64,000 bases of DNA from positions 155,497,201-155,561,200 of the forward strand of contig OY726557.1 in the NCBI GenBank assembly GCA_963383645.1, given 5' to 3'. This DNA comes from Muscardinus avellanarius (lineage: Eukaryota; Chordata; Mammalia; Rodentia; Gliridae). The first letter of the stretch is position 1, and every line of letters starts with the position of its first letter. A program made the translations under genes and the position numbers. Shown one piece after another: positions 1 to 64,000 of this stretch. The notes under the pieces were generated by a model, which did not search any database, had not been told where the DNA came from, and saw only the letters and a list, made by a program, of their open reading frames with translations.

Positions 1-72
1 ACAAGCAATGTGCAATTGCCCTCACCCCAGCTTCATTGTTTCTTGCTGACTTTACTTTCTTTCTTTTCTTTC

Positions 73-173
73 TTTTTTTTTTTTTTGAAGGGTATGTTTT
101 AGAACTTGGAATTGAAACCAGAGTGCCACACCTGCAAGGCATATGCTTGGCCTCTGAGTGACATCCCAGTTCC
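73..173 (-). mobile_element. ID SINE, minus strand
   Basis: Read on the minus strand this is an ID-type SINE: a tRNA-like body starting with ggaactgggatgtcactcag, a variable middle, then a B-box-like stretch (ctctggtttcaattcc) and a terminal A-run, seen as the T-run at 73-86 on the plus strand. It matches the better-preserved ID copy at 4213. Both pol III boxes are mutated, so it is an old, probably silent copy. Confidence 0.75.
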
Positions 174-187
174 TCTACTTTCTACTT

Positions 188-392
188 AGTTTATTTTTTT
201 TTTTTGGTACTTGGAATTGAGTACAGGGTATTCTACTTCTGATACACACCTTTTTTGTTTTTGTTTGTTTTTGTGTTTTTTATTTTGAAACATGGTTTTA
301 TTAAATAAATGAATCTGGCAACTTAAATATAGAACCTTACAATCATGTCACAGCCTCCCAATTACTGGGGTTACAGTTGTATGCTACCGCAT
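188..392 (-). mobile_element. B1-dID SINE, minus strand
   Basis: The plus strand shows a T-run, the reversed dID half (ggtacttggaattgagtac), a T-rich linker, and then the reversed B1 half with cagcctcccaattactgggg and a closing ccgca. This is the standard reverse layout of the dimeric SINE seen throughout the window. It is diverged and no target-site duplication is clear. Confidence 0.75.
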
Positions 393-700
393 TTTTCTTT
401 ATTCTTTCATTTTTCATATGGTTCATAACAATGATACGAAAATCATATGTTTTGTTGTGACATATTTGTACAGGCACTTTACATAATTTAGTCAATTTAT
501 TCCCTAATATATCCCCTTCTCTTTTCTTCCTTCCTCCTCCTAGTTCCCATCATCTACCCTACTGCTTCTATATTAATGAGATTCTTTATTCCTTTTTTTT
601 TTCTTTTCTCTGGCTTTCACATGTGAGACTAAACAGATTTTCTGGGTCTGGTTTATTTTACTTAACATGGGGTTTTCCCGGTTTCATCCATTTTCTCTGC
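393..700 (-). mobile_element. L1 3' end, minus strand
   Basis: On the minus strand, 640-700 reads as the end of L1 ORF2 (gaaaatggatgaaaccgg, then a cataagt-like stretch and the ccagac segment). It is followed by a purine-rich 3'UTR whose complement is the pyrimidine-rich 480-620 stretch. The copy is 5'-truncated near 700. It is diverged, and the exact 3' boundary against the SINE at 392 is uncertain. Confidence 0.55.
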
Positions 701-1937
701 CTTCCTTGTTCCATTCTTATTTCCTTCCACCAACCTTGGATTAATTTTCTCTAAAGCACCAACAGTGATTCAAACCCTGTGATGGATTCCTGTCTCACTC
801 ATGATGAAAGCAAAAGTTTATATCATGGCATAAAAGGTCTTAAATGTCTGACACTCATATTGCTCTTTATTCTGAATTTTCTGCCCGATTCTGCAATATT
901 GCAACAGTTGGCTTACTCAGTGCCACAGTAAACTTTAAAATTAGGATGACATTTTAAATTATCCCATATAAAAATAAAGGCCTGAAAATTTTACCTCTAT
1001 GTAAAATGTAATGAGACTAATTCTGTATCATAAGAAGAATAAAGCCATCTGAAAAGCAGGGTGTCCTGTAGAATCTACTGTTGCAGGAACAGAAAGCACA
1101 AATTCTCCAAGTCTCCCAAAAAAGAATGGTAGCTCAGATTTTTACACTTTTGTTCTGTTTCTCATGTGTGTTAGTTACTAAGGACACAAAAGTACATAAT
1201 AGTTGTTGAAGTTAGAGCTTACTAAAAAGGATACTCCATGAGAGAACTGCTGTTCCATCTGCTTATTCAACAAGTTACTTTATCACTATAAAACCAAAGA
1301 TAAAATATTGTCTAATATGATCAGTGGATTATGTCATAGGTTGCCCCCTGATGCTTTTCCTTGTGATCAGGCTGGACATAGAGATGAACTATTTTTATCT
1401 TCCTCAAAAATGTTTTTCCCAGATGCTGGAATTTTTGTCAGTAGGAAACCTAAACCTGTCCAGTTGCCAGTCTCTTTAGATATAGCTTCAGCTACAGAAA
1501 GCTTCATATTAAAGGTTATGCCCTGCCCAAGATACTATACATCCAGTTACCTATTGGGCTGAGGGATAATAACTCAGTCACTTAAGTTCAATGTGTGTGC
1601 CCCCTTTCCTATCAATTTTTCTACAGAATTCCACAGAGATTTAGCCAATGTTATTGTAAAGCCAGCATCACAGTTTAATTTCTCCCTCTGATCATTTCTT
1701 CTGTATACCTCAAACCAAAGTCTTGTGGAGTAGATTGAAAAATGAACCACAGATATTTCAAGTCAAATTCCTAGAACGAGTAAATGCTACCCTATTGGGG
1801 AAAGGATCAGTTGAGACTCTAAAACCCATCTCACTAAAAGTATTTACGTTTATTTCTTGTTGTAAGATTCTCCAAGGAAGTGATACCCATCTTAATAAAA
1901 AAAAATACCTGCTTGCTCCCCAACAATATATTAAGAA
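701..1937. other. No recognised feature
   Basis: AT-rich sequence without an open frame of convincing length, a repeat I recognise, or a microsatellite. A short open frame near 1308-1562 begins at TTG and has no family resemblance. It is treated as chance. Confidence 0.5.
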
Positions 1938-2312
1938 CTCGGATAGAACTGGAGAACATTATGCTAAGTGAGATTAGTCAGTCACAGAAAGTAAAAACAT
2001 GCATACTCTCCCTAATATTAGGAAGCCAGGGAGAAAAAGGGTCATAGAAGGAACTCTAGACAGAAGAAGATACCATAGATGAATAAATAGAGTGACCTAG
2101 CTGAGTGGGATAGGAAGGGGAAAGAGGGAAATTCCCTAGTATATATTTATAAACATATCAAAACCAATCACTAAGTCAAAATGAGAAGAAGGAAGGGGGA
2201 GGAGATGGGGCAGGAATTGGGGAAGGGCTAAATGAGTGATAAGCCTATGTATGCCTCTTCCATCTTGTACCCCAATAAGACGTATGACTACAATGAACCA
2301 ATAAAATAAAGA
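1938..2312 (+). mobile_element. L1 3' end (ORF2 tail and 3'UTR)
   Basis: Starts in the last codons of L1 ORF2 (ggagaacattatgctaagtg) and runs through the 3'UTR with its characteristic g-rich stretch (gaaggaagggggaggagatg). It continues through catcttgtaccccaataaga and ends in accaataaaataaag, which supplies the AATAAA signal. It is a 5'-truncated insertion of the L1 family whose 3' ends recur at 29146, 38025, 40750 and 42000. Confidence 0.85.
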
Positions 2313-2552
2313 ACCTTGGCATGGTGGTGCATGTCTGTAATCTTAGTCCTTGGGGGGGTTGAGACAGAAGAATTGAAGGTTTAAGACCAGTCATAGCAAT
2401 GTGAGGCCCTTAGCAATCTATTGAGGCACTGTTTCAAAATTCAGAGTTAAAAACAATAAAACAGCAATAGGGAGGCAACTCAGAGATAGTCACTGGTTTC
2501 TATCACTAGTTCCACAAAACAACAATAACAACAACAACGACCCCATAAAAAG
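2313..2552 (+). mobile_element. B1-dID SINE
   Basis: B1 half begins ggcatggtggtgcatgtctg and continues with gttgagacagaagaattgaa. The dID half (cagcaatagggaggcaactc) ends in a (CAA)-rich tail. It lies directly against the L1 tail at 2312, so it probably inserted at that A-rich site. Confidence 0.8.
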
Positions 2553-2868
2553 CAATATATGAAGAAATGGGTCCAATTGGAGCAAAGCAAAGACTCAAAT
2601 TTATGCATATGCAGTATGTCATGCAAAAATCCCCTTAAGGAAAGAATACATAGCAGATTTTACGAATGCTGTCAACCAATGTCTTTCATCTGTCAGCCTC
2701 TGTTAGACCTGCTTCAGATGCAGAAAGTCATTTTGCTTCAGAGTATGTCTTTCCTAGGCTGGACCACATTCACTGATTTATCAAGGCTGTGGCATGAATG
2801 ACTAACAAATGTACCTAATTTGAAGCAACCCTAATGGTTCACTTTAGCTCAAAATGTCCTTAAGACAT

Positions 2869-3115
2869 CAACAAAAATCTTTCTTTTTTCATTTTCTTTT
2901 CTTTCTTTTCTTTTTTTTTCAAGTAATAGTGATTGAACCCAGAGATCCTCTAACACTTAATACCCTAAACTCTCTTTTTATTTTTATTTTTCATTTTTGC
3001 TTGAGACAGAGTCTCCCTGAGCTTTCCCCAGTCTGGCATAAAAAATTCAGTCCTCCTGTCTCAGCCTCCTATGTACTGGGGTCACAGTTGTGTGCCACAC
3101 ATTCAGCTTCAACTG
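2869..3115 (-). mobile_element. B1-dID SINE, minus strand
   Basis: A pyrimidine/T-rich tail (2876-2921) is followed by the reversed dID half (gtgattgaacccagagatcc), a T-rich linker, and the reversed B1 half with tctcagcctcctatgtactg. It is flanked on the left by about 300 bp (2553-2868) and on the right by about 1.1 kb of unrecognised AT-rich sequence. Confidence 0.8.
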
Positions 3116-4198
3116 ATGTCTTATACAGTACTGAAACTTATCTTTACTTTAAATCAAATGTTGCTTTCTTCCTCTTTCTTTCACAGGTGATACCTCAAAA
3201 AAACTTATAATAAATATTCTTTACATTAAATTCTATCTCAGGACCTCCTTCCAAAAGAACTGTGTCTTCAAGAGACTGATAGCATGTATATATATAGTTG
3301 TGATGAGGATTTTAAACCCTGGACCATGGAAAAGTTGAACCAAATTTATAAATTTCCAATGTTTTATTTTTACTCTATCTACCTCCCATATTATGTCCAG
3401 GAAGGCAGGGGCCAGTGCTTACTTCCATTTTAGTATCTTGCATATAGTAAATATTTATTAAATATTAAGTGAAGTATGCACATTATAAATATTTGAGTAA
3501 ATATTCTCAAAATGGACCTCACCCATTAATATGGCCATCTTAAGATGATTTATAAAAATACAAGCTTTAATCACAGTAGACTACTTTAGATTTTCTCACT
3601 ATTTTTTCTTTCTTTCTGCCTCCCTTGTCTTATGGTTATAGTTATAATTGCAATGCTCATGGACACAAAGAAATCATGAGTAGGAGGGGATTGTTTAGAC
3701 TGGGGTCATGCTATTTCAGCATTAGATGTGGTTCACAGGGCTAAAAGCTTCTTTTCCTGACACCCAGACCATAATACAACTACTTCTGTCATTTTATGTA
3801 GAATATTTTTCTAAGCTACTTATTTTTCAGTCTTCATAACACAATAACCTGTGTGGGTTGAAAGTAAATTATTTCTGCTCATTTTACATTAGTCTTCTTT
3901 CTTTGTCTTAGTATAAATATAGGGGGACATTAAACATTTTTTTCATTACCAAACAGATATAACAATAGATAAAACTACCTCTGGAGACAAAACAAAGTGA
4001 AATTAAATCAAAAGTAAAAGTAGCTAATGGATTTGTATTTCAAAAGAATAGAAGCATTCTTTACAATCATTCAAACTGTATTTTTAAAATTTAAACATAT
4101 TTATATGTCTAGTGACTACACTTTCATCTCTAATTAGTGACAAAAGATGTTTATTTTGAAGAAAATAAATATCATTAAACAATGATACTGTTTTTTTT
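3116..4198. other. No recognised feature
   Basis: AT-rich sequence with no repeat I can name, no long open frame and no tandem structure. Confidence 0.5.
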
Positions 4199-4212
4199 AA
4201 AAGAGAATGATG

Positions 4213-4338
4213 GGGCCGGGATGTAGCTCAGTGGCAAAGCGCCTGCTTTGCAGGTGTGGCGCTCTGGGTTCGATCCCCGTTTCCAAAAAAGACAAAAAAA
4301 AAAAAGAACCCCTTAAAAAAATAAGATAAGAACAAATA
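4213..4338 (+). mobile_element. ID SINE with TSD and clean pol III boxes
   Basis: The body runs gggccgggatgtagctcagt to gatccccgtttcc. A likely A box is tagctcagtgg at 4224-4234 and the B box is ggttcgatccc at 4267-4277, matching the tRNA-type B consensus. An A-rich tail follows. A perfect 14-bp target-site duplication, aaaagagaatgatg, lies at 4199-4212 and 4339-4352. The exact TSD and intact B box mark it as young compared with other SINEs here. It is a SINE, not a tRNA gene: the body does not close into a full cloverleaf and carries an A-tail. Confidence 0.93.
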
Positions 4339-4659
4339 AAAAGAGAATGATGTTTGTATTGTTGTCATCCAGATTCATGTATCTCATGGCTGTTAGAAAC
4401 AAACTGTTTATCAGCAAAGAAGCAAAAATAATTTTGATGGTTATGTACATTATTATATATACACTAATGAGAATTAGATTATTATTATTTTAGACATTAT
4501 TATGTATATACTTTAGAACTATATATTAATTATTATTACTATTATTATACACTTTTCAAAGCCTGAACTTATATATTATATTAAGATATAGAATGACTCA
4601 TGAAAAGCTCAGTGTTGATACAGTTAAGTAATGATGGTTATAATTTCATCAGTAGGTAA

Positions 4660-4814
4660 GTTTGAGTGGTGCCCAGGACTAGTAGGATGTGGATAGAGAA
4701 GGTGGGTCCCTGGTGGCATAGCCTAGGTATTACAAATGAGTCTTCCTACCCTTGCTTGTGCGGCTCTGCTTCTGGCCTCCAAGCAGTGAGGAGCATTGCC
4801 CATGTGGTCTCGGA

Positions 4815-4875
<61 letters not shown>

Positions 4876-5003
4876 CCCTAGAATTATACAGACTGAACTT
4901 CAACTTTGATCTTTAAAAAAAATACTATAAGCAAATAAATTCTCCTTCCTTTGAGTTTAGTGCTTCAGTTAATTGGGATACAATAGTGAGAATTTTAAGA
5001 CAC
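4660..5003 (+). mobile_element. Possible MaLR-type LTR remnant
   Basis: The stretch contains a ggcctccaagcagtgaggag segment, a (CT)n expansion, an ataagcaaataaattctcct polyadenylation-like region and an ending ggatacaatagtgagaattt. The order (AATAAA-like stretch, cctcctttgag-like motif, then an ending resembling taacagtgagaa) recalls the 3' end of ERVL-MaLR LTRs. Divergence is high and I see no partner LTR or internal region. It could be unrelated unique sequence. Confidence 0.3.
4818..4873 (+). repeat. (CT)n microsatellite
   Basis: An uninterrupted CT dinucleotide tract of about 56 bp. It creates the serine/leucine run in a spurious open frame at 4666-4881. Confidence 0.98.
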
Positions 5004-5132
5004 TACTTATCTTCTTTTTATTCTGACAATTCCAACAGAGACCAACCAGTCTTGGCAAAGCATAAACACATAAGAGTTTAACCCTTCATCTTCTAGAAAT
5101 CAGGATAGTAAGTTTTTAAGAAAACAGTATTA

Positions 5133-5362
5133 CTTGGCAGGGTGGCATATACTTGTAATCCTAGTACTTGGGAGGCTGAGACAGGAGGATCACAGGTTTG
5201 CAGCAGCCTCAGATACTTAATGAGGCCCTCCACAACTTAGTGAGACTCTGTTTCAAAATAAAGAATAAAAAATAGAGCTAAGGGTGTAGCTTAGAGGTGG
5301 AATTCCCCTGGATTTAATATCCCAGTGTGACACACACACAAAACAACAACAACAACAACAAA
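5133..5362 (+). mobile_element. B1-dID SINE
   Basis: B1 half (ggcagggtggcatatacttg, then gaggctgagacaggaggatc), A-rich linker, dID half (gagctaagggtgtagcttag) and a tail of acacac plus (CAA)n. Confidence 0.85.
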
Positions 5363-6350
5363 AACAGTCTTAGAATTAAGACCAGGATGTTGGTATGAAA
5401 ACTGACATTTGAGAATTATGAATTTTGCTGAAGTTACTCTCTTTCTGTTAAGCTGACAGGTATACAAGTAGACAAGTATATGAGTAAACTGAGCTAAAAA
5501 TATTAATCAAGCCTTGATTCACCGACTGTGACCATATAGGCAAGAGCCAAAAATAGTGTTATCTTACCATTGTTCTGTTTTCCCAAAAAAGATGGTGCCA
5601 GGTGCAATTAAATAGGTAAACACACCTAGAGAAAATTGTCTCTCCATTGATAAACCTTGGACAAGATATCTCTTTAGAAATTTGAGGGTAAGTTAAAATA
5701 GAGAAAGGCACTGATTCAGAATAGACAGAAATATTTTTGCTAAGATCTTCTGATATAGTCTCTACAGAGGCACTGAAAAGTCCCTAAACGGAGCTTTCCT
5801 CCCTGATAAGGGCTGTTTGAGTAGAGGTGCCCACACTAAAAATCTGTATGACTGCAACTGGCTTAGAGAAAGTGGATCTTGAATAAAACTCTCCAGAAAT
5901 CAGAACTTACTACCTGATGCTCACATCTCCTTTGGGAAAAATAGTATTACCCCATGGAAGATTGTAATGAGTGAGTCCACACAGGATTTTCACATGGAGC
6001 TAGAGGCCTTACATTCTAGTAGCCAGAACAGATGCAATATATATTTCCATAACTCAACAGTTTAACATGATTAGCTGTATTTATCTTTGATGTTGACAGA
6101 GCAATGCTTTTGCAAATGATAACTTAGTCATCCAGAATTTTTCTGTTTAATGGCATTGTTATGACAATAATGTCACCTTTCAGGTCACTGTGGAAGGAAA
6201 GGGAGAAACATAAAAATATCACTCTGAATGACTTAGGTTTTGACTTAAAATGGCATTTATCTACTGATATATTATTTCTAAAAACCCTATTTTAATCCTG
6301 CAAACAAATATTAAGTGATTTTGGGTTACTTTTTCTCTGAATTCACAATA
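5363..6350. other. No recognised feature
   Basis: About 1 kb of AT-rich sequence with no repeat or coding signal that I can support. Confidence 0.5.
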
Positions 6351-6561
6351 AAAATAAAACAAAATTGTTTTTATTGGAAGTAAATGGTATACATTTAAAC
6401 TGTACTTGGTGCCCCCCCATTCCCACCCCACTCCCAACAATGAATACGCAGGGTAACCAAGCTATATTTGGCCTTCTTCTCTCCTAGCTTTCCATTCAAA
6501 CATTGCTGAGATTTCCCTTCCATTATCTGGAGTACCAGGTACTCCAGATCCCCAATGCTCC

Positions 6562-9500
6562 CTAGTTTGGACATATTAGAGGAAACATATGTCCTTTCTC
6601 TTTCTGTGTTTGGCTGATCTCACTTAACATAATGCTCTCCAGATATTTCCATCTTATCACAAATGACATGATTTTGGTCTTCTTTATAGCTGAATATAAC
6701 TCCACTGTGTGTATTTCCCATAATTTTGCAAATCATTCATCTGTTGATGGGGACCTAGGTTGTTTCCATATTTTGGCTATTACGAATTGTGCTGCTATGA
6801 ATATATGTATGTATGCATATGTTGCTGTAGTTCTCTGATTTCAACCCCTTTGGAAAAATACCCAGGAGTGGTTAAAGCGGGATCATATGGTGGATCTACT
6901 CCCAGTTTTCTAAGGAATCTCCACATAGATGTCCATAGTGGCTGAACTAATTTGCACTCCCACCAACAATGTAAAAGAGTTCCTCTTTCCCCACATCCTC
7001 ACCAGCATTTGTTGTTATTTGCTTTCTTTATGCTTGCCAATCTGACTGCAGTTAGATGGAATCTCAGCGTAGTTTTGATTTGCATCTCCCTGATGGCTAG
7101 TGATGTTGAATATTTTTTCATGAGTCTATTGGCCATTTGTATTTCTTCTTTTGTAACATGTCTATTCAATTAGATTGCCTATTTCTTCATTGGGTTGTTT
7201 GTTTTGCTAGTGTAGAGACTTCGAGCTCTTTGTATATTCTGGATATTAGCCCCCTATCGGAGTGGTGACTGGTAAAGATCTTCTCCCATTCTGTAGGCTT
7301 CCTCTTTAGGTTCCTGATGGTTTCCTTTGATGAGAAGAAACTTTTTAGTTTCATGCTATCCCACTTGTTAATTCTTGCTTTAATTTCCTGAGCTTTGGAG
7401 GTTTTGTTGAGAAAGTTACTGCCTGTGCCTATATGCTGTAGTGTTGAGCCTATGACCTCCTCTAATAACCTCACAGTTTCTAGACTAATTTCTAAGTCTT
7501 TGATCCATCTTGAGTTGATTCCCGTGCATGGTGAAAGGGAAGGGTTTAATTCCATCTTTCTACAAATTGATAGCCACTTTTCCCAGCACCATTTGTTGAA
7601 AAGGCTGTCTTTTCTCCAGCATATGAGTTTGGCCCCTTTGATAAAGATATTGACTATAGGTGTGTGGATTTGTTTCTGTATCTTTTATTCTGTTCCACTG
7701 GTCTGTATACCTGCTATTGTGCCAGTAACATTCTGTTTTAACTACTATTGCTCTATAGTATAATTTGAAGTTTGAGATTATGATGCCTCCTGTGTGATTC
7801 TTATTGCTGAGAATTGCTTTGGCTATTCTGGGTCTTTTCTTTCTCCATATAAAGTTTATGATTGATTTTTCTAGGTCTTTGAAGAATGTAATTGGTATTT
7901 TAATGGGAATTGCATTGAATCTATAAATCATTTTTGGCAGAATGGCCATTTTGATGATATTTATTCTGCCTGTCCATGAGCACGGAAGGTCTTTCCATCT
8001 TCCAAGGTCTTCTTCAATTTCTTTCTTTAATGTTTTATAGTTTTTGTTGTAGAGGTCTTTTGCATCTTTGGTTAGATTTATTCCTAGGTATTTTACTGGT
8101 TTTGAGGTTATAGTGAATGGAATTGATTGCTTTATTTCTTTCATTGTGGATTCATTGTTGGTGTAAAGAAAAGACACTGATTTCTTTAGGTTGATTTTGT
8201 ATCCTGCAACTTTGCTGAATTTGTTAATCAGCTCCAGAAGTCTTTTGGTTGAATTCTTAGGGGCTTCTAGATAAAGAATCATGTCATTTGCAAATAAGGA
8301 TAATTTTAATTCCTCTCTTCCTATTTGAATTCCTTTGATGTCTTTTTCTTGTCTTATTGCTTCTGCAAGATTCCCAAGGACTATATTGAAAAGGAGCGGT
8401 TATAGTGGGCATCCTTGTCTTGTTCCTGATTTTAGGGAAATTTCTTGCAGTTTTTCCCCATTAAATATAATGTTGGCTTTGGGTTTGTTGTATATTGCCT
8501 TAATGATGCTGAGGTATGTTTCTTGTATTCCAATTTTCTGCAGTGTTTTATCATAAATGGGTGTTGGATTTTGTCAAATGCATTTTCAGCATCTATTGCT
8601 ATGATATGGGTTTTTTTGTTCTTGATTCTATTTATGCGATGAATGACATATATTGATTTGTCTATGTTTAACCAGCTTTGTTTTTCTGGGATGAAACCAA
8701 CTTGTTCATGGTGTATTATTCTCTTGATATGATTTTGAATGCATATGGCTAGTATTTTGTTTAGAATTTTTGCATCTATGTTCATTAAGGGTATTGGTCT
8801 GTAGTTTCTCTTTCTTGAGATATCTTTATTTGGTTTGGGGATTAATGTAATACTGGTTTCGTAGAAGGAATTTGGGAGAGTTCTATCTTTCAATTTCCTG
8901 GAACAAGTTATGAAGTTCTTTACTGAAGGCTTTGTAGGATTCAGCTGGAAACCCATCTGGGCCTGGAATTTTTTTTGATGGAAGGATTTTTATTGCCATT
9001 TCTCTTTCTTTGTTTGCTATTGGTTGGTTTAGGCTTGCTATGTCCTCTTCTTTCAGATTAGGTAGGCTAACTGTGCTTAAGAATCTATCAGTTTCTTCCA
9101 TGTTTTCTTGTCTATTGGAGTATAAATTTTTAAAATAGTTTCTGATAATTCTTTGAATTTCTCCACTATCTGTGTTGATGTCTCCTTTTTCATTTCTGAT
9201 TTTAATCATTTGAGTTGATTCTCTTTTACTTTTGGTTAGGTTGGCCAGGGGTTTATCAATTCTATTAATATTTTCAAAGAACCAGCTTTTTGTTTTGTTG
9301 ATTCTTTGAATTTTGTTTCTCTATTTCATTTATTTCTTCTAAGATTTTAATAATTTCCTGTCTTCTGCTGGCTTTGGGATTAGACTGTTGCTGTCTTTTT
9401 AGGTCCTTGAGTTGTGTCAGTAGGATCTGTACTTGGTGATTCTCTGTCTTTATTATGTGGGCACTCAATGGTATAAACTTTCCTCTTAATACTGCCCTCA

Positions 9501-9656
9501 TAGTGTCCCATAGATTTTGGTAAGTTGTGTCTCTGTTTTCATTTATTTCCAGAAATTTCTTTATTTCCTAATTTTCACTCTTACCCATTCATCATTCAAT
9601 AGTGTATCATTCAATCTCCATGTATTTGCATAGTTTCTTTTGAATTTCCTGTTATT
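6562..9656 (-). pseudogene. L1 ORF2 remnant (RT and C-terminal domain)
   Basis: Open stretches on the minus strand at 9501-9274, 9209-8883, 8956-8432, 8282-7560 and 7555-7187 give, in order, the endonuclease-RT linker, RT fingers ([19 protein letters not shown]), palm and C-terminal domain. The frame is broken by stops and shifts. The palm motif after GCPL has a stop at 8400-8402. The catalytic FADD box reads FAND (N at 8286-8288, D at 8283-8285), so one metal-binding aspartate is gone. ORF2 ends at the stop 6562-6564. No active reverse transcriptase can be made. Confidence 0.9.
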
Positions 9657-10109
9657 GCACGGTTAGCAGGTCCGCTTCTGGGTCCCTGAAGTTCTCCAGG
9701 TGCCTCTGCGGGGACTACTTCTGGTGGGCAAACGGTGCCACTCAGGAGCTTCAGTGAGCTTACAATTTAGGATGTTGGAGCTCTATGGCCACTTTCAGAC
9801 TCTAGCAACAATCTCGGATTGCCAAGGTCCCAAAAGATCTGTTTGGTCCAGAGGCCCAGCAGCCGCCTGTTACTGCAGCCCGGAGGCTTCCTGAGTGTTC
9901 AGCTCACTTTCTGCTTTCTTTGTGTGCTACAGTGAATCTTGCAGTTCAGAGTTATTGGGTTTCTTCTGCCATAGTCCCCGAGTCTGTTTTGGGTCGTACG
10001 CTGAGTTTAATTTTCTTTATTAAGATGCTGTGTTCTCAGTAGTTGAACTTATTTTGCTTCAGATATTGAGATATGCTGCATCTCTCCATTGCCATTTTCT
10101 CCTCCCCAA
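9657..10109 (-). promoter_or_regulatory. L1 5'UTR-like block, minus strand
   Basis: Relatively GC-rich compared with its surroundings. In sense orientation it starts with a ggggaggagaaaatggc motif, typical of the start of mammalian L1 5'UTRs, immediately inside the TSD. It has no coding resemblance to ORF1. L1 5'UTRs carry an internal pol II promoter, so this block may once have had promoter activity. That role is inferred from position, not from recognised binding sites. Confidence 0.65.
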
Positions 10110-10125
10110 AAAATAAAACAAAATT

Positions 10126-10435
10126 TAATAAAATATAGCACTGATGCTACAACACACTATGAGTTTGTTTTCTAATCTTTAAAGTCTGTGGCAATGCTTC
10201 ATACTATGACTTTAAAGAGTAAATTACTTATAAGCTGATTGATACTAAATCTAGGATATAATAAGCTGCCAATAAGTAATATATATCTTTATTCATATTA
10301 CCTTATGTTAATATTAATATTATTGTTTGTTAATAATTTATATTAATATTATTAATATTTTCAGATGTTCTTGCCAATTACCTTTGTAAAATATCGAGAA
10401 CTGCAAAAGGTGCTATTATTATAAACTATGACAAA
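10126..10435. other. AT-rich, no recognised feature
   Basis: Contains alternating ttaatatta blocks near 10308-10360 and nothing else I recognise. Confidence 0.5.
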
Positions 10436-10650
10436 GCCGGGCTTGGTGGCACACACTTGTAATCTCAGCATCTGGGAGGCCAAAACAGGAGGATTGCAGT
10501 TCGCAGACGTCTCAGCTACTTAGCGAGGCCTTTTGCAACTCAGTAAGACCCTGATTCAAAATAAAGTATAAAAACTAGGGCTGGGAGTATAATTCGGAGG
10601 TAGAATGCCCCTGGGTTCCATTCCCAGTCCCACAGACACACACACAAAAA
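10436..10650 (+). mobile_element. B1-dID SINE
   Basis: B1 half (gccgggcttggtggcacaca), linker, dID half (gggctgggagtataattcgg, tgcccctgggttccattccc) and an ACA-rich tail. The open frame read across it on the minus strand is an artefact of the repeat. Confidence 0.88.
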
Positions 10651-11185
10651 TGACATCAAATATTCTCCAGATCCACTGAGTAGATAGCAATAAAATACAA
10701 AAAGTAATAAAAGTAAAAGCACAGCCATTTCAAGAAGAAATATTAAATAATAAAATTTATATATTTATTGAACAAAATATTAAGATAATATGGGCCACAA
10801 GAAATTATATAACAAAACATAAAATAATCAAGATGTCAAAATTCAGAAAAATTTATTTGAAACAATAAAAGTAATCATCCTTTTAGTATCCATCTTCATT
10901 AGAACCTTTGCTTGTAAAAAGGACGAGAGATTGACATATATGCTATTGAGAATTGAGTTGAGTCTAACCATTAATCCAGCTGGACATTAAAGATAACAAG
11001 TCACTTAAAAAGACATTTTTCTCCTTGATGGATTAGAGGTTCATTTATGAATAGCATGTAAAACAAGTATTTCACAGAGAAGTCCTAACAAAAAATGTTC
11101 AATTACTGAGGGTAATGTTTAGGTGAATGAGAAAAAAAGTTGAAACTAATATAGAGATGAAGAAATAAGAACAATTTTTGGAGTT
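10651..11185. other. No recognised feature
   Basis: AT-rich sequence without a recognised repeat, coding region or tandem structure. Confidence 0.5.
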
Positions 11186-11660
11186 TGTATACTCTTCTGT
11201 TGCCTGCGCCATTGAAATCATATCCAAGAAATCACTGCCAATTTCAAAGTTGTGAGGTTTTATAACCCAGATTTTCTTCTAAAAGTTTATAGTATTAAGA
11301 TTTATATTTAGGTCTTTTATCTATTTCGAGTTAATATTTGTATATGTGTTAGGTAAGGGTCCAATTTTATTCTTTTTCATGTAATTATTATTTTTCAAAA
11401 ATATTTAGTTAAAAGATTATTATTTCCTCCACCAAATGTTCGTGGAAACCTTGTCAAAAATAACTTGACAATATATGGAAGAATTTATCTCTAAGCTTTT
11501 ATTTAACTTCAATAGTTTATATATCTGCCTTTAGAACAGTACTACACTGTTTCAATTATTGTAGCTTTATATGGTTTGAAATCAGAAAATATACATCTTC
11601 TAGCTTTGTTCTTCTTCGAGATTGTTTTGGGTATCTAGAGTCCACATTCCATATCAGGAT
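11186..11660 (-). mobile_element. Ancient L1 ORF2 fragment, minus strand
   Basis: On the minus strand this follows ORF2 downstream of the RT domain in the usual order: a segment matching the region before the ttactgtagctttata-like block, then the ttgacaaggtttccacgaac stretch and the gatgtaaatcc-like tail. It is much more diverged than the L1 at 6367-10109, so it belongs to an older L1 subfamily. Neither end of the element is present. Confidence 0.65.
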
Positions 11661-11869
11661 AGATTTTTTTCTGAAAAATAAATAAATAAATAAATGTATG
11701 ATAGCTTCACCTAAAAAAAAAAGAAAAGAAAAAAATATTCTCTGGTAAGAAAGAAAGCAAAAAGAAATATTGAACTGTTATCTTTTAGTCATCAAAAGCT
11801 TGGTATCAGACAAATGAAACTGTTTTGTGAGATTATCATTGTTAATATTGGATAAATTGCTATAAAACT

Positions 11870-12055
11870 AGATGTCAACTACTAAGCCAAGCATGGGAAG
11901 GAGGGATAGGGAGGGAATGGGGTCGGGATCGGGTAGGGGCTTACTGGGCAATGTGTGCATGTATGTCTACAAAAGTATTTTCTTTGTACCATTATGATGT
12001 ATGAATACATTGCACCAATAAAAAATAAAAAAATAAAAAAAATAAAATAAAATAT
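11870..12055 (+). mobile_element. L1 3'UTR end
   Basis: Begins near actaagccaagcatgggaag, has the g-rich stretch gatagggagggaatggggtc, then gatgtatgaatacattgcac and caataaaaaataaaaaaat. It is a very short 5'-truncated L1 insertion. Its g-rich segment is intermediate between ordinary L1 3' ends here and the 3' ends of the composite elements (25799, 48235, 61056). Confidence 0.8.
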
Positions 12056-12171
12056 AGCAAGTTGTCTGTTTAAAAAGTACCTTTAGAAAGATAATGGACA
12101 CTCATCCTTAGTAAATGTTCCATACTTATAAGCCACGATACACCCACAGTATTTATCCTTAGTAATCTTTC

Positions 12172-12385
12172 TTACCAGGTGCAGTACACCTCTGTAATCT
12201 CAGATACTTAGGAGGTTGAGGCAGGAAGATGGCAAGTTTAAGGCCAGCCTTGGCCATTTTGCAAAACTATGTCACAAAATCAAATACAAAAACAAAAGGG
12301 CTGAGAATGTTTCTCAGTGAATATCTTGCCTAACATGTGGGAGGTCCTGGGCTTAATTCCTAGTGCCAGAAAAAAATAAATTACA
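12172..12385 (+). mobile_element. B1-ID SINE
   Basis: B1 half (accaggtgcagtacacctct, gaggttgaggcaggaagatg), linker and a right half. Unlike most copies here, the right half keeps the ID middle segment (atcttgcctaacatgtggga) before tcctgggcttaattcctagt. It may represent an older B1-ID dimer that predates the deletion defining the dID half. Confidence 0.75.
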
Positions 12386-12714
12386 GGATATATCTACAAA
12401 ATATCATTTTTGTTTCTATGATAAATTAAGATGATTGGTGCATAACAACAAATATCAATAACAGGAAGTGCAAAAAACACTAAAAATGTTACACATATTT
12501 AAAGTGAAGTTTAATGTGAAAGATAATAGTAATGATAACAATGAAAAATATCAAATTTGACCACTTGTACTTCAAAAATATCTAATGATACCTAATTGTT
12601 TTAAGTCATAAAAAAGAGAGGGTGATGGTGGTTATATTGAATAGCAAAAAGTATTTGCTGGAATAGATGTTTTCATATGTATGGACATCTTTCCAGTTTC
12701 TAAAGAATTCTATC

Positions 12715-12912
12715 CACAGTACTGGGAACTGAGCCCAGAGGCACTTTATCTCCAAACTATACTCTCAGCCTTTTTCTTATTTTTTTTGAAATTATAAAAC
12801 AGTAACTACTAAATTGCTTGAGGGTTTTGCTAAGTTGCTGAATCTGGCCTTATACCTACCATCCTTCTCTTTCAAGCCTTGGAAATACAGTGATTATGGG
12901 TGTGCATCACCC
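12715..12912 (-). mobile_element. B1-dID SINE, minus strand
   Basis: Reversed dID half (actgggaactgagcccagag), linker with T-run, then reversed B1 half (agttgctgaatctggcctta) ending near tgtgcatcaccca. Diverged. The 330 bp before it (12386-12714) hold nothing recognised. Confidence 0.72.
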
Positions 12913-13030
12913 ATAATCTTATGGGTGATCATATTACCTTATGTTAATATTAATTAATTAATCTTATATAATAGTAACCATATAATCTTATGAAATCTAT
13001 AATCTATAATCTTATAATCTTATAATCTAT
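12906..13030. repeat. Palindrome and ATAATCTT-rich tract
   Basis: A 24-bp inverted repeat (atcacccataa, 2-nt gap, ttatgggtgat) at about 12907-12930 is followed by AT-rich sequence in which ataatct/ataatctta is repeated several times between 12987 and 13030. It looks like local slippage at the edge of the SINE rather than a functional site. Confidence 0.6.
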
Positions 13031-13770
13031 CTGAAAGCATAGTCTTCATTCTGAACTTCTCACTGACCACTAAAATGTCAAGTTTTTCTTAACATTTAAT
13101 CTTGCCCCTTTTCTTGAGAATCATGGGAGACATTGCCTATTTGTGTCTGAGCTTAAACAAAAGTAACATTCTCTACCATCTGTCATTTCAATAACGGCAG
13201 GTACTTAAAATAAAATTAGTTAAAGGGTAATGCTACCTGGATCACTTGTGCACTACCCACAAACAGTTGATGGGGTAGTGTCTTTGCTGAAGTTCTTGTA
13301 TTCTCTTACTACTGCTCAGAAAATGAACACTAAGAACTGATCTCCACCAAACAGTGCTTTGACATTTTAGATCTATATGAAATTTTGATTTGAATTATAT
13401 TTTCAACATATTTTCTCAGAGAAATCTGATGCACACTGATATTAAAATAAAATAAATGACAAATCATGTAAATATGCTGAAAGTTCATCAAGCTCAGTTT
13501 ACCCAACTCTATAAATCACATCTTTCTAAGGTAATTTATGTAAGCATGTGAGATGTCTCTAGCACTTAAATTCCAAGATTTAATAGAAAATAGTAATATT
13601 GCCAGTTAGATTACTTAAAAATGTAAAGTAGATTTTACCTACTTTGTAATCTGGAGAAATACAAATAGCAAGTAAATTTTTTTTCTTTTTCATTAAAAAC
13701 AAAAATTATAAACACAAGCTGATTCACTTTACAACCATATAATCTTATAAAAAAATTCTAAATCTAATAT
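13031..13770. other. No recognised feature
   Basis: AT-rich sequence with no recognised repeat or coding signal. Confidence 0.5.
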
Positions 13771-13957
13771 GACTGTGGTGATCCATGCCTTTAAACCTAG
13801 TACTTAGGAGCCTGGGACAGGAGGATTGAAGTTTCCAGGATGGCCTCAGGAGTATAGAAAGACTCACAGAAACCTAGCAGTATACTGTTGAAACTAAGAA
13901 ATAAAAAAGGCTGAGGATGTAGCTTGGAGATAGAATGTCCCTGGGTTCAAGCTCTAG

Positions 13958-14000
<43 letters not shown>
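13771..14000 (+). mobile_element. B1-dID SINE with (AC)n tail
   Basis: B1 half (ctgtggtgatccatgccttt, cctgggacaggaggattgaa) and dID half (ggctgaggatgtagcttgga, ccctgggttcaagctctagt) lead straight into an (AC)n tract of about 40 bp at 13960-13999. The microsatellite occupies the tail position. Confidence 0.82.
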
Positions 14001-14001
<1 letters not shown>

Positions 14002-14099
14002 CATATATACACACAATACTCTTTTTAATTTTGATGTAGTATCATGTAGTTAAATTTTCATCTTTATTTTACTCAGTTTGATCACAAAAATAAACCTGA

Positions 14100-15330
14100 T
14101 ATAATAATTATTTTCTAACTAATTTTAAAAACTTTCAGGCATTAATGTGATATTGGATTCCTAGAATGTATTTGGAAAAGTCCCATTTCTTTCTGTTTCA
14201 CGAAATATACTGAGGAGTATCTGGATTGGCTCTTCTATAAAGGTTTAATAAAAATCACTTGGGAAACCATCTGGTCCTGGGCTTTTCAATCTCTTTGATT
14301 GCTATTGGTTGTTTTAAATTTTCTATATCTTCTTGACTCCATTTAGGAAGGTTGTATTTATCTAGAAAGTTGTCAATTTCTTACAGGTTTTCCATTTTGT
14401 TGGAGTTTAGTTTTTCAAAGTAGTTTATGATAATCCTCTGAATTTCTTCACTGTAGGTGGTAATGTCTCCTATTGCATCTCTTATCTTCATAATTTGTGT
14501 TGATTTTTTTGTTAAGTTGGCTAGTGGTTTATCTATCATGTTAATGTTTTTTTTGAGAAACCAGCTTTTGGTTTTGTTGATTCTGTATTTTTTATTCTAT
14601 ATGTCATTGATTTCTGCTCTGATTTTAATAACTTCCTGCCTTATACTGGCTTTGAAATTAGACTGTTCATATTTTTCAAGGGCTTTGAGGTGTGTCATTA
14701 GGTTATTTGATGATTTTCTTCTGTTCTTTATATGTGAGCACTGAGTGCTATGAATTTTGCTCTTAATACTGCCTTCAAAATGTCCCAGAGGTTTTGATAT
14801 ATTGTACCTCTATTTTTGTTTCTAGAAATTTCTGTATTTCACACCTTATTTCTTCTATGACACATTCTTCATTCAGAAGTGTGGTGCTTAGTCTCCACAT
14901 GTTTATGTGGTTTCTCTGGGTCCTCTTATAGTTAATTTCTAGTGTCATTCCATTATGGTCTGAAAAGACATGGGAAAGTATGTCACATTTTTTGAATTTT
15001 CTAGTGCTCACTTTGTGCCCCAGGATGTGATCTATTTTGGAGAAGGTTCCATGCTCCGCTGTTGTAGGGTGGAATATTCTATATGTGTCTAGCAGCTCCA
15101 GTGGTTGATGGTGTTCTTTATTTCTGAGGCATCTTTACTGACCTTTGACCTTTACTGACATCTTAGACCTTTAGAAGATCAGTCTAATGGTGTCAGAGAA
15201 TTGTTGAAGTCTTCCAGTATTATTGTATTGGGACTTATATGTGACTTAATGTCACAAAGAGTTTGTTTTATGAAAGTAGCTGCACCTGTGTTTGGTGCAT
15301 AAATGTTGACTATAATTTTTACATGAGTGA
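14100..15330 (-). mobile_element. L1 ORF2 fragment (endonuclease to early RT), minus strand
   Basis: Read on the minus strand from 15330 down to 14100 it passes through endonuclease sequence, the endonuclease-RT linker (peptide with INYKRTQRNHINMWRLSTTL around 14940-14880) and the start of RT up to the PGPDGF-equivalent near 14270. A local duplication of a tgacctttgac/tttactgac segment is visible at 15128-15165. The copy lacks the 3' half of L1, so its 3' end was lost after insertion or is separated from it. Confidence 0.8.
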
Positions 15331-15914
15331 TAGGTATAAAGTAACACACAAATGTATAATTTCCTCAAAACTACTTTAGTCTAGGTAAGAAGTTTTTATG
15401 TATTGTTAAAGTAATTTAAATTTAAAATTACTAACCGCTATATTTTTTTAAGGTTTCAATGCTTTATTATCTAAGACTGTAGACATTCCAGGAACTGTGT
15501 CTCAGTATGGTGCAGATGGTGGCCTACTTTATTTTTGCTGCATAAAATTGAAACTTAAAATGTCTATATCTAAGAAAAAAAAGTTTCCTAACTACTTTGC
15601 AGGACACACAGAATCACAGTGCATAAGATTATGGACTGTAGCAATAGTAACACAAATTTATTGTATTTATAAATTTGAGATCTAAGAAGTATGATAATAA
15701 AATTGATTTTTCTTATTTTAAAAGCATATGCATTTCAGTTTAAAATGTACTACAACCTTTCTTTTACCAACAGAAAGAGTAGAGAATTAAAAAATCAAGA
15801 CAAGAGAGAACTTTGTTTTCCAGATGGACAGGATAATTGAATAGAAGTCACTAAGAATTTTTATATTTGTTAATATTTGCTAATTCTGATTTTCTTATTG
15901 CCTGGTTTCCACTA
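15331..15914. other. No recognised feature
   Basis: AT-rich sequence. A short open frame at 15497-15685 shows no domain or family feature. Confidence 0.5.
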
Positions 15915-15916
15915 TT

Positions 15917-15963
<47 letters not shown>

Positions 15964-16172
15964 TTTTGGTAGTACTGGGGATGGAATCCAGGGGTTTTCT
16001 ATCCTCAGGCTACACTCCCAGCCCTATTTTATATTTTATTTGAAAACAGGGTCTCAGTAAGTTGCTGAGAGCCCAATAAATAGCTGAGGCTGGCTTCAAT
16101 TGTGTATGATCCTCCTGTTTCAGCCTCCCAAGAGCTGGGATTCCAAAAGTACACCACAACGCCCAACTCCAC
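15915..16172 (-). mobile_element. B1-dID SINE with (ATTT)n tail, minus strand
   Basis: An (ATTT)n tract at about 15917-15966 is the reversed tail. It leads into the reversed dID half (ggtagtactggggatggaat, caggctacactcccagccct), linker, and reversed B1 half (tcagcctcccaagagctggg). Confidence 0.88.
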
Positions 16173-16283
16173 TATTTTAATTAGTCAATAAAATACTTTC
16201 CTATATAATACGCCCTTAACATGTCTTTTTCCTGGGCACTTATGAGATTTCCACTTAATTTTAGTTTTTTAGAAACAATATTG

Positions 16284-16547
16284 AGGCCGGGCATGGTGGC
16301 GCACGCTTGTAATCCCCAAGCTTGAGAGGTGGAGACAGGAGGATTGCACAGGTTCGAAGCCAGCCGCACTGGCTTAAGAGACCCTGTTTCCAAATAAAAT
16401 ATAAAGAGGTCTGGGAGTGTAGCCCGGAGGTAGAAGAGCTTCCAGGAACGCCAGTACCACCAAAAAAAAAAGAAGAAGAAGAAGAAGAAGAAGAAGAAGA
16501 AGAAGAAGAAGAAGAAGAAGAAGAAGAAGAAGAAGAAGAAGGAGAAA
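16284..16547 (+). mobile_element. B1-dID SINE with (GAA)n tail
   Basis: B1 half (gccgggcatggtggcgcacg), dID half (ggtctgggagtgtagcccgg) and a (GAA)n tail of about 70 bp (16471-16541). Flanks share a likely target-site duplication (aaacaatattg before, aaaaaatattg after). The subfamily is the less diverged one in this window, with agccagccgcactggcttaa. The glutamate-rich open frame across the tail is a microsatellite artefact. Confidence 0.9.
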
Positions 16548-16574
16548 AAATATTGTGATGTAGCTGCTTTTATT

Positions 16575-16712
16575 TATTTTTATTTTTTGGCCTATTTTTA
16601 TATTTTTGAAACAGGGTCTTACGCCAGCACGGCTGGCTTCGAACCTGTGCGATCCTCCTGTCTCCGCCTCCCAAGAGCTGGGATTACAAGCATGCGCCAC
16701 CACGCCCGGCGA
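16575..16712 (-). mobile_element. B1 half of SINE, minus strand
   Basis: Reversed B1 half with gaaacagggtcttacgccag and ccaccacgcccggc. It is the same low-divergence subfamily as the plus-strand copy at 16284, in opposite orientation only about 30-40 bp after its tail. The dID half is missing or reduced to a T-rich stretch. Confidence 0.85.
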
Positions 16713-17112
16713 TACTTTTCTCTTTAAACTCATTAGACTCATTAGGATTCACTGATGTTCTTTAGCTGATAATTTGAAAATTTTCACCAAATATGGGATT
16801 TTTGCTTTATTTTTGTTTGTTTTTTTATATCATTTCTTTGTTTTTCTGAGATTATCCTTATAAGTAGATTAGACATTTTAATTTTTAAAGATATTTGAGG
16901 ATATGTTTAGTTTTCCAATTTTTATCTTTTTCTTAGATTGATATTTTGCAGTCTTTAAGTTTTTTTTTTTTTTACTTTTATTAGTTAGAGTCTTCCAATG
17001 GATTCATAATTTATTACAACTTTCTCTTCCAGAATTTTCTTTTGAATTTATTTCCATTTTTCATTTTATATTAAAATATACTATATGTAATATTAGTTAA
17101 AATTATGTTTAT
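16713..17112. other. No recognised feature
   Basis: T-rich low-complexity sequence with no element I can assign. Confidence 0.5.
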
Positions 17113-17315
17113 GTAGCAAGGCATGGTTGCACATATTTGTAATCCCAGTACTTGAGAGGGTAATATAGGAGGATCACAAGTACAAGGCCAGCTTTAGCAA
17201 ATGAGTAAGAACCTCAATATCTTAGAAATCATTTCCAAAAATAAAAATAAAGAGGAACTGGGGATGTAGCTCAGATATGCAATGCCTCTAGATTAAATTC
17301 CCAGTACCAAAAATT
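17113..17315 (+). mobile_element. B1-dID SINE
   Basis: B1 half (gcaaggcatggttgcacata, then cccagtacttgagaggg), linker, dID half (gaactggggatgtagctcag) ending ttcccagtacc. Moderately diverged. Confidence 0.82.
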
Positions 17316-18109
17316 ATCTTTAATCATTTTATTATGTCTTATTCTTGAAGTACACAATCCCCAACTTACAATTTATAATTTTTCAACTTCATATTTGTTT
17401 AAACTTCATATTTTTTCAGATATGATAAATATTCAAAAATTTCATATTTTACATTTTGAATTTTTATCTTTTCTTGAACCAGCAAAGTGCAATATAAGAC
17501 TTTCTCATGCTGGACAATAACAGACGTCCACAGTTTTATTAGCCACACAAAAACAACGGTAAACAATGTATATACTCTACAATGTAGTGATGCCAGCATT
17601 TGTGTGTGTGTTTATTGGTATATTACAGATATTCTGCATGTTTTATAAGATATTCAACACTTTCATGTAAAATAGGCTTCATGAAGTCTAGTTGAAATGT
17701 CCAAAGCACAATTAATAAAAGATAGTCTAGGTTATGTTTGGTAGGACTGGACTCACAATTTTGTAAATTTTTATGAGTTTATTTGGATATAAAACAATTG
17801 GAAGTTAAAAATTAGTGCACATACTAGTTAAAGCCTTTTGTGCTAGAAGCAATATCATCTTTTTATATGACTTGCAATTTTGAAACAGAAATTATAAATA
17901 CTATATTACATAGATTTGGAATTTTGTAATAATCCTTCGTTAGTATTATTTCTTTGGTGTACAAGTATGCAATGGACGACTAAAATTGCCTTTGTAAAAG
18001 ACACTTGCCCTTTGCTTTCAACTCCTTGTAAAGGACCTCCAAGCTCAAGAAAAGTCCTGCCACATAGGTAGATATCAGTTTGATTTCTGGAGTAAATGAA
18101 GACTTAATT
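17316..18109. other. No recognised feature
   Basis: AT-rich sequence. Open frames are short and without family resemblance. Confidence 0.5.
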
Positions 18110-18540
18110 CATCTATGTTATAGTCATCACGTCTGCATGAACTAACCCTATTGAAAATAATAGCAGTTGTTTCTCAGGTGAGTTTCTTTGATTGGACATA
18201 GTCAGCATTTTTTTCCACATGTCATTGCTGGGGGAAATAAGCACTGTCTCCTTGGCTCCCCAGAGGAAGATAGCAAGAAGCTTCTGTTCCTTAGTGTCTT
18301 TTAAACTTTTAAACATCGGTGTCCTCCTTCTGTTAATTTTAATCACTACATTTTGACTGTGACATACCATATACATGAGGATCTTGGATTTTCTGAGGTT
18401 TATGAGTTCCTCTAGTAAATTATTAAACATGAGAGTGATTTTGAGGATACTCAAATTAGAATTGGTGTCAGAAATGAGGGCCTGTTGTGGTGCCTCCTAA
18501 CATTTTCAACTAGGCTAATTTCTGGCTGATTATTGCGAAT
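18110..18540 (-). mobile_element. Possible ancient ERVL-like LTR remnant, minus strand
   Basis: On the minus strand the segment has gaggaactcataaacctcag, a tatatggt block, ttatttcccccagcaatgac and gaaactcacctgag, in an order that resembles old ERVL-class LTRs of placental mammals. No partner LTR, primer-binding site or internal region is visible. A 113-codon minus-strand open frame (18113-18454) starts with TTG and is not recognisable as a protein. I read it as chance within the repeat. Confidence 0.35.
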
Positions 18541-18775
18541 GTATGTAGGTTTAGATTCATATACATACACATACCCAGACACACATTTTTGCATGGTCTG
18601 TTAAAAAGACAAGATCTCTAAGCCACCCTTCCTACATGGAAAATTTCCAACCTCTTCTTTCAGCTTATCTTGTTGGAGTTAGGATTTAAATTTCTTTAAC
18701 ATAGATGTAGATTGTCTCAATATGAGCACTAGTTCTCATCAGAGATATATAAAAGATCAACATTAAGTAAAATGG

Positions 18776-19390
18776 AAATGATAGAATTTCCATTCTATAG
18801 AGTAATGCAGGGTAAAGGTGGAAAAACCATTTGACATTATGTAATACACTAACATAATATTCTCTAGTTTTATACATTTTTCTGCAAATGACATAATTCT
18901 GTTCTTTATGGCTGAGTAATTCCATTGTGTGTATATACCCCATTTTCTATCTGTCCATCTGTTGAAAGTCACTGTTTGTTTCACAATTTGGCTGTTGTGA
19001 ATTATGTAGCTATAAATATTAATAAGCATATATCATTATAGTGTTTTATATTTAATTATTTGGTATTAAGTAATATATAAAACTTTAAAAGTTATCAAGG
19101 AGTTATATAGCTGAATAATATGGTGGTTCATTGCTAGTCTTTTGAGAAACCTCCATATTGATCACCATAGTGTTTTTACAAATTTGCAATTCTACAAACA
19201 GTGTTTAAGAATTCCTATTTCCTTTCTACATTCTCCCCAGAATTTGTTATTGAGTGTATTCGTGATAATTGCATTCTAACTGGAGTTAAATGGAATCTCA
19301 GTGTAGATTTGGTTTTCATTTTTCTGATTGCTAATGATATTAAACATGTTTTTATTAGTCATTTTTATTTCTTCTTTTGAGAAATTTTTT
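18776..19390 (-). mobile_element. L1 3' part (ORF2 end), minus strand
   Basis: Minus-strand reading gives the C-terminal end of ORF2 (an MGYIHTMELLSHKEQNYVIC-like stretch at about 18940-18880), with the upstream atggttc and ggagaa blocks at 19100-19250. Frame breaks are numerous. It is interrupted on its 5' side by the next L1. Confidence 0.75.
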
Positions 19391-20045
19391 CTTTTCTACT
19401 ATTTTTAAAAATTTTTTATTGGTGCATTGTAGTCATACACCTTAATGATGTACAAGATGGTAGAGGCATATATGCACACATCACTCATTTAGCCTTTCCC
19501 CAATTTCCACCCCATTCCCTCCCTTCTCATGTTTGGCTTACTGATGGACTTTGGTATGCTTGTGAATGCACATCATGGAACATTAGGGAATTTTCCTCTT
19601 CCCCCTCCCTGCCCCATAAGTTAATTCATTTTATTTGCTCATCTATGCTTTCTCCTCCTTTGTATAGAGTTTCTCCTTTGACCCTTTTCTCTCAAGCTTC
19701 TTCGTATTAGAGAGAACATCTGATTTTTTTTACTTTTTGTGACTGACTAATCTCACTTAGCATAATGTTCTATTAATTTCTCTGTAAGTTATATAAATTT
19801 GTTCTTTTTATGGGTGAATAAAATTCTATGGTGTACACATACCAGTTTTGTAATCATTCATCTGTTGATGAGCATCTTGGCTATTTTCATAGTTTGGCAA
19901 TGGTGAATTATGCAGCTATAAACATAGATACACATGCATTAGTTTAATAGTTTGATTTTCATTATTTTGGGTAGAAACCCAGAAGTGTTATTGTTGATTC
20001 ATATGGTAGGTTCATTCCCATTAAGAAGTTGCTATTGAATCTAAG
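19391..20045 (-). mobile_element. L1 3' end (3'UTR and ORF2 end), minus strand
   Basis: The T-rich start (tattggtgcattgtagtcat) is the reversed poly(A)/AATAAA region. It is followed by the reversed 3'UTR (ccaccccattccctcccttc) and the end of ORF2 up to about 20040, where it is 5'-truncated. It repeats the same L1 interval as 18776-19390, so it is a separate insertion, probably into that older copy. Confidence 0.85.
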
Positions 20046-20449
20046 TGCCCATTATTTTTTTGGTGGAACTTTTTTCTCAGCTCAATTGATGATTACAGTG
20101 GATTTTTTAGTGTTGTTTTTAAAGACTAAAAATAGATTATTGAATATGCTTTTTTATTATTGCTTTAGTATCTGAATACATATATCCAACATATTAAAGA
20201 ATATTCACATTTTATTTATTGAGTTATTAGTTTAGGGTAAGTCACCAATGGGCAAGTTGAAGTATGTGGAACAATTATTCTGTTTTAAAGTAATAAATAA
20301 AATACAGTATTGAACCTTTATACATTCATAAGCATTCATACCACTATTAAATACTTAAAATATGCAAGAGTTGTGTTTTATTACCATCTATAAAATTTAA
20401 TTATTTTCCTTCATAGAAGACAGATGGGTTTTGAAAAACACTTTAAAAC
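20046..20449. other. No recognised feature
   Basis: AT-rich. The first bases may be the 5' continuation of the L1 at 18776-19390, but the match is too weak to assert. Confidence 0.45.
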
Positions 20450-20458
20450 CTAATAAGT

Positions 20459-20676
20459 AGCTGGGCGTGGTGGCGCACGCTTGTAATCCCCGCTTGGGAG
20501 GCTGAGATAGGAGGATGGCGCAGGTTCCAAGCCAGCCGCGCTGGCTTAAGAGACCCTGTTTCCAAATTTAAAAAAGTATAAATATACGTACTGGGAGTGT
20601 ACCCTGGAGGTAGAAGGGTTTCCAGAAACCCCAGTTCCACCAAAACAAACAAACAAACAAACAAACAAACAAAAAG
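20459..20676 (+). mobile_element. B1-dID SINE with (CAAA)n tail and TSD
   Basis: B1 half (gctgggcgtggtggcgcacg), linker with AAAGTATAAATATACGT, dID half (actgggagtgtaccctggag) and (CAAA)n tail. The TSD ctaataagt is at 20450-20458 and 20677-20685. The right-hand copy abuts the start of the SNRPD1 pseudogene, so the SINE landed in the pseudogene's own upstream duplication. Confidence 0.93.
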
Positions 20677-20685
20677 CTAATAAGT

Positions 20686-21336
20686 GGCAGCAGACGCTTA
20701 AAGCCATTCATCCAACCCACGCTCGGTCCTCGGTGGTCGGGTTCTATATGTTCTTGGGCCGCAGGTGACAGCGCCGCCAGGATGAAGCTCGTGAGGTTTT
20801 TGATGAAATTGAGTCATGAAACTGTAACCATTGAATTGAAGAATGAAACACTGGTCCGTGGACCAATTACAGGTGTAGATGTCAGCATGAACACACATCT
20901 GAAGGCTGTGAAAAGGACCCTGAAGAACAGGGAACCCGTACAGCTGGAAACACTGAGTATTCGAGGAAATAGCATCCGGTATTTAATCTGCCAGACAGCT
21001 CACCTCTGGATACACTACTTGCAGATGTTGAACCTAAGGCGAAGTCTAAAAAAAGGGAGGCTGTTGCAGGAAGAGGTCGAGGCGGAGGGAGAGGAAGAGG
21101 ACGTGGTCGTGGCAGAGGAAGAGAGGGTCCTAGGCGATAATGCCTCTCAAGATTATTCTTTAATAGTGATAAATCATTTAGGACATCTTTTGTACAGGTT
21201 TTGTTAGTTTTTAATAAAAAAAATGTGGGCATAGTCCCACTGTGTCTGCGTTGTAAGAGTTTCCTCTGCATTTGTGACATTAACAGTGAGATCGAGGCAG
21301 TCCCATTCTTAGATGATCGTATTTTAATTTTTGTTT
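20686..21336 (+). pseudogene. SNRPD1: SNRPD1 (SmD1) processed pseudogene
   Basis: A retrocopy of the mRNA for the core spliceosomal protein SmD1, which helps form the heptameric Sm ring on U1, U2, U4 and U5 snRNAs. The 5'UTR (20686-20781), the coding part and the 3'UTR are continuous without introns, as expected for reverse-transcribed mRNA. The ATG at 20782 starts [19 protein letters not shown] and continues with the Sm motif ([12 protein letters not shown]) and [15 protein letters not shown] one-base deletion after IRYL (about 20983) throws the frame. The true downstream frame (an [21 protein letters not shown] stretch) continues to a stop at 21138-21140, including the Arg-Gly tail. Substitutions at conserved positions add to the damage. 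It is non-coding. Confidence 0.95.
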
Positions 21337-21409
21337 CCGCAGTGCTGGGCTAGAACCCAGGTCCACAGGAAGCAAGCAGGTTCTACTATTCAGCTGCCGC
21401 CCATCTTTA
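21337..21409 (-). mobile_element. ID-like SINE, minus strand
   Basis: Minus-strand reading starts gatgggcggcagctgaatag, passes gcttgcttcctgtggacctg and ends with ggttctagcccagcac, an ID body with diverged A and B boxes. It sits in the 3'UTR of the SNRPD1 retrocopy. Confidence 0.65.
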
Positions 21410-21841
21410 ATTTTTCTTTCATGGTGAGTATATACTTTATTCCACATGCACTGAATAAGTGTTTTATTGGTTTGCTTTGATCTCGGTATGGAACTTAGTT
21501 ACAGGTGAAATGTGTTTTTCTGATGTTTCTGAAATGAGTTCTTGTAAAATGGGGTCTAAAATTGAAATCAGAAGCCATTCATTTCGTTGTCATTTTTAAT
21601 GGCTTTGTATCTTCAGCTTCTTCGGTGGGTTCCCAGTAGACCAATTTTTGTGTTCTCGTGGATTGAATCTCCAGAAAAAAGTAAACTAGATTATCATTTG
21701 TAAGCAGTGTTGAAACCTGTTAGCGTGGAATATAGCTGTCAGGCTTTTTTTACCAAGTACTTCATAAGGAGTCCTTTGAGAACTGAAGGGGTGAAGGGGG
21801 AAGATTGCTTCACTTGATAACAAAATGATTCCCACCCCACC

Positions 21842-22006
21842 CCCATGGTACTAAGGATTGAACCAAAGGTGTTCTACCTCTGAGCTACACCTCCAGCCCT
21901 TATTTTTGGTTTTGAAAAAAGGCCTTGCTAAGTTGCTGAGGCTGGCCTCAAACCTGCAATCTTCCATTCTGAGCCTCCCAAGTACTGAGGTTACAGGCAT
22001 GTACCT
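21842..22006 (-). mobile_element. B1-dID SINE, minus strand
   Basis: Reversed dID half (ccatggtactaaggattgaa, gagctacacctccagccctt), linker, reversed B1 half (gttgctgaggctggcctcaa, gagcctcccaagtactgagg). The B1 end is shortened. Confidence 0.85.
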
Positions 22007-22025
22007 CATTAAAAAGAATCTGGAG

Positions 22026-22123
22026 GGCCAGGCGTGGTGGCGCACGCTTGTAATCCCCGCGCTTGTGAGGCAGAGACAGGAGGCTCGCACAGGTTCGAAG
22101 CCAGCCGCGAATGCTGGCTTAGG
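22026..22123 (+). mobile_element. 3'-truncated B1 monomer without A-tail
   Basis: Begins ggccaggcgtggtggcgcac and stops at gctggctta in the B1 body, with no linker, dID half or poly(A). It is bounded by similar sequences aagaatctggag (22014-22025) and aagaatctagaa (22124-22135), which look like a TSD. The B1 portion is little diverged, so the shortening probably happened at insertion or by a precise later deletion. Confidence 0.8.
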
Positions 22124-22294
22124 AAGAATCTAGAAAGTTTATTTTAATTGGTTAAACTCTGAGAAGAATTGTCTCAGTATATAAAATTCCTTGTAAAGCT
22201 GGCTACCATTAGGAAGAAATCTAACATCGAGGATTTGGGGCCCTCATCTCTTTTTCTCTCCCTCCCTTCCCACCAACCCATACATATATATTTT

Positions 22295-22295
<1 letters not shown>

Positions 22296-22357
<62 letters not shown>

Positions 22358-22465
22358 TTTTTTTTGAGACAGTGTCTAGCCAAGTTTCCCAAGCTGGCTG
22401 GCAATCATACTGTCTCAGCCTCCTAAGTACTGGGATTACAAGTATGCATCATCATGCCCAATTGA
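22296..22465 (-). mobile_element. B1-type SINE with (AT)n, minus strand
   Basis: An (AT)n tract (about 22300-22340) and T-run (22341-22366) precede a reversed B1 half (gagacagtgtctagccaagt, ctcagcctcctaagtactgg). The dID half is absent, so this is a monomer or a copy whose right half became the AT tract. Confidence 0.82.
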
Positions 22466-22677
22466 TGTTCTTTTTTTTTTTTAATGAGGCAGACATGTTC
22501 TCAAATAAGGTTGCATGGATGGGTGTGTGTATAAGAAGTTATTATAAAAATTGTAAAAATATATATTTTTTCAAGTATCTTGTGTCAATTAAACTCAAAT
22601 CCTTCCTGATTGTACCTTGATATGTTAATAAACATTGAAATGTTTGGTTGAAAAATATAAATAAAACCTAGTTAAGT

Positions 22678-23654
22678 TTTTTTTTTAGTGATAGCAGTTT
22701 TATTTTGAGTTTTTTTTTTCTTTTCATCTTTTTATTGGAGCAAATGAACATAAACCCTAGGAAATGTGATACAGTTCTGGCAAATGGTGGTTGTTGTCCA
22801 CGCCAGTTGACAAAGAAGCAGAAGCTCTTTACATTTCCCTTGTATGAGATGCAATACCTATATCCAGATACTATATCAACTGTCTAGATTTTTGTCCTAA
22901 TCAAATATATGGCTACCTTATTTCCCATACCACAGGACATCACCCAAGACGCCACACATTCATAACATCATATCAATTGTTCCTGGTGAGCAGAAGGTCA
23001 CAAAAATATTCCAAATTGCTTGGTAAGATATAATGATACTAGAAACTATATAATAGCCTGGTATAATTTCTGGGACTCACCATGTTGGTTGTAGGGTTTT
23101 GAGCTCCAATATTTAGTACATGTTGAAATATTGATCTAAAGTATCAAAAAATGACATGAGCAGCACAACAGGCATTACAAGCCCCTGTCACTCCTGGTGA
23201 ATATAAACAAACAAGTAAACACTGCCAAATCCAGCTTTGTCAAAACACTGGGAAATAGTAAAATGTTTATAGCAATATGCAGTTGAATCCAAACAGTGAG
23301 AATTTAAAATGAGAGGAATGTTTTGTTACATTTTTAAATCACCTTTAACTCTACCTGTGTTATTCACCATCTCTCTCCAGTTCAATGACAATATTGAAGA
23401 TGGGATCTATTTTCCATATGGAACCCAAAACCTAAGTTCAGAAGGAAGAAAAATATTTTTTTTTTGAATCATGGTGATTTTCTTTTGTAACCTGTCTGAG
23501 AATACCTGAAGGATTGATGCATGATATTCATTTCTGTTTCTCTTAATTTGGAACTGACTTAGGGCAGAAAAGTGGTGATCATTCTCTGGAAAAAAATATT
23601 GTAATGGATATGGGGAAAATACTGGTCTCCTTGGCAAAATAATGCAAGTTAGTG
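22678..23654. other. No recognised feature
   Basis: About 1 kb with a T-rich start. The stretch near 22780-22960 has moderate complexity and could be an old, unnamed repeat, but I cannot assign it. Confidence 0.45.
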
Positions 23655-23873
23655 GCTGCTGGGATGGGGGGCACACTTGTAATCCCAGCATTCGGAAGGT
23701 GAAGACCAGAGGATAGAGGTTTCTCAACAGCCTCAGCTACTTAGCAAGGACCTTCGCAACTCAGTGAGACCGTGTTCCAAAAAATAAAAGGACAAAAAAT
23801 AGGGCTATGGTTGTAGCTCAGAGGTACAATGCACCTGGGTTCCATCCCCAGTACTGCAAAAAAAAAAAAAAAG
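23655..23873 (+). mobile_element. B1-dID SINE
   Basis: B1 half (ggcacacttgtaatcccagc), linker, dID half (gggctatggttgtagctcag, gcacctgggttccatcccca) and an A15 tail. Confidence 0.87.
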
Positions 23874-23953
23874 CATGTTAATTATAAAATGAATAGCTTA
23901 AATTCAGGAAGAAAAATACAGACTTAAGATAGATTATAATAAAAATGTACACA

Positions 23954-24167
23954 AGCTGGGGGGCATGGTGGTGCATGCTTGTAATCCCCGTGCTTGGGAG
24001 GTTGAGACAGGAGGGTCACACAGGTTCGAAGCCAGTTGTGCTGGCTTAATAGACGCTATTTCCAAAATAAAAAGTATAAAAAAAAAAATTGTTCTAGGAG
24101 TGTAGCCTGAAAGTAGAAGGGTTTCCAGGAACCCCAGTACCACCAAAAAAAAAAAAAAAAAAAAAAG
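23954..24167 (+). mobile_element. B1-dID SINE with 16-bp TSD
   Basis: B1 half (ggcatggtggtgcatgcttg, ggttcgaagccagttgtgct), dID half (taggagtgtagcctgaaagt) and A-tail. The TSD aataaaaatgtacaca is perfect at 23938-23953 and 24168-24183. Confidence 0.96.
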
Positions 24168-24351
24168 AATAAAAATGTACACAGAAGGAAATGAAAAGGA
24201 GATAAATGGGTTCATTATAGAAAAATCAACCAAACATATAAAAAGACTGTAATGAAGGGGGAAATGGCTAACAATGTACAAAGTAGGAAAAAAAGAACAT
24301 ATGTTAAAATCCCAAAAGTGCTTCCTGAAATATAAATGGCTAAAATTTTTA

Positions 24352-24584
24352 TTTATTTATTTATTTTTTAATTTTTTTTTTTTTAGGGTCTAAGGATGGA
24401 ACCCAGGGGCATTCGACCTCCAAGCTACACCCCCTGCCCTACTTTTTATTCTTTATTTTTTAAACCGGATCTCACTGAGTTGCAGAGGGCCTCACTAAGT
24501 AGCTGAGGCTGTCTGCGAGCCCTGACCCTCTGGTCTCAGCCTCCCGAATGCTGGGATTACAAGCGTGCGCTACCACACCCGGCT
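24352..24584 (-). mobile_element. B1-dID SINE, minus strand, 19-bp TSD
   Basis: Reversed tail, reversed dID half (aacccaggggcattcgacct, agctacaccccctgccctac), linker and reversed B1 half ending gctaccacacccggc. The TSD taaatggctaaaattttta is perfect at 24333-24351 and 24585-24603. Confidence 0.96.
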
Positions 24585-24719
24585 TAAATGGCTAAAATTT
24601 TTAAAAGAAAACTTTAGCAGAATAGAAAATGAAAAAAATGACTCAGTGATGTGCTGTCTAGAGTAGTGTCACATTGGATCCAAATAGAAAAATATATTGG
24701 AAGAGAAAGGATTAAAAAA

Positions 24720-25507
24720 AATTCAAATCTAATAGTAAACAAGATAGCTACAACAACTACATTGATATAATTGTTTATGGACATAAATCAAAAAGAACCA
24801 CAAGATGTATGCTTTAAATATTGAGAGAATTAAACAGAGAAATAGGTAATTTTTGATACTAGAAGCTTTAATCTGTTAATAAATAGAACGTTTATTCTGG
24901 AGAGAAAATTGAATAGAAGACTTCTGGAGGACACTGTAAAACAACTAGACCTAAAAGGCTTAACAGTCCACTTAGCAACAGCAGACTACATTTTCTCTCC
25001 AAGTGTACATGAAACATTTCCTAGGGACAAATGCTTACTAGGACATGCCAAAAATGTTTCTACTAAAGTTAAAATTACTGGAATCATACACCTTATATTC
25101 TTCTGACCACAGTGTAAAGAACTAAAGTTCAAACCAATAATGGAAGGAAAATGGGGAAATCCACAAATATGTGGAAATCAAATATAGCACTTTTAACATT
25201 GAGTAAAAATAAATCAAGAAAAAGTAGGAAATGCATAGAGATAAATGAAATTTTTTAAAGAAAAAACATCTAAAACTATAGAATGTGGTATGTTATTTCT
25301 GCAATTGTTTTGGAAACTTACTTTAATAGACTCAAGACATCAAATTAATACCATACATAAACGTTTAGGTATTTAAAAAAGTAAACTTACTCAAAACTTG
25401 ATGATGATGGGAATAATAAAGACTCAGAGAAAATAAAATAAAGAATCAAAGAGGAAATTGAATCAAATAAACCACAAGTTAGTTTTCTGAAAAGAGCAAC
25501 AAAAGCA
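24720..25507 (+). mobile_element. Ancient L1, segment 1 (endonuclease to start of RT)
   Basis: Highly diverged L1 ORF2 in sense orientation. Recognisable in order are the endonuclease blocks (cagcagactacattttctct, gtacatgaaacatttcctag, ttcttctgaccacagtg), the linker (acaaatatgtggaaatcaaa) and the pre-RT ttagttttctgaaaagagca. The element resumes at 28026. Its subfamily is older than the other L1s here, judging by divergence. Confidence 0.8.
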
Positions 25508-25620
25508 GGATATAGTGTTAGACATTTGTAATCTCAGTACTTTGATGGCTGAGACAAGATGATCTCAGGTTGAAGGCCAGCCTCAGCTACTAAGTGAGGC
25601 CCTCCACAGCATAGTTAAAC
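25508..25620 (+). mobile_element. B1-dID SINE, left part (split)
   Basis: B1 half (ggatatagtgttagacattt, ccagcctcagctactaagtg) broken off after ctccacagcatagttaa. The rest of the same SINE, starting cctgtttcaaaataaataat, is at 27931-28025. The two parts are separated by a truncated L1 and the first composite element. Confidence 0.88.
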
Positions 25621-25798
25621 TTGATTAACGAGGGTCCACATCCGAATATATGTAAAATTATGAATGTGGCATGGTTACCCGGGACAATCATTGTTGGGAA
25701 GGGAGAAGGGAAAACAGGGATGGGAGGGGGGAGCGGGTATCAAGTATAGTTTAAATGTATACCATTTATGTTCAATAAAAAGTAAAAAAAAAAAAAAA
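25621..25798 (+). mobile_element. Truncated L1 3' end inside the SINE
   Basis: Starts ttgattaacgagggtccaca, has the g-rich segment gggatgggaggggggagcgg, then gtttaaatgtataccattta and ttcaataaaaag, ending in A15. It has the same 3'UTR type as the L1 at 58891-60511. It split the SINE at 25508/27931. Its poly(A) then became the landing site of the composite element. Confidence 0.88.
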
Positions 25799-26427
25799 GG
25801 CCCCTGGGCCCCTGACCCTGGGCGAGTGGGCAGGCACTGGCGGGGCGCCCCTAGGCAACCTCCCTCTCCACCTGGAAGGACCCTGTAGGAAAGGAAAAGA
25901 AAAAGGAAAATATCGAAGAGGGGTCAAGGAGGTGGCGGATGCCAGGATATTGGAGATGCAGACAAAACTTATCCAAATGAACTGGAATTATTGGAAAAAT
26001 TTCCCACTAAGGAGGACTGTTTCTTCTCTACACTGTTAAGAATCTTGGACATCACCTGTAAGGAGAGAGACTTTAGCGGAGACCAAGGAGAAAGGCGGTG
26101 CTGAAAGCAGTCTCCGCATTGGTGGTGGTGAATTGTATTCAGGAGAAGCAGAAATCAGAGCCTACCAACCTTATTTATTTATTTTTTTTCTTTTTGGAGA
26201 AATTACACCAAAGGTTGAATGTACCGTCGCACATGCTTAGGAAGATTGGACAACACTCAGAGTGAAGAGAGCTTGGGAAAGATTGGAAATGGTGGAGGCA
26301 GTGGCCAGTATTCAGTGGAGGCAGAGATCTGATACATTACACATGGAACTTTTGAAGTAATGACCCCAGAGGCAGAATGCTACCACCACCACGTACCCTC
26401 GAGAACGTGGGGCAAATAGTTGGGCGA

Positions 26428-27540
26428 AAAGGGTGTTCAGATTAGAGCCTGCTGAGAGGTGAAGCCGGCGATGGACACAGCAAAGCTGGGATGGGAGCCT
26501 GCCGTGAGGCAAGGCCGGTGCTGGGGCCTCTGAGGTGGGGATCTGAGCCTGCCGAGGTATTAGGCCAGTGCCGGGGCCAACGGCTGGCATCGGAGCCTTT
26601 TGTGAGGCAAGGCCATTATTGAGGCCTCCGAGGCTGGGGTCAGAGCCTGCTGAGGGGTTAGGCCGGTGTTGGGGCCAGCAAGGCCAGGATCGAAGCCTGC
26701 CGCGAGACAAAGCCGGTGCTGGAGCCTCCGAGGCCGGGATCGGAGTCTGCCGAGGGGTCAGACCAGTGCCAGGGCCAGTGTGGCCGGGATTGGAGCCTGC
26801 TGTGAGGCAAGGACGGTGCTGGGACCTCCGAGGCTGGGATCGGAGCCTGCCAAGGGGTTAGGCCGGTGCTGGGGCCAACGGCTGGCATTGGAGCCTTCCG
26901 TGAGGCAAGGCTGTTACTGAGGCCTCCGAGGCCGGGATCGGAGCCTGCCGAGGGGTTAGGCCGATGCTGGGGCCAGCGAGGCTGGGATCGGAGCCTGCCG
27001 CGAGGCATGGCCAGTGCTGGGGCCTCTGAGGCTGGGATCAAAGCCTGCCGAGGGGTTAGGCCGGTGCCGGGGCCACTGGCCGGCATCGGAGCCTTCCGTG
27101 AGGCAAAGCCTCTATTGAGGCCTCTGAGGGCGGGATCGGAGCCTGCCAAGGGGTTAGGCTGGTGCTGGGGCCAGCGAGGCCAGGATCGGAGCCTTACGTG
27201 AGTCAAGGCCATTATTGAGGCCTCCGAGGCCAGGATTGGAGCCTGCCAAGGGGTTAGGCCGGTGCTGGGGCCAGCAAGGTCGGGATCGGAGCCTGTCGAG
27301 GGGTTAGGCCAATGCTGGGGCCATTGGCTAACATTGGAGCCTGCCGTGAGGCAAAGCCGTGCTGGGGCCTCCGAGGCCGGGATCAGAGCCAGCTGAGGGG
27401 TTAGGCCAGTGTTGGGGCCAGCAAGGCCAGAACCGGGGCCTCCCATGAGGCAAGGCTGCTGCTTGAGCCAGGGAGGTCTGATCAGTCCACTGGGTAGCCA
27501 GGCCACAACTGGTGCCGTCAAGAGTGGGATCGGTATTTGC
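26428..27540 (+). repeat. VNTR of composite copy 1 (50-bp units, 100-bp period)
   Basis: About 22 units of 50 bp. Two unit types alternate: one contains gtgaggcaaggcc, the other gaggggttaggcc. Both share gggatcggagcctgcc and end in ggtgctggggcc. The second type recurs at 26951, 27051, 27149 and 27249, showing the 100-bp dimer period. Occasional breaks in alternation occur (for example near 27250-27310). The GC content is far above the surroundings. It is stop-poor by composition, which produces long spurious open frames. Confidence 0.95.
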
Positions 27541-27675
27541 AACACGGCATGCACAGAGAATTATCGCAGAAAATTAAAACCAAATGCTTCCCCTAATCAG
27601 CAATAACTAGGAGGAAACGGGCAACAGGAAGTGGTCGAGCTATAGAAAGGGCCCTATAGTAAAACAACTAAGGTG

Positions 27676-27723
27676 ACCAATCAGAGGGTATGAAATAGGG
27701 GAGGATGGAGCCTCTTTAAAAAG
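27676..27723 (+). promoter_or_regulatory. CCAAT and TTTAAA boxes in composite copy 1
   Basis: accaatcag at 27676-27684 matches the NF-Y (CCAAT) core. A ctttaaaa box, TATA-like, follows about 39 bp downstream. The same pair and spacing occur in copies 2 and 3. Known LTR and mammalian promoters use this arrangement. Activity here is inferred. Confidence 0.4.
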
Positions 27724-27930
27724 CAGGAGGTACATAAACATATGTATCAAAGTTAATCACCAAACAAGCATGGGATCAAGGGAGGGGGAGGGAATGTGAT
27801 GGGGGCTGGATGAGGGCTAATTGGACGATGTGTGCTTATATATCCTCTCAAGTCTTATATTCCAATGTGATGTATGATTACAATGCACCAATAAAAATAA
27901 ATTTTAAAAAAGTAAAAAAAAAAAAAAAAA

Positions 27931-28025
27931 CCTGTTTCAAAATAAATAATAAAAAATGCGGGGCTAGGGCTGTAGCTTGGAGGTATAATGACCTTGAGTT
28001 CTATCTTCCTGTTCTGCAAAAAAAT
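27931..28025 (+). mobile_element. B1-dID SINE, right part (split)
   Basis: Continues the SINE at 25508-25620: cctgtttcaaaataaataat, then dID half (ctagggctgtagcttggagg) and tail. Its first bases follow directly on the A-run of the composite's right-hand TSD. Confidence 0.88.
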
Positions 28026-28796
28026 AAAAAAAGAACACAACTGATGAGCTTTTGCTTGATTAAAAAATAATAAAATCAAGAATATACAACTAAAATCAAT
28101 TATTAAAGTATAGAAATATGATTTTTTAAATAAGTAAAAAGTATTATAAAATGTGAATAATTATAAATAAAAATTTAAATAACTTATATGAAATGGACAG
28201 GTTTACTGAAACACAAATTACCTAAATCAAAGAAATTAAAACATATATATGATAAATAAAACTATTGAATTACTCATTAAAAACCTCTAATCAAAATTAA
28301 AAAATAAACTTATAGACCAAAAAGCAGCACCAGTGGATTCTACCAGGCACTAGGAATTATCAAGTTCTTCTGCTGACATTCTCTCATAAAATAAGATAAA
28401 ATACTTGTTAACTCATTATACATGGCCAAACTTTACCCTGATACCAAAGCCTGATAAATATATCATGAGAAGAAAATTTTATACTGACACCTATATTAAA
28501 TATACATATAAAATTTCAACAAAATTTCATAAACATGAATTCAATATTATAGTAAAGATTAATAAAGCTTGAGTGATAAAATTTATTCTGGGATTTTCTA
28601 TTTTATTCATCATTATTCTGTTTGCACTAAAGTTTCAAGCAATAATTATTGGACAAGAAAAGGTAAAAAAATAGAAATTAAAAAGAAATTAATAAAATTA
28701 GTGCTCTTTATATAATGCATGACTCTGTACATAGAGTATCTCAGGAAATCTACAAGAAAGTCATTAGAGCTCAATATATTCATAAAAAAGCAGGGT
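28026..28796 (+). mobile_element. Ancient L1, segment 2 (RT)
   Basis: Resumes where segment 1 stopped. RT landmarks in order: gtggattctaccaggcacta, accctgataccaaagcctga, and the region equivalent to the FADD palm motif near 28700-28730, too mutated to read as such. Interrupted at 28797 by a SINE. Confidence 0.75.
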
Positions 28797-28797
28797 A

Positions 28798-29010
28798 AGC
28801 CGGGCATGGTGGTGCAAACTTGTAACCCCAGCATTTGGGAGGCTGAGACCTGAGGATCATGGTTTGTGGACAGCCTCAGCTACTTAGAGGGCCTCTACAA
28901 CTCTGTGAGACCCAGTTTCAAAATAAAGAATAAAAAATAGGGCAGGGGCTATAGCTCGGAGGTCAAATGCCCCTGGGTTCCATCCCCAGGCCTGCAAAAG
29001 AAAAAAAAAT
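28798..29010 (+). mobile_element. B1-dID SINE
   Basis: B1 half (agccgggcatggtggtgcaa), linker, dID half (ggcaggggctatagctcgga, tgcccctgggttccatcccc) and A-tail. Inserted in the old L1. Confidence 0.9.
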
Positions 29011-29145
29011 CAGCTATAATTTTATTCACCTGCAATGCTGCTTTCAAAAACATAATTAAAAATAATCACATTTGTAATACAGTAAGATATCAATTTAATT
29101 TAGAATGAGTTGAAACAAATAGGTAAAAGTATTTATTTATATTAT
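29011..29145 (+). mobile_element. Ancient L1, segment 3
   Basis: A short stretch that fits the ORF2 part after the FADD region (a tttctatacacc-like segment through to aaagacctgta-like sequence), bridging segment 2 and segment 4. Diverged. Identified mainly by position between flanking segments. Confidence 0.5.
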
Positions 29146-29395
29146 AGATGAGCAAATAAGGTGAACTAACTGAGTGGATGAGAGGGGAAAGAAGAAAATT
29201 CTCTCATGCACATGACATACATTAACAAACATATCAATGTCAATCACTAAGCCAAACATGAGAAGGAAGGTGGAGGAGGGAATGGGGCAGGAATTAGGTA
29301 AGAGCTAATTGGGTGATGTGTGTATGTATAACTCCACCATCTTGTACTCCATTAATATGTGTAACTACAATGTACCAATAAAAATCTATTAAAAA
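29146..29395 (+). mobile_element. L1 3' end nested in the ancient L1
   Basis: Runs from atgagcaaataaggtgaact through the g-rich block (gtggaggagggaatggggca), gggtgatgtgtgtatgtata and catcttgtactccattaata to accaataaaaatctatt. A 5'-truncated copy of the younger L1 family. Confidence 0.9.
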
Positions 29396-30221
29396 GTCAA
29401 AAATTTATAAAATACTGCTGAAAGAAATTTCAAAAGATCTAACTAAATTGGAAGATTTGCCTGTTCATACCTTGGAACACCTAATATTGTAAAAGTGTCA
29501 CTACTAATCAAAATGATCTAAAAAGGCAGTGCAATCTACTCACAAGAGATTTTTGTTCCCTGAAGTAAAAGGATGGACCTCAAATCCATACAGAACTACA
29601 AGAGGCATAAAACAGTCAGTAGAAAATTGAAAACCTAGGTGAAAATTAGAAAATCACATTTCCCAATTTAAAAATTTACTAGGAAGGCACAGTAATTAAG
29701 ACATAGTAGTTAACATCATTAAGAAAAAACATTAATCCATAACATAGAATTAAATATTTTCAAATAAATTGATACCATCTATAGCCAAATGATTTTCAAC
29801 AGGAACCATAACACTTTGCAAAAGTTGAAGAACTATTTTTTTTGAAGTGTTAGGACAACTGGACTTCCACTGTAGAATAATGGATTTGGATATGTTTAAG
29901 ACCTTATACAAAAGTTGTCCCCAAATAGCTAAATTTTATAAATCTATGATAAACAGTAAAAACATTAGGAGTAAATCTTCATGATTTTGATTTGGCAAAG
30001 AATCTTTAGATATGATACCAAAATAAAAAAAGACAAATACAAGGTGTTCCTTTAAAAGTTTTGTAAACCAAAGTACATTCTTAGGAGAGCTTAGAGCTAA
30101 TCTATGAAACAGAAAAAAGTAATTGCATACCAATATTGTATATTTTTTAATATTAGAAATATAAAAATATTGCTACAAATGAGTGAAAAGGCAAACATCT
30201 TGTTTAAAAAGTGAACAAAGG
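29396..30221 (+). mobile_element. Ancient L1, segment 4 (post-RT region)
   Basis: Collinear with L1 ORF2 after the RT: aaatactgctgaaagaaatt, tcctcaaatcc-like and cacatttcccaatttaaaaa blocks, then aggacaactggacttccact and the ctaaattttataaatc stretch. A high number of indels prevents any open frame. Confidence 0.8.
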
Positions 30222-30222
30222 C

Positions 30223-30429
30223 CAGGCACAGTGGTGCACGCTTGTACTCCAGGTATTTGGGAGGCTGAGACAGGAGGATCACCATTCACGAACAGCCTAC
30301 ACTATTTAGTGAGGTCTTTTGCAGCTCGGAGAGACTATGACTCATAAATAAAGAATAAAAATAGGAAATGGAGGTATATCTCCGAGGTAGAATCCCCCTA
30401 GGTTTCATCCCCAGTACAGAAAGAAGGAA
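30223..30429 (+). mobile_element. B1-dID SINE
   Basis: B1 half (gccaggcacagtggtgcacg), linker, dID half (aatggaggtatatctccgag) and AAGG-rich tail. Inserted between ancient L1 segments. Confidence 0.87.
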
Positions 30430-30666
30430 AGAAAGAAATTAAAAGATATTTCTCCAAAATTTAACATTTAAATGATAAATAGGAGGCACATAGCATTGAT
30501 TAATGTCATTATTTAATGCAGTAAATTATGAATAAAAGCACAATGATAAAGCTTTTCCCCACACTACCATGACTATAATTGGATTTTTTTTTTACCTATT
30601 TTCAACACTTAGCTCAAAGATGGAAATTGGAGAATAATTTGGCAGTACTTCAAAAAGTTATAGATA
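30430..30666 (+). mobile_element. Ancient L1, segment 5
   Basis: Continues ORF2 with aaaagatatttctccaaaat, the accatgactataattgg block and agtacttcaaaaagttatag. Ends at the next SINE. Confidence 0.75.
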
Positions 30667-30871
30667 AAGCCAGGTGTGGAATCACATGCTTGTAATTCCA
30701 GTACTTGGAAGGCTAGAATAGGAGGACTGTAGGATCGAGGACAGCCTCAGCGAGGAATGAGACTTGTGTTGACCTAGTGAAACTCTGTTCCAAAATTATA
30801 ATAAAACAGAGCTGGATGTGTAGCTGAGAGATAGAACACCCCTGGTTTTAATCTCCAGAAACACACATAAA
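30667..30871 (+). mobile_element. B1-dID SINE
   Basis: B1 half (agccaggtgtggaatcacat), linker, dID half (gagctggatgtgtagctgag) ending atctccagaaacacaca. Diverged. Confidence 0.83.
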
Positions 30872-31345
30872 ATGTTATAAGTAGAAAGCAGGGACTCCAA
30901 TACTTAGTGTTCATGGCATTATTCACAAGAGCTAAAAGATACAAGCAATTCAAGTATGAGGTATATACATGCAATGAAATATTATTCACCCATAAAAGTG
31001 AGTGAAATGCAGATATACATTATAACATGGATGAATCTTGAAAATATGCTAAATGAAATAAGGTATGCACAAAAGGACACACTATTATTTTCCACTTTTA
31101 TGAAATATCCAGTGTAGGCAAATTCTGACAGAAAACAGATTAAAGTTTACCAGAAGCTAGACTAAGATGGTAATAGAAAGTTATTACATAGTGGGTACAG
31201 AGTTCCTGTTCAGGAGTAAGATGAAAGAGATTTGAAAATAGAGTGTTGTGATGGCTGCAGAACATAAAAAAAAATAATTGATGTAGCTAATCTGTGCACT
31301 TAAAATGGAAAATCACAATAAAATAAAACATAGCAAAACCCTTAA
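30872..31345 (+). mobile_element. Ancient L1, segment 6 (ORF2 end and 3'UTR)
   Basis: Has the end of ORF2 (atgaaatattattcacccat, acatggatgaatcttgaaaa) and a long 3'UTR with gggtacagagttcctgttca, cttaaaatggaaaatcac and aataaaataaaac. This 3'UTR is of the old L1M type and differs completely from the g-rich 3'UTRs of the younger L1s here. Confidence 0.85.
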
Positions 31346-31484
31346 AATATTACATTGCCTAACTCTATGAAAAATGTTTGACCCCCCCGCCCCAAGGAGA
31401 GAATCTTTGATTGGAGAGAAAACATATAACATCTCTGCATTTCTGCTTTGATTGACTGCATAATTGATAAGGTTTCAAGTTTTA

Positions 31485-31731
31485 TATTATGTATGTATGT
31501 ATGTATGTATGTATGTATGTGTGTATGTATGTATGTGTGTATTTTGTGGTACTGGGGTTCCTGGAAGCTCTTCTACCTCCGGGCTACATTCCCAGACCTA
31601 TTTTATACTTTTTTTAAAATTTTTGGAAACAGGGTCTTATAAGCCAGTGGGGCTGGCTTCGAACCAGCGCAATCCTCCTGTCCCCGCCTCCCAAGCATGG
31701 GGATTACAAGCATGTGCCACCACGCCTGGCC
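31485..31731 (-). mobile_element. B1-dID SINE, (ATGT)n tail, minus strand, TSD
   Basis: The (ATGT)n tract to about 31542 is the reversed tail. It is followed by reversed dID (ggtactggggttcctggaag), linker and reversed B1 (ggctggcttcgaaccagcgc) ending ccaccacgcctggc. The TSD aggtttcaagtttta is perfect at 31470-31484 and 31732-31746. Confidence 0.96.
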
Positions 31732-31961
31732 AGGTTTCAAGTTTTAAAGGGTGCCAATAGCAAGAGAAAGACCTGCAGCTATTCTAGTTTGCTCTGCAAA
31801 ACAAGCTGTTTTGCCACTAGTATTTATGACTCAGCTGATTAAGTAATTTTCTAAATATGGGAGGTGCATATAGAGGCTCTAGAGATTCCTTGACAAACCC
31901 AGATCTGAGAATAATAGTACTTGGTCTTCTCCCAGTGCAAAGAAAACACACACCATTTTCT

Positions 31962-32224
31962 TTCTTCCTTCCTCCCTCCCTCTTTCTTTCTTTCTTTCTT
32001 TCTTTCTTTATTTCTTTCTTTCTTTCTTTCTCTCTTTCTTTCTTCTTTTTGTGGTATGGGGTTCCTGGAAGCCCTTCTACCTCCGGGCTACACTCCCGGA
32101 TTTTACACTTTTTAAAATTTGGAAACAGGGTCTCTTACACCAGTGAGGCTGGCTTCGAACCTGTGTGATCCTCCTGTCTCCACCTCCAAGCTCAGGGATT
32201 ACAAGCATGCACCACCACCCAGTG
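31962..32224 (-). mobile_element. B1-dID SINE, (TTTC)n tail, minus strand, TSD
   Basis: A pyrimidine tract of (TTTC)n to about 32047, then reversed dID (ggtatggggttcctggaagc), linker and reversed B1 (tgaggctggcttcgaacctg). The TSD acacacaccattttct is perfect at 31946-31961 and 32225-32240. Confidence 0.96.
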
Positions 32225-32312
32225 ACACACACCATTTTCTGAAAGCATTTTCTCTTTGTAGAACCAGTCCTATTTTTCCACTTAAAGATATAAAAAACAA
32301 AGTTTGACCATA

Positions 32313-32438
32313 GCCAGGCGTAGTGGCACACTCTTGTAATCCCAGCACTTGGGAGGCTGAGACAGGAGGAACATAGGAGTTCAAAGCCAGCCTCAGCTAC
32401 TTAGTGAGGCTCTCAGCAACTTAGTGAAACCCTGTTTC

Positions 32439-32492
<54 letters not shown>

Positions 32493-32579
32493 AAAAATAG
32501 GTCTGGGAGTATAGCCCAGAGGTAGAAATCCTCTGGGGGTGGTAGAAATTCCACCCCCAGTACCACCAAAAAAAAAAAA
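32313..32579 (+). mobile_element. B1-dID SINE with (AT)n in the linker
   Basis: B1 half (gccaggcgtagtggcacact), then an (AT)n tract of about 46 bp (32443-32488) replacing the A-rich linker, dID half (ggtctgggagtatagcccag) with a small internal duplication (gtagaaatcc/gtagaaattc), and A-tail. The TSD is aaagtttgaccata at 32299-32312 and aaagtttgcccata at 32580-32593 (one mismatch). Confidence 0.94.
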
Positions 32580-32593
32580 AAAGTTTGCCCATA

Positions 32594-33461
32594 AAACATA
32601 AGTGACAATATTCTTGAGCTACTCTAAATGAAATACTAACATACCAACTGATAAAATCATATAGCAGTACTCTATCCTTAAGTGATCAGTGTTTATGAGA
32701 TAGTTTGATAGTTTTAAAATGTTTCAGACTGACAGTAATTTTCATGAGCAGGTATTTCAGATTAAAGGATGTTTACCCACACATACTAAATCATCCTACT
32801 TTCTACTTGGTCCATATGCACAGTTCCTTAAAAATATTTCTATGACTATCAGATTGAAGCATAAAACAGGGATCAGTTCACATGTATTGGATTTAGCTGG
32901 AGGTACTGATATACCATTAGAGTTCCACTCAATGAAATATGGAGTATGGCTTAAAAAACACTGGAACATATAAGTACTCCTGGAGAACAAGTGTCCAAAT
33001 ATTTTTGTGCATTTAATCCAGAAAGAAAATAGTCCGAATTCAGGTCTCATACAATGAAAAGTAAAGGATTTGGTGACAAAAGTGTCTGCAGAAGTGGTGT
33101 AAAGATGGAACTCACAAGAAAAACAGTTAAGGGAATTTAAGTCTCAATGGCTACCAAAAAAAGATCACCAATTTCAAAGTTCCCCTTTAATCACATTGAG
33201 AAGATACTTTGTTGTATGAATATCAATCAATCTTATTTGTCCAAACTAAAACTAAACTAATGCATTAAATCTAAGTAAAATTGGTCACAGTTGCAGAAAT
33301 AATGAGCATTGATGCCTCAATATGGAATTCTCATGAAGACAGATGTGGTCACTACTCCCAAGAATACCAATATGGTGACATCAGACACCAATGATTAACT
33401 TTCGGTACGAGAACATTTAACAAGATTTTTTAAATACGACCTGTGGCAAGTCTACTAAATT
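32594..33461. other. No recognised feature
   Basis: Unassigned sequence. Overlapping short open frames at 32719-32973 and 32796-33050 on opposite strands have no family features. Confidence 0.5.
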
Positions 33462-33473
33462 ATTCCTCTTCTG

Positions 33474-33690
33474 CCCAGTGTGGTGGTGCCCACTTATAAT
33501 CCCTGCAATTGGGAGGCGGAGACAGGAGGATCGCGCTGGGTCAGAGCCAGCCTCGCTGGCTTAAGAGACCCTGTTTCCAAATAAAAAATATATATAAAAT
33601 AGGTCTGGGAGTGTAGCCCAGAGGTAGAAGGGCTACCAGGAACCCCAGTACCACCAAATAAATAAATAAATGAATAAATAAATGAATGAA

Positions 33691-33720
<30 letters not shown>
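33474..33720 (+). mobile_element. B1-dID SINE with (AAAT)n tail and TSD
   Basis: B1 half (cccagtgtggtggtgcccac), dID half (ggtctgggagtgtagcccag) and a tail of AAAT units with two AATG variants. TSD attcctcttctg at 33462-33473 and attcttcttctg at 33721-33732. Confidence 0.93.
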
Positions 33721-33723
<3 letters not shown>

Positions 33724-33732
33724 CTTCTTCTG

Positions 33733-34587
33733 TTGTACAGATCCTGAAAATTTTTCTCTGGAACTGACAGTTATTATGGATATGTATTTGCTTTTTATAG
33801 TGTCAGACGTAATTCTGTGAGGCACCAAAGTCTATAGTCTTACTCATGATTCTGTCATAACGTGCATCTTTGGTTGTAATCAAAGAACATAAATTGCCAT
33901 CAGAAATGAAGAATAGATAGATAGATAGATAGATAGTATTTAATGATATTACTATTTTCAAAATCATTGAAAAGTATCTAACACATGAAAATGATAAAAT
34001 ACTTGTCTTGCTGATACAGCAGAAGGTAGACAACAACTTGAGAGTTAGCAGTGCTGTATTTCAAGATGCTTTATTACATTTTGGATAGTAACCAATGTGT
34101 GATACTCTGTGCTTACCTGGATTGCAAAGATCCAGGCACTAGATGGTTAAATTTGACTGAGCCTTTGCTTCATTGTCTAATAACATAATTATAAACATTT
34201 TACTTCCATTTTGTTAGCTTACATATGCTGTTTGTAACCATAGGTTTGCTTTGACCATCATACAAACGATATTTCTGTTGAACCAGAATTTGAGACTGAT
34301 AACTAGTCAAATTGATTTTTTAAGTCATGGAAACCACAGGCAAAACTATGGACTTTATCTTTTGGAAACCTAATTATCAATGGAAGTATGGCCACTGCTT
34401 CAAAATAATGAGGAATGTGCCTGCAATCCAGAGAGCATCTTTCCATATCCCTGTAGGCAGTAGAAAGGGAAGCAATGCTAGTAATTAATGAAAAAAATTA
34501 GGAATCCAGATAGTAATCATGGCACAGACCCTGGAAACATTATGTGTTTTATTGTTTCTAAAGCCAACGATTCAAATCAGCTTAGAA

Positions 34588-34632
<45 letters not shown>

Positions 34633-35380
34633 GAGAGGTTGTAGATGAAAGTAATGATTAATAACAATTATGACAACATCAATATTTTGAACCAGGTCCT
34701 TTTAATATCATATTTTATTCCATAATTTATATATGCATTTGTATTAGTAACTATTATTATTCTTTCATTCCCCTACTATTTTTATAAGTGAACTAGTGAT
34801 GAATAAAATAAAATATTCACTATCACCTAAGATCCAAATTCAACTTGATATTCTATACTTTACAGAGATATCCTACCCAAAACCAAACCAATATACACTA
34901 TTTTAAACTTTGGGACTCTTATTCCTGGGACAATAGGATTTGAGAGATGATTATATGGGTGAAGAATTAGGACACAGGTCAGCTCAGTGATAACACTGGA
35001 AGTATTCATTTGTAGTGTTATTGTTGACCTTCACATCTTAGTTACTATTTTTGGCTCACACTTTGTTTATTGAATGCTATAATAATGCGGGGGTAAACAG
35101 CAAGGACCCTAGATTTTCTGTAGTTTTTCTCTACTGCAGCCTCACTATTCTGTAATCAGGACCTCTATTTTCATGAGAGTGTGTCTTTATTTTTTTTTTT
35201 TACCCAATATGTCTTATGCCCTATTGAGCCAAAATCTATTTTCAATGTTGTTATTGTTTTTCTACTTATATTTCAAAGGTTATCACAAATGTAATCATGT
35301 AATTTTCTTTCTAAGATTTCTTTATTAGCCTCATAACCATATAATGATAGAGGGAAAAAAAGTTGATTAAATTTTCCAGT
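33733..35380. other. No recognised element apart from two microsatellites
   Basis: Holds a (TAGA)n tract at about 33913-33936 and a (GT)n tract at 34589-34629. The remainder is AT-rich and unassigned. Confidence 0.55.
34589..34629 (+). repeat. (GT)n microsatellite
   Basis: An uninterrupted GT tract of about 41 bp with no SINE attached, unlike most microsatellites in this window. Confidence 0.97.
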
Positions 35381-36919
35381 AACAGGAAGATGGTAACTGA
35401 AGGAAGCAGAACATCTCAGTCTTGCTGACACTCAATCTCTATCGCCATAAAAGCAGCATCTTGACAAGAGGGAAAAAAAGCAGCAAAAATTGAACGCAAC
35501 AATGAAAAATTGAAAGGCAGCAGAAATAAAGCAGAAGACAGAACAGAGGACAGAAAAGTACCACGCATGCTTTCTCTAGAGAACAAGTGCAGCCACAGTA
35601 CCTGCAGTAGCACCAACTTGCCTAATCATGCCGGCAGCCTGGAGAGATTCCCCAGCAAATTGCCAACAACTTGATGATCTGCAGCTCATTGGAATATAAG
35701 CAGTCCACATTCCACACTCCACAGAGATCTCACTGCCAGGACACATGGCTAGGACTTTATGCAGTGGCAACTGAACGCATTTTGTCTTTTAAAGATCCAG
35801 AGAATTGCTCAACAACACCATAAGTGAAATAGCTGTCCCTGAAGAAAACTGCATAGCACAGTGCACAAACTTGTATGGCAAATAATAGACTCGATGTGTC
35901 TGAGACTTTGTGGTTCACCCTAGTGAAGGTGGAGATAGAGTCTGCTATTAGTCACAACAGAGATACAGATTAGCAGACGACCCCCAGGGCCAATTGGGTA
36001 AAGGTCTATAGTCTGCAGGATACAGTATGCTATTAGGGCCTCCAGAGATTGCAATAGGCCACCCAATCATGGTGACCAGGGAGAAGTTAATGCAATCCAG
36101 CCCTACATATTCTCTCCAATTTTTGGAGAATGTGGATATCTACATATACAGAGTTTCTGGTCCCAGTGGCACCTGCCACTATCATAGGTGCGGAGAGACA
36201 CAGGCTCAAGGTGTGTGTAAAACATAGAAACCAGTGTTTAGACTGGATCTGCCCCCCAGCAATACCCGATGCCTGCAAAGACAGAGAATCTTAGAGACAG
36301 GCCCGTGGAGAGTTCAAAGATTCAGGCTTGCAGTAAGAGAGGCATCAGTGGTACTCCACATCTACACAGAGATACCAGGTCAGGTTGTCCATATTGAAGG
36401 ATATAAAAAGTGGGGCTACAAAGTGGCATCATTACTACATGTTACAGAGCAAATAAAAGCCCTTGAAACATGCTCTAGAACCTATTATAGAATGTGAACC
36501 TTACACAGCTGAAAGTACCCAGACAGACCCAGGAGGACTGCAAAGTCCAAGTATTCTCTGTACTCATATATCTGTAGAGTTTTTTTCTTTTTTGTTTAAT
36601 GTTTTTTTTTTTTTGTGTGTGTATGCTTTTGTGTTTGCTCTACTCTCCACCACTTTTACAAGCTTCTTCCATCTTTCATATATAATCTCTTCCCTATGCC
36701 CCTTTTTTTCTTTTCTTTGTCTTATATGAAATGAATTTCATATCACTATAGCTAAATACTCTACACTGGTTACTAAAATTCTTCCATACACTATTTCTAA
36801 TTTCTACTACATACTTTCAAAATATAATAAAACTCTATCTACTCTACCCTATCTGCTACTTTTCCTTACTCTTGCATCCACTACTACAGCTCCTTCCTCC
36901 TGACTCAACGTTTACCATT

Positions 36920-37270
36920 GAATACAACACAAGTTGGCTTTGTATATACCTTCTGACACCTACATAGTGAAAGAACATTAACAAAAGCACCAAATAAACG
37001 TAAGAAACATGAAATTATGAGAAGGAAGAATAGCAAAGAAGCAATGAGTTTCCAGAACCGCACAATCCCACAACAACAGAAACTGTCAAAACAGAATTGT
37101 AGAGATGACCAGAAGATAAAAATCAAAATGTTAAGAATAGAAATGATACAGGATTTCTGGGGAAAAATTAGAGAGAACCTGAAATAAATTAAGAAACAAA
37201 TAAATAAACAAAGTATATTATACCCTAAACGAATTAGAAAAAAGTTCTAAAGGAAGCGAAGGATGCAATA
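36920..37270 (+). pseudogene. L1 ORF1 remnant
   Basis: Frames here give short pieces such as RNSKEAMSFQNRTIPQQQKL and IKMLRIEMIQDFWGKI-like sequence, the type of basic N-terminus and coiled-coil start found in L1 ORF1. The RRM and C-terminal domain are absent. Stops and frameshifts prevent translation. Confidence 0.55.
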
Positions 37271-37721
37271 ATTGAAGGCACAAATACAAATAGTAAACAG
37301 TATAGTAGACCACATGAAAAACATAATCTTGCACATAGAAAATGGCCATTTCAAACATAGGTACAACCACTGCCATAAAACAAACTCTTTGCCAAATTAT
37401 GCCACACATAGATCCCAATGCCATAATATTCGAAGACCTCAACTCTCCTCTCACACCACTATACCAATATATTCCATACAAAAGGTGAGTAAAGATACCT
37501 CAGGCCTAAAGAACACTAAAAACCAAATGTTCCTATTAGACACACAAAAATATTTCACCCAAATACACCTGAATTTATATTTTTTTAGGTGCTCATGGAA
37601 TCTACTCCAAAGTAGACCATAAATTCAGCATTAGAAATGCAAAAATTGTGAAATAATCCTCTTCACCTTTTCAGAACACAATGGAATGAAACTAGAAATC
37701 AACTATAAAAAAACCCAGAGA

Positions 37722-37845
37722 GACAGTCTCATTTTGGAGCTCTCCAGTGTTCCTGGGAAGCATGCTGATTTTTTTCTTTTTCTTCCTATCTTTCTACTGA
37801 TTTTCTAATAAATAATTGTTAAAGTCTCAAAGGAAAAAAAAAGAA
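37722..37845 (+). mobile_element. 5'-truncated retrocopy of an unknown mRNA 3' end
   Basis: Interrupts ORF2 between cccagagaga and gaaaccacataaac. The insert runs from about tctcattttggagctctcca through a T-rich stretch to ctaataaataattgttaaag, ends tctcaaagg and then A9. AATAAA about 20 bp before an A-run is what a polyadenylated mRNA end looks like. I do not recognise the gene. Confidence 0.55.
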
Positions 37846-38024
37846 ACCACATAAACACATGTAGATTGAACATCACACTGCTGAATGAGAAATGGGTCAT
37901 AGAAGAAGAAAAGGGTGAAATTAAAAAATTACTAGAAGCAAATGAAAAGCAACACAACATATCAAAACCTCTGTGACACTTTGAAGGTAACATTAAAATG
38001 AAAATTTATAGCATGGAATTCCTG

Positions 38025-38190
38025 TAAACATATTAAATTCAAACACTAAGCTAAGCATAAGAAGAAGGAAGAGGGGAGAGAATAGGTTGGAAAGTGAGGA
38101 AGGACTAAATAAGTGATGTGTACATGTATCCCTCTACCATCTTGTACCCCATTAAGATGTAAGACTACAATGTACCAATAAAAAATTTAA
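38025..38190 (+). mobile_element. L1 3'UTR nested in L1
   Basis: Starts near cctgtaaacatattaaattc and has gaagaggggagagaataggt, agtgatgtgtacatgtatcc, catcttgtaccccattaaga and accaataaaaaattt. A short 5'-truncated insertion inside ORF2 of the 35381 element. Confidence 0.88.
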
Positions 38191-41085
38191 AAGTGATTTA
38201 AAAGCACAGAAATCTAAAGGATTAGCAGAAACTACATTAAAAATGTATTCTCTAACAAAGTAGAAAACTTAGAAAAATTAGAAAAAATTGACAAATATTT
38301 AGACACGTATAACCTTCCAAAAATGAATCAAGAAGATATAAAAATGATAACAAAAAGAAAACCTCAGGGACAAATGGATATCCAGGTGAATTTTTTAAAA
38401 ACCTTTATAAATGAGAAAATACCAATACTTTTCAATCTATTCTACGAAATGAAAAGAAATAGGACTCTCTTAAATACATTCTGTAAGCCAACATTACATC
38501 ATTACCAAAACCAAATAAAGATAACTCAAGAAAAAATATCTATAGGCCAAATCATTAATGAACTGGGACATAAAATTGTTGAACAAAATACTAGCAATGC
38601 TCATTAAAAATTACATCAAGAAAATTATACACCATTACCAAGTTAGTTTCATCCCAGAGATGCAAGACTGGTTCAATACACCAAAAACAATACATGTAAT
38701 TTACCACATGAACAAAATTAAAGTTAAAAAAATTATATGACCATTTCAATAGACACTGAAAAAGTAATTCACAAAATTGAACACCTGTTCATGCTAAAAG
38801 CACTGCAAAGAATTGAAATAGAAAAACATACCTCAACATCATAAAGGCAATATATAATAGACCCAAAGTCAACATCATATTAAATTTTAAAAATCTGAGT
38901 GTTTCCCCTAAAAAACAGGAACAAGACAAGAATTTCCACTACTACCAATCTATTTTAACATAGTACTTGATACTTTACACAAAGCAATAAAGAAAGAAAA
39001 GGTAAATTAAGAAGTATAAATGTAAAAACTATTTATATTGGCAGATAACATACTATCATACTTAGAAGACCCAACAAATTCAACCCAAAGGCTCATAGAA
39101 CTGATCAAAAAATTCAACAAAATATCTGAATATAAAAAATCTTTAAAAATCAGAAGTTTCACTGTGTATAAATCATAAATCCACTGAAAAATATCTAGAA
39201 AACACTCCCAGTAATGATATTTCCCTCAAAAATAAAATACTTAGGAATAAATCTAAACAAGATGAGGAATAAACCTAAACAAGATGATAAAGACCTCTAC
39301 AAGGAGAATTATAAAATATTGAAAAACAAAATTGAAAAAGACCTTTAAAAATGGAAAGACCATCTATGCTCTTGAATAGGCAAAATAAATATCATCAAAA
39401 TGGCAATTATTTTTAAAGAGATATACAGAATCAATCTAATACTCATTAAATTACCAAGGTCATTCTTCACACACATAGAAAAATCAGTTCTTAAATTTAT
39501 TTGGAAGAGAAAAAAAAGAATTGCCAGAGTAGTTCTCAGAAACAAGAATAATACAGGAGGCAACACAATACCTGACTTCAAGATATCTTCTAAAGCCGCA
39601 GTAATAAAAACACAGAATGATATTGGCAAAAAAAAAAAAAAGACACATATACTAAAAGACCAGAAACAAATCTCCACATTTATAGTCATTTGATTTTTGA
39701 CAAAGGGGCCAAAATCACATGTGAAAAAAAGATAGGCTCTTCAACATGGCATTGAAAAATTTGGTTAACTATGTGCAAAAAAAAAAAAAAATGTTAATAA
39801 ATCCCACAAGAGTCAATTCAAAATGGATCAAAGACCTGAAAAATTAAACCAGAAATCTTTCAGCTCCTTGAAGAGTGCATAGGTCCAATGCTTCAATGCA
39901 TAAGCAAAGGTGAAATATTTCACATGACGCCAAAGGCACAAAAAAATTATAAGGAGGATCAATTTGTAGTATTTCACTAATTAAAGAGGTTCTGTGCTAC
40001 AAAGAAAACTATCAAGAACTATCAAGAGCCTTCAGAATTGGAGAAAATTTTTGGCAGCTATTCCTCCAACAGTGGACTAATATCTAAAGAACTAATATTC
40101 TAAAGAACTCAAGAAATCCACCACTAAGAAAACAAATAACCTAACAAACATGGTCATGTGAACAAAATAATCACTTCATGAACAAGAAATATAAATGGCC
40201 AATAAATGTATGAAAATGCTCAATTTCATTAGCAGAGAGATACAAATCAATAGTACCCTGAGATCTCACATAAATCCAATAAGAATGGCAATTATTCAAA
40301 ATATAAACAACAAGAAATGCTAGTGAGGGTATGGAGAAGTGGGAACTCTAATACATTGTTGGTGAAATTAAAAATTAGTGCAACCACTTTAAAAACAGTA
40401 TAAAGAATTCTCAAAAAAAGAAAATGGAAATGAACATATCTTATGATCCAGCAATATCACTTCTGGATGTCTACCCCCCAAAAAATGGAAGCCAAACTAT
40501 CAAACTAATGTCTGCATATCTACATTCATAGCCACACTATTTTCAGTTGCCAATTTATGAAACCAGCCAAGACGTTCATCAACAGATGAATGGATTTCAA
40601 AAATATGAGATATGTACACAATGGAATTTTAAGCAGCCCTAAAGAAGAACAAAATTATGTCATTTGCAGAGAAATGGATGAAGTTGGAGAACATTATGCT
40701 AAGTGCAATTAGTCAATCACAAAAAGTAAAAAAAAAAAAAATTGGACGCTCTCTGAAGAAGCTAGAGAGAAAACAATTCACAGGAGACTCTAGATGAAGA
40801 ATGAGAAACCAAAGAGGAGCAAATAAGCTGACCTGACTGAGGAGGATGGGAGGGAGGAAGAGAAAAATCTCCTAATGTACATGATGTACATTCACAAACA
40901 TATCAAACTCAATCACTAAGCCAAACATGAGAAGGAGAAATGGGGGGGGGGATAAATGGGGTGTGAAGTGGGGAAGGGTTAAATGAGTGATGTGTGCATG
41001 TATGCATGTATGCCTCTGTCATCTTGTACCCCATTCAGATGTATGACTACAATGCTCCAATTTAAAAAAAATGCACAAATAAAAG

Positions 41086-42095
41086 AAAAAATACTAACTT
41101 AAAAAAATTATCAAGGGATCTAAATAGACATTTCACAATAGAAGAAATTTATTCAATAAATGTGTGAAAGATTGATTGTTCAACATCATTAGCCATTAGA
41201 TAGATGCAAATAAAACTATCTTGGAATTTTACCAAATCCCAATTAGAATGACAATCATTAAAAATACAAACAACAGCAAATGCTGTCAAGAGTGTGGAGA
41301 AGTGGTAACTCTTATACATTGCTGGTGGGGTTGCAAATTAGCATAACTACTTTTTAAATTAATTTATTTTTATTGCAAATGGTATACATTTAAACTGTGT
41401 TTGGTGACCTCTCACCCCCGCTGCATTTTCCCTACTTTAGGAAATAGTATGGAGAATCCTCAGAAGAATGCGAATGAACCTACCATATGATCCAACAATA
41501 TCACTTTGGGTATCTACCCAAAAGAATGGAAACCAAACTACCAGACTAATGCCTGCATGTTTATGTTGATAGTTGCACAAATCAAAATTGCCAAACTATG
41601 GAACCAGCCAAGATGTCAATCAACAGATGAACTATAGGATATGTACACAATGGAATTTTACTCAGTCTTAAAGTAAAACAAAATTAAGTCATTTGCAAGG
41701 AAATTGAAATAACTGGAGAACATTATGCTAAGTGAGATTAGTCGGTCACAAAAAGTAAAAAAATTAAATGCTTTCCCTAATATGTGGAACAAAGGGTGAA
41801 AATGGGTCATAGAAAAAACCATAAACAAAGAGGGAGAAACCTTAGATAAATAAAGAAGGCAACTTAACTGAGGGAAGTGGAAAGAAGGAAGAGGAAAGCA
41901 CCCTAATGTGCACTGCACAATGTACATTCACAAACTTATCAAAGTCAGTCACTAATAAAAACATGAGAAGAGGGAGGTGGGAGGGAAGGAGGTGGGAAAG
42001 GGCTAAATGAGTGATGTTTGCATGTATGCCTCTACAATCATGTACCTCATTAACATGTATGCTTACACTGCACCAATAAAAGAAATAAAGAACAA
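41086..42095 (+). mobile_element. L1 3' part (ORF2 end and 3'UTR)
   Basis: Begins within the C-terminal ORF2 region (ctaaatagacatttcacaat), continues to tgatccaacaatatcacttt and gagattagtcggtcacaaaa and a 3'UTR ending gcaccaataaaagaaataaa. It repeats the interval already present at about 40150-41085, so it is a separate copy of the same family, placed in tandem. It is interrupted at 41354-41431. Confidence 0.87.
41354..41431 (-). mobile_element. 78-bp L1 3' end, minus strand
   Basis: tttattgcaaatggtataca and ttaaactgtgtttggtgacc match the reversed 3' end of the L1 at 6367 (plus-strand tttattggaagtaaatggta). Flanked by ctacttt at 41347-41353 and 41432-41438. Interrupts the ORF2 reading aactac/gaaatagtatgg. 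Confidence 0.8.
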
Positions 42096-42867
42096 AAATT
42101 TCAGTTAAGTCTTTTCATACTTCTGCTATAAAAATGTTATATTGTTTTATATTTTTAAAAATAATTTGTGATTTTTATTATTCTTGATGATTTCCCCAGG
42201 ACCAAGTTTGTTTATTTATTAATATATCCATGTTCACAGTAAATGCATTTTCAATACAAGTGTATTCAATACAATTTAGTTTGCTGGATAGTCTTAAAAA
42301 TAGTTTGTTGGAATAGTAATGTTTAAATTTCTTATGGTAGGTCATATTTTACTGGCATTGTGCTAACTCTGATAAATGGCAAATCCTGTTGATCCTGCTG
42401 AACTTTATGGTCAGCTGCCTCAAACAAAAAGATATCACAAATATTTGAAGGAATCACTGCTGTGGCTCTTGGGAATTTACTACTAAGTTTAGTAAATGTA
42501 CTTGTACAGATCAATGGGCTATTATGTTGACCTTTCACTGGTGGTTTGCTTTGATTCAGGCATTTACAATAAACTATGCTCCAAGCATTTCAACTCTGCT
42601 CCTTTCTTCTTTTTAAAAATATGGCATCTTTTCAATAAGTATTGCCAGAATACTCAGTTGATATTTTTGTTTTTCTTGCTTTGCTTTTTCTTATTGATAA
42701 AAAAGTGCATCTATTCCCAAAATAGAAAATATCCAACAAAAGGTCTTTGTAGAATATAATTATTGCTTATGGAATGTGTGGCATGCAAATATAATTGGTA
42801 TTAAATAAAATCTTGAAACTTTAGAGTAATATAAAACCACTAAAAAAAAAGTAAAAGTTCAATAAGT
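42096..42867. other. No recognised feature
   Basis: AT-rich sequence without an assignable repeat. Confidence 0.5.
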
Positions 42868-42881
42868 ATAACTGCAATGAA

Positions 42882-43057
42882 TTTTTTTTTCTGAGAATCC
42901 TTCTACCTCTGGGCTACACTCCCAGACACCTATTTTTTTATATTTTTATTTGGAAACAGGGTCTCTTAAGCCAGCGTGCATGGCTTCAAACCTCCGTGAT
43001 CCTCCTGTCTCCACCTCCCGAGCGCGGGGATTACAAGTGTGCACCACCACTCCAGGC
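42882..43057 (-). mobile_element. B1-dID SINE, minus strand, TSD
   Basis: T-run, a short reversed dID half (cctctgggctacactcccag), linker and reversed B1 half (gtctcttaagccagcgtgca) ending ccaccactccaggc. The TSD ataactgcaatgaa is perfect at 42868-42881 and 43058-43071. Confidence 0.95.
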
Positions 43058-43071
43058 ATAACTGCAATGAA

Positions 43072-45667
43072 ATTTGAAGTTTAATATGCATCAAGTTCTC
43101 ATAATTAAACTGTTATTTGTACATATGTACATGGAACAGGTTGAAAACAAGATATAAAATATTTAATATTAATAATACATATATAATTTCATCATTTAGG
43201 AATAACCTATTATAGGTCTAATTTATAAGTAAGTATAGATACTTGCTCATCATTAATACTTGGATTCTAATAACTGGAAAATGCTTATGTTTATTTAATT
43301 TTTATACACAAATGCTCTAAATGGTTTACACAATACATTTGATTTAACCTGCATCATATTGGAATATGTTTTTAAATAAGGAAGCTAAAAAATAGAGTAA
43401 TTAGGGAACATTCCTATTATTACACTGGCTATAGATACATTAGCCAGTATTTGAAAATCATCCTGTTATCCTAAACAATGGCCTTTCATTCTCTCTGGCC
43501 TTCTTATATCTTGTCATGTCAATAATCACCAAAAAAGTAGAGATTATGACTAAAATAAAAACAAATATAAGCATATAATAGAAGGATACAGAACTATAAA
43601 AAAGGATTAGAAAGAGTCCAGGGATGTTTGTGAGAGGAGTTCAATAAAGCAACTTATGGGAGACTTTTCACATGATGCAACCTGAATTGAATCATGACAA
43701 ATGATAAGAACAAAGTAATTTACTTATCAAATATTTATTGAATAACATGTGTAAAATGCCAGTCTACCTGCTGGGAATATAAAGCTGAATTTCATTGATA
43801 AGAACTCTATTTTTATTCACTTAAAATTCAAATGGGTAGTTATACAATAAGAAAGTAAAACATTGAAGAAATTATATTAAACAGAGTAAATATTATAAAA
43901 TGAATAGTAAGATATGAGCATTAAGTAGCTGCCTTTTTACATTTGGTAATAGCTAAAACCTCATCGACGTATTCACGGAGCTGAGGTTTTAATGATGTAA
44001 AGGAAAAATTTAGATAATGGCTAAATGTCTTTCTACTAAAAAGAGAGAATGGAGAAGGCAACAGTCCTAACATGGAAAAGCATGTGTCCTGTGCAAGGGA
44101 AAAGAAAAGAAGGCCAGTTGATTAATGATTCCTTGATAATTATATAATGACTGTTTTATCTTGTTTCACATTTTATTATTTAAAGTTTGTTTTACCTAAT
44201 TTAAGTATGCCTGAGCCATACTGGTCCTTTTTTAATCTCCACAGAAAGTATTTTTCCAATCTCACTTTGTGTCATAAAGGTGTGGTGAATCTCCTTAGGG
44301 CAATATGTATCCTGAGTTCATGGTGGCAAGTCCTACATGAGGCCTGCGGGAGCCTGGGGCCAGCAGGCCTTTGGCTGTGAATACATTGGTGTTGGCTGAT
44401 GGTGACTGAGGCTCAGTTCATTTCTCTTCTCCTTAGAACATTCATAATTGTTCTATTTCCAAGTTTGCTAATCCTGCATCATCTCAAATTTTACTGTTGA
44501 GACTATATTACAATTTTATTCTAATTATTTTACTTACAATCTAAAAGAATTTCTATTTTGATAAATGTTCTGTCTTTGGTAGGAGATTATCTCAAACTTT
44601 CCAAAGTTATCCAGGTATATTCATTTAGTTCATGTCATACACTTATAATAATGTATTTAACTGAACTTCTAGTAACTTCAGTATTTAATTACCATAAAAT
44701 CAATTTCTATTGAATGTCTTTTTATGTATGTGCCATACTTTCCTGGTTACTTATGTAGCAGGTTTTTTTCCCCCCTGTATACTCTAAAATTTCTAAAGGT
44801 ACAATATGTGGCTTTGCAAATCAGCCACTTCAAGTCAGGTGACTGTAATTTAATAACTTGCCTGGGCTAATTCTGTCAAGTTTGTGTTCTCTTTCCTGTT
44901 CAGGCATGGAATTCTCTTTCCTTGGCTTAGTGAAAAACTAGTCATTGGACATGTTTCTTTAATGCCTTGAATCAGTAAGTTCTCCAGTCTTTCTAAAATT
45001 ATGTACATATATTTTGAAACATGATTTTCATACTCCACAAATTTATAACTCTACCTTGACTACCTAATTATTCAGAGCCTCAAAATCATCCGTGTGTGAG
45101 AGCCTAGAATTTTTCTTTGGCATGTGTGAGGTGCTCAACATATAAGTGGTCTTCCATAGTCCCAGAAATATGTACATAGTTTTCAAAGGAGTATTTGTCC
45201 ACTCAGTTCCTAGTTTACTCTTTTAATTATTTCAGTGAAACTTTTATTATGTCTAGTCTTTGGTAGCTTCTATGCTAAATATTTTCCACTGATTGGAGTC
45301 CTGAGCCAAGGTAAATTAAGACCATCAAGGAGAATGTTGATCCACTTATTTAAGTGCCTGTTAGTTCAAATAGTGCCAATTTTCTGAGTATAAAGTTCTC
45401 AAGGCAATTCCAATCCCATTCTAATTATTTCAGGGGATTCTAAAAGCCTGGTTTTCAAAGCTACCACAGTGGCTGTAAGTTTTCTAGGTTTCTACAGACC
45501 TTGGGGGAAAAAATAACAGAAATAGGGAAAGTTAAAATGTCACAAAGATTAATAGCCATTTCTTGAAACCATCTCAAATGGTTGCAAATTGTAATTTACG
45601 AACAATAGAAAACTTTATTTTGATTTATTTTAAAGTATAATATCTACTATAATATTTTAGTTTAGTT
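43072..45667. other. No recognised feature; one short hairpin
   Basis: About 2.6 kb free of SINEs, the longest such stretch in the window apart from composite and L1 sequence. A perfect 10-bp inverted repeat (taaaacctca and tgaggtttta) lies at 43954-43963 and 43982-43991. No coding frame or conserved motif could be supported. Confidence 0.5.
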
Positions 45668-45885
45668 TTATTTTAATGTGCTTTTATTAGTTCATTATAG
45701 TCTCACATCATAATATAAATCATGTTGACAATGACAAGCATGTATATAGCACCTAGTGCTCCCCCACCTCTCAATTTCCCTCCTTCCCAATGCAGAGCTT
45801 TGAAGTCTTGTTGAGGAAGTTTCTACCTGTATGTTAGAGTGATGAATCTCTGCCTCCTCTAGTAGCTTAACAGTTAAAAACTTCA
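45668..45885 (-). mobile_element. L1 with 3'UTR joined to mid ORF2, minus strand
   Basis: Plus strand shows a reversed L1-like 3' end (cttttattagttcattatag, caatttccctccttcccaat to about 45792) joined directly to the reversed ORF2 segment gctttgaagtcttgttgagg to ctagtagcttaacagtt, which normally lies far upstream of the 3'UTR. The roughly 1 kb between them is missing. Confidence 0.6.
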
Positions 45886-46341
45886 TTTTAAAAATATTTG
45901 CTAATATTTTTACTGTATTTATAAAGAAGATAAATTTTGGAGGTATTTCTGAGGATGCAAATTTTTTAATTATGTGATTTAGATCATAATATCAATTATA
46001 GGCATTCATGTGTACTTATCATAAACTTATCTAAATAGTTTGTTACATACCTTTCATCCTTTTAAATTAGATGCTTTAATTTAGGTAAATAAAATATCAG
46101 GTTTTCTGAACAATTTACATTCTTACCCTAGTTACCCAAAATAAGAACTGTACAATTCTGATCTCAATCTCTAATTTCTAACAGCTAAATAACAAAAAAT
46201 TCTGCCTATCTATGCTCTTTACAGTCATATTTTGGGAATGTTCTAAAACAGTCCTGGTAAGTCTAAATATTACTATAATTCTTCAATATTTGTGAAATGG
46301 CCCCAAACTACTAACTGATTTTTTATGAGAACATGTATTAT
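45886..46341. other. No recognised feature
   Basis: AT-rich and unassigned. Confidence 0.5.
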
Positions 46342-46356
46342 AGCAGACACAATTTT

Positions 46357-46549
46357 TTTTTTTTTGGTGGTACTGGGGTTCCTGGAAGCCCTTCTACCTC
46401 CGGGCTACACTCCCAGACCTATTTTTACATTTTTATTTGGAAACACGGTCTCCTAAGCCAGCGCACATGGCTGGCTTTGAACCTGCGCGATCCTCCTGTC
46501 TCTGCCTCCCAAGCGCAGGGATTACAAGCATGCACCACCACACCCGGAA
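46357..46549 (-). mobile_element. B1-dID SINE, minus strand, TSD
   Basis: T-run, reversed dID (ggtactggggttcctggaag, gggctacactcccagaccta), linker and reversed B1 ending ccaccacacccgg. The TSD agcagacacaatttt is perfect at 46342-46356 and 46550-46564. Little divergence from the 31485 and 31962 copies. Confidence 0.96.
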
Positions 46550-46689
46550 AGCAGACACAATTTTAAATTAGTCTTACATATAATAACTTTCACAGAAACC
46601 TTGGAATAATTATATTTTCTAGATAAGGTTAGAATTTTAAATAAATTAGGTAAAATTTCATGATTATTGAGGGTTAGAGTCATGACTTA

Positions 46690-47012
46690 AACCTATGTGA
46701 GATTAGCCAAGCACAGAAAGAGAATGGACATATGTTTTCTCTAATATTCTCAAACTAGTGACTATTAGGACTACCAGAGGGACTCCAGATAATGAAGGGG
46801 AAACCTCAGCAAAGCTGAAATGGAATGGTAGGAGATGAAGAAGGCTGAGGCTGATTAATGGAGGAGCTGCATTCAAATATATGTAAAAATATGAATGTAG
46901 CATGGTTAACCTGGACACTCATTGGGGGGTGGGGCAGGGTAGGGCACCAAGCACAGTCTGAATGTATGCCATTTTCAATATGATTCACATTAAAAATAAA
47001 TTTAAAATGACT
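46690..47012 (+). mobile_element. L1 3' end, second 3'UTR type
   Basis: ORF2 tail (gtgagattagccaagcacag) followed by a 3'UTR with gggactccagataatgaagg, catggttaacctggacactc, a g-rich patch and agtctgaatgtatgcc. It is the same 3'UTR type as at 6367, 25621 and 58891, and differs from the type ending accaataaaa. Confidence 0.85.
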
Positions 47013-48219
47013 TAAAAATCTATACATCCATAATAGGAAGCCAGTGCTATTGGGCACTATATTACTTATATCCCAAAATTATACTAAAGAACAGCACCAT
47101 TCTCACACACATTTTACATAGTAAAATTATTGCCATTCTGATATAAAGAGGAAACACTCAAATGGGTGACAAGCCTAGGAGACATGAAGTCCTAAAATGT
47201 GAATTAGTCCTAGAAGGTTAAATAGCTTTTTGTAGATTGTACCATGGAGTTTGCAACAACAGACTTCCACATTATAAATAAATATGCTCAGGAAGAGAAA
47301 ATTTACATTTGATGGACACTGATGCATTTTATACATAAGTGTCTGGCCAAAACACTAATTTATCAGTCATACAGAGTGTACTTGGTAGTTACGTTGCTAC
47401 TAGAAATAAGCTTGACAAATGCCAGCAGCTCATGCATTAAATTCTCACCTGAATATGTCTACAGGAATCCCAAGATAAACACAAGTGTATCCACACATTC
47501 TGCAAGGAATACTTTTTTCAGTGTTCTACATCCCCTGTGCAGTTAAACCACAGGGGAGCAATTAAAGCTGTACTCAAGAAGGATCCATGTGTTTACACAC
47601 CACTGGTGTTGAAGTTTCCCTCATGCTGAGTTTCATGGGAATGCAATTTGTCTGAATGGAAAGACTCTAGGACATGTTCTCTACACATTCATTCTTGAAT
47701 TTTGCATTATATGAATCATATTTGCTTGTCTCAGACAACTTCTCCCCAAAGACTGAATCATAAATGTGCCACATGATTTTCTAAAATATATTGCTATGTG
47801 ATTCACATACCCAAGGGCGAGATTGGGTATTAAATCAATGTCAGGATTTGTGTTTTTTGCATCAGAATTGATTCTGTGATAAGACTATTTAGCTCAAAGA
47901 TATTTTTATATTTTGAAGAAAAAGTGAAATTCTCACAACTAAAGGAGATCAAAAAGGGAAAATTTACAGATTGCACTTGTATTCATATATTCATATTAGG
48001 CATATCTCTACAGAGAATGAGGAAAATAAGAAAATTTATATGATTAACTGCCTGCTTCTATCTTTTTACTGTAGTATAGGCATTCTAATGGCGTAACATC
48101 TATAATATTTTAATATAGAAATAAATGATAGAAATAGATGACAAACTGCATGAATCCCTGATCTTCTCTTTGTTCTTATACGTTTGGTACATAGCATAAT
48201 ACCTGGAACATTACACATT
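47013..48219. other. No recognised feature
   Basis: About 1.2 kb without a recognised repeat or a convincing open frame. Confidence 0.5.
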
Positions 48220-48234
48220 CAATATGCCTCATGA

Positions 48235-48490
48235 CCCGAAAGGCCCCAGAGGTACGGGCCACATGGCCCTGACCCCGGGTGGGTGGGTGGGCGTGAGCAG
48301 GTCTCCCTTAGGCAACCCCCACCACCCGGAAGGCCCTGGAGGTCTGGGCCCCATGGCCCAGACACTGGGCAGGTGGGAGGGCATGGGCAGGGTACCCTTA
48401 GATGACCCCCCTAAACAGAAGGCCCCGACCCCAGGCAGGTGGGCAGGTGCAGGCGGGGCACCCTTAGGAGACCTCCCTCCACCCGTAACA
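48235..48490 (+). repeat. GC-rich tandem 5' block of composite copy 2
   Basis: Units begin ccgaaaggcccc, ccggaaggccct and aacagaaggcccc. Each contains a gggtgggtggg/gggcaggtggg stretch and ends ccttaggcaac/ccttagatgac/ccttaggagac. The third lacks an internal segment of about 20 bp. Copy 1 has one such unit. It is absent from copy 3. Confidence 0.85.
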
Positions 48491-49119
48491 AAAAAAATTT
48501 TTTCATCATCACTACCGAGTGCCTTATCCCACATCCTCCCCAAACCACACATACTCTCTTCTCTTATTTAAAAAAAAAAAAAAAAGGAAACGAAAAAAGA
48601 AAAATATTCGAGAGGGGTTAAGATGGTGCCGGTGATAGCCAGAATATTGGAGATGCAGACAAAACATATCCATCTGAACTGGAACTTTTGGAAAAATTCC
48701 CCGTGAAGGAGGACTGCTGCTTCTCTACATCATTAAGAATCCGGAACATCACCTGTAAGGAGATAGTCTAGCGGAGACCTAGGAGAAAGGTGGCGGCGAC
48801 AACAGTGTCTGAGATGGCGGTGGAGACTTGGATTTGGGAGAGGCAGACATCTGATCCAACCCACCCTGATCCTCTGAAGAAATTACCCCAAAAGTCGAAT
48901 GCTACTGTCGCACATGCTTAGAAACACTGGACATTATGCAGTATGGGAAAAGAGCTTGAGAAAGATTTGAAATGGTAGAGGCAGTCGCATTGGCAATGGC
49001 AAGTACTCAAGGGAGGCAGATATCTGACATAATATACCTGGAACTTTTGAAGAAATTACCTCAGAGGCAGAATACTACCACCACGCACCCTTGGGAACAT
49101 GGGACAACCTGCTGGGTGA

Positions 49120-50265
49120 AGAAGGTGCTTGGATTGGAGCCTGCCAAGGGGTGAGGCCAGTGCCAGGGCCAGCGAGGTCGGGATCAGAGCCTGCTGTGAG
49201 GCAAGGCCGCTACTGAGGCTTCCAAGTCTGGGATCAGAGCCTGCCAAGGAGTTAGGCTGGTCTTGAGGTCAGCGAGGCTGGGTTTGGAGCCTTCTGTGAG
49301 ACAAGGAAGGTGCTGGGGCCTCGGAGGCCAGGATCGGAGCCTTCCATGAGGCAAGGACAGTGCTGGGGCCTGCGAGGCTGGGATCGGAGCCTGCCGAGGA
49401 TTTGGGCTGGTGCCAGGGCCAGCGAGGCCGGGATCAGAGCCTGCCGTGAGGCAAGGCCAGTGCTGGGGCTTCCAAGGGCAGAATCGGAGCCTGCTGAGGG
49501 GTTAGGCTGGTGCCGAGATCAGCGAGACGGGGATCAGAGCCAGCCATGAGGCAAGGCCAATGTTGGGGCCTCCGAGGTTGGGACTAGAGCCAGCTGATGC
49601 TTTAGGCCAGTGCCGAAGCCAGCAAGGCTGGGATCAGTGCCTGCTGGGAGGCAAGGCCAGTGCTGAGGCCTCCGAGACCCAGATCAGAGCCTACCGAGGG
49701 GTTAGGCCAGTGCTGGGGCCATTGAGGCCTGGATCAGAGCCTGCGGTGAGGCAAGGCCAGTGCTGGGGCCTGCGAGGCCTGGATAGGAGCCTGCCGAGGG
49801 ATTAGGCCAGTGCCGGGGCCAGTGAAGCTGGGATCAGAGCCTGCCTTGAGGTATGGCTGGTGCTGGGGCCAACAAGGCCAGGACTGGAGACTGCTGTGAA
49901 GCAAGGCCACTACTGAGGCCTGCGAGGCAGGGATCAGTGCCTGTCCAGGGGTTAGGCTGGTGCCGGGCACAGCAAGGTCAGGATCAGAGCCTGCCGTGAG
50001 GCAAGACTCGTCGTGGGACCTATGAGGCTGTAGTGGACTCTCCTGAGGGGTAAGGCCAGTGCAGGGGCCAGTGAGGCTGGGATCAGAAACTGCTGTGAGG
50101 TAAGGACGAAGCTGTGACTTGCGAGACCAGGATAGGTAACTGCCAAGGGGTTAGGCCGGTGTCAGGGTCAGCAAGGCTGGGATCGGAGCCTGTCCTGAGG
50201 CTAGGCCCGTGCTAGGGCCTCTGAGGCCACTACTGGGGCCATCAAGAGTGGGATCGGAACTTGCA
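49120..50265 (+). repeat. VNTR of composite copy 2
   Basis: About 23 units of 50 bp with the same two alternating types as in copy 1. Unit order and substitutions differ from copies 1 and 3, so the array has changed since these copies separated. Confidence 0.93.
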
Positions 50266-50399
50266 AGGCGGCATGCACAGAGAAATAGCACAAAGAATCA
50301 AATCCAGATGCTTCCCCTAATTAGCAAGAACTAGGAGGAAAGGGGTAACAGGAGGAGGTCAAGTAGTAGAAAGGGCCCTATTGAGAAGCAATTAAGGTG

Positions 50400-50447
50400 A
50401 CCAATCAGAGGGGAGGAAATGGGGGAAGATGGAATCTCTTTAAAACT
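50400..50447 (+). promoter_or_regulatory. CCAAT and TTTAAA boxes in composite copy 2
   Basis: accaatcag at 50400-50408 and ctttaaaact at about 50438-50447, 38 bp apart, as in copy 1. The 5' context (aattaaggtg) is shared. Confidence 0.4.
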
Positions 50448-50659
50448 CATGAGGTGTATAAAAAATTATATCAAAGATAATCACCAATTAAGCATGGGTT
50501 TGAGGGAGGGGGAGGGAATGGGTTGGGGATTGGATGAGGGCTTATTGGATGATATGTGCTTGTATATCCTCTCAAGTCTTGTATTCCAAAGTGATGTATG
50601 ATTACAAAAAATAATAATAATAAATAATTGCCACACACAGAAAACAATATGTCTCATGA

Positions 50660-51725
50660 GAAAAATATTTAAGAAATTTAAATAATTTAAATAATAGCCA
50701 CAAGGCCAGTATTCCCATTGTAGAGATGAGGTAACAGAGTCTCATAAAACTTGCCATTAACTGTTCCTACTGCTAATAGAGGCAGACCTATCCATAGGTG
50801 AGCTTTCATCCAGTTACTGAAATAGTAAGCATCTACTATATTTTTGAAGAACTTAATAGGATAATGAATGTGGCTTTCTGACCACAGTTAATGTTCAAAT
50901 TAATCACTTCTTTCATAGCTGATAAGTCCTTTCTGAAACTTGTGGTCACTCAGTCTCCAGATTAATCAGATGATGCCCTTTGTAGTCCAAGATACTAAGC
51001 TCCCAGGTTACAAAGTCCATCACTGACATTACTTCAGAACATTTTCATTCACTTTCATGGCTAACACTCTTACAGAGAATTTACATATCTCTTATGTTAG
51101 AATCTGACCTGTTCCCCAAGGTTCAACTCAGAATGTTTCTTTATATAGCCTTAGTTAACTATCTAATTCTCAGTGTTCTTTCTGTTAGTTCCTATGACAC
51201 TCGGTATCCAATTTATAAAATATATCACTTTACTTAATTTTTTTGCATGCCAAGGTCCTGCTTTCTTTGATAATATCATCTGCCAATATGGCTGGGCTAT
51301 AGTACCCAGAAATTTAAAGTAACAATTTTCTAGATTTTCTCTTGATGGACTTTTAAAGGTGAAATTAACATGAAAGGCAATATATTTGTAGTAAAGCATA
51401 TGTGCATACATAATGTGAAGAGCCTCATCCAATTAGATAGAGGCATGATAAAAAAAAAAGACTGACCTCATCTGAAAAAGAGGGAATTATGAAAAAATGC
51501 TCCCATTGGATTCACATCGAAGCTACTTTTTCCTGGGTCTTTCCTCTCCTGGGCTACCCTGCAAATTTTAGACCTGTCAACCTCGCATATGCATGAGTCA
51601 ATTCTCTAAAATAAGTGTCTCTTTGAATAAGTGTCTGTACATCCACACACATACCTCTTCTATTTTTCTGGAGAACCCTGACTAATATACCTTCTTAGGT
51701 AGAATCTTATGCCTTTTATAGAAAA
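50660..51725. other. No recognised feature
   Basis: About 1.1 kb of unassigned sequence between the composite and the next SINE. Confidence 0.5.
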
Positions 51726-51737
51726 GTTGAGAGCTTG

Positions 51738-51963
51738 ATCTGGGCGTGGTGGCACATGATTATAATTCCAACATTTGGAAGGTTGAGACCAGAGGATCAC
51801 GGTTGGTTTGCAGACAGCCTCAGCTACATAGCGAGGCCTTCTTTAACTTAGTGAGACCCTGTTTGAAATAAAGAATAAAAAAATAGGTCAGGGGTTGTAC
51901 CTCGGGGGTTGAATGCCCCTGTGTTCCATCCCTAGACCCGCAAAACAAAACAAAACAAAAAGT
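51738..51963 (+). mobile_element. B1-dID SINE
   Basis: B1 half (tgggcgtggtggcacatgat), linker, dID half (ggtcaggggttgtacctcgg) and (CAAAA)n tail. Flanks aaaagttgagagct and aaaagtccagagct suggest a TSD with two mismatches. Confidence 0.88.
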
Positions 51964-53559
51964 CCAGAGCTATATTTCTGCATATACTTTCTGAACTTTC
52001 TTCCATCTTTCTTTAAATAGTTACAAACTATATATTACCTATGTTCAAATAAAGAGTTTCATTGTAAAACTATGCATATAATAATCACAACATGTATTTT
52101 CTGGGTTAATATTAATTTTACATTCACTTGATCCATTTAATGAATGTACCTAACAACTGCCTTGGTTACTAAATCTATTTGTTAGCCCTGGCCCTGGAGA
52201 CCATATGTGTGAAATTTAGAACTAAAGGATATCTTTTATTTTTTTACTAGGAAACACAATAGGAAGGAAGGAGCTTTGTGTTATCTCCTACCAATTAAAG
52301 CTATAATATGCTATTATTAAATATGCATAACTGATTCAAAAATAATTTCCATTTAAATTGGAATAAATTTCAGTCCCAGTTCTCTTAGCTGTTAAAGTAT
52401 TTCTATTATATTAAATGTTATCAGTTTTTCTACAAAGTCTGTTAATTATAAGACTGATTCAGTTAGTATTGGTATACTGGAATATAAAGACAAAATATGA
52501 ATGCATATAAAAATTCAGCCTTTATATTTCTTTCAAAAGAAGCACCTTCCAGTCATAAATTCCAACATAAAAATTCACAAGGCCTGATGAATTAGAAACA
52601 AATTGCATTGTCATTGAAGTAATAGCTTGACTAAATTATACATCCAGTCTGAAAAATGTATTAGATACACAAACATGAAGTAAAAAGAAGATTCTTTGAT
52701 GTCAAAAAGGTAGAAGTAGTAAATACCAATTACTGTCTTAACAGTCACTGTTAAAGCTTTTACATGACAATTAGATATCTCAGAAATCTTAATGACTGTA
52801 GTTTGAAAGCAAGAAATCCTAAAGCAACTCTGTATCTTTGCCTTGCTTAGCTGTATCTTCTATTTTATAATAGGTTATAAATAACTTATCTTGTCAGAAA
52901 GACCACATCATTTCCAAGTTAGAGTAAGATTAATTTCTCAACTAATCTTATTGGGTACAAATACATCCACTGGAAAGTTTTGAACTGTAGATGCCCTCCA
53001 TGAGCCTAGGGAGACTGGAATGGTGGGAAATGTTTAGTAGGTCGGGCTCAAAACACATCCTGCTCTGTAGCATCCTGATTTTCTTGGTGAAATACTCCCA
53101 TCATGACCATTTGCAAGCTAGCTATGTGAGTTTACTGAATTTTAAATTAGAAAGAAATGAACACAGTCAGCTATCAGAAGCCAATACAAGCTGGCACTCA
53201 TACACAGTGTTTGTGCCCAGTGGCCCTAAGTCCTCCTCTGTTTTAAGATATATAATTAGTAGGACTGCATCAAACATCTAAATAACAATAGAAATAACCT
53301 GGCAGGGCAGTTCACTATAAATTTTATTATGTCTTACACATAAGTTGTTTCCCTTAAATCTCATAATTTCCCAGTAAGCAATGTGCTATTTTTCTCATAT
53401 TGCAGAGAAGAAAAATCAGATTTCTAAGGTAAAAAGATCTAGACCTTACCTCAGGATGAAGAAAGACAATGAGTCATAGAAGCAAAATAGCAGAGTTGCA
53501 AAAACAGACCTGTTCATCAAGGGTGTGCCTGGCTACATCTAAGTCTACATGGCCACATT
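51964..53559. other. No recognised feature
   Basis: About 1.6 kb, AT-rich. The open frame at 52991-53281 shows no conserved features. Confidence 0.5.
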
Positions 53560-53575
53560 TAAAATAACACCAAAC

Positions 53576-53725
53576 CCAATTAGCCCTTACCCAAATCCTA
53601 CCCTATTCCCTTTCTCCTCCCTCTTTCTTATATTTGGCTTAGTGATTGACTTTGATATCTTGTACTCCATTAAGATGTATAACTACAATGCACCATTAAA
53701 AATTTTAAAAAGTGACAACACAAAA
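53576..53725 (+). mobile_element. Very short L1 insertion with 5' inversion
   Basis: 53576-53659 is the reversed L1 3'UTR (cccaattagcccttacccaa to gtgattgactttgat). From about 53660 the sequence is the forward L1 end (atcttgtactccattaagat, gcaccattaaaaattt). The TSD taaaataacaccaaac is perfect at 53560-53575 and 53726-53741. The inverted and forward parts are adjacent in the L1 3'UTR, the signature of twin priming. Confidence 0.93.
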
Positions 53726-53741
53726 TAAAATAACACCAAAC

Positions 53742-54734
53742 AAAAGAACGCACATCTCTTGCTAAATTCAACAAATTATGATACTTGCCATGTTTTCATG
53801 ATTCATTCCTGATCAGCACTCAGAGAAATTTAGATATTTAGAGAGAAAGACAATGATAAATGTCAGCAATTATATTAGTTTATTCATTTGAAATAACATT
53901 TAATTGTCATAACACTAGAAGTTGTGCATTATTATCTTCATTTGATATCTATGTAGACAAAATTCAGAGATGATGAGTTATCTCAAAGAGACAAGCTTAA
54001 ACTTGCATCATATGACGTTCCATGAAGATTTCAAGCTATTTCACCCTATTTCATTGGCTCTCTCTCTAAGAGATAAGCTATTGTCTCATCAATTTATATG
54101 CCAGCAAGTAATAGATATTCTTTTCATCTCTGAGAAAAAATGGCAGATGGCCCAAATACTTGCTCTAAATCATTAGAGAGAAACCCCAAGGAATCAAGAG
54201 TAAAGACAACTCAGCCCAAATTGCCCTGTTCTTCAGAAAAAAAATTTGATTACTTTTTTCTGTCATGCTTATAATGTAGAACAACTTGTTCAAATATCAA
54301 CCAACACAATAAATAAATATTTTATCATTAATTTAATTTGATAAAGAAAAATTTACTTTGTCCACTTTTACTTAATTTTAGATGCTATTATAAATAGAAC
54401 ATAGTAAACTACACATTTTTTTGAAATATTTCTAAAAGTACAACCTATTTCTGATCAAATACTTCTAGAAATCCTAATAAAGAAACTTTAAAGTATTTTA
54501 AGATACTTGATATTCAGATATCAGATACTCTTTTTGCAAATGAGTTGACAGGCTATATGTTGTGACAGGCTATGATTGATAAACCTAGCCTATTTAATAT
54601 TGTATCTAGTCCTGTCTTTTAGCTTCTTAAACATATGAATAAACACAAATATTGGGCATGTCTGTATATTTTTGGGTACATGGTTGTCTTTTTTGTACAC
54701 CCCTTTGTTATAGTATATTCTAATGTGTGTTTAT
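53742..54734. other. No recognised feature
   Basis: AT-rich and unassigned. Confidence 0.5.
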
Positions 54735-54876
54735 GGCTAGCCTCAGCAACTTGTGAGACCCTTTGAAACTTAGTGAGTTCCTGTTTTCAAATTTTCAAAT
54801 AAAGAACAAAATATGGCTATAGGGCATAGCTCAGAGGTAGAATGCCCCTGGGTTCAATCTCCACTATCAAAAAAAT
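54735..54876 (+). mobile_element. 5'-truncated B1-dID SINE
   Basis: Starts within the B1 half (ggctagcctcagcaacttgt), continues through linker and dID half (ggctatagggcatagctcag, tgcccctgggttcaatctcc) to an A-rich tail. Confidence 0.8.
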
Positions 54877-56848
54877 ATATATGCTTATCCTATTAATGAT
54901 TTAAATTGGGTAATAAAGGTTTTGGAGAGGTGCATCAAACAAAAAGGATTATGATACAAAGTACTACAGAAAAAAATTTTTGTGTTGAAATAAGAATGTC
55001 TTTCAGGACTTGGAATAGATTTCTGACACTGTACCAAAATTCTGCAAAAGCTATTTTAACTAATGAATTGTAAGCTGTAGTTTATTATAGATATCTAACC
55101 AAAGTTTTATGTATCGATTTTGACACATAAAGTTTTTTCACTTATTTATATCTTACCCAGTGTAAAACTTACAGATGTAATTAATGTGCATTGAAAAAAT
55201 CTTAGGCAATTAAAGGAAAACAGTATTAAAACAATCGATAATTGTACAATTGAAACTGCTTTTAGATTTTCATGTCTATTTTAAAACCTTATATCCCTTC
55301 ATTTACTAATCTATGTATGAGATAATTGAAAACCAAGACATAATATATGAAACTTGCCCTTTCAGAGCAATATGTTGTTACAAATACATTCATGAATCAT
55401 AATTATCTATTGCTCTATAGTTAAGTAATCTATAGTTAAGACACACAGAGATATATTTAACAATTCTATACCCTTGGATTTTTTCAGTCATGTAAGCATG
55501 AATAGCAAATATATCTATGCATATCTTCATGCACTCGTTCATTTTTTATAATGTTTTAGAATTGGAGTTGGTACAGGAAATCACATCCTTAAAAGATTGT
55601 GAAGCATATTCTCAAATTGTCTCCTTCAAAGTCTGTACCAATATAAACTTATTATGATAAAACAAGAAAAATACCAGAGGTGGACTAGGTTTATGAAATA
55701 GTTGCCCTGTTCCTGTGCTTCCTATAAAGTTGTCCTTGGCCCTTCCTCACTGCCTTTTGCAAAAATCAACTACCATCCAAGTAATTGATACAATGAACCA
55801 GAAAGAAATGAAACTACTGGAAGGATTACTGAGCTCCTCCTCCGAAGCTCAGGGAGTGAGTAGGCCAGGTGTGACTGATGAAGCCATATTTAATGATCAC
55901 CCAGGGTCTACGCTGCAGCCACCACATTTTGCCTACTTGACACTCCCTTAATTTCCCCAAGAAGCTGCCAATTTTTCTTGAATACTAAGCACAAAGAATG
56001 TCTTTCCATTCATTCCTCCCACTGCCTTGTCATTGCCAGCCCTCAACTTGAAAGAGAAAAAAAGACTCCTTAACAATCCCTTTCCTTCACTTTCATTTAT
56101 TTTTTTACTTTCAGTCTTAGCTTTGAGCAATCTCATAGAAAATAAACACATATATGGCTTCTGGGTGCAGAAATCATGGATTCAAGTAGAAATCTCTCCG
56201 TGTTTTGAGTAACATGCTACTAGGCAAGCCTGTCATTTTATCCAGGTCTTTATAAGAATATATAAGACAGGATAAGTAAAAACACATTTTAGCTGCTCTG
56301 ACAGTCAAATTTCCCCAGCTGCCTTCCTAGCCTCTCAGTAAATCCTTGAAGACAAGTAAAATTGATTTTTTTCTTACCCACAGACATTAAACTATGAAGA
56401 ATTAGCTATGTTTAGAATTTTCTATTGCCTTGGTAAAATGCACCAAACATTATGGTTTGTTTTCTTAATCCATTTTAAATAGCATTTATTTATTTATTTG
56501 AATGTTTTGGTTGTTTTCTGTCGAGAATTTATAGGCCATGGACAATATTTGCTTTTATTTTAAAGTTGTTTTCCATTCATGCAATCAATACATCCTGAAT
56601 ATCTATGTTTATTCTTCCTACTAGAGAATAGTTTGAGAAGTGCAAACTTCCTCCTATGGCTCTATGCATTACTTTTTTTTTTTAAAGATATTTGTTTTCC
56701 CACCAATGATTAAAGGGTATCAATAGTAATAGAAAAATACAGCTAATAGTGAAGTACAATCTTTTAGCCAATTATTTGTAATGTGAACAAAATATAAGAA
56801 GGCAATTTCATTTTTATACCAGTCACTCTTTCAGCTTAACATTTTGAA
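54877..56848. other. No recognised feature
   Basis: About 2 kb of AT-rich sequence. Two short opposing open frames around 55715-56212 carry no family signal. Confidence 0.5.
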
Positions 56849-56975
56849 TATAGAGACCCTGTTTCCAAATAAAAATATAAAATAGGTCTGGGAGTGTAGC
56901 CTAGAGGTAAAAGGGCTTCCAGGAACCCCAGTACCACCAAAAATAAAAAATAAATAAAAATAAATAAAAATGATC
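56849..56975 (+). mobile_element. 5'-truncated B1-dID SINE
   Basis: Begins at the end of the B1 half (agagaccctgtttccaaata), with dID half ggtctgggagtgtagcctag ending ccagtaccacc and an AAAT/AAAAT tail. Confidence 0.85.
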
Positions 56976-57008
56976 TGTTGAGTTTAATATAAAATCAGAC
57001 ATATTTAA

Positions 57009-57220
57009 GCTGGGCGTGGTGGCACAAGCTTGTAATCCCTGCACTTGGAAGGCTGAGACAAGAGGATCACACGGTTTCGAAGCCAGCCTCAGCTACTTAG
57101 TGAGGCTTTCAGCAACTTAGTGAGACCATGTTTCCAAATAAAATATAAAAAAGGTCTGGGAGTATAGCATGGAGGTAGAAAGCCTCTGGGTTCCACCCCT
57201 AGGATCACCAAAAAAAAAAA
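57009..57220 (+). mobile_element. B1-dID SINE with 18-bp TSD
   Basis: B1 half (gctgggcgtggtggcacaag), linker, dID half (ggtctgggagtatagcatgg) and A-tail. The TSD aaaatcagacatatttaa is perfect at 56991-57008 and 57221-57238. Confidence 0.96.
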
Positions 57221-57238
57221 AAAATCAGACATATTTAA

Positions 57239-57972
57239 AGCTTTTCTCTCTATTGCTTAGAATTTATTAAATGTATTTATGTATTTACTTAAAAATATTT
57301 ACATGTTTTATTTTTATGCTATTAAAAAGGTAAAATTTAGTGATAAGTATATTTTATGTAGAAAAAATAAATGAGTAGAAAATATAACTTTAAGGTAATA
57401 GCCTGATGTTAAAGTTTCTTATGCATTTACTCCCCAAACTAGTTGTCTTTCCCAGGTTTCTGAGAAATCTATGAATCCTAAATGTAGTTAAACAACAACA
57501 ACAACAAAAACATAATTGTGCTCTTCAACATTAACAAGAAAGATGATATTTTGAGACACCTATAATTAAGGGTACATTTCAGTGTATCTATTGATCAGAT
57601 AACAAAGACAATGATCATCCTGAGGATTTTGAGAATGACCAGACACCTTCATAAATTGCCTTATGACTACCTACTAGACTGAGATCATGCTCACACGCCT
57701 CCTGCCCATCCTTCATGAAAGCCACCTATATGTGATGAGCCTGCAGCCTCAAAGAAGCCTCTCTCAATTATGATGTGACCAATATTCTCCATTGAATGCA
57801 GATTTCTTAATTTGCTGTATAAATCTCTGTCTGTATCTCTAGTGCATGCTGAAATTCTTTTAAGTCACATAAGCCAAGAACCCTGCTTACACTTAGTCAA
57901 CCCTTCTCCTATGACATATTGATTGGAGTCATGTTTTAACAGGTTTAAAGTATAGCATTTAAAATTATAGTT
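57239..57972. other. No recognised feature
   Basis: Unassigned sequence of about 730 bp. Confidence 0.5.
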
Positions 57973-57973
57973 T

Positions 57974-58174
57974 TGCCAGGCTTGGTGGTACAGGCTTGAA
58001 ATCCTAGTACTTGGGAGGCTGAGACAGGAGGATTACAGGTTTGTGACCAGCTTCTACTTAATGAGGCCCTCCACAACTTAGTAACAGCTTGTTTCAAAAT
58101 AAAAAATAAAATAGAACTGGGAGTGTAATTCAGGGGGCGAATGGCCCTGGGTTCAATTTGGAGTACTGCAAATA
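57974..58174 (+). mobile_element. B1-dID SINE
   Basis: B1 half (gccaggcttggtggtacagg), linker, dID half (aactgggagtgtaattcagg, ggccctgggttcaatttgga). Flanks aaattatagtttt and aaattatggtttt form a TSD with one mismatch. Confidence 0.9.
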
Positions 58175-58559
58175 AATTATGGTTTTATACATTTTGGTTA
58201 TTTTTCTTAATATGCTTAATATCCTTGATCTTTATAAAATATTTTAGATATACTATGACTAAAGGTAATCTGGAGTTCCTGAGTTGATCCTCTCTTTATG
58301 CCTTATGTTGAAAATCAAATGGAACAGTACCAGAGAGTGGTTTATGAGACTATAAAAACAACATTACTGACTACCTGAAAATTTATTCAGTATATGCTAT
58401 AATAAATCCTGAATTTGATTCAGATAGTTTTCTCAGGGCAAAATAAATGAAAAGAATAAATGTGTGGTCAAAGGAAACTCTGAGAGAATATGATTTTTGA
58501 TAGGTCAACTTGAAAAGCAGTCCCTCAGAGCTATTCTCTATTAAAAACAGACACAAGAA

Positions 58560-58769
58560 GCCAGACATGGTGGCACATGCTTATAATTTCAGCATTCAGG
58601 AGGCTGAGACTGGAGGATTGCCATTCATAGACAGCCTCAGCTACTTAGTGAGACCCGCTGCAACTCAGTGAGACCCTGTTTCAAAATAAAAAATAAAAAA
58701 ATAGGGCAGGGGTATAGCTCGGAGTTCAAATGCCTCTGATTCTATCCTCAGACACACAAAGCAAAAACA
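58560..58769 (+). mobile_element. B1-dID SINE with TSD
   Basis: B1 half (gccagacatggtggcacatg), linker, dID half (ggcaggggtatagctcggag). TSD agacacaagaa at 58549-58559 and 58770-58780. The 385 bp upstream (58175-58559) hold nothing recognised. Confidence 0.92.
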
Positions 58770-59363
58770 AGACACAAGAAAAATTACTGAAAAATACTAG
58801 AAAATATTTTACAGTTTTATAAATATATAGATAAATCAAACCACAACTGCAATGGAGAAAACAAAGGTATTGAAATAAATGTCTGATTTCTTTATGCTTG
58901 CCACTCTGACTGGGGTTAGATGGAATCTCAGTGTAGTTTTGATTTGCATCTCCCTGATGGCCAGTGATGAAGATCATCTTTTCATGTATCTATTGGCCCT
59001 TTGTATCTCTTCTTTTGTGAAGTGTCTATTGTCTATTTAGTTCATTTGCCCATTTCTTGATTGGGTTGTTTGTTTTGCTAGTGTAGAGTCTTTTGAGCTC
59101 TTTGTATATTCTGGATATTAGCCCCCTATCAGAATGGTGGCTGGTAAAGATCCTTTCCCATTCTGTAGGCTTCCTCTTTAGGTTATTGATAGTTTACTTT
59201 GATGAGAAGAAACTTTTTAGTTTGATGCTATCCCACTTGTTTATTCTTGCTTTAATTTCCTGAGATTTCGAGGTTTTGTTGAGAAAGTTACTGCCTGTGC
59301 CAATATGTTGTAGTGTTGAACCTATGCTCTCCTCTACTAACTTCACAGTCTCAGGTCTAATTT

Positions 59364-59774
59364 CTAAGTCTTTAATCCATCTTGAGTTGATTCCTGTGAG
59401 ATATAGGGGTTTAGATTCATCTTTTTACAAATGGTTAGCCAGTTCTCCCAGCACCACTTGTTGAAAAGGCTGTCTTTTCTCCAGCGTATGTGTTTGTCCC
59501 CTTTGTCAAAGATTAATTGACTAAAGATGTGTGGGTTTGTTTCTGTATCTTTTATTCTAATCCACTGGTCAGTATATCTGTTATTGTGCCAGTACCATGC
59601 TGTTTTTACTACTATTGCTCTATAGTATAGCTTAAAGTCTGGGATTCTAATGTCTCCTGCATGTTTCTTATTGTTGAGAATTGCTTTGGCTATTCTGGGT
59701 CTTTTCTTTCTCCATATAAAGTTCATTATTGATTTTTCTAGGTCTCTGAAGAATGTTGCTGGTATTTTAATGGG
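59364..59774 (-). pseudogene. Inverted L1 ORF2 fragment
   Basis: Minus-strand peptide with [20 protein letters not shown] and a [14 protein letters not shown] motif, typical of the ORF2 region just after the RT. An apparent open frame beginning at 59831 fuses this with the complement of the forward part across the inversion joint and is not a real protein. Confidence 0.85.
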
Positions 59775-59856
59775 ATGCTGGTGAGGATGTGGGGAAAGAG
59801 GAACTCTTTTACACTGTTGGTGGGAATGCAAAGGAGTTCAACCACTATGGAGATCT

Positions 59857-60216
59857 GTGTGGAGATTCCTAAGAAAGGTGGGAATAGATCCACCATATGA
59901 TCCAGCTATACCACTCCTGGGTATCTTTCCAAAGGGGTTGAATTCAGAAAAATACAGCAACATATGCATACCTATGTTCATAGCAGCACAATTTGTAATA
60001 GCCAAAATATGGAACCAACCCAGATCTCCATCAACAGATGAATGGATAGCAAAACTTTGGGAAATACACACAATGGAATTCTATTCAGCCATAAAGAAGA
60101 ACAAAATTATATCATTTGCAAGAAGATGGAAAGCCCTGGAGAACATTATGTTAAGTGAGATCAGCCAAGCACAGAAGGAGAAGGTACATATATTTCCTCT
60201 AATATGCCCAAACTAG
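59857..60216 (+). pseudogene. L1 ORF2 C-terminal end
   Basis: Forward frame with VGIDPPYDPAIPLLGIFPKG and WNQPRSPSTDEWIAKLWE, ending AQKEKVHIFPLICPN then stop, the standard C-terminus of L1 ORF2. Intact as a frame over about 120 codons, indicating modest age, but without the RT. Confidence 0.88.
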
Positions 60217-60530
60217 GAAACACAGAGGATACCAGTGGGACTCCAGATAATGGAGGGGAAATATCAGTAATGTTTGAATGGAAAGATAGGAGAGGAGGAA
60301 GGCTGATCTTGATTAATGAGGGTCTACATCTGAACATGTGTAAAATTATGAATATGACCTTGTTAACCTGGACAACCATTGGTGGGAGGGGGAAAGGGAA
60401 AATGGGTGCGGGGGAAGAGGGCACCAAATATAGTTTAAATGTATACTATTTATGTCCAATAAAAAATTGTTAAAAGAAAAAAAATAAATTGGGTGGAAAA
60501 ATTAAAAAAAAGAAATAAATGTCTAATTTC

Positions 60531-61055
60531 ATTGAATAACAGATACTTGACTAATTCAAGATATCAACAAGAATGTGAAAACAGTGGGTTATAAAGTCAC
60601 CCCATGATGTGTCAGAGCTTAGTATTTGTAAAAGATGCAGTTCACTGAATTGTTAGCTTAATTATATGAACTGCTATTACTATTAAAACTTGATTTTTAA
60701 AACTTTGATTTATTTATTGCAAAACCACCCACAGCTTAAAGTATACTAATTATAGTTATAATTTAAAATCACTGTATACTGAAACCAACTCTAGAACTAA
60801 AGTATAAAACAGATCTAAATTTTTGGAAAAAATTATTATGACATTTGCTCCAAACTTCTTTTGGGGGTTGGGGGAGCCCTTATTTCTTTCATGTAGATCC
60901 ATTCTCATTGTTTCCATGTTTCTGGCAATGCCATAGTTGGTTTCATAAATATGTTAACTTAGGTAATTATCTCAAACTAATCTGATCTAAATTATGTTGC
61001 TTAGCAGGAATGTACATGTGTAGTGGTCTGGCAGTAGGTTTAAAAACTATACATT
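60531..61055. other. No recognised feature
   Basis: AT-rich and unassigned. Confidence 0.5.
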
Positions 61056-61394
61056 ATTGGGCCAGGCCCGCTCCCAGGAAGGCCTGGTTCCAGGCTGGGG
61101 GCGGGCAGCCCGGTCTGCTCCCCAAAAGGCCCAGTGCCGGGTTGGAGGCCAAACCATGGGTAGTTAGGAACCCAGCACTGCTGTGCTGCGCTGAGCCATG
61201 ATGCGCTTAGAACAACAGATTGTACTCTTCCTGTTGAGGCTGTGGGACTCTGCTCTTGGAAGGGAGAAAAAATACATTGCTACCAAGTGCCTGATACCAT
61301 AACCTCTTCAAAACACACATACTGTCTTCTTTTATTCAAAAAAAGAAAAAAGAAAAAAAGAAAAAGAAAAAGAAAAGAAAAAACATTGGAGAGA

Positions 61395-61900
61395 GGTTAA
61401 GATGGCCGTGGTGGCAGCCAGGATTCTGGAGATGCAGACAAAACATATTCAACTGACCTGGAACTTTTGGAAAAATTCCTAGTGAAGGGGGTTGCTTCTT
61501 CCTTACATGCTTAAGAATCCTGGACATCATCTGTAAGGAGGGAGCTCAGTAGAGACCTAGGAGGAAGGCGGTGTTGGCAGCAGCAGCTGCGGTGGCTGTG
61601 GAGGCTTGTATTTGGGAGAGGCAGAGATCTGATCCAACCCACCCTGATCTTCTGAAAAAATTGCCCCAAAGTTGGAATGCTACTGTTGCACATGCTCAGG
61701 AATACTGGATGACATGCAGTGTGGGAAAAGAGTTTGGGAAAGAATTGAGATGGTGGAGGCAGCGGCAATGGCAGCAGCCAGTACTTAAGAGAGGCAGAGA
61801 TCTGATGCAACATACATGGATCTTTTGAAAAAATAACCCCAGAGGCAGAATGCTACCACCGTGCACACTTGGGAACTTGGGATGACATGCTGTGTGAAGA
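61395..61900 (+). repeat. Three degenerate monomers in composite copy 3
   Basis: Each monomer has an aagatgg/gagatgg-like start, a ga(t/g)gcaga anchor (61431, 61618, 61791), then a ctggaacttttgg/ctgatcttctg/tggatcttttg block, a cccc-aag or agaggcagaatgc block, and a cacatgct or gcacact block before gaa-ctgga. Anchor spacing is 187 and 173 bp. The same anchors in copy 1 are at 25955, 26145 and 26318, and in copy 2 at 48652, 48839 and 49013. Confidence 0.8.
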
Positions 61901-61904
61901 GGAA

Positions 61905-63245
61905 TCTCAGATCGAAGCCTGCAAAGGGGTGAGTCTGGTGCTGGGGACATCTAGGCCGGTATCAGAGCCTGCTGTGAGGCAAGGCCAATGCAGGGGCCTC
62001 TGAGGCCAGGATCGAAGCCTGCTGAGGAGTGAGGCCAGTGCTGGGGGCCAGCCTGGTTGGGATTGGGGCCCGCCATGAGGCAAGGCTGGATATGAGGCCT
62101 CCAAGGCTGGAATTTGAGCCTGCAGAGAGGTGAGGCTGATGCTGGGGCCACGGAGGCTGGGATCAGACCCTGCTGTGAGGCAAGGGTATTTCTGGGGCCT
62201 CTGAGGCTGGGACCAGAGCCTTCCAAGGTGTGAGGCAGGTGCTAAGTCCACCAAGGCCGGGATCGGAGCCTGCTGTGAGGCAAGGCCAGTGCTGGGGCCT
62301 CCAAGGCCAGTGCAGGGGCCTCCAAGGCCAGGATCGAAGCCTGCTGAAGAGTGAGGCCAGTGCTGGGGCCAGCCCGCTTGGGACTGGGGCCCGCCATGAG
62401 GCAAGGCTGGTGATGGGGCCTCCAAGGCTGGGATTTGAGCCTGCCGAGGGGTGAGGCTGATGCTGGGGCCACGGAGGCTGGGATTGGACCCTGCCGTGAG
62501 GCAAGAATATTTCTGGGGCCTCTGAGGCCAGGACTGGAGCCTTCCAAGGGGTAAGCCCGGTGCCAGGGCCAGCAAGGCTGAGATCGTAGCCTGCCAAGGG
62601 CTTAGGCCTTAGGCGGGTGCTGGAGCCAGCGAGGCCAGGATTGGAGCCTGCCGTGAGGCAAGGCCACAGCTGAGGCCTCTGAATCCTGGATTGGAGACTG
62701 CGAGGGGTTAGGCCTGTGCCATGACCAGTGAGGCCAGGATCAGACCCCGCTGTGAGGCAAGACCTGTGCGGGGGCCTCCGTGGGCCAGGATTGGAGCCTG
62801 CCAAGGGATTAGGCCAGTGCCGGGGCCAGCAAGGCCAGTATTGGAGCATGCCATGAGGCAAGGCCGGTGCGGGGCCTCTGAGGCTGGGATCAGAGCCTGC
62901 AGAGGGTTTAGGCTGGTACTGGAACCAGTGAGGCTGGGATCGGAGCCTGCTGTGAGGCAAGGCTGGTGCTGGGGCCTCTGAGGTCAGGATTGAAGCATGC
63001 TGAGGGGTGAGGCCGGTGCTGGGGCCAGTGAGGCTGGGATTGGAGCCTGCTGTGAGTCAAGGCTGGTGCTGGGGCCTCTGAGGCCGGGATCAAAGCCTGC
63101 AGAGGGAAAAGGCTGATGCCGGGGCCAGCAAGGCCAGGATCGGGGCCTGCCATGAGGCAAGGCCGGTGCTGGAGCCACTGAGGCTAGCATCAGAGTCTGC
63201 TGGGTGGCCAGGCCAGTGCCAGAGCCATCAAGACTGGGATCGGAA
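61905..63245 (+). repeat. VNTR of composite copy 3
   Basis: About 27 units of 50 bp with the same alternating types. Local duplications are visible, for example ggggcctccaaggccagtgc near 62296-62330, and two long similar blocks at about 61980-62230 and 62280-62530 show an array segment of roughly 300 bp duplicated within the VNTR. Confidence 0.93.
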
Positions 63246-63592
63246 CTTGCAATGCGGTATGCACAGAGAAATATCACAGAAAATAAAAAACCAGAAGCTG
63301 TCCATAATATGAAAAAACTAGGAAGAAATAGGTAATAGGAGGAGATCTAGTTGAAGAAAGGGCCCTATAGAGGAGCAATTAAGGTGACTAATCAGAGGGG
63401 ATGGGATTGGGGAGGATGGAATCTCTTTAAAACTCATGATATACGTAAACAAAATTAATCACCAATCAAGCATGGGATTGAGGGAGGGGGAGAGAATGGG
63501 ATGGGGATTGCATAAAAGCTAATTGGTTGATGTGTGCTTGTATAGCCTCACAAATCTTGTATTCCATTGTAATGTATGACTACAATGCACCA

Positions 63593-63638
<46 letters not shown>
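63593..63638 (+). repeat. (AT)n microsatellite at the end of composite copy 3
   Basis: An AT tract of about 45 bp directly after gcaccagt, where the other copies have caataaaa. It takes the place of the poly(A) tail. Confidence 0.95.
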
Positions 63639-63640
<2 letters not shown>

Positions 63641-63642
<2 letters not shown>

Positions 63643-64000
63643 TATCAACAAAAAGAACTTTGTGTAATGGAGGTCAAAGGGATTGGAATGACAATGCAGG
63701 AGAGAAGTAACTGCAATATCTAGTGTTCTCCATTTAGGAAAATTTTACTCTGTGCATATGGGCTAACAGATAACTATATACCTGTATGTGGCACAAAGAT
63801 TAATTCTGAAATCAAGACTTAATCCTCAATAGGGAAATCATATATTTATACAAATCATTTTCTTAATGCCCATGAACCATCTTCACATTTCTGTCTCCTT
63901 TCATCACCATCAGCTTCCTTTCCCACTAGGTTAATTGCATTTCTTTTAGCCAGTAGTGTCCATATTCCGTCAGTAGTCAGGTGGGCCTGTGTTAAAATAT
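63641..64000. other. No recognised feature
   Basis: The last 360 bp hold nothing I can assign. Confidence 0.5.

Follow-up and report, generated by a model that had tools for sequence, protein, structure and literature searches.

Within the window, a 64,000-nucleotide stretch of hazel dormouse (Muscardinus avellanarius) DNA, three copies of a composite element lie at 25799–27906, 48235–50644 and approximately 61056–63642. Direct reading and BLAST bear out the proposal of an earlier note that the three have a single module order. From 5′ to 3′ this fixed order consists of a GC-rich 5′ block, a purine tract, three degenerate monomers, an alternating 50-bp VNTR, an L1 3′ end of ~310 to 370 bp and an A-rich or AT-rich tail. 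The monomers diverge from the copy-3-type consensus by 21% in copy 1 and 17% in copy 2; judged by sequence, each of the three window copies belongs to a subfamily of its own, and their 5′ blocks are of two kinds.

Table 1. Modules and flanking repeats of the three composite copies in the window (TSD, target-site duplication; TRF, tandem-repeat annotation).
Feature	Position	Strand	Basis
Copy 1 left TSD (AAAAAGT + A-run)	25777..25798	+	22-nt perfect repeat of 27907–27928; A-rich, weaker than others
Copy 1 GC-rich 5′ block	25799..25888	+	sequence; homologous to copy 2 block
Copy 1 purine tract	25889..25911	+	sequence
Copy 1 three degenerate ~173-bp monomers	25920..26440	+	whole-genome matches
Copy 1 VNTR, 21 units of 50 bp, B/A alternation	26445..27490	+	TRF and unit analysis
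Copy 1 L1-derived 3′ module (ORF2 end and 3′UTR, lineage "L1-B")	27530..27900	+	aligned with L1 3′ ends of L019, L023 and window 19397–19860
Copy 1 right TSD	27907..27928	+	22-nt perfect repeat of left TSD
Copy 2 left TSD CAATATGCCTCATGA	48220..48234	+	15 nt, 1 mismatch vs 50645–50659
Copy 2 GC-rich 5′ block, 90-bp units	48235..48490	+	sequence, TRF
Copy 2 purine tract	48571..48604	+	sequence
Copy 2 monomers	48605..49130	+	within 77.7% BLAST match to copy 3 (48512–49394 vs 61280–62173)
Copy 2 VNTR, 21 units of 50 bp	49131..50240	+	TRF and unit analysis
Copy 2 L1-derived 3′ module	50250..50607	+	alignment with L1 3′ ends
Copy 2 right TSD	50645..50659	+	15 nt, 1 mismatch vs left TSD
Copy 3 GC-rich 5′ block, second kind	61056..61160	+	5′ of monomers in 18/20 fetched loci; unrelated to copy 1/2 block
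Copy 3 5′ unique stretch "P3"	61160..61335	+	>100 bp matched in place in 19/20 fetched loci, 81–88%
Copy 3 purine tract	61336..61384	+	sequence
Copy 3 three degenerate monomers, AAGATGGCCG near start	61390..61905	+	whole-genome matches; monomer homology
Copy 3 VNTR, 25 units of 50 bp	61910..63225	+	TRF and unit analysis
Copy 3 L1-derived 3′ module	63226..63592	+	clear homology to L1 ORF2 end and 3′UTR from ~63280
Copy 3 (TA)n tail	63593..63642	+	TRF; many fetched loci end in comparable AT-rich tails

The 5′ part differs between copies. The GC-rich block described earlier as common to the three is indeed present in each, in two kinds: the blocks of copies 1 and 2 are homologous (local score 57; shuffled maximum 30), whereas that of copy 3 scores 14 and 19 against them, no better than shuffles. 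Eight copy-3-type loci had a GC block of sufficient length, and in four of them the best repeat lag was 47 to 48. By eye, the ~180-bp stretch that separates GC block and purine tract in copy 3 is absent from copy 1, and CCCTCT hexamer repeats are absent from the three window copies, by sequence and by TRF. The ~173-bp monomers, three degenerate ones as first described, are mutually homologous (local scores 37–117; shuffled maximum 28), and AAGATGGCCG near the monomer start resembles the YY1 site of L1 5′UTRs.

TRF also recovered the 50-bp-unit VNTR in all three copies, as arrays at 26445–27470, 49154–50005 and, in two rows for copy 3, 61939–62308 and 62379–63185. Two types of 50-bp unit alternate in 338 of 365 neighboring pairs, where 182.5 would be expected. 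Array length ranges from 148 to 2,288 bp, with 2 to 45 units per array in 21 arrays, and GC content is 0.61 to 0.69 in a set of 18 loci that excludes L025 and L026. The element has a central VNTR of the GC-rich, 30- to 50-bp-unit kind, its units being 50 bp.

The 3′ module lies in sense, begins in the last codons of L1 ORF2 and continues into L1 3′UTR. Alignment with L1 3′ ends agrees with the L1-like 3′UTR of the earlier note and does away with its separate "CCAAT/TTTAAA spacer", which is the ORF2 end running into the 3′UTR in a single L1-derived stretch; a promoter-like, standalone CCAAT spacer was dropped, the sequence being L1 (we retain "spacer" as a name for the segment). Nor is the module SINE-R: it aligns with L1 ORF2 end and 3′UTR instead. 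Many composite tails consist of AT-rich repeats instead of simple poly(A). A HAL1-like family of the same genome has a 3′UTR related to that of the composite (77–79% over 117–147 bp). The genome also contains young L1 with open ORF1, and the 3′UTR of the young L1 "L1-A" is unrelated to the composite 3′ module (47–50% in forced alignment).

Whole-genome searches with monomers and spacer revealed a dispersed family. Copy-3 monomers, copy-1 monomers and the copy-3 3′ stretch 63226–63440 gave 3,883, 4,250 and 3,368 first-look candidates, respectively; 40 were scored per search out of these >3,300 each, and all 40 matched every time, at 90 to 93% for either monomer query (self 100%) and at least 90% for the 3′ stretch. 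In all 120 scored matches the query was covered almost end to end at an identity of at least 90%, and the matches are spread over C1–C21 and C23. The loci fetched for closer reading were the best matches to copy 3 monomers or spacer only, and the sample is therefore biased to one subfamily. All 20 monomer-anchored loci are composites; VNTR, spacer and UTR follow in order in 19, and the 20th has an internal deletion yet ends in the same L1 tail. Each of the 10 spacer-anchored loci (one being the window copy) has VNTR directly 5′ and UTR directly 3′, and five lack monomers in ~1.5 kb upstream, so that the 3′ end is kept and the 5′ part is absent.

The sequence of the composite marks it as non-coding and non-autonomous. 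The ORFs of copy 1 are short or antisense VNTR-frame ones only, ORF1 has no match inside the composite copies, and L1 ORF1 follows the composite in sense in none of the 29 fetched family loci (24 with monomers). Locus L025 was rejected as a coding variant: by eye, its long ORFs belong to an apparent separate downstream retroviral insertion, and the composite stops before them. A structured RNA in copy 3 was likewise dropped, as an Rfam scan yielded only two weak mir-297 matches, both within the TA repeat (E 0.07 and 0.44); the same scan, of copy 3 only, gave no 7SL/SRP RNA match in 61000–63700 at E up to 1.

One further locus, L039, joins composite and L1 sequence. Here a composite of the copy 1 type is cut in its 3′UTR and directly joined to L1-A inside ORF1; beyond the L1 tail, ~0.9 kb of sequence contains no remainder of the composite, and VNTR fills the whole 1.8 kb read further 5′. 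We rejected it as an L1 with a composite 5′UTR, because the L1 starts inside ORF1 and is a truncated L1 on a composite 3′ end. The locus may have arisen in a single chimeric event or by insertion of L1 into an existing composite.

Copies 1 and 2 carry different TSDs, as had been claimed: 22 nt and A-rich, hence weaker, in the former, against 15 nt with one mismatch in the latter. The left TSD of copy 1 falls in A-rich tail sequence belonging to an older L1 3′ end (L1-A-type, 25620–25781, 77%), and the low-complexity filter of the TSD scoring rejected this A-rich repeat; copy 3 has no trustworthy TSD. Scores of at least 13 were reached at 12 of 22 insertion sites compared with 16 of 460 cross-paired controls, leaving 10 sites, copies 1 and 3 included, without a TSD at that score. 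The differences seen in the window extend to further copies, with clean TSDs of 15 to 18 nt, mostly different from one another, at nine of the 22 sites, a count that leaves out L016, L022 and L024. Loci L014 and L023 both lie on C16, ~160 kb apart, inverted and with shared flanks; they are probably a single insertion that was copied, and both are among the 22 sites. Features of L1-type insertion are thus present as TSDs, an A-rich tail (often AT-rich) and 5′ truncation.

From these sequence comparisons, we consider it highly probable that the loci constitute a dispersed, non-coding VNTR composite family, with transcription likely driven by its own GC-rich 5′ part and insertion likely carried out by L1 proteins in trans. 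The likely best reading is an independent, non-autonomous rodent VNTR composite mobilized in trans by L1; dispersed copies, TSDs and ORF1-free loci support the parallel, independent assembly that the earlier note had put forward. An ancient L1 3′ end would have been joined to the 5′ sequence, and transcription would start from the GC-rich 5′ part of the composite itself. The tail and L1 3′ end would then allow target-primed reverse transcription by the L1 ORF2 protein to begin, and the VNTR would expand and contract at the DNA level, like reports for SVA and LAVA. The origin would be separate from that of the hominoid elements, because a look for their named components in the composite turned up none; neither a hexamer nor a SINE-R or 7SL-like part was seen, so we regard it as SVA-like in working and claim no SVA identity. 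Points against this explanation are the unrelated 3′UTR of L1-A, the current young L1, the 10 of 22 sites without a TSD at the score threshold and the frequently AT-rich tails.

Rather unlikely, though to be taken seriously, is that the composite is an internally deleted L1, in which monomers and VNTR were once the 5′UTR of an L1 lineage (with 3′UTR type B or since lost) and both ORFs are gone. The sense orientation of the 3′ module and its start in the last ORF2 codons would fit such an origin. Mouse L1 5′UTRs are monomeric, and AAGATGGCCG at the monomer start is like their YY1 site in L1 5′UTRs. The success of shortened L1s in this genome is evident from HAL1-like elements, whose 3′ end is related. 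However, full-length L1s with monomers or VNTR before ORF1, which would have favored this origin, were not found: none of 12 ORF1-anchored loci has a composite part as 5′UTR within ~1.1 kb before ORF1, one young L1 copy read 3.5 kb upstream of ORF1 has no composite 5′UTR, and the 29 family loci are free of ORF1 in sense. Monomers, 5′ stretch, GC block and four VNTR units gave marginal scores only against one L1-A upstream region and one HAL1-like 5′UTR. L056, a possible full-length type-B L1, was rejected as a short 5′-truncated copy. An L1 derivative with an expanded 5′UTR, the alternative offered by the earlier note, is thus made less likely by the ORF1-anchored and family loci.

We regard as improbable an origin of the 5′ part in a host transcript that template switching or transduction linked to an L1 3′ end, with the VNTR arising later; gibbon PVA, which according to passages of PMC4432496 contains PTGR2 sequence, would be comparable. 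Such a fusion would account for the 5′ sequence ahead of an L1 3′ end, and L039 illustrates how a composite can come to lie in direct junction with L1 sequence, but that locus may also be a nested insertion of L1, and the weak mir-297 matches were all that the Rfam scan of copy 3 offered. Local segmental duplication or satellite spread instead of retrotransposition, which the earlier note had tied to an absence of other copies, is hardly credible and, as the main explanation, refuted by TSDs that differ between sites: scored matches lie on C1–C21 and C23 and some copies keep the 3′ end without the 5′ part, even if the shared flanks of L014 and L023 probably reflect one copied insertion.

VNTR composite retrotransposons are called specific to hominoid primates in two papers from the same group (PMC7353768, PMC4432496). 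Titles and abstracts of open-licence papers listed no comparable element from rodents or dormice, and the family may already be in Repbase or Dfam under a neutral name. On balance, we lean toward the view that rodents independently assembled a VNTR composite, placing their own two-unit 50-bp array and their own 5′ blocks on an L1 3′ end, with parallel subfamilies beside the HAL1-like family. On that view, convergent use of the L1 machinery in trans would take the form of a long tandem RNA that is rich in GC and carries a repetitive, GC-rich 5′ end, and a second, unrelated origin in a rodent would turn a one-off design into a comparison. Features common to both designs, namely a VNTR of ~50-bp units and a repetitive 5′ end, each rich in GC, would be those favored by L1 in trans, and features that differ between hominoid and dormouse would be dispensable. 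The reason for the quality of SVA as an L1 substrate would become testable via module swaps, and the family would be a further source of length-variable, GC-rich insertions in a mammalian genome.

Among known systems, SVA, LAVA, PVA and FVA have a common Alu-like 5′ domain. Mouse L1 resembles the dormouse composite in its tandem 5′ monomers with a YY1-like start; unlike it, the composite has no ORFs and carries a VNTR where the coding part would be. HAL1 (half-L1) is likewise a shortened, non-autonomous L1 derivative, but it encodes ORF1p, whereas the composite has no ORF1 match; passages of PMC5753468 describe HAL1s as having arisen several times in mammals. SVA is alike in being non-coding, with a repetitive GC-rich 5′ end, a 3′ module from another retroelement, TSDs and a tail, and its GC-rich VNTR has a 49-bp unit in the human K-type, as given in part of PMC4432496, compared with 50 bp here. 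SVA and LAVA are mobilized by L1 in trans (PMC7353768), and change in their VNTRs happens at the DNA level (passages of PMC4432496). SVA differs in its CCCTCT hexamer and HERV-K10-derived 3′ part (passages of PMC5753468), whereas the dormouse 5′ block has different, longer units and the 3′ end is L1; moreover, the dormouse VNTR alternates two unit types, and copy 3 has no 7SL-like match in the Rfam scan. LAVA (L1-Alu-VNTR-Alu) of gibbons is also a VNTR composite with L1 sequence; its Alu-derived and VNTR parts are common with SVA (passages of PMC5753468), whereas the 3′ part of the dormouse composite is an L1 3′ end running to AATAAA.

Direct reading of the sequence bore out the three VNTR composite copies that an earlier note had proposed for the window, and BLAST aligned all three in the single module order claimed for them: a GC-rich 5′ block, a purine tract, monomers, an array of 50-bp units (TRF) and a 3′ part. 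Each copy carries three degenerate monomers of ~173 bp, and the composites bear an A- or AT-rich tail at the end of the 3′ part. Two kinds of 5′ block occur, one common to copies 1 and 2 and the other found in copy 3. The element is a dormouse VNTR composite retrotransposon.

VNTR composite copies and other features of the window
Feature	Position	Strand	Remark
Old L1	6363-9567	-	ORF2 broken; 5′ end truncated (by eye)
RVT_1 match in old L1	7563-8399		
HAL1-like 3′ end	11175-12046		90-93% to the ORF1-only loci L043 and L045
Open frame with LSM domain	~20782-21201	+	resembles spliceosomal protein SmD1 by eye; likely a processed pseudogene
Composite copy 1	25799-27906		
Composite copy 2	48235-50644		
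3′ end of young L1 lineage (L1-A)	60105-60501		88% to a recent copy; lies shortly before copy 3
Composite copy 3	~61056-63642		
5′ unique stretch of copy 3 (P3)	61160-61335		

The genome searched comprised 2,497,143,478 bases in 104 contigs (window, C1:155497201-155561200); the hazel dormouse assembly Muscardinus avellanarius mMusAve1 is described with a span of 2,497.5 Mb in 212 scaffolds (PMC11190645). Whole-genome searches with the copy 3 monomers and spacer, as the earlier note had suggested, returned 3,883 and 3,368 first-look candidates, and the copy 1 monomers returned 4,250; the three sets may share members and should not be read as copy numbers. In each search, all 40 of the 40 candidates scored matched, spanning nearly the whole query, with identities (window copy itself left out) of 90-93% for copy 3 monomers, 93-95% for copy 3 spacer, and 90-93% for copy 1 monomers. 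Across the monomer regions of 20 loci, with CpG, TpG, and CpA sites excluded, mean distance to the majority consensus was ~0.03, a value biased toward copy-3-like copies since it comes from the best matches of copy 3. Because copies 1 and 2 lie at 0.18 and 0.15 from this consensus of copy-3-type monomers over the same sites, they belong to other subfamilies. Copy 1 has close relatives of its own among its 40 scored monomer matches.

Anatomy was followed in matches 2 to 21 of the copy 3 monomer search, that is, 20 of the 39 scored matches besides the window copy. VNTR, spacer, and L1 3′UTR follow the monomers in order at 19/20 loci; by eye, the spacer is only partial at L022, and a SINE sits between spacer and UTR at L016. 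At the 20th locus, L025, the VNTR is followed at once by the final bases of this L1 3′UTR and by the tail. Long open frames on the reverse strand of L025 below ~5540, retroviral-looking by eye, appear to belong to a distinct insertion lying downstream of the composite. The copy-3-type 5′ block precedes the monomers at 18/20 loci and P3 at 19/20; neither was found before the monomers of L024. Among spacer-anchored loci, the VNTR lies directly before and the UTR directly after the spacer in 10/10, the window copy being one of them. Monomers were absent within ~1.5 kb upstream in five of these 10, which are likely 5′-truncated.

VNTR length, counted without L025 and without L026 (which holds a second composite), ranges from 148 to 2,288 bp in the remaining 18 loci. 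The composite of L057 with L039 has a VNTR of at least ~3 kb. In 21 arrays (the 18 loci and three window copies), unit type B comes first in 18 and type A last in 19. These arrays hold 373 neighboring unit pairs, with spacing of exactly 50 bp in 326; eight include an unclassified unit, and the two types alternate in 338 of the 365 classified pairs, versus 182.5 expected at random.

The CCAAT/TTTAAA stretch is present as the earlier note described, but it is not a separate spacer: it aligns with the L1 ORF2 end and the start of the 3′UTR (74% in L019 and L023, BLAST). In a multiple alignment, identity of the entire 3′ module to three L1 3′ ends amounts to 58-71%, and, judged by such sequence comparison, the 3′ part of the composite is L1 sequence. 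CCAAT and TTTAAA are letters in a diverged L1 and therefore are by themselves no promoter evidence. The composite 3′ end is related to HAL1-like and type-B L1 3′ ends; the 3′UTR of L1-A is unrelated to it.

Screening for the L1 ORF1 domain with Pfam gave 38,950 candidates, of which 150 were scored, all 150 above cut-off. Ten of 12 ORF1-anchored loci represent one young L1, L1-A (pairwise 93-99.8%), and the remaining two, L043 and L045, are ORF1-only and HAL1-like. A third HAL1-like copy, L055, has 2.7 kb in common with them at 94-96%. The L043 ORF1 contains RBD-like and dsRBD-like domains, and its relatives, matching on ORF1, are numerous in this genome (129 scored of 69,465 candidates; 96-98%, query left out). 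Type-B L1 3′ ends are likewise numerous (40 scored of 4,560 candidates; 94-96%, query left out).

The composite 5′ part may have been born as an L1 5′UTR. It was found in this position, within ~1.1 kb before ORF1, at 0/12 ORF1-anchored loci, and 3.5 kb before ORF1 of one L1-A copy held no match to the composite longer than 21 bp. Similarity of the 5′ part to sequence upstream of L1-A and of HAL1-like elements was no more than marginal: the highest score, 28, fell on the opposite strand, against a shuffled maximum of 26. Within L001-L038, only L023 and L009 (the same place as L002) have ORF1 matches, antisense to the composite. At position 1905 of L039, a composite cut in its 3′UTR is joined without a gap to L1-A sequence that begins inside ORF1; the rest of the composite was not found in ~0.9 kb after the L1 tail. 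This junction reflects either a chimera made by template switching or a nested insertion accompanied by loss.

Copy 1 is flanked by a 22-nt A-rich direct repeat, which was rejected by the low-complexity filter of our target site duplication (TSD) test, and copy 2 by a 15-nt repeat with one mismatch; no convincing flanking repeat was found for copy 3. With the left flank of one site paired to the right flank of another as control, scores of at least 13 were reached at 12/22 sites versus 16/460 control pairings. The TSDs of L016 (SINE homology) and of L022 and L024 (simple sequence) were set aside, and nine sites were regarded as clean: L009, L013, L015, L017, L018, L023, L027, L028, and copy 2. 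At 8/9 of these, the left repeat ends at most ~10 bp from the detected 5′ block; that of L017 lies ~60 bp upstream, where the sequence still appears block-like. L014 and L023 (C16, ~32.2 and 32.0 Mb) have flanking sequence in common and are probably one composite insertion present twice via an inverted segmental duplication.

L1 has been reported to mobilize SVA and LAVA in trans, in cells (PMC7353768). Based on this analogy and on the insertion hallmarks observed here, the dormouse composite likely spreads through the L1 machinery. Pol II would transcribe it from the GC-rich 5′ part, the GC-rich repetitive RNA would be exported, L1 proteins would capture it, and the composite tail would serve as the starting point of target-primed reverse transcription. 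For one human SVA, the VNTR and 5′ hexamers are described as setting the efficiency of mobilization (PMC7353768), and VNTR length in SVA/LAVA is described as changing at the DNA level (PMC4432496).

No rodent counterpart was found in titles or abstracts of the mostly open-access literature searched. VNTR composites have been described as specific to hominoid primates (PMC4432496, PMC7353768), and HAL1 elements as having several origins in mammals (PMC5753468). We liken the dormouse composite to SVA in its presumed working and do not assign it to the SVA family.
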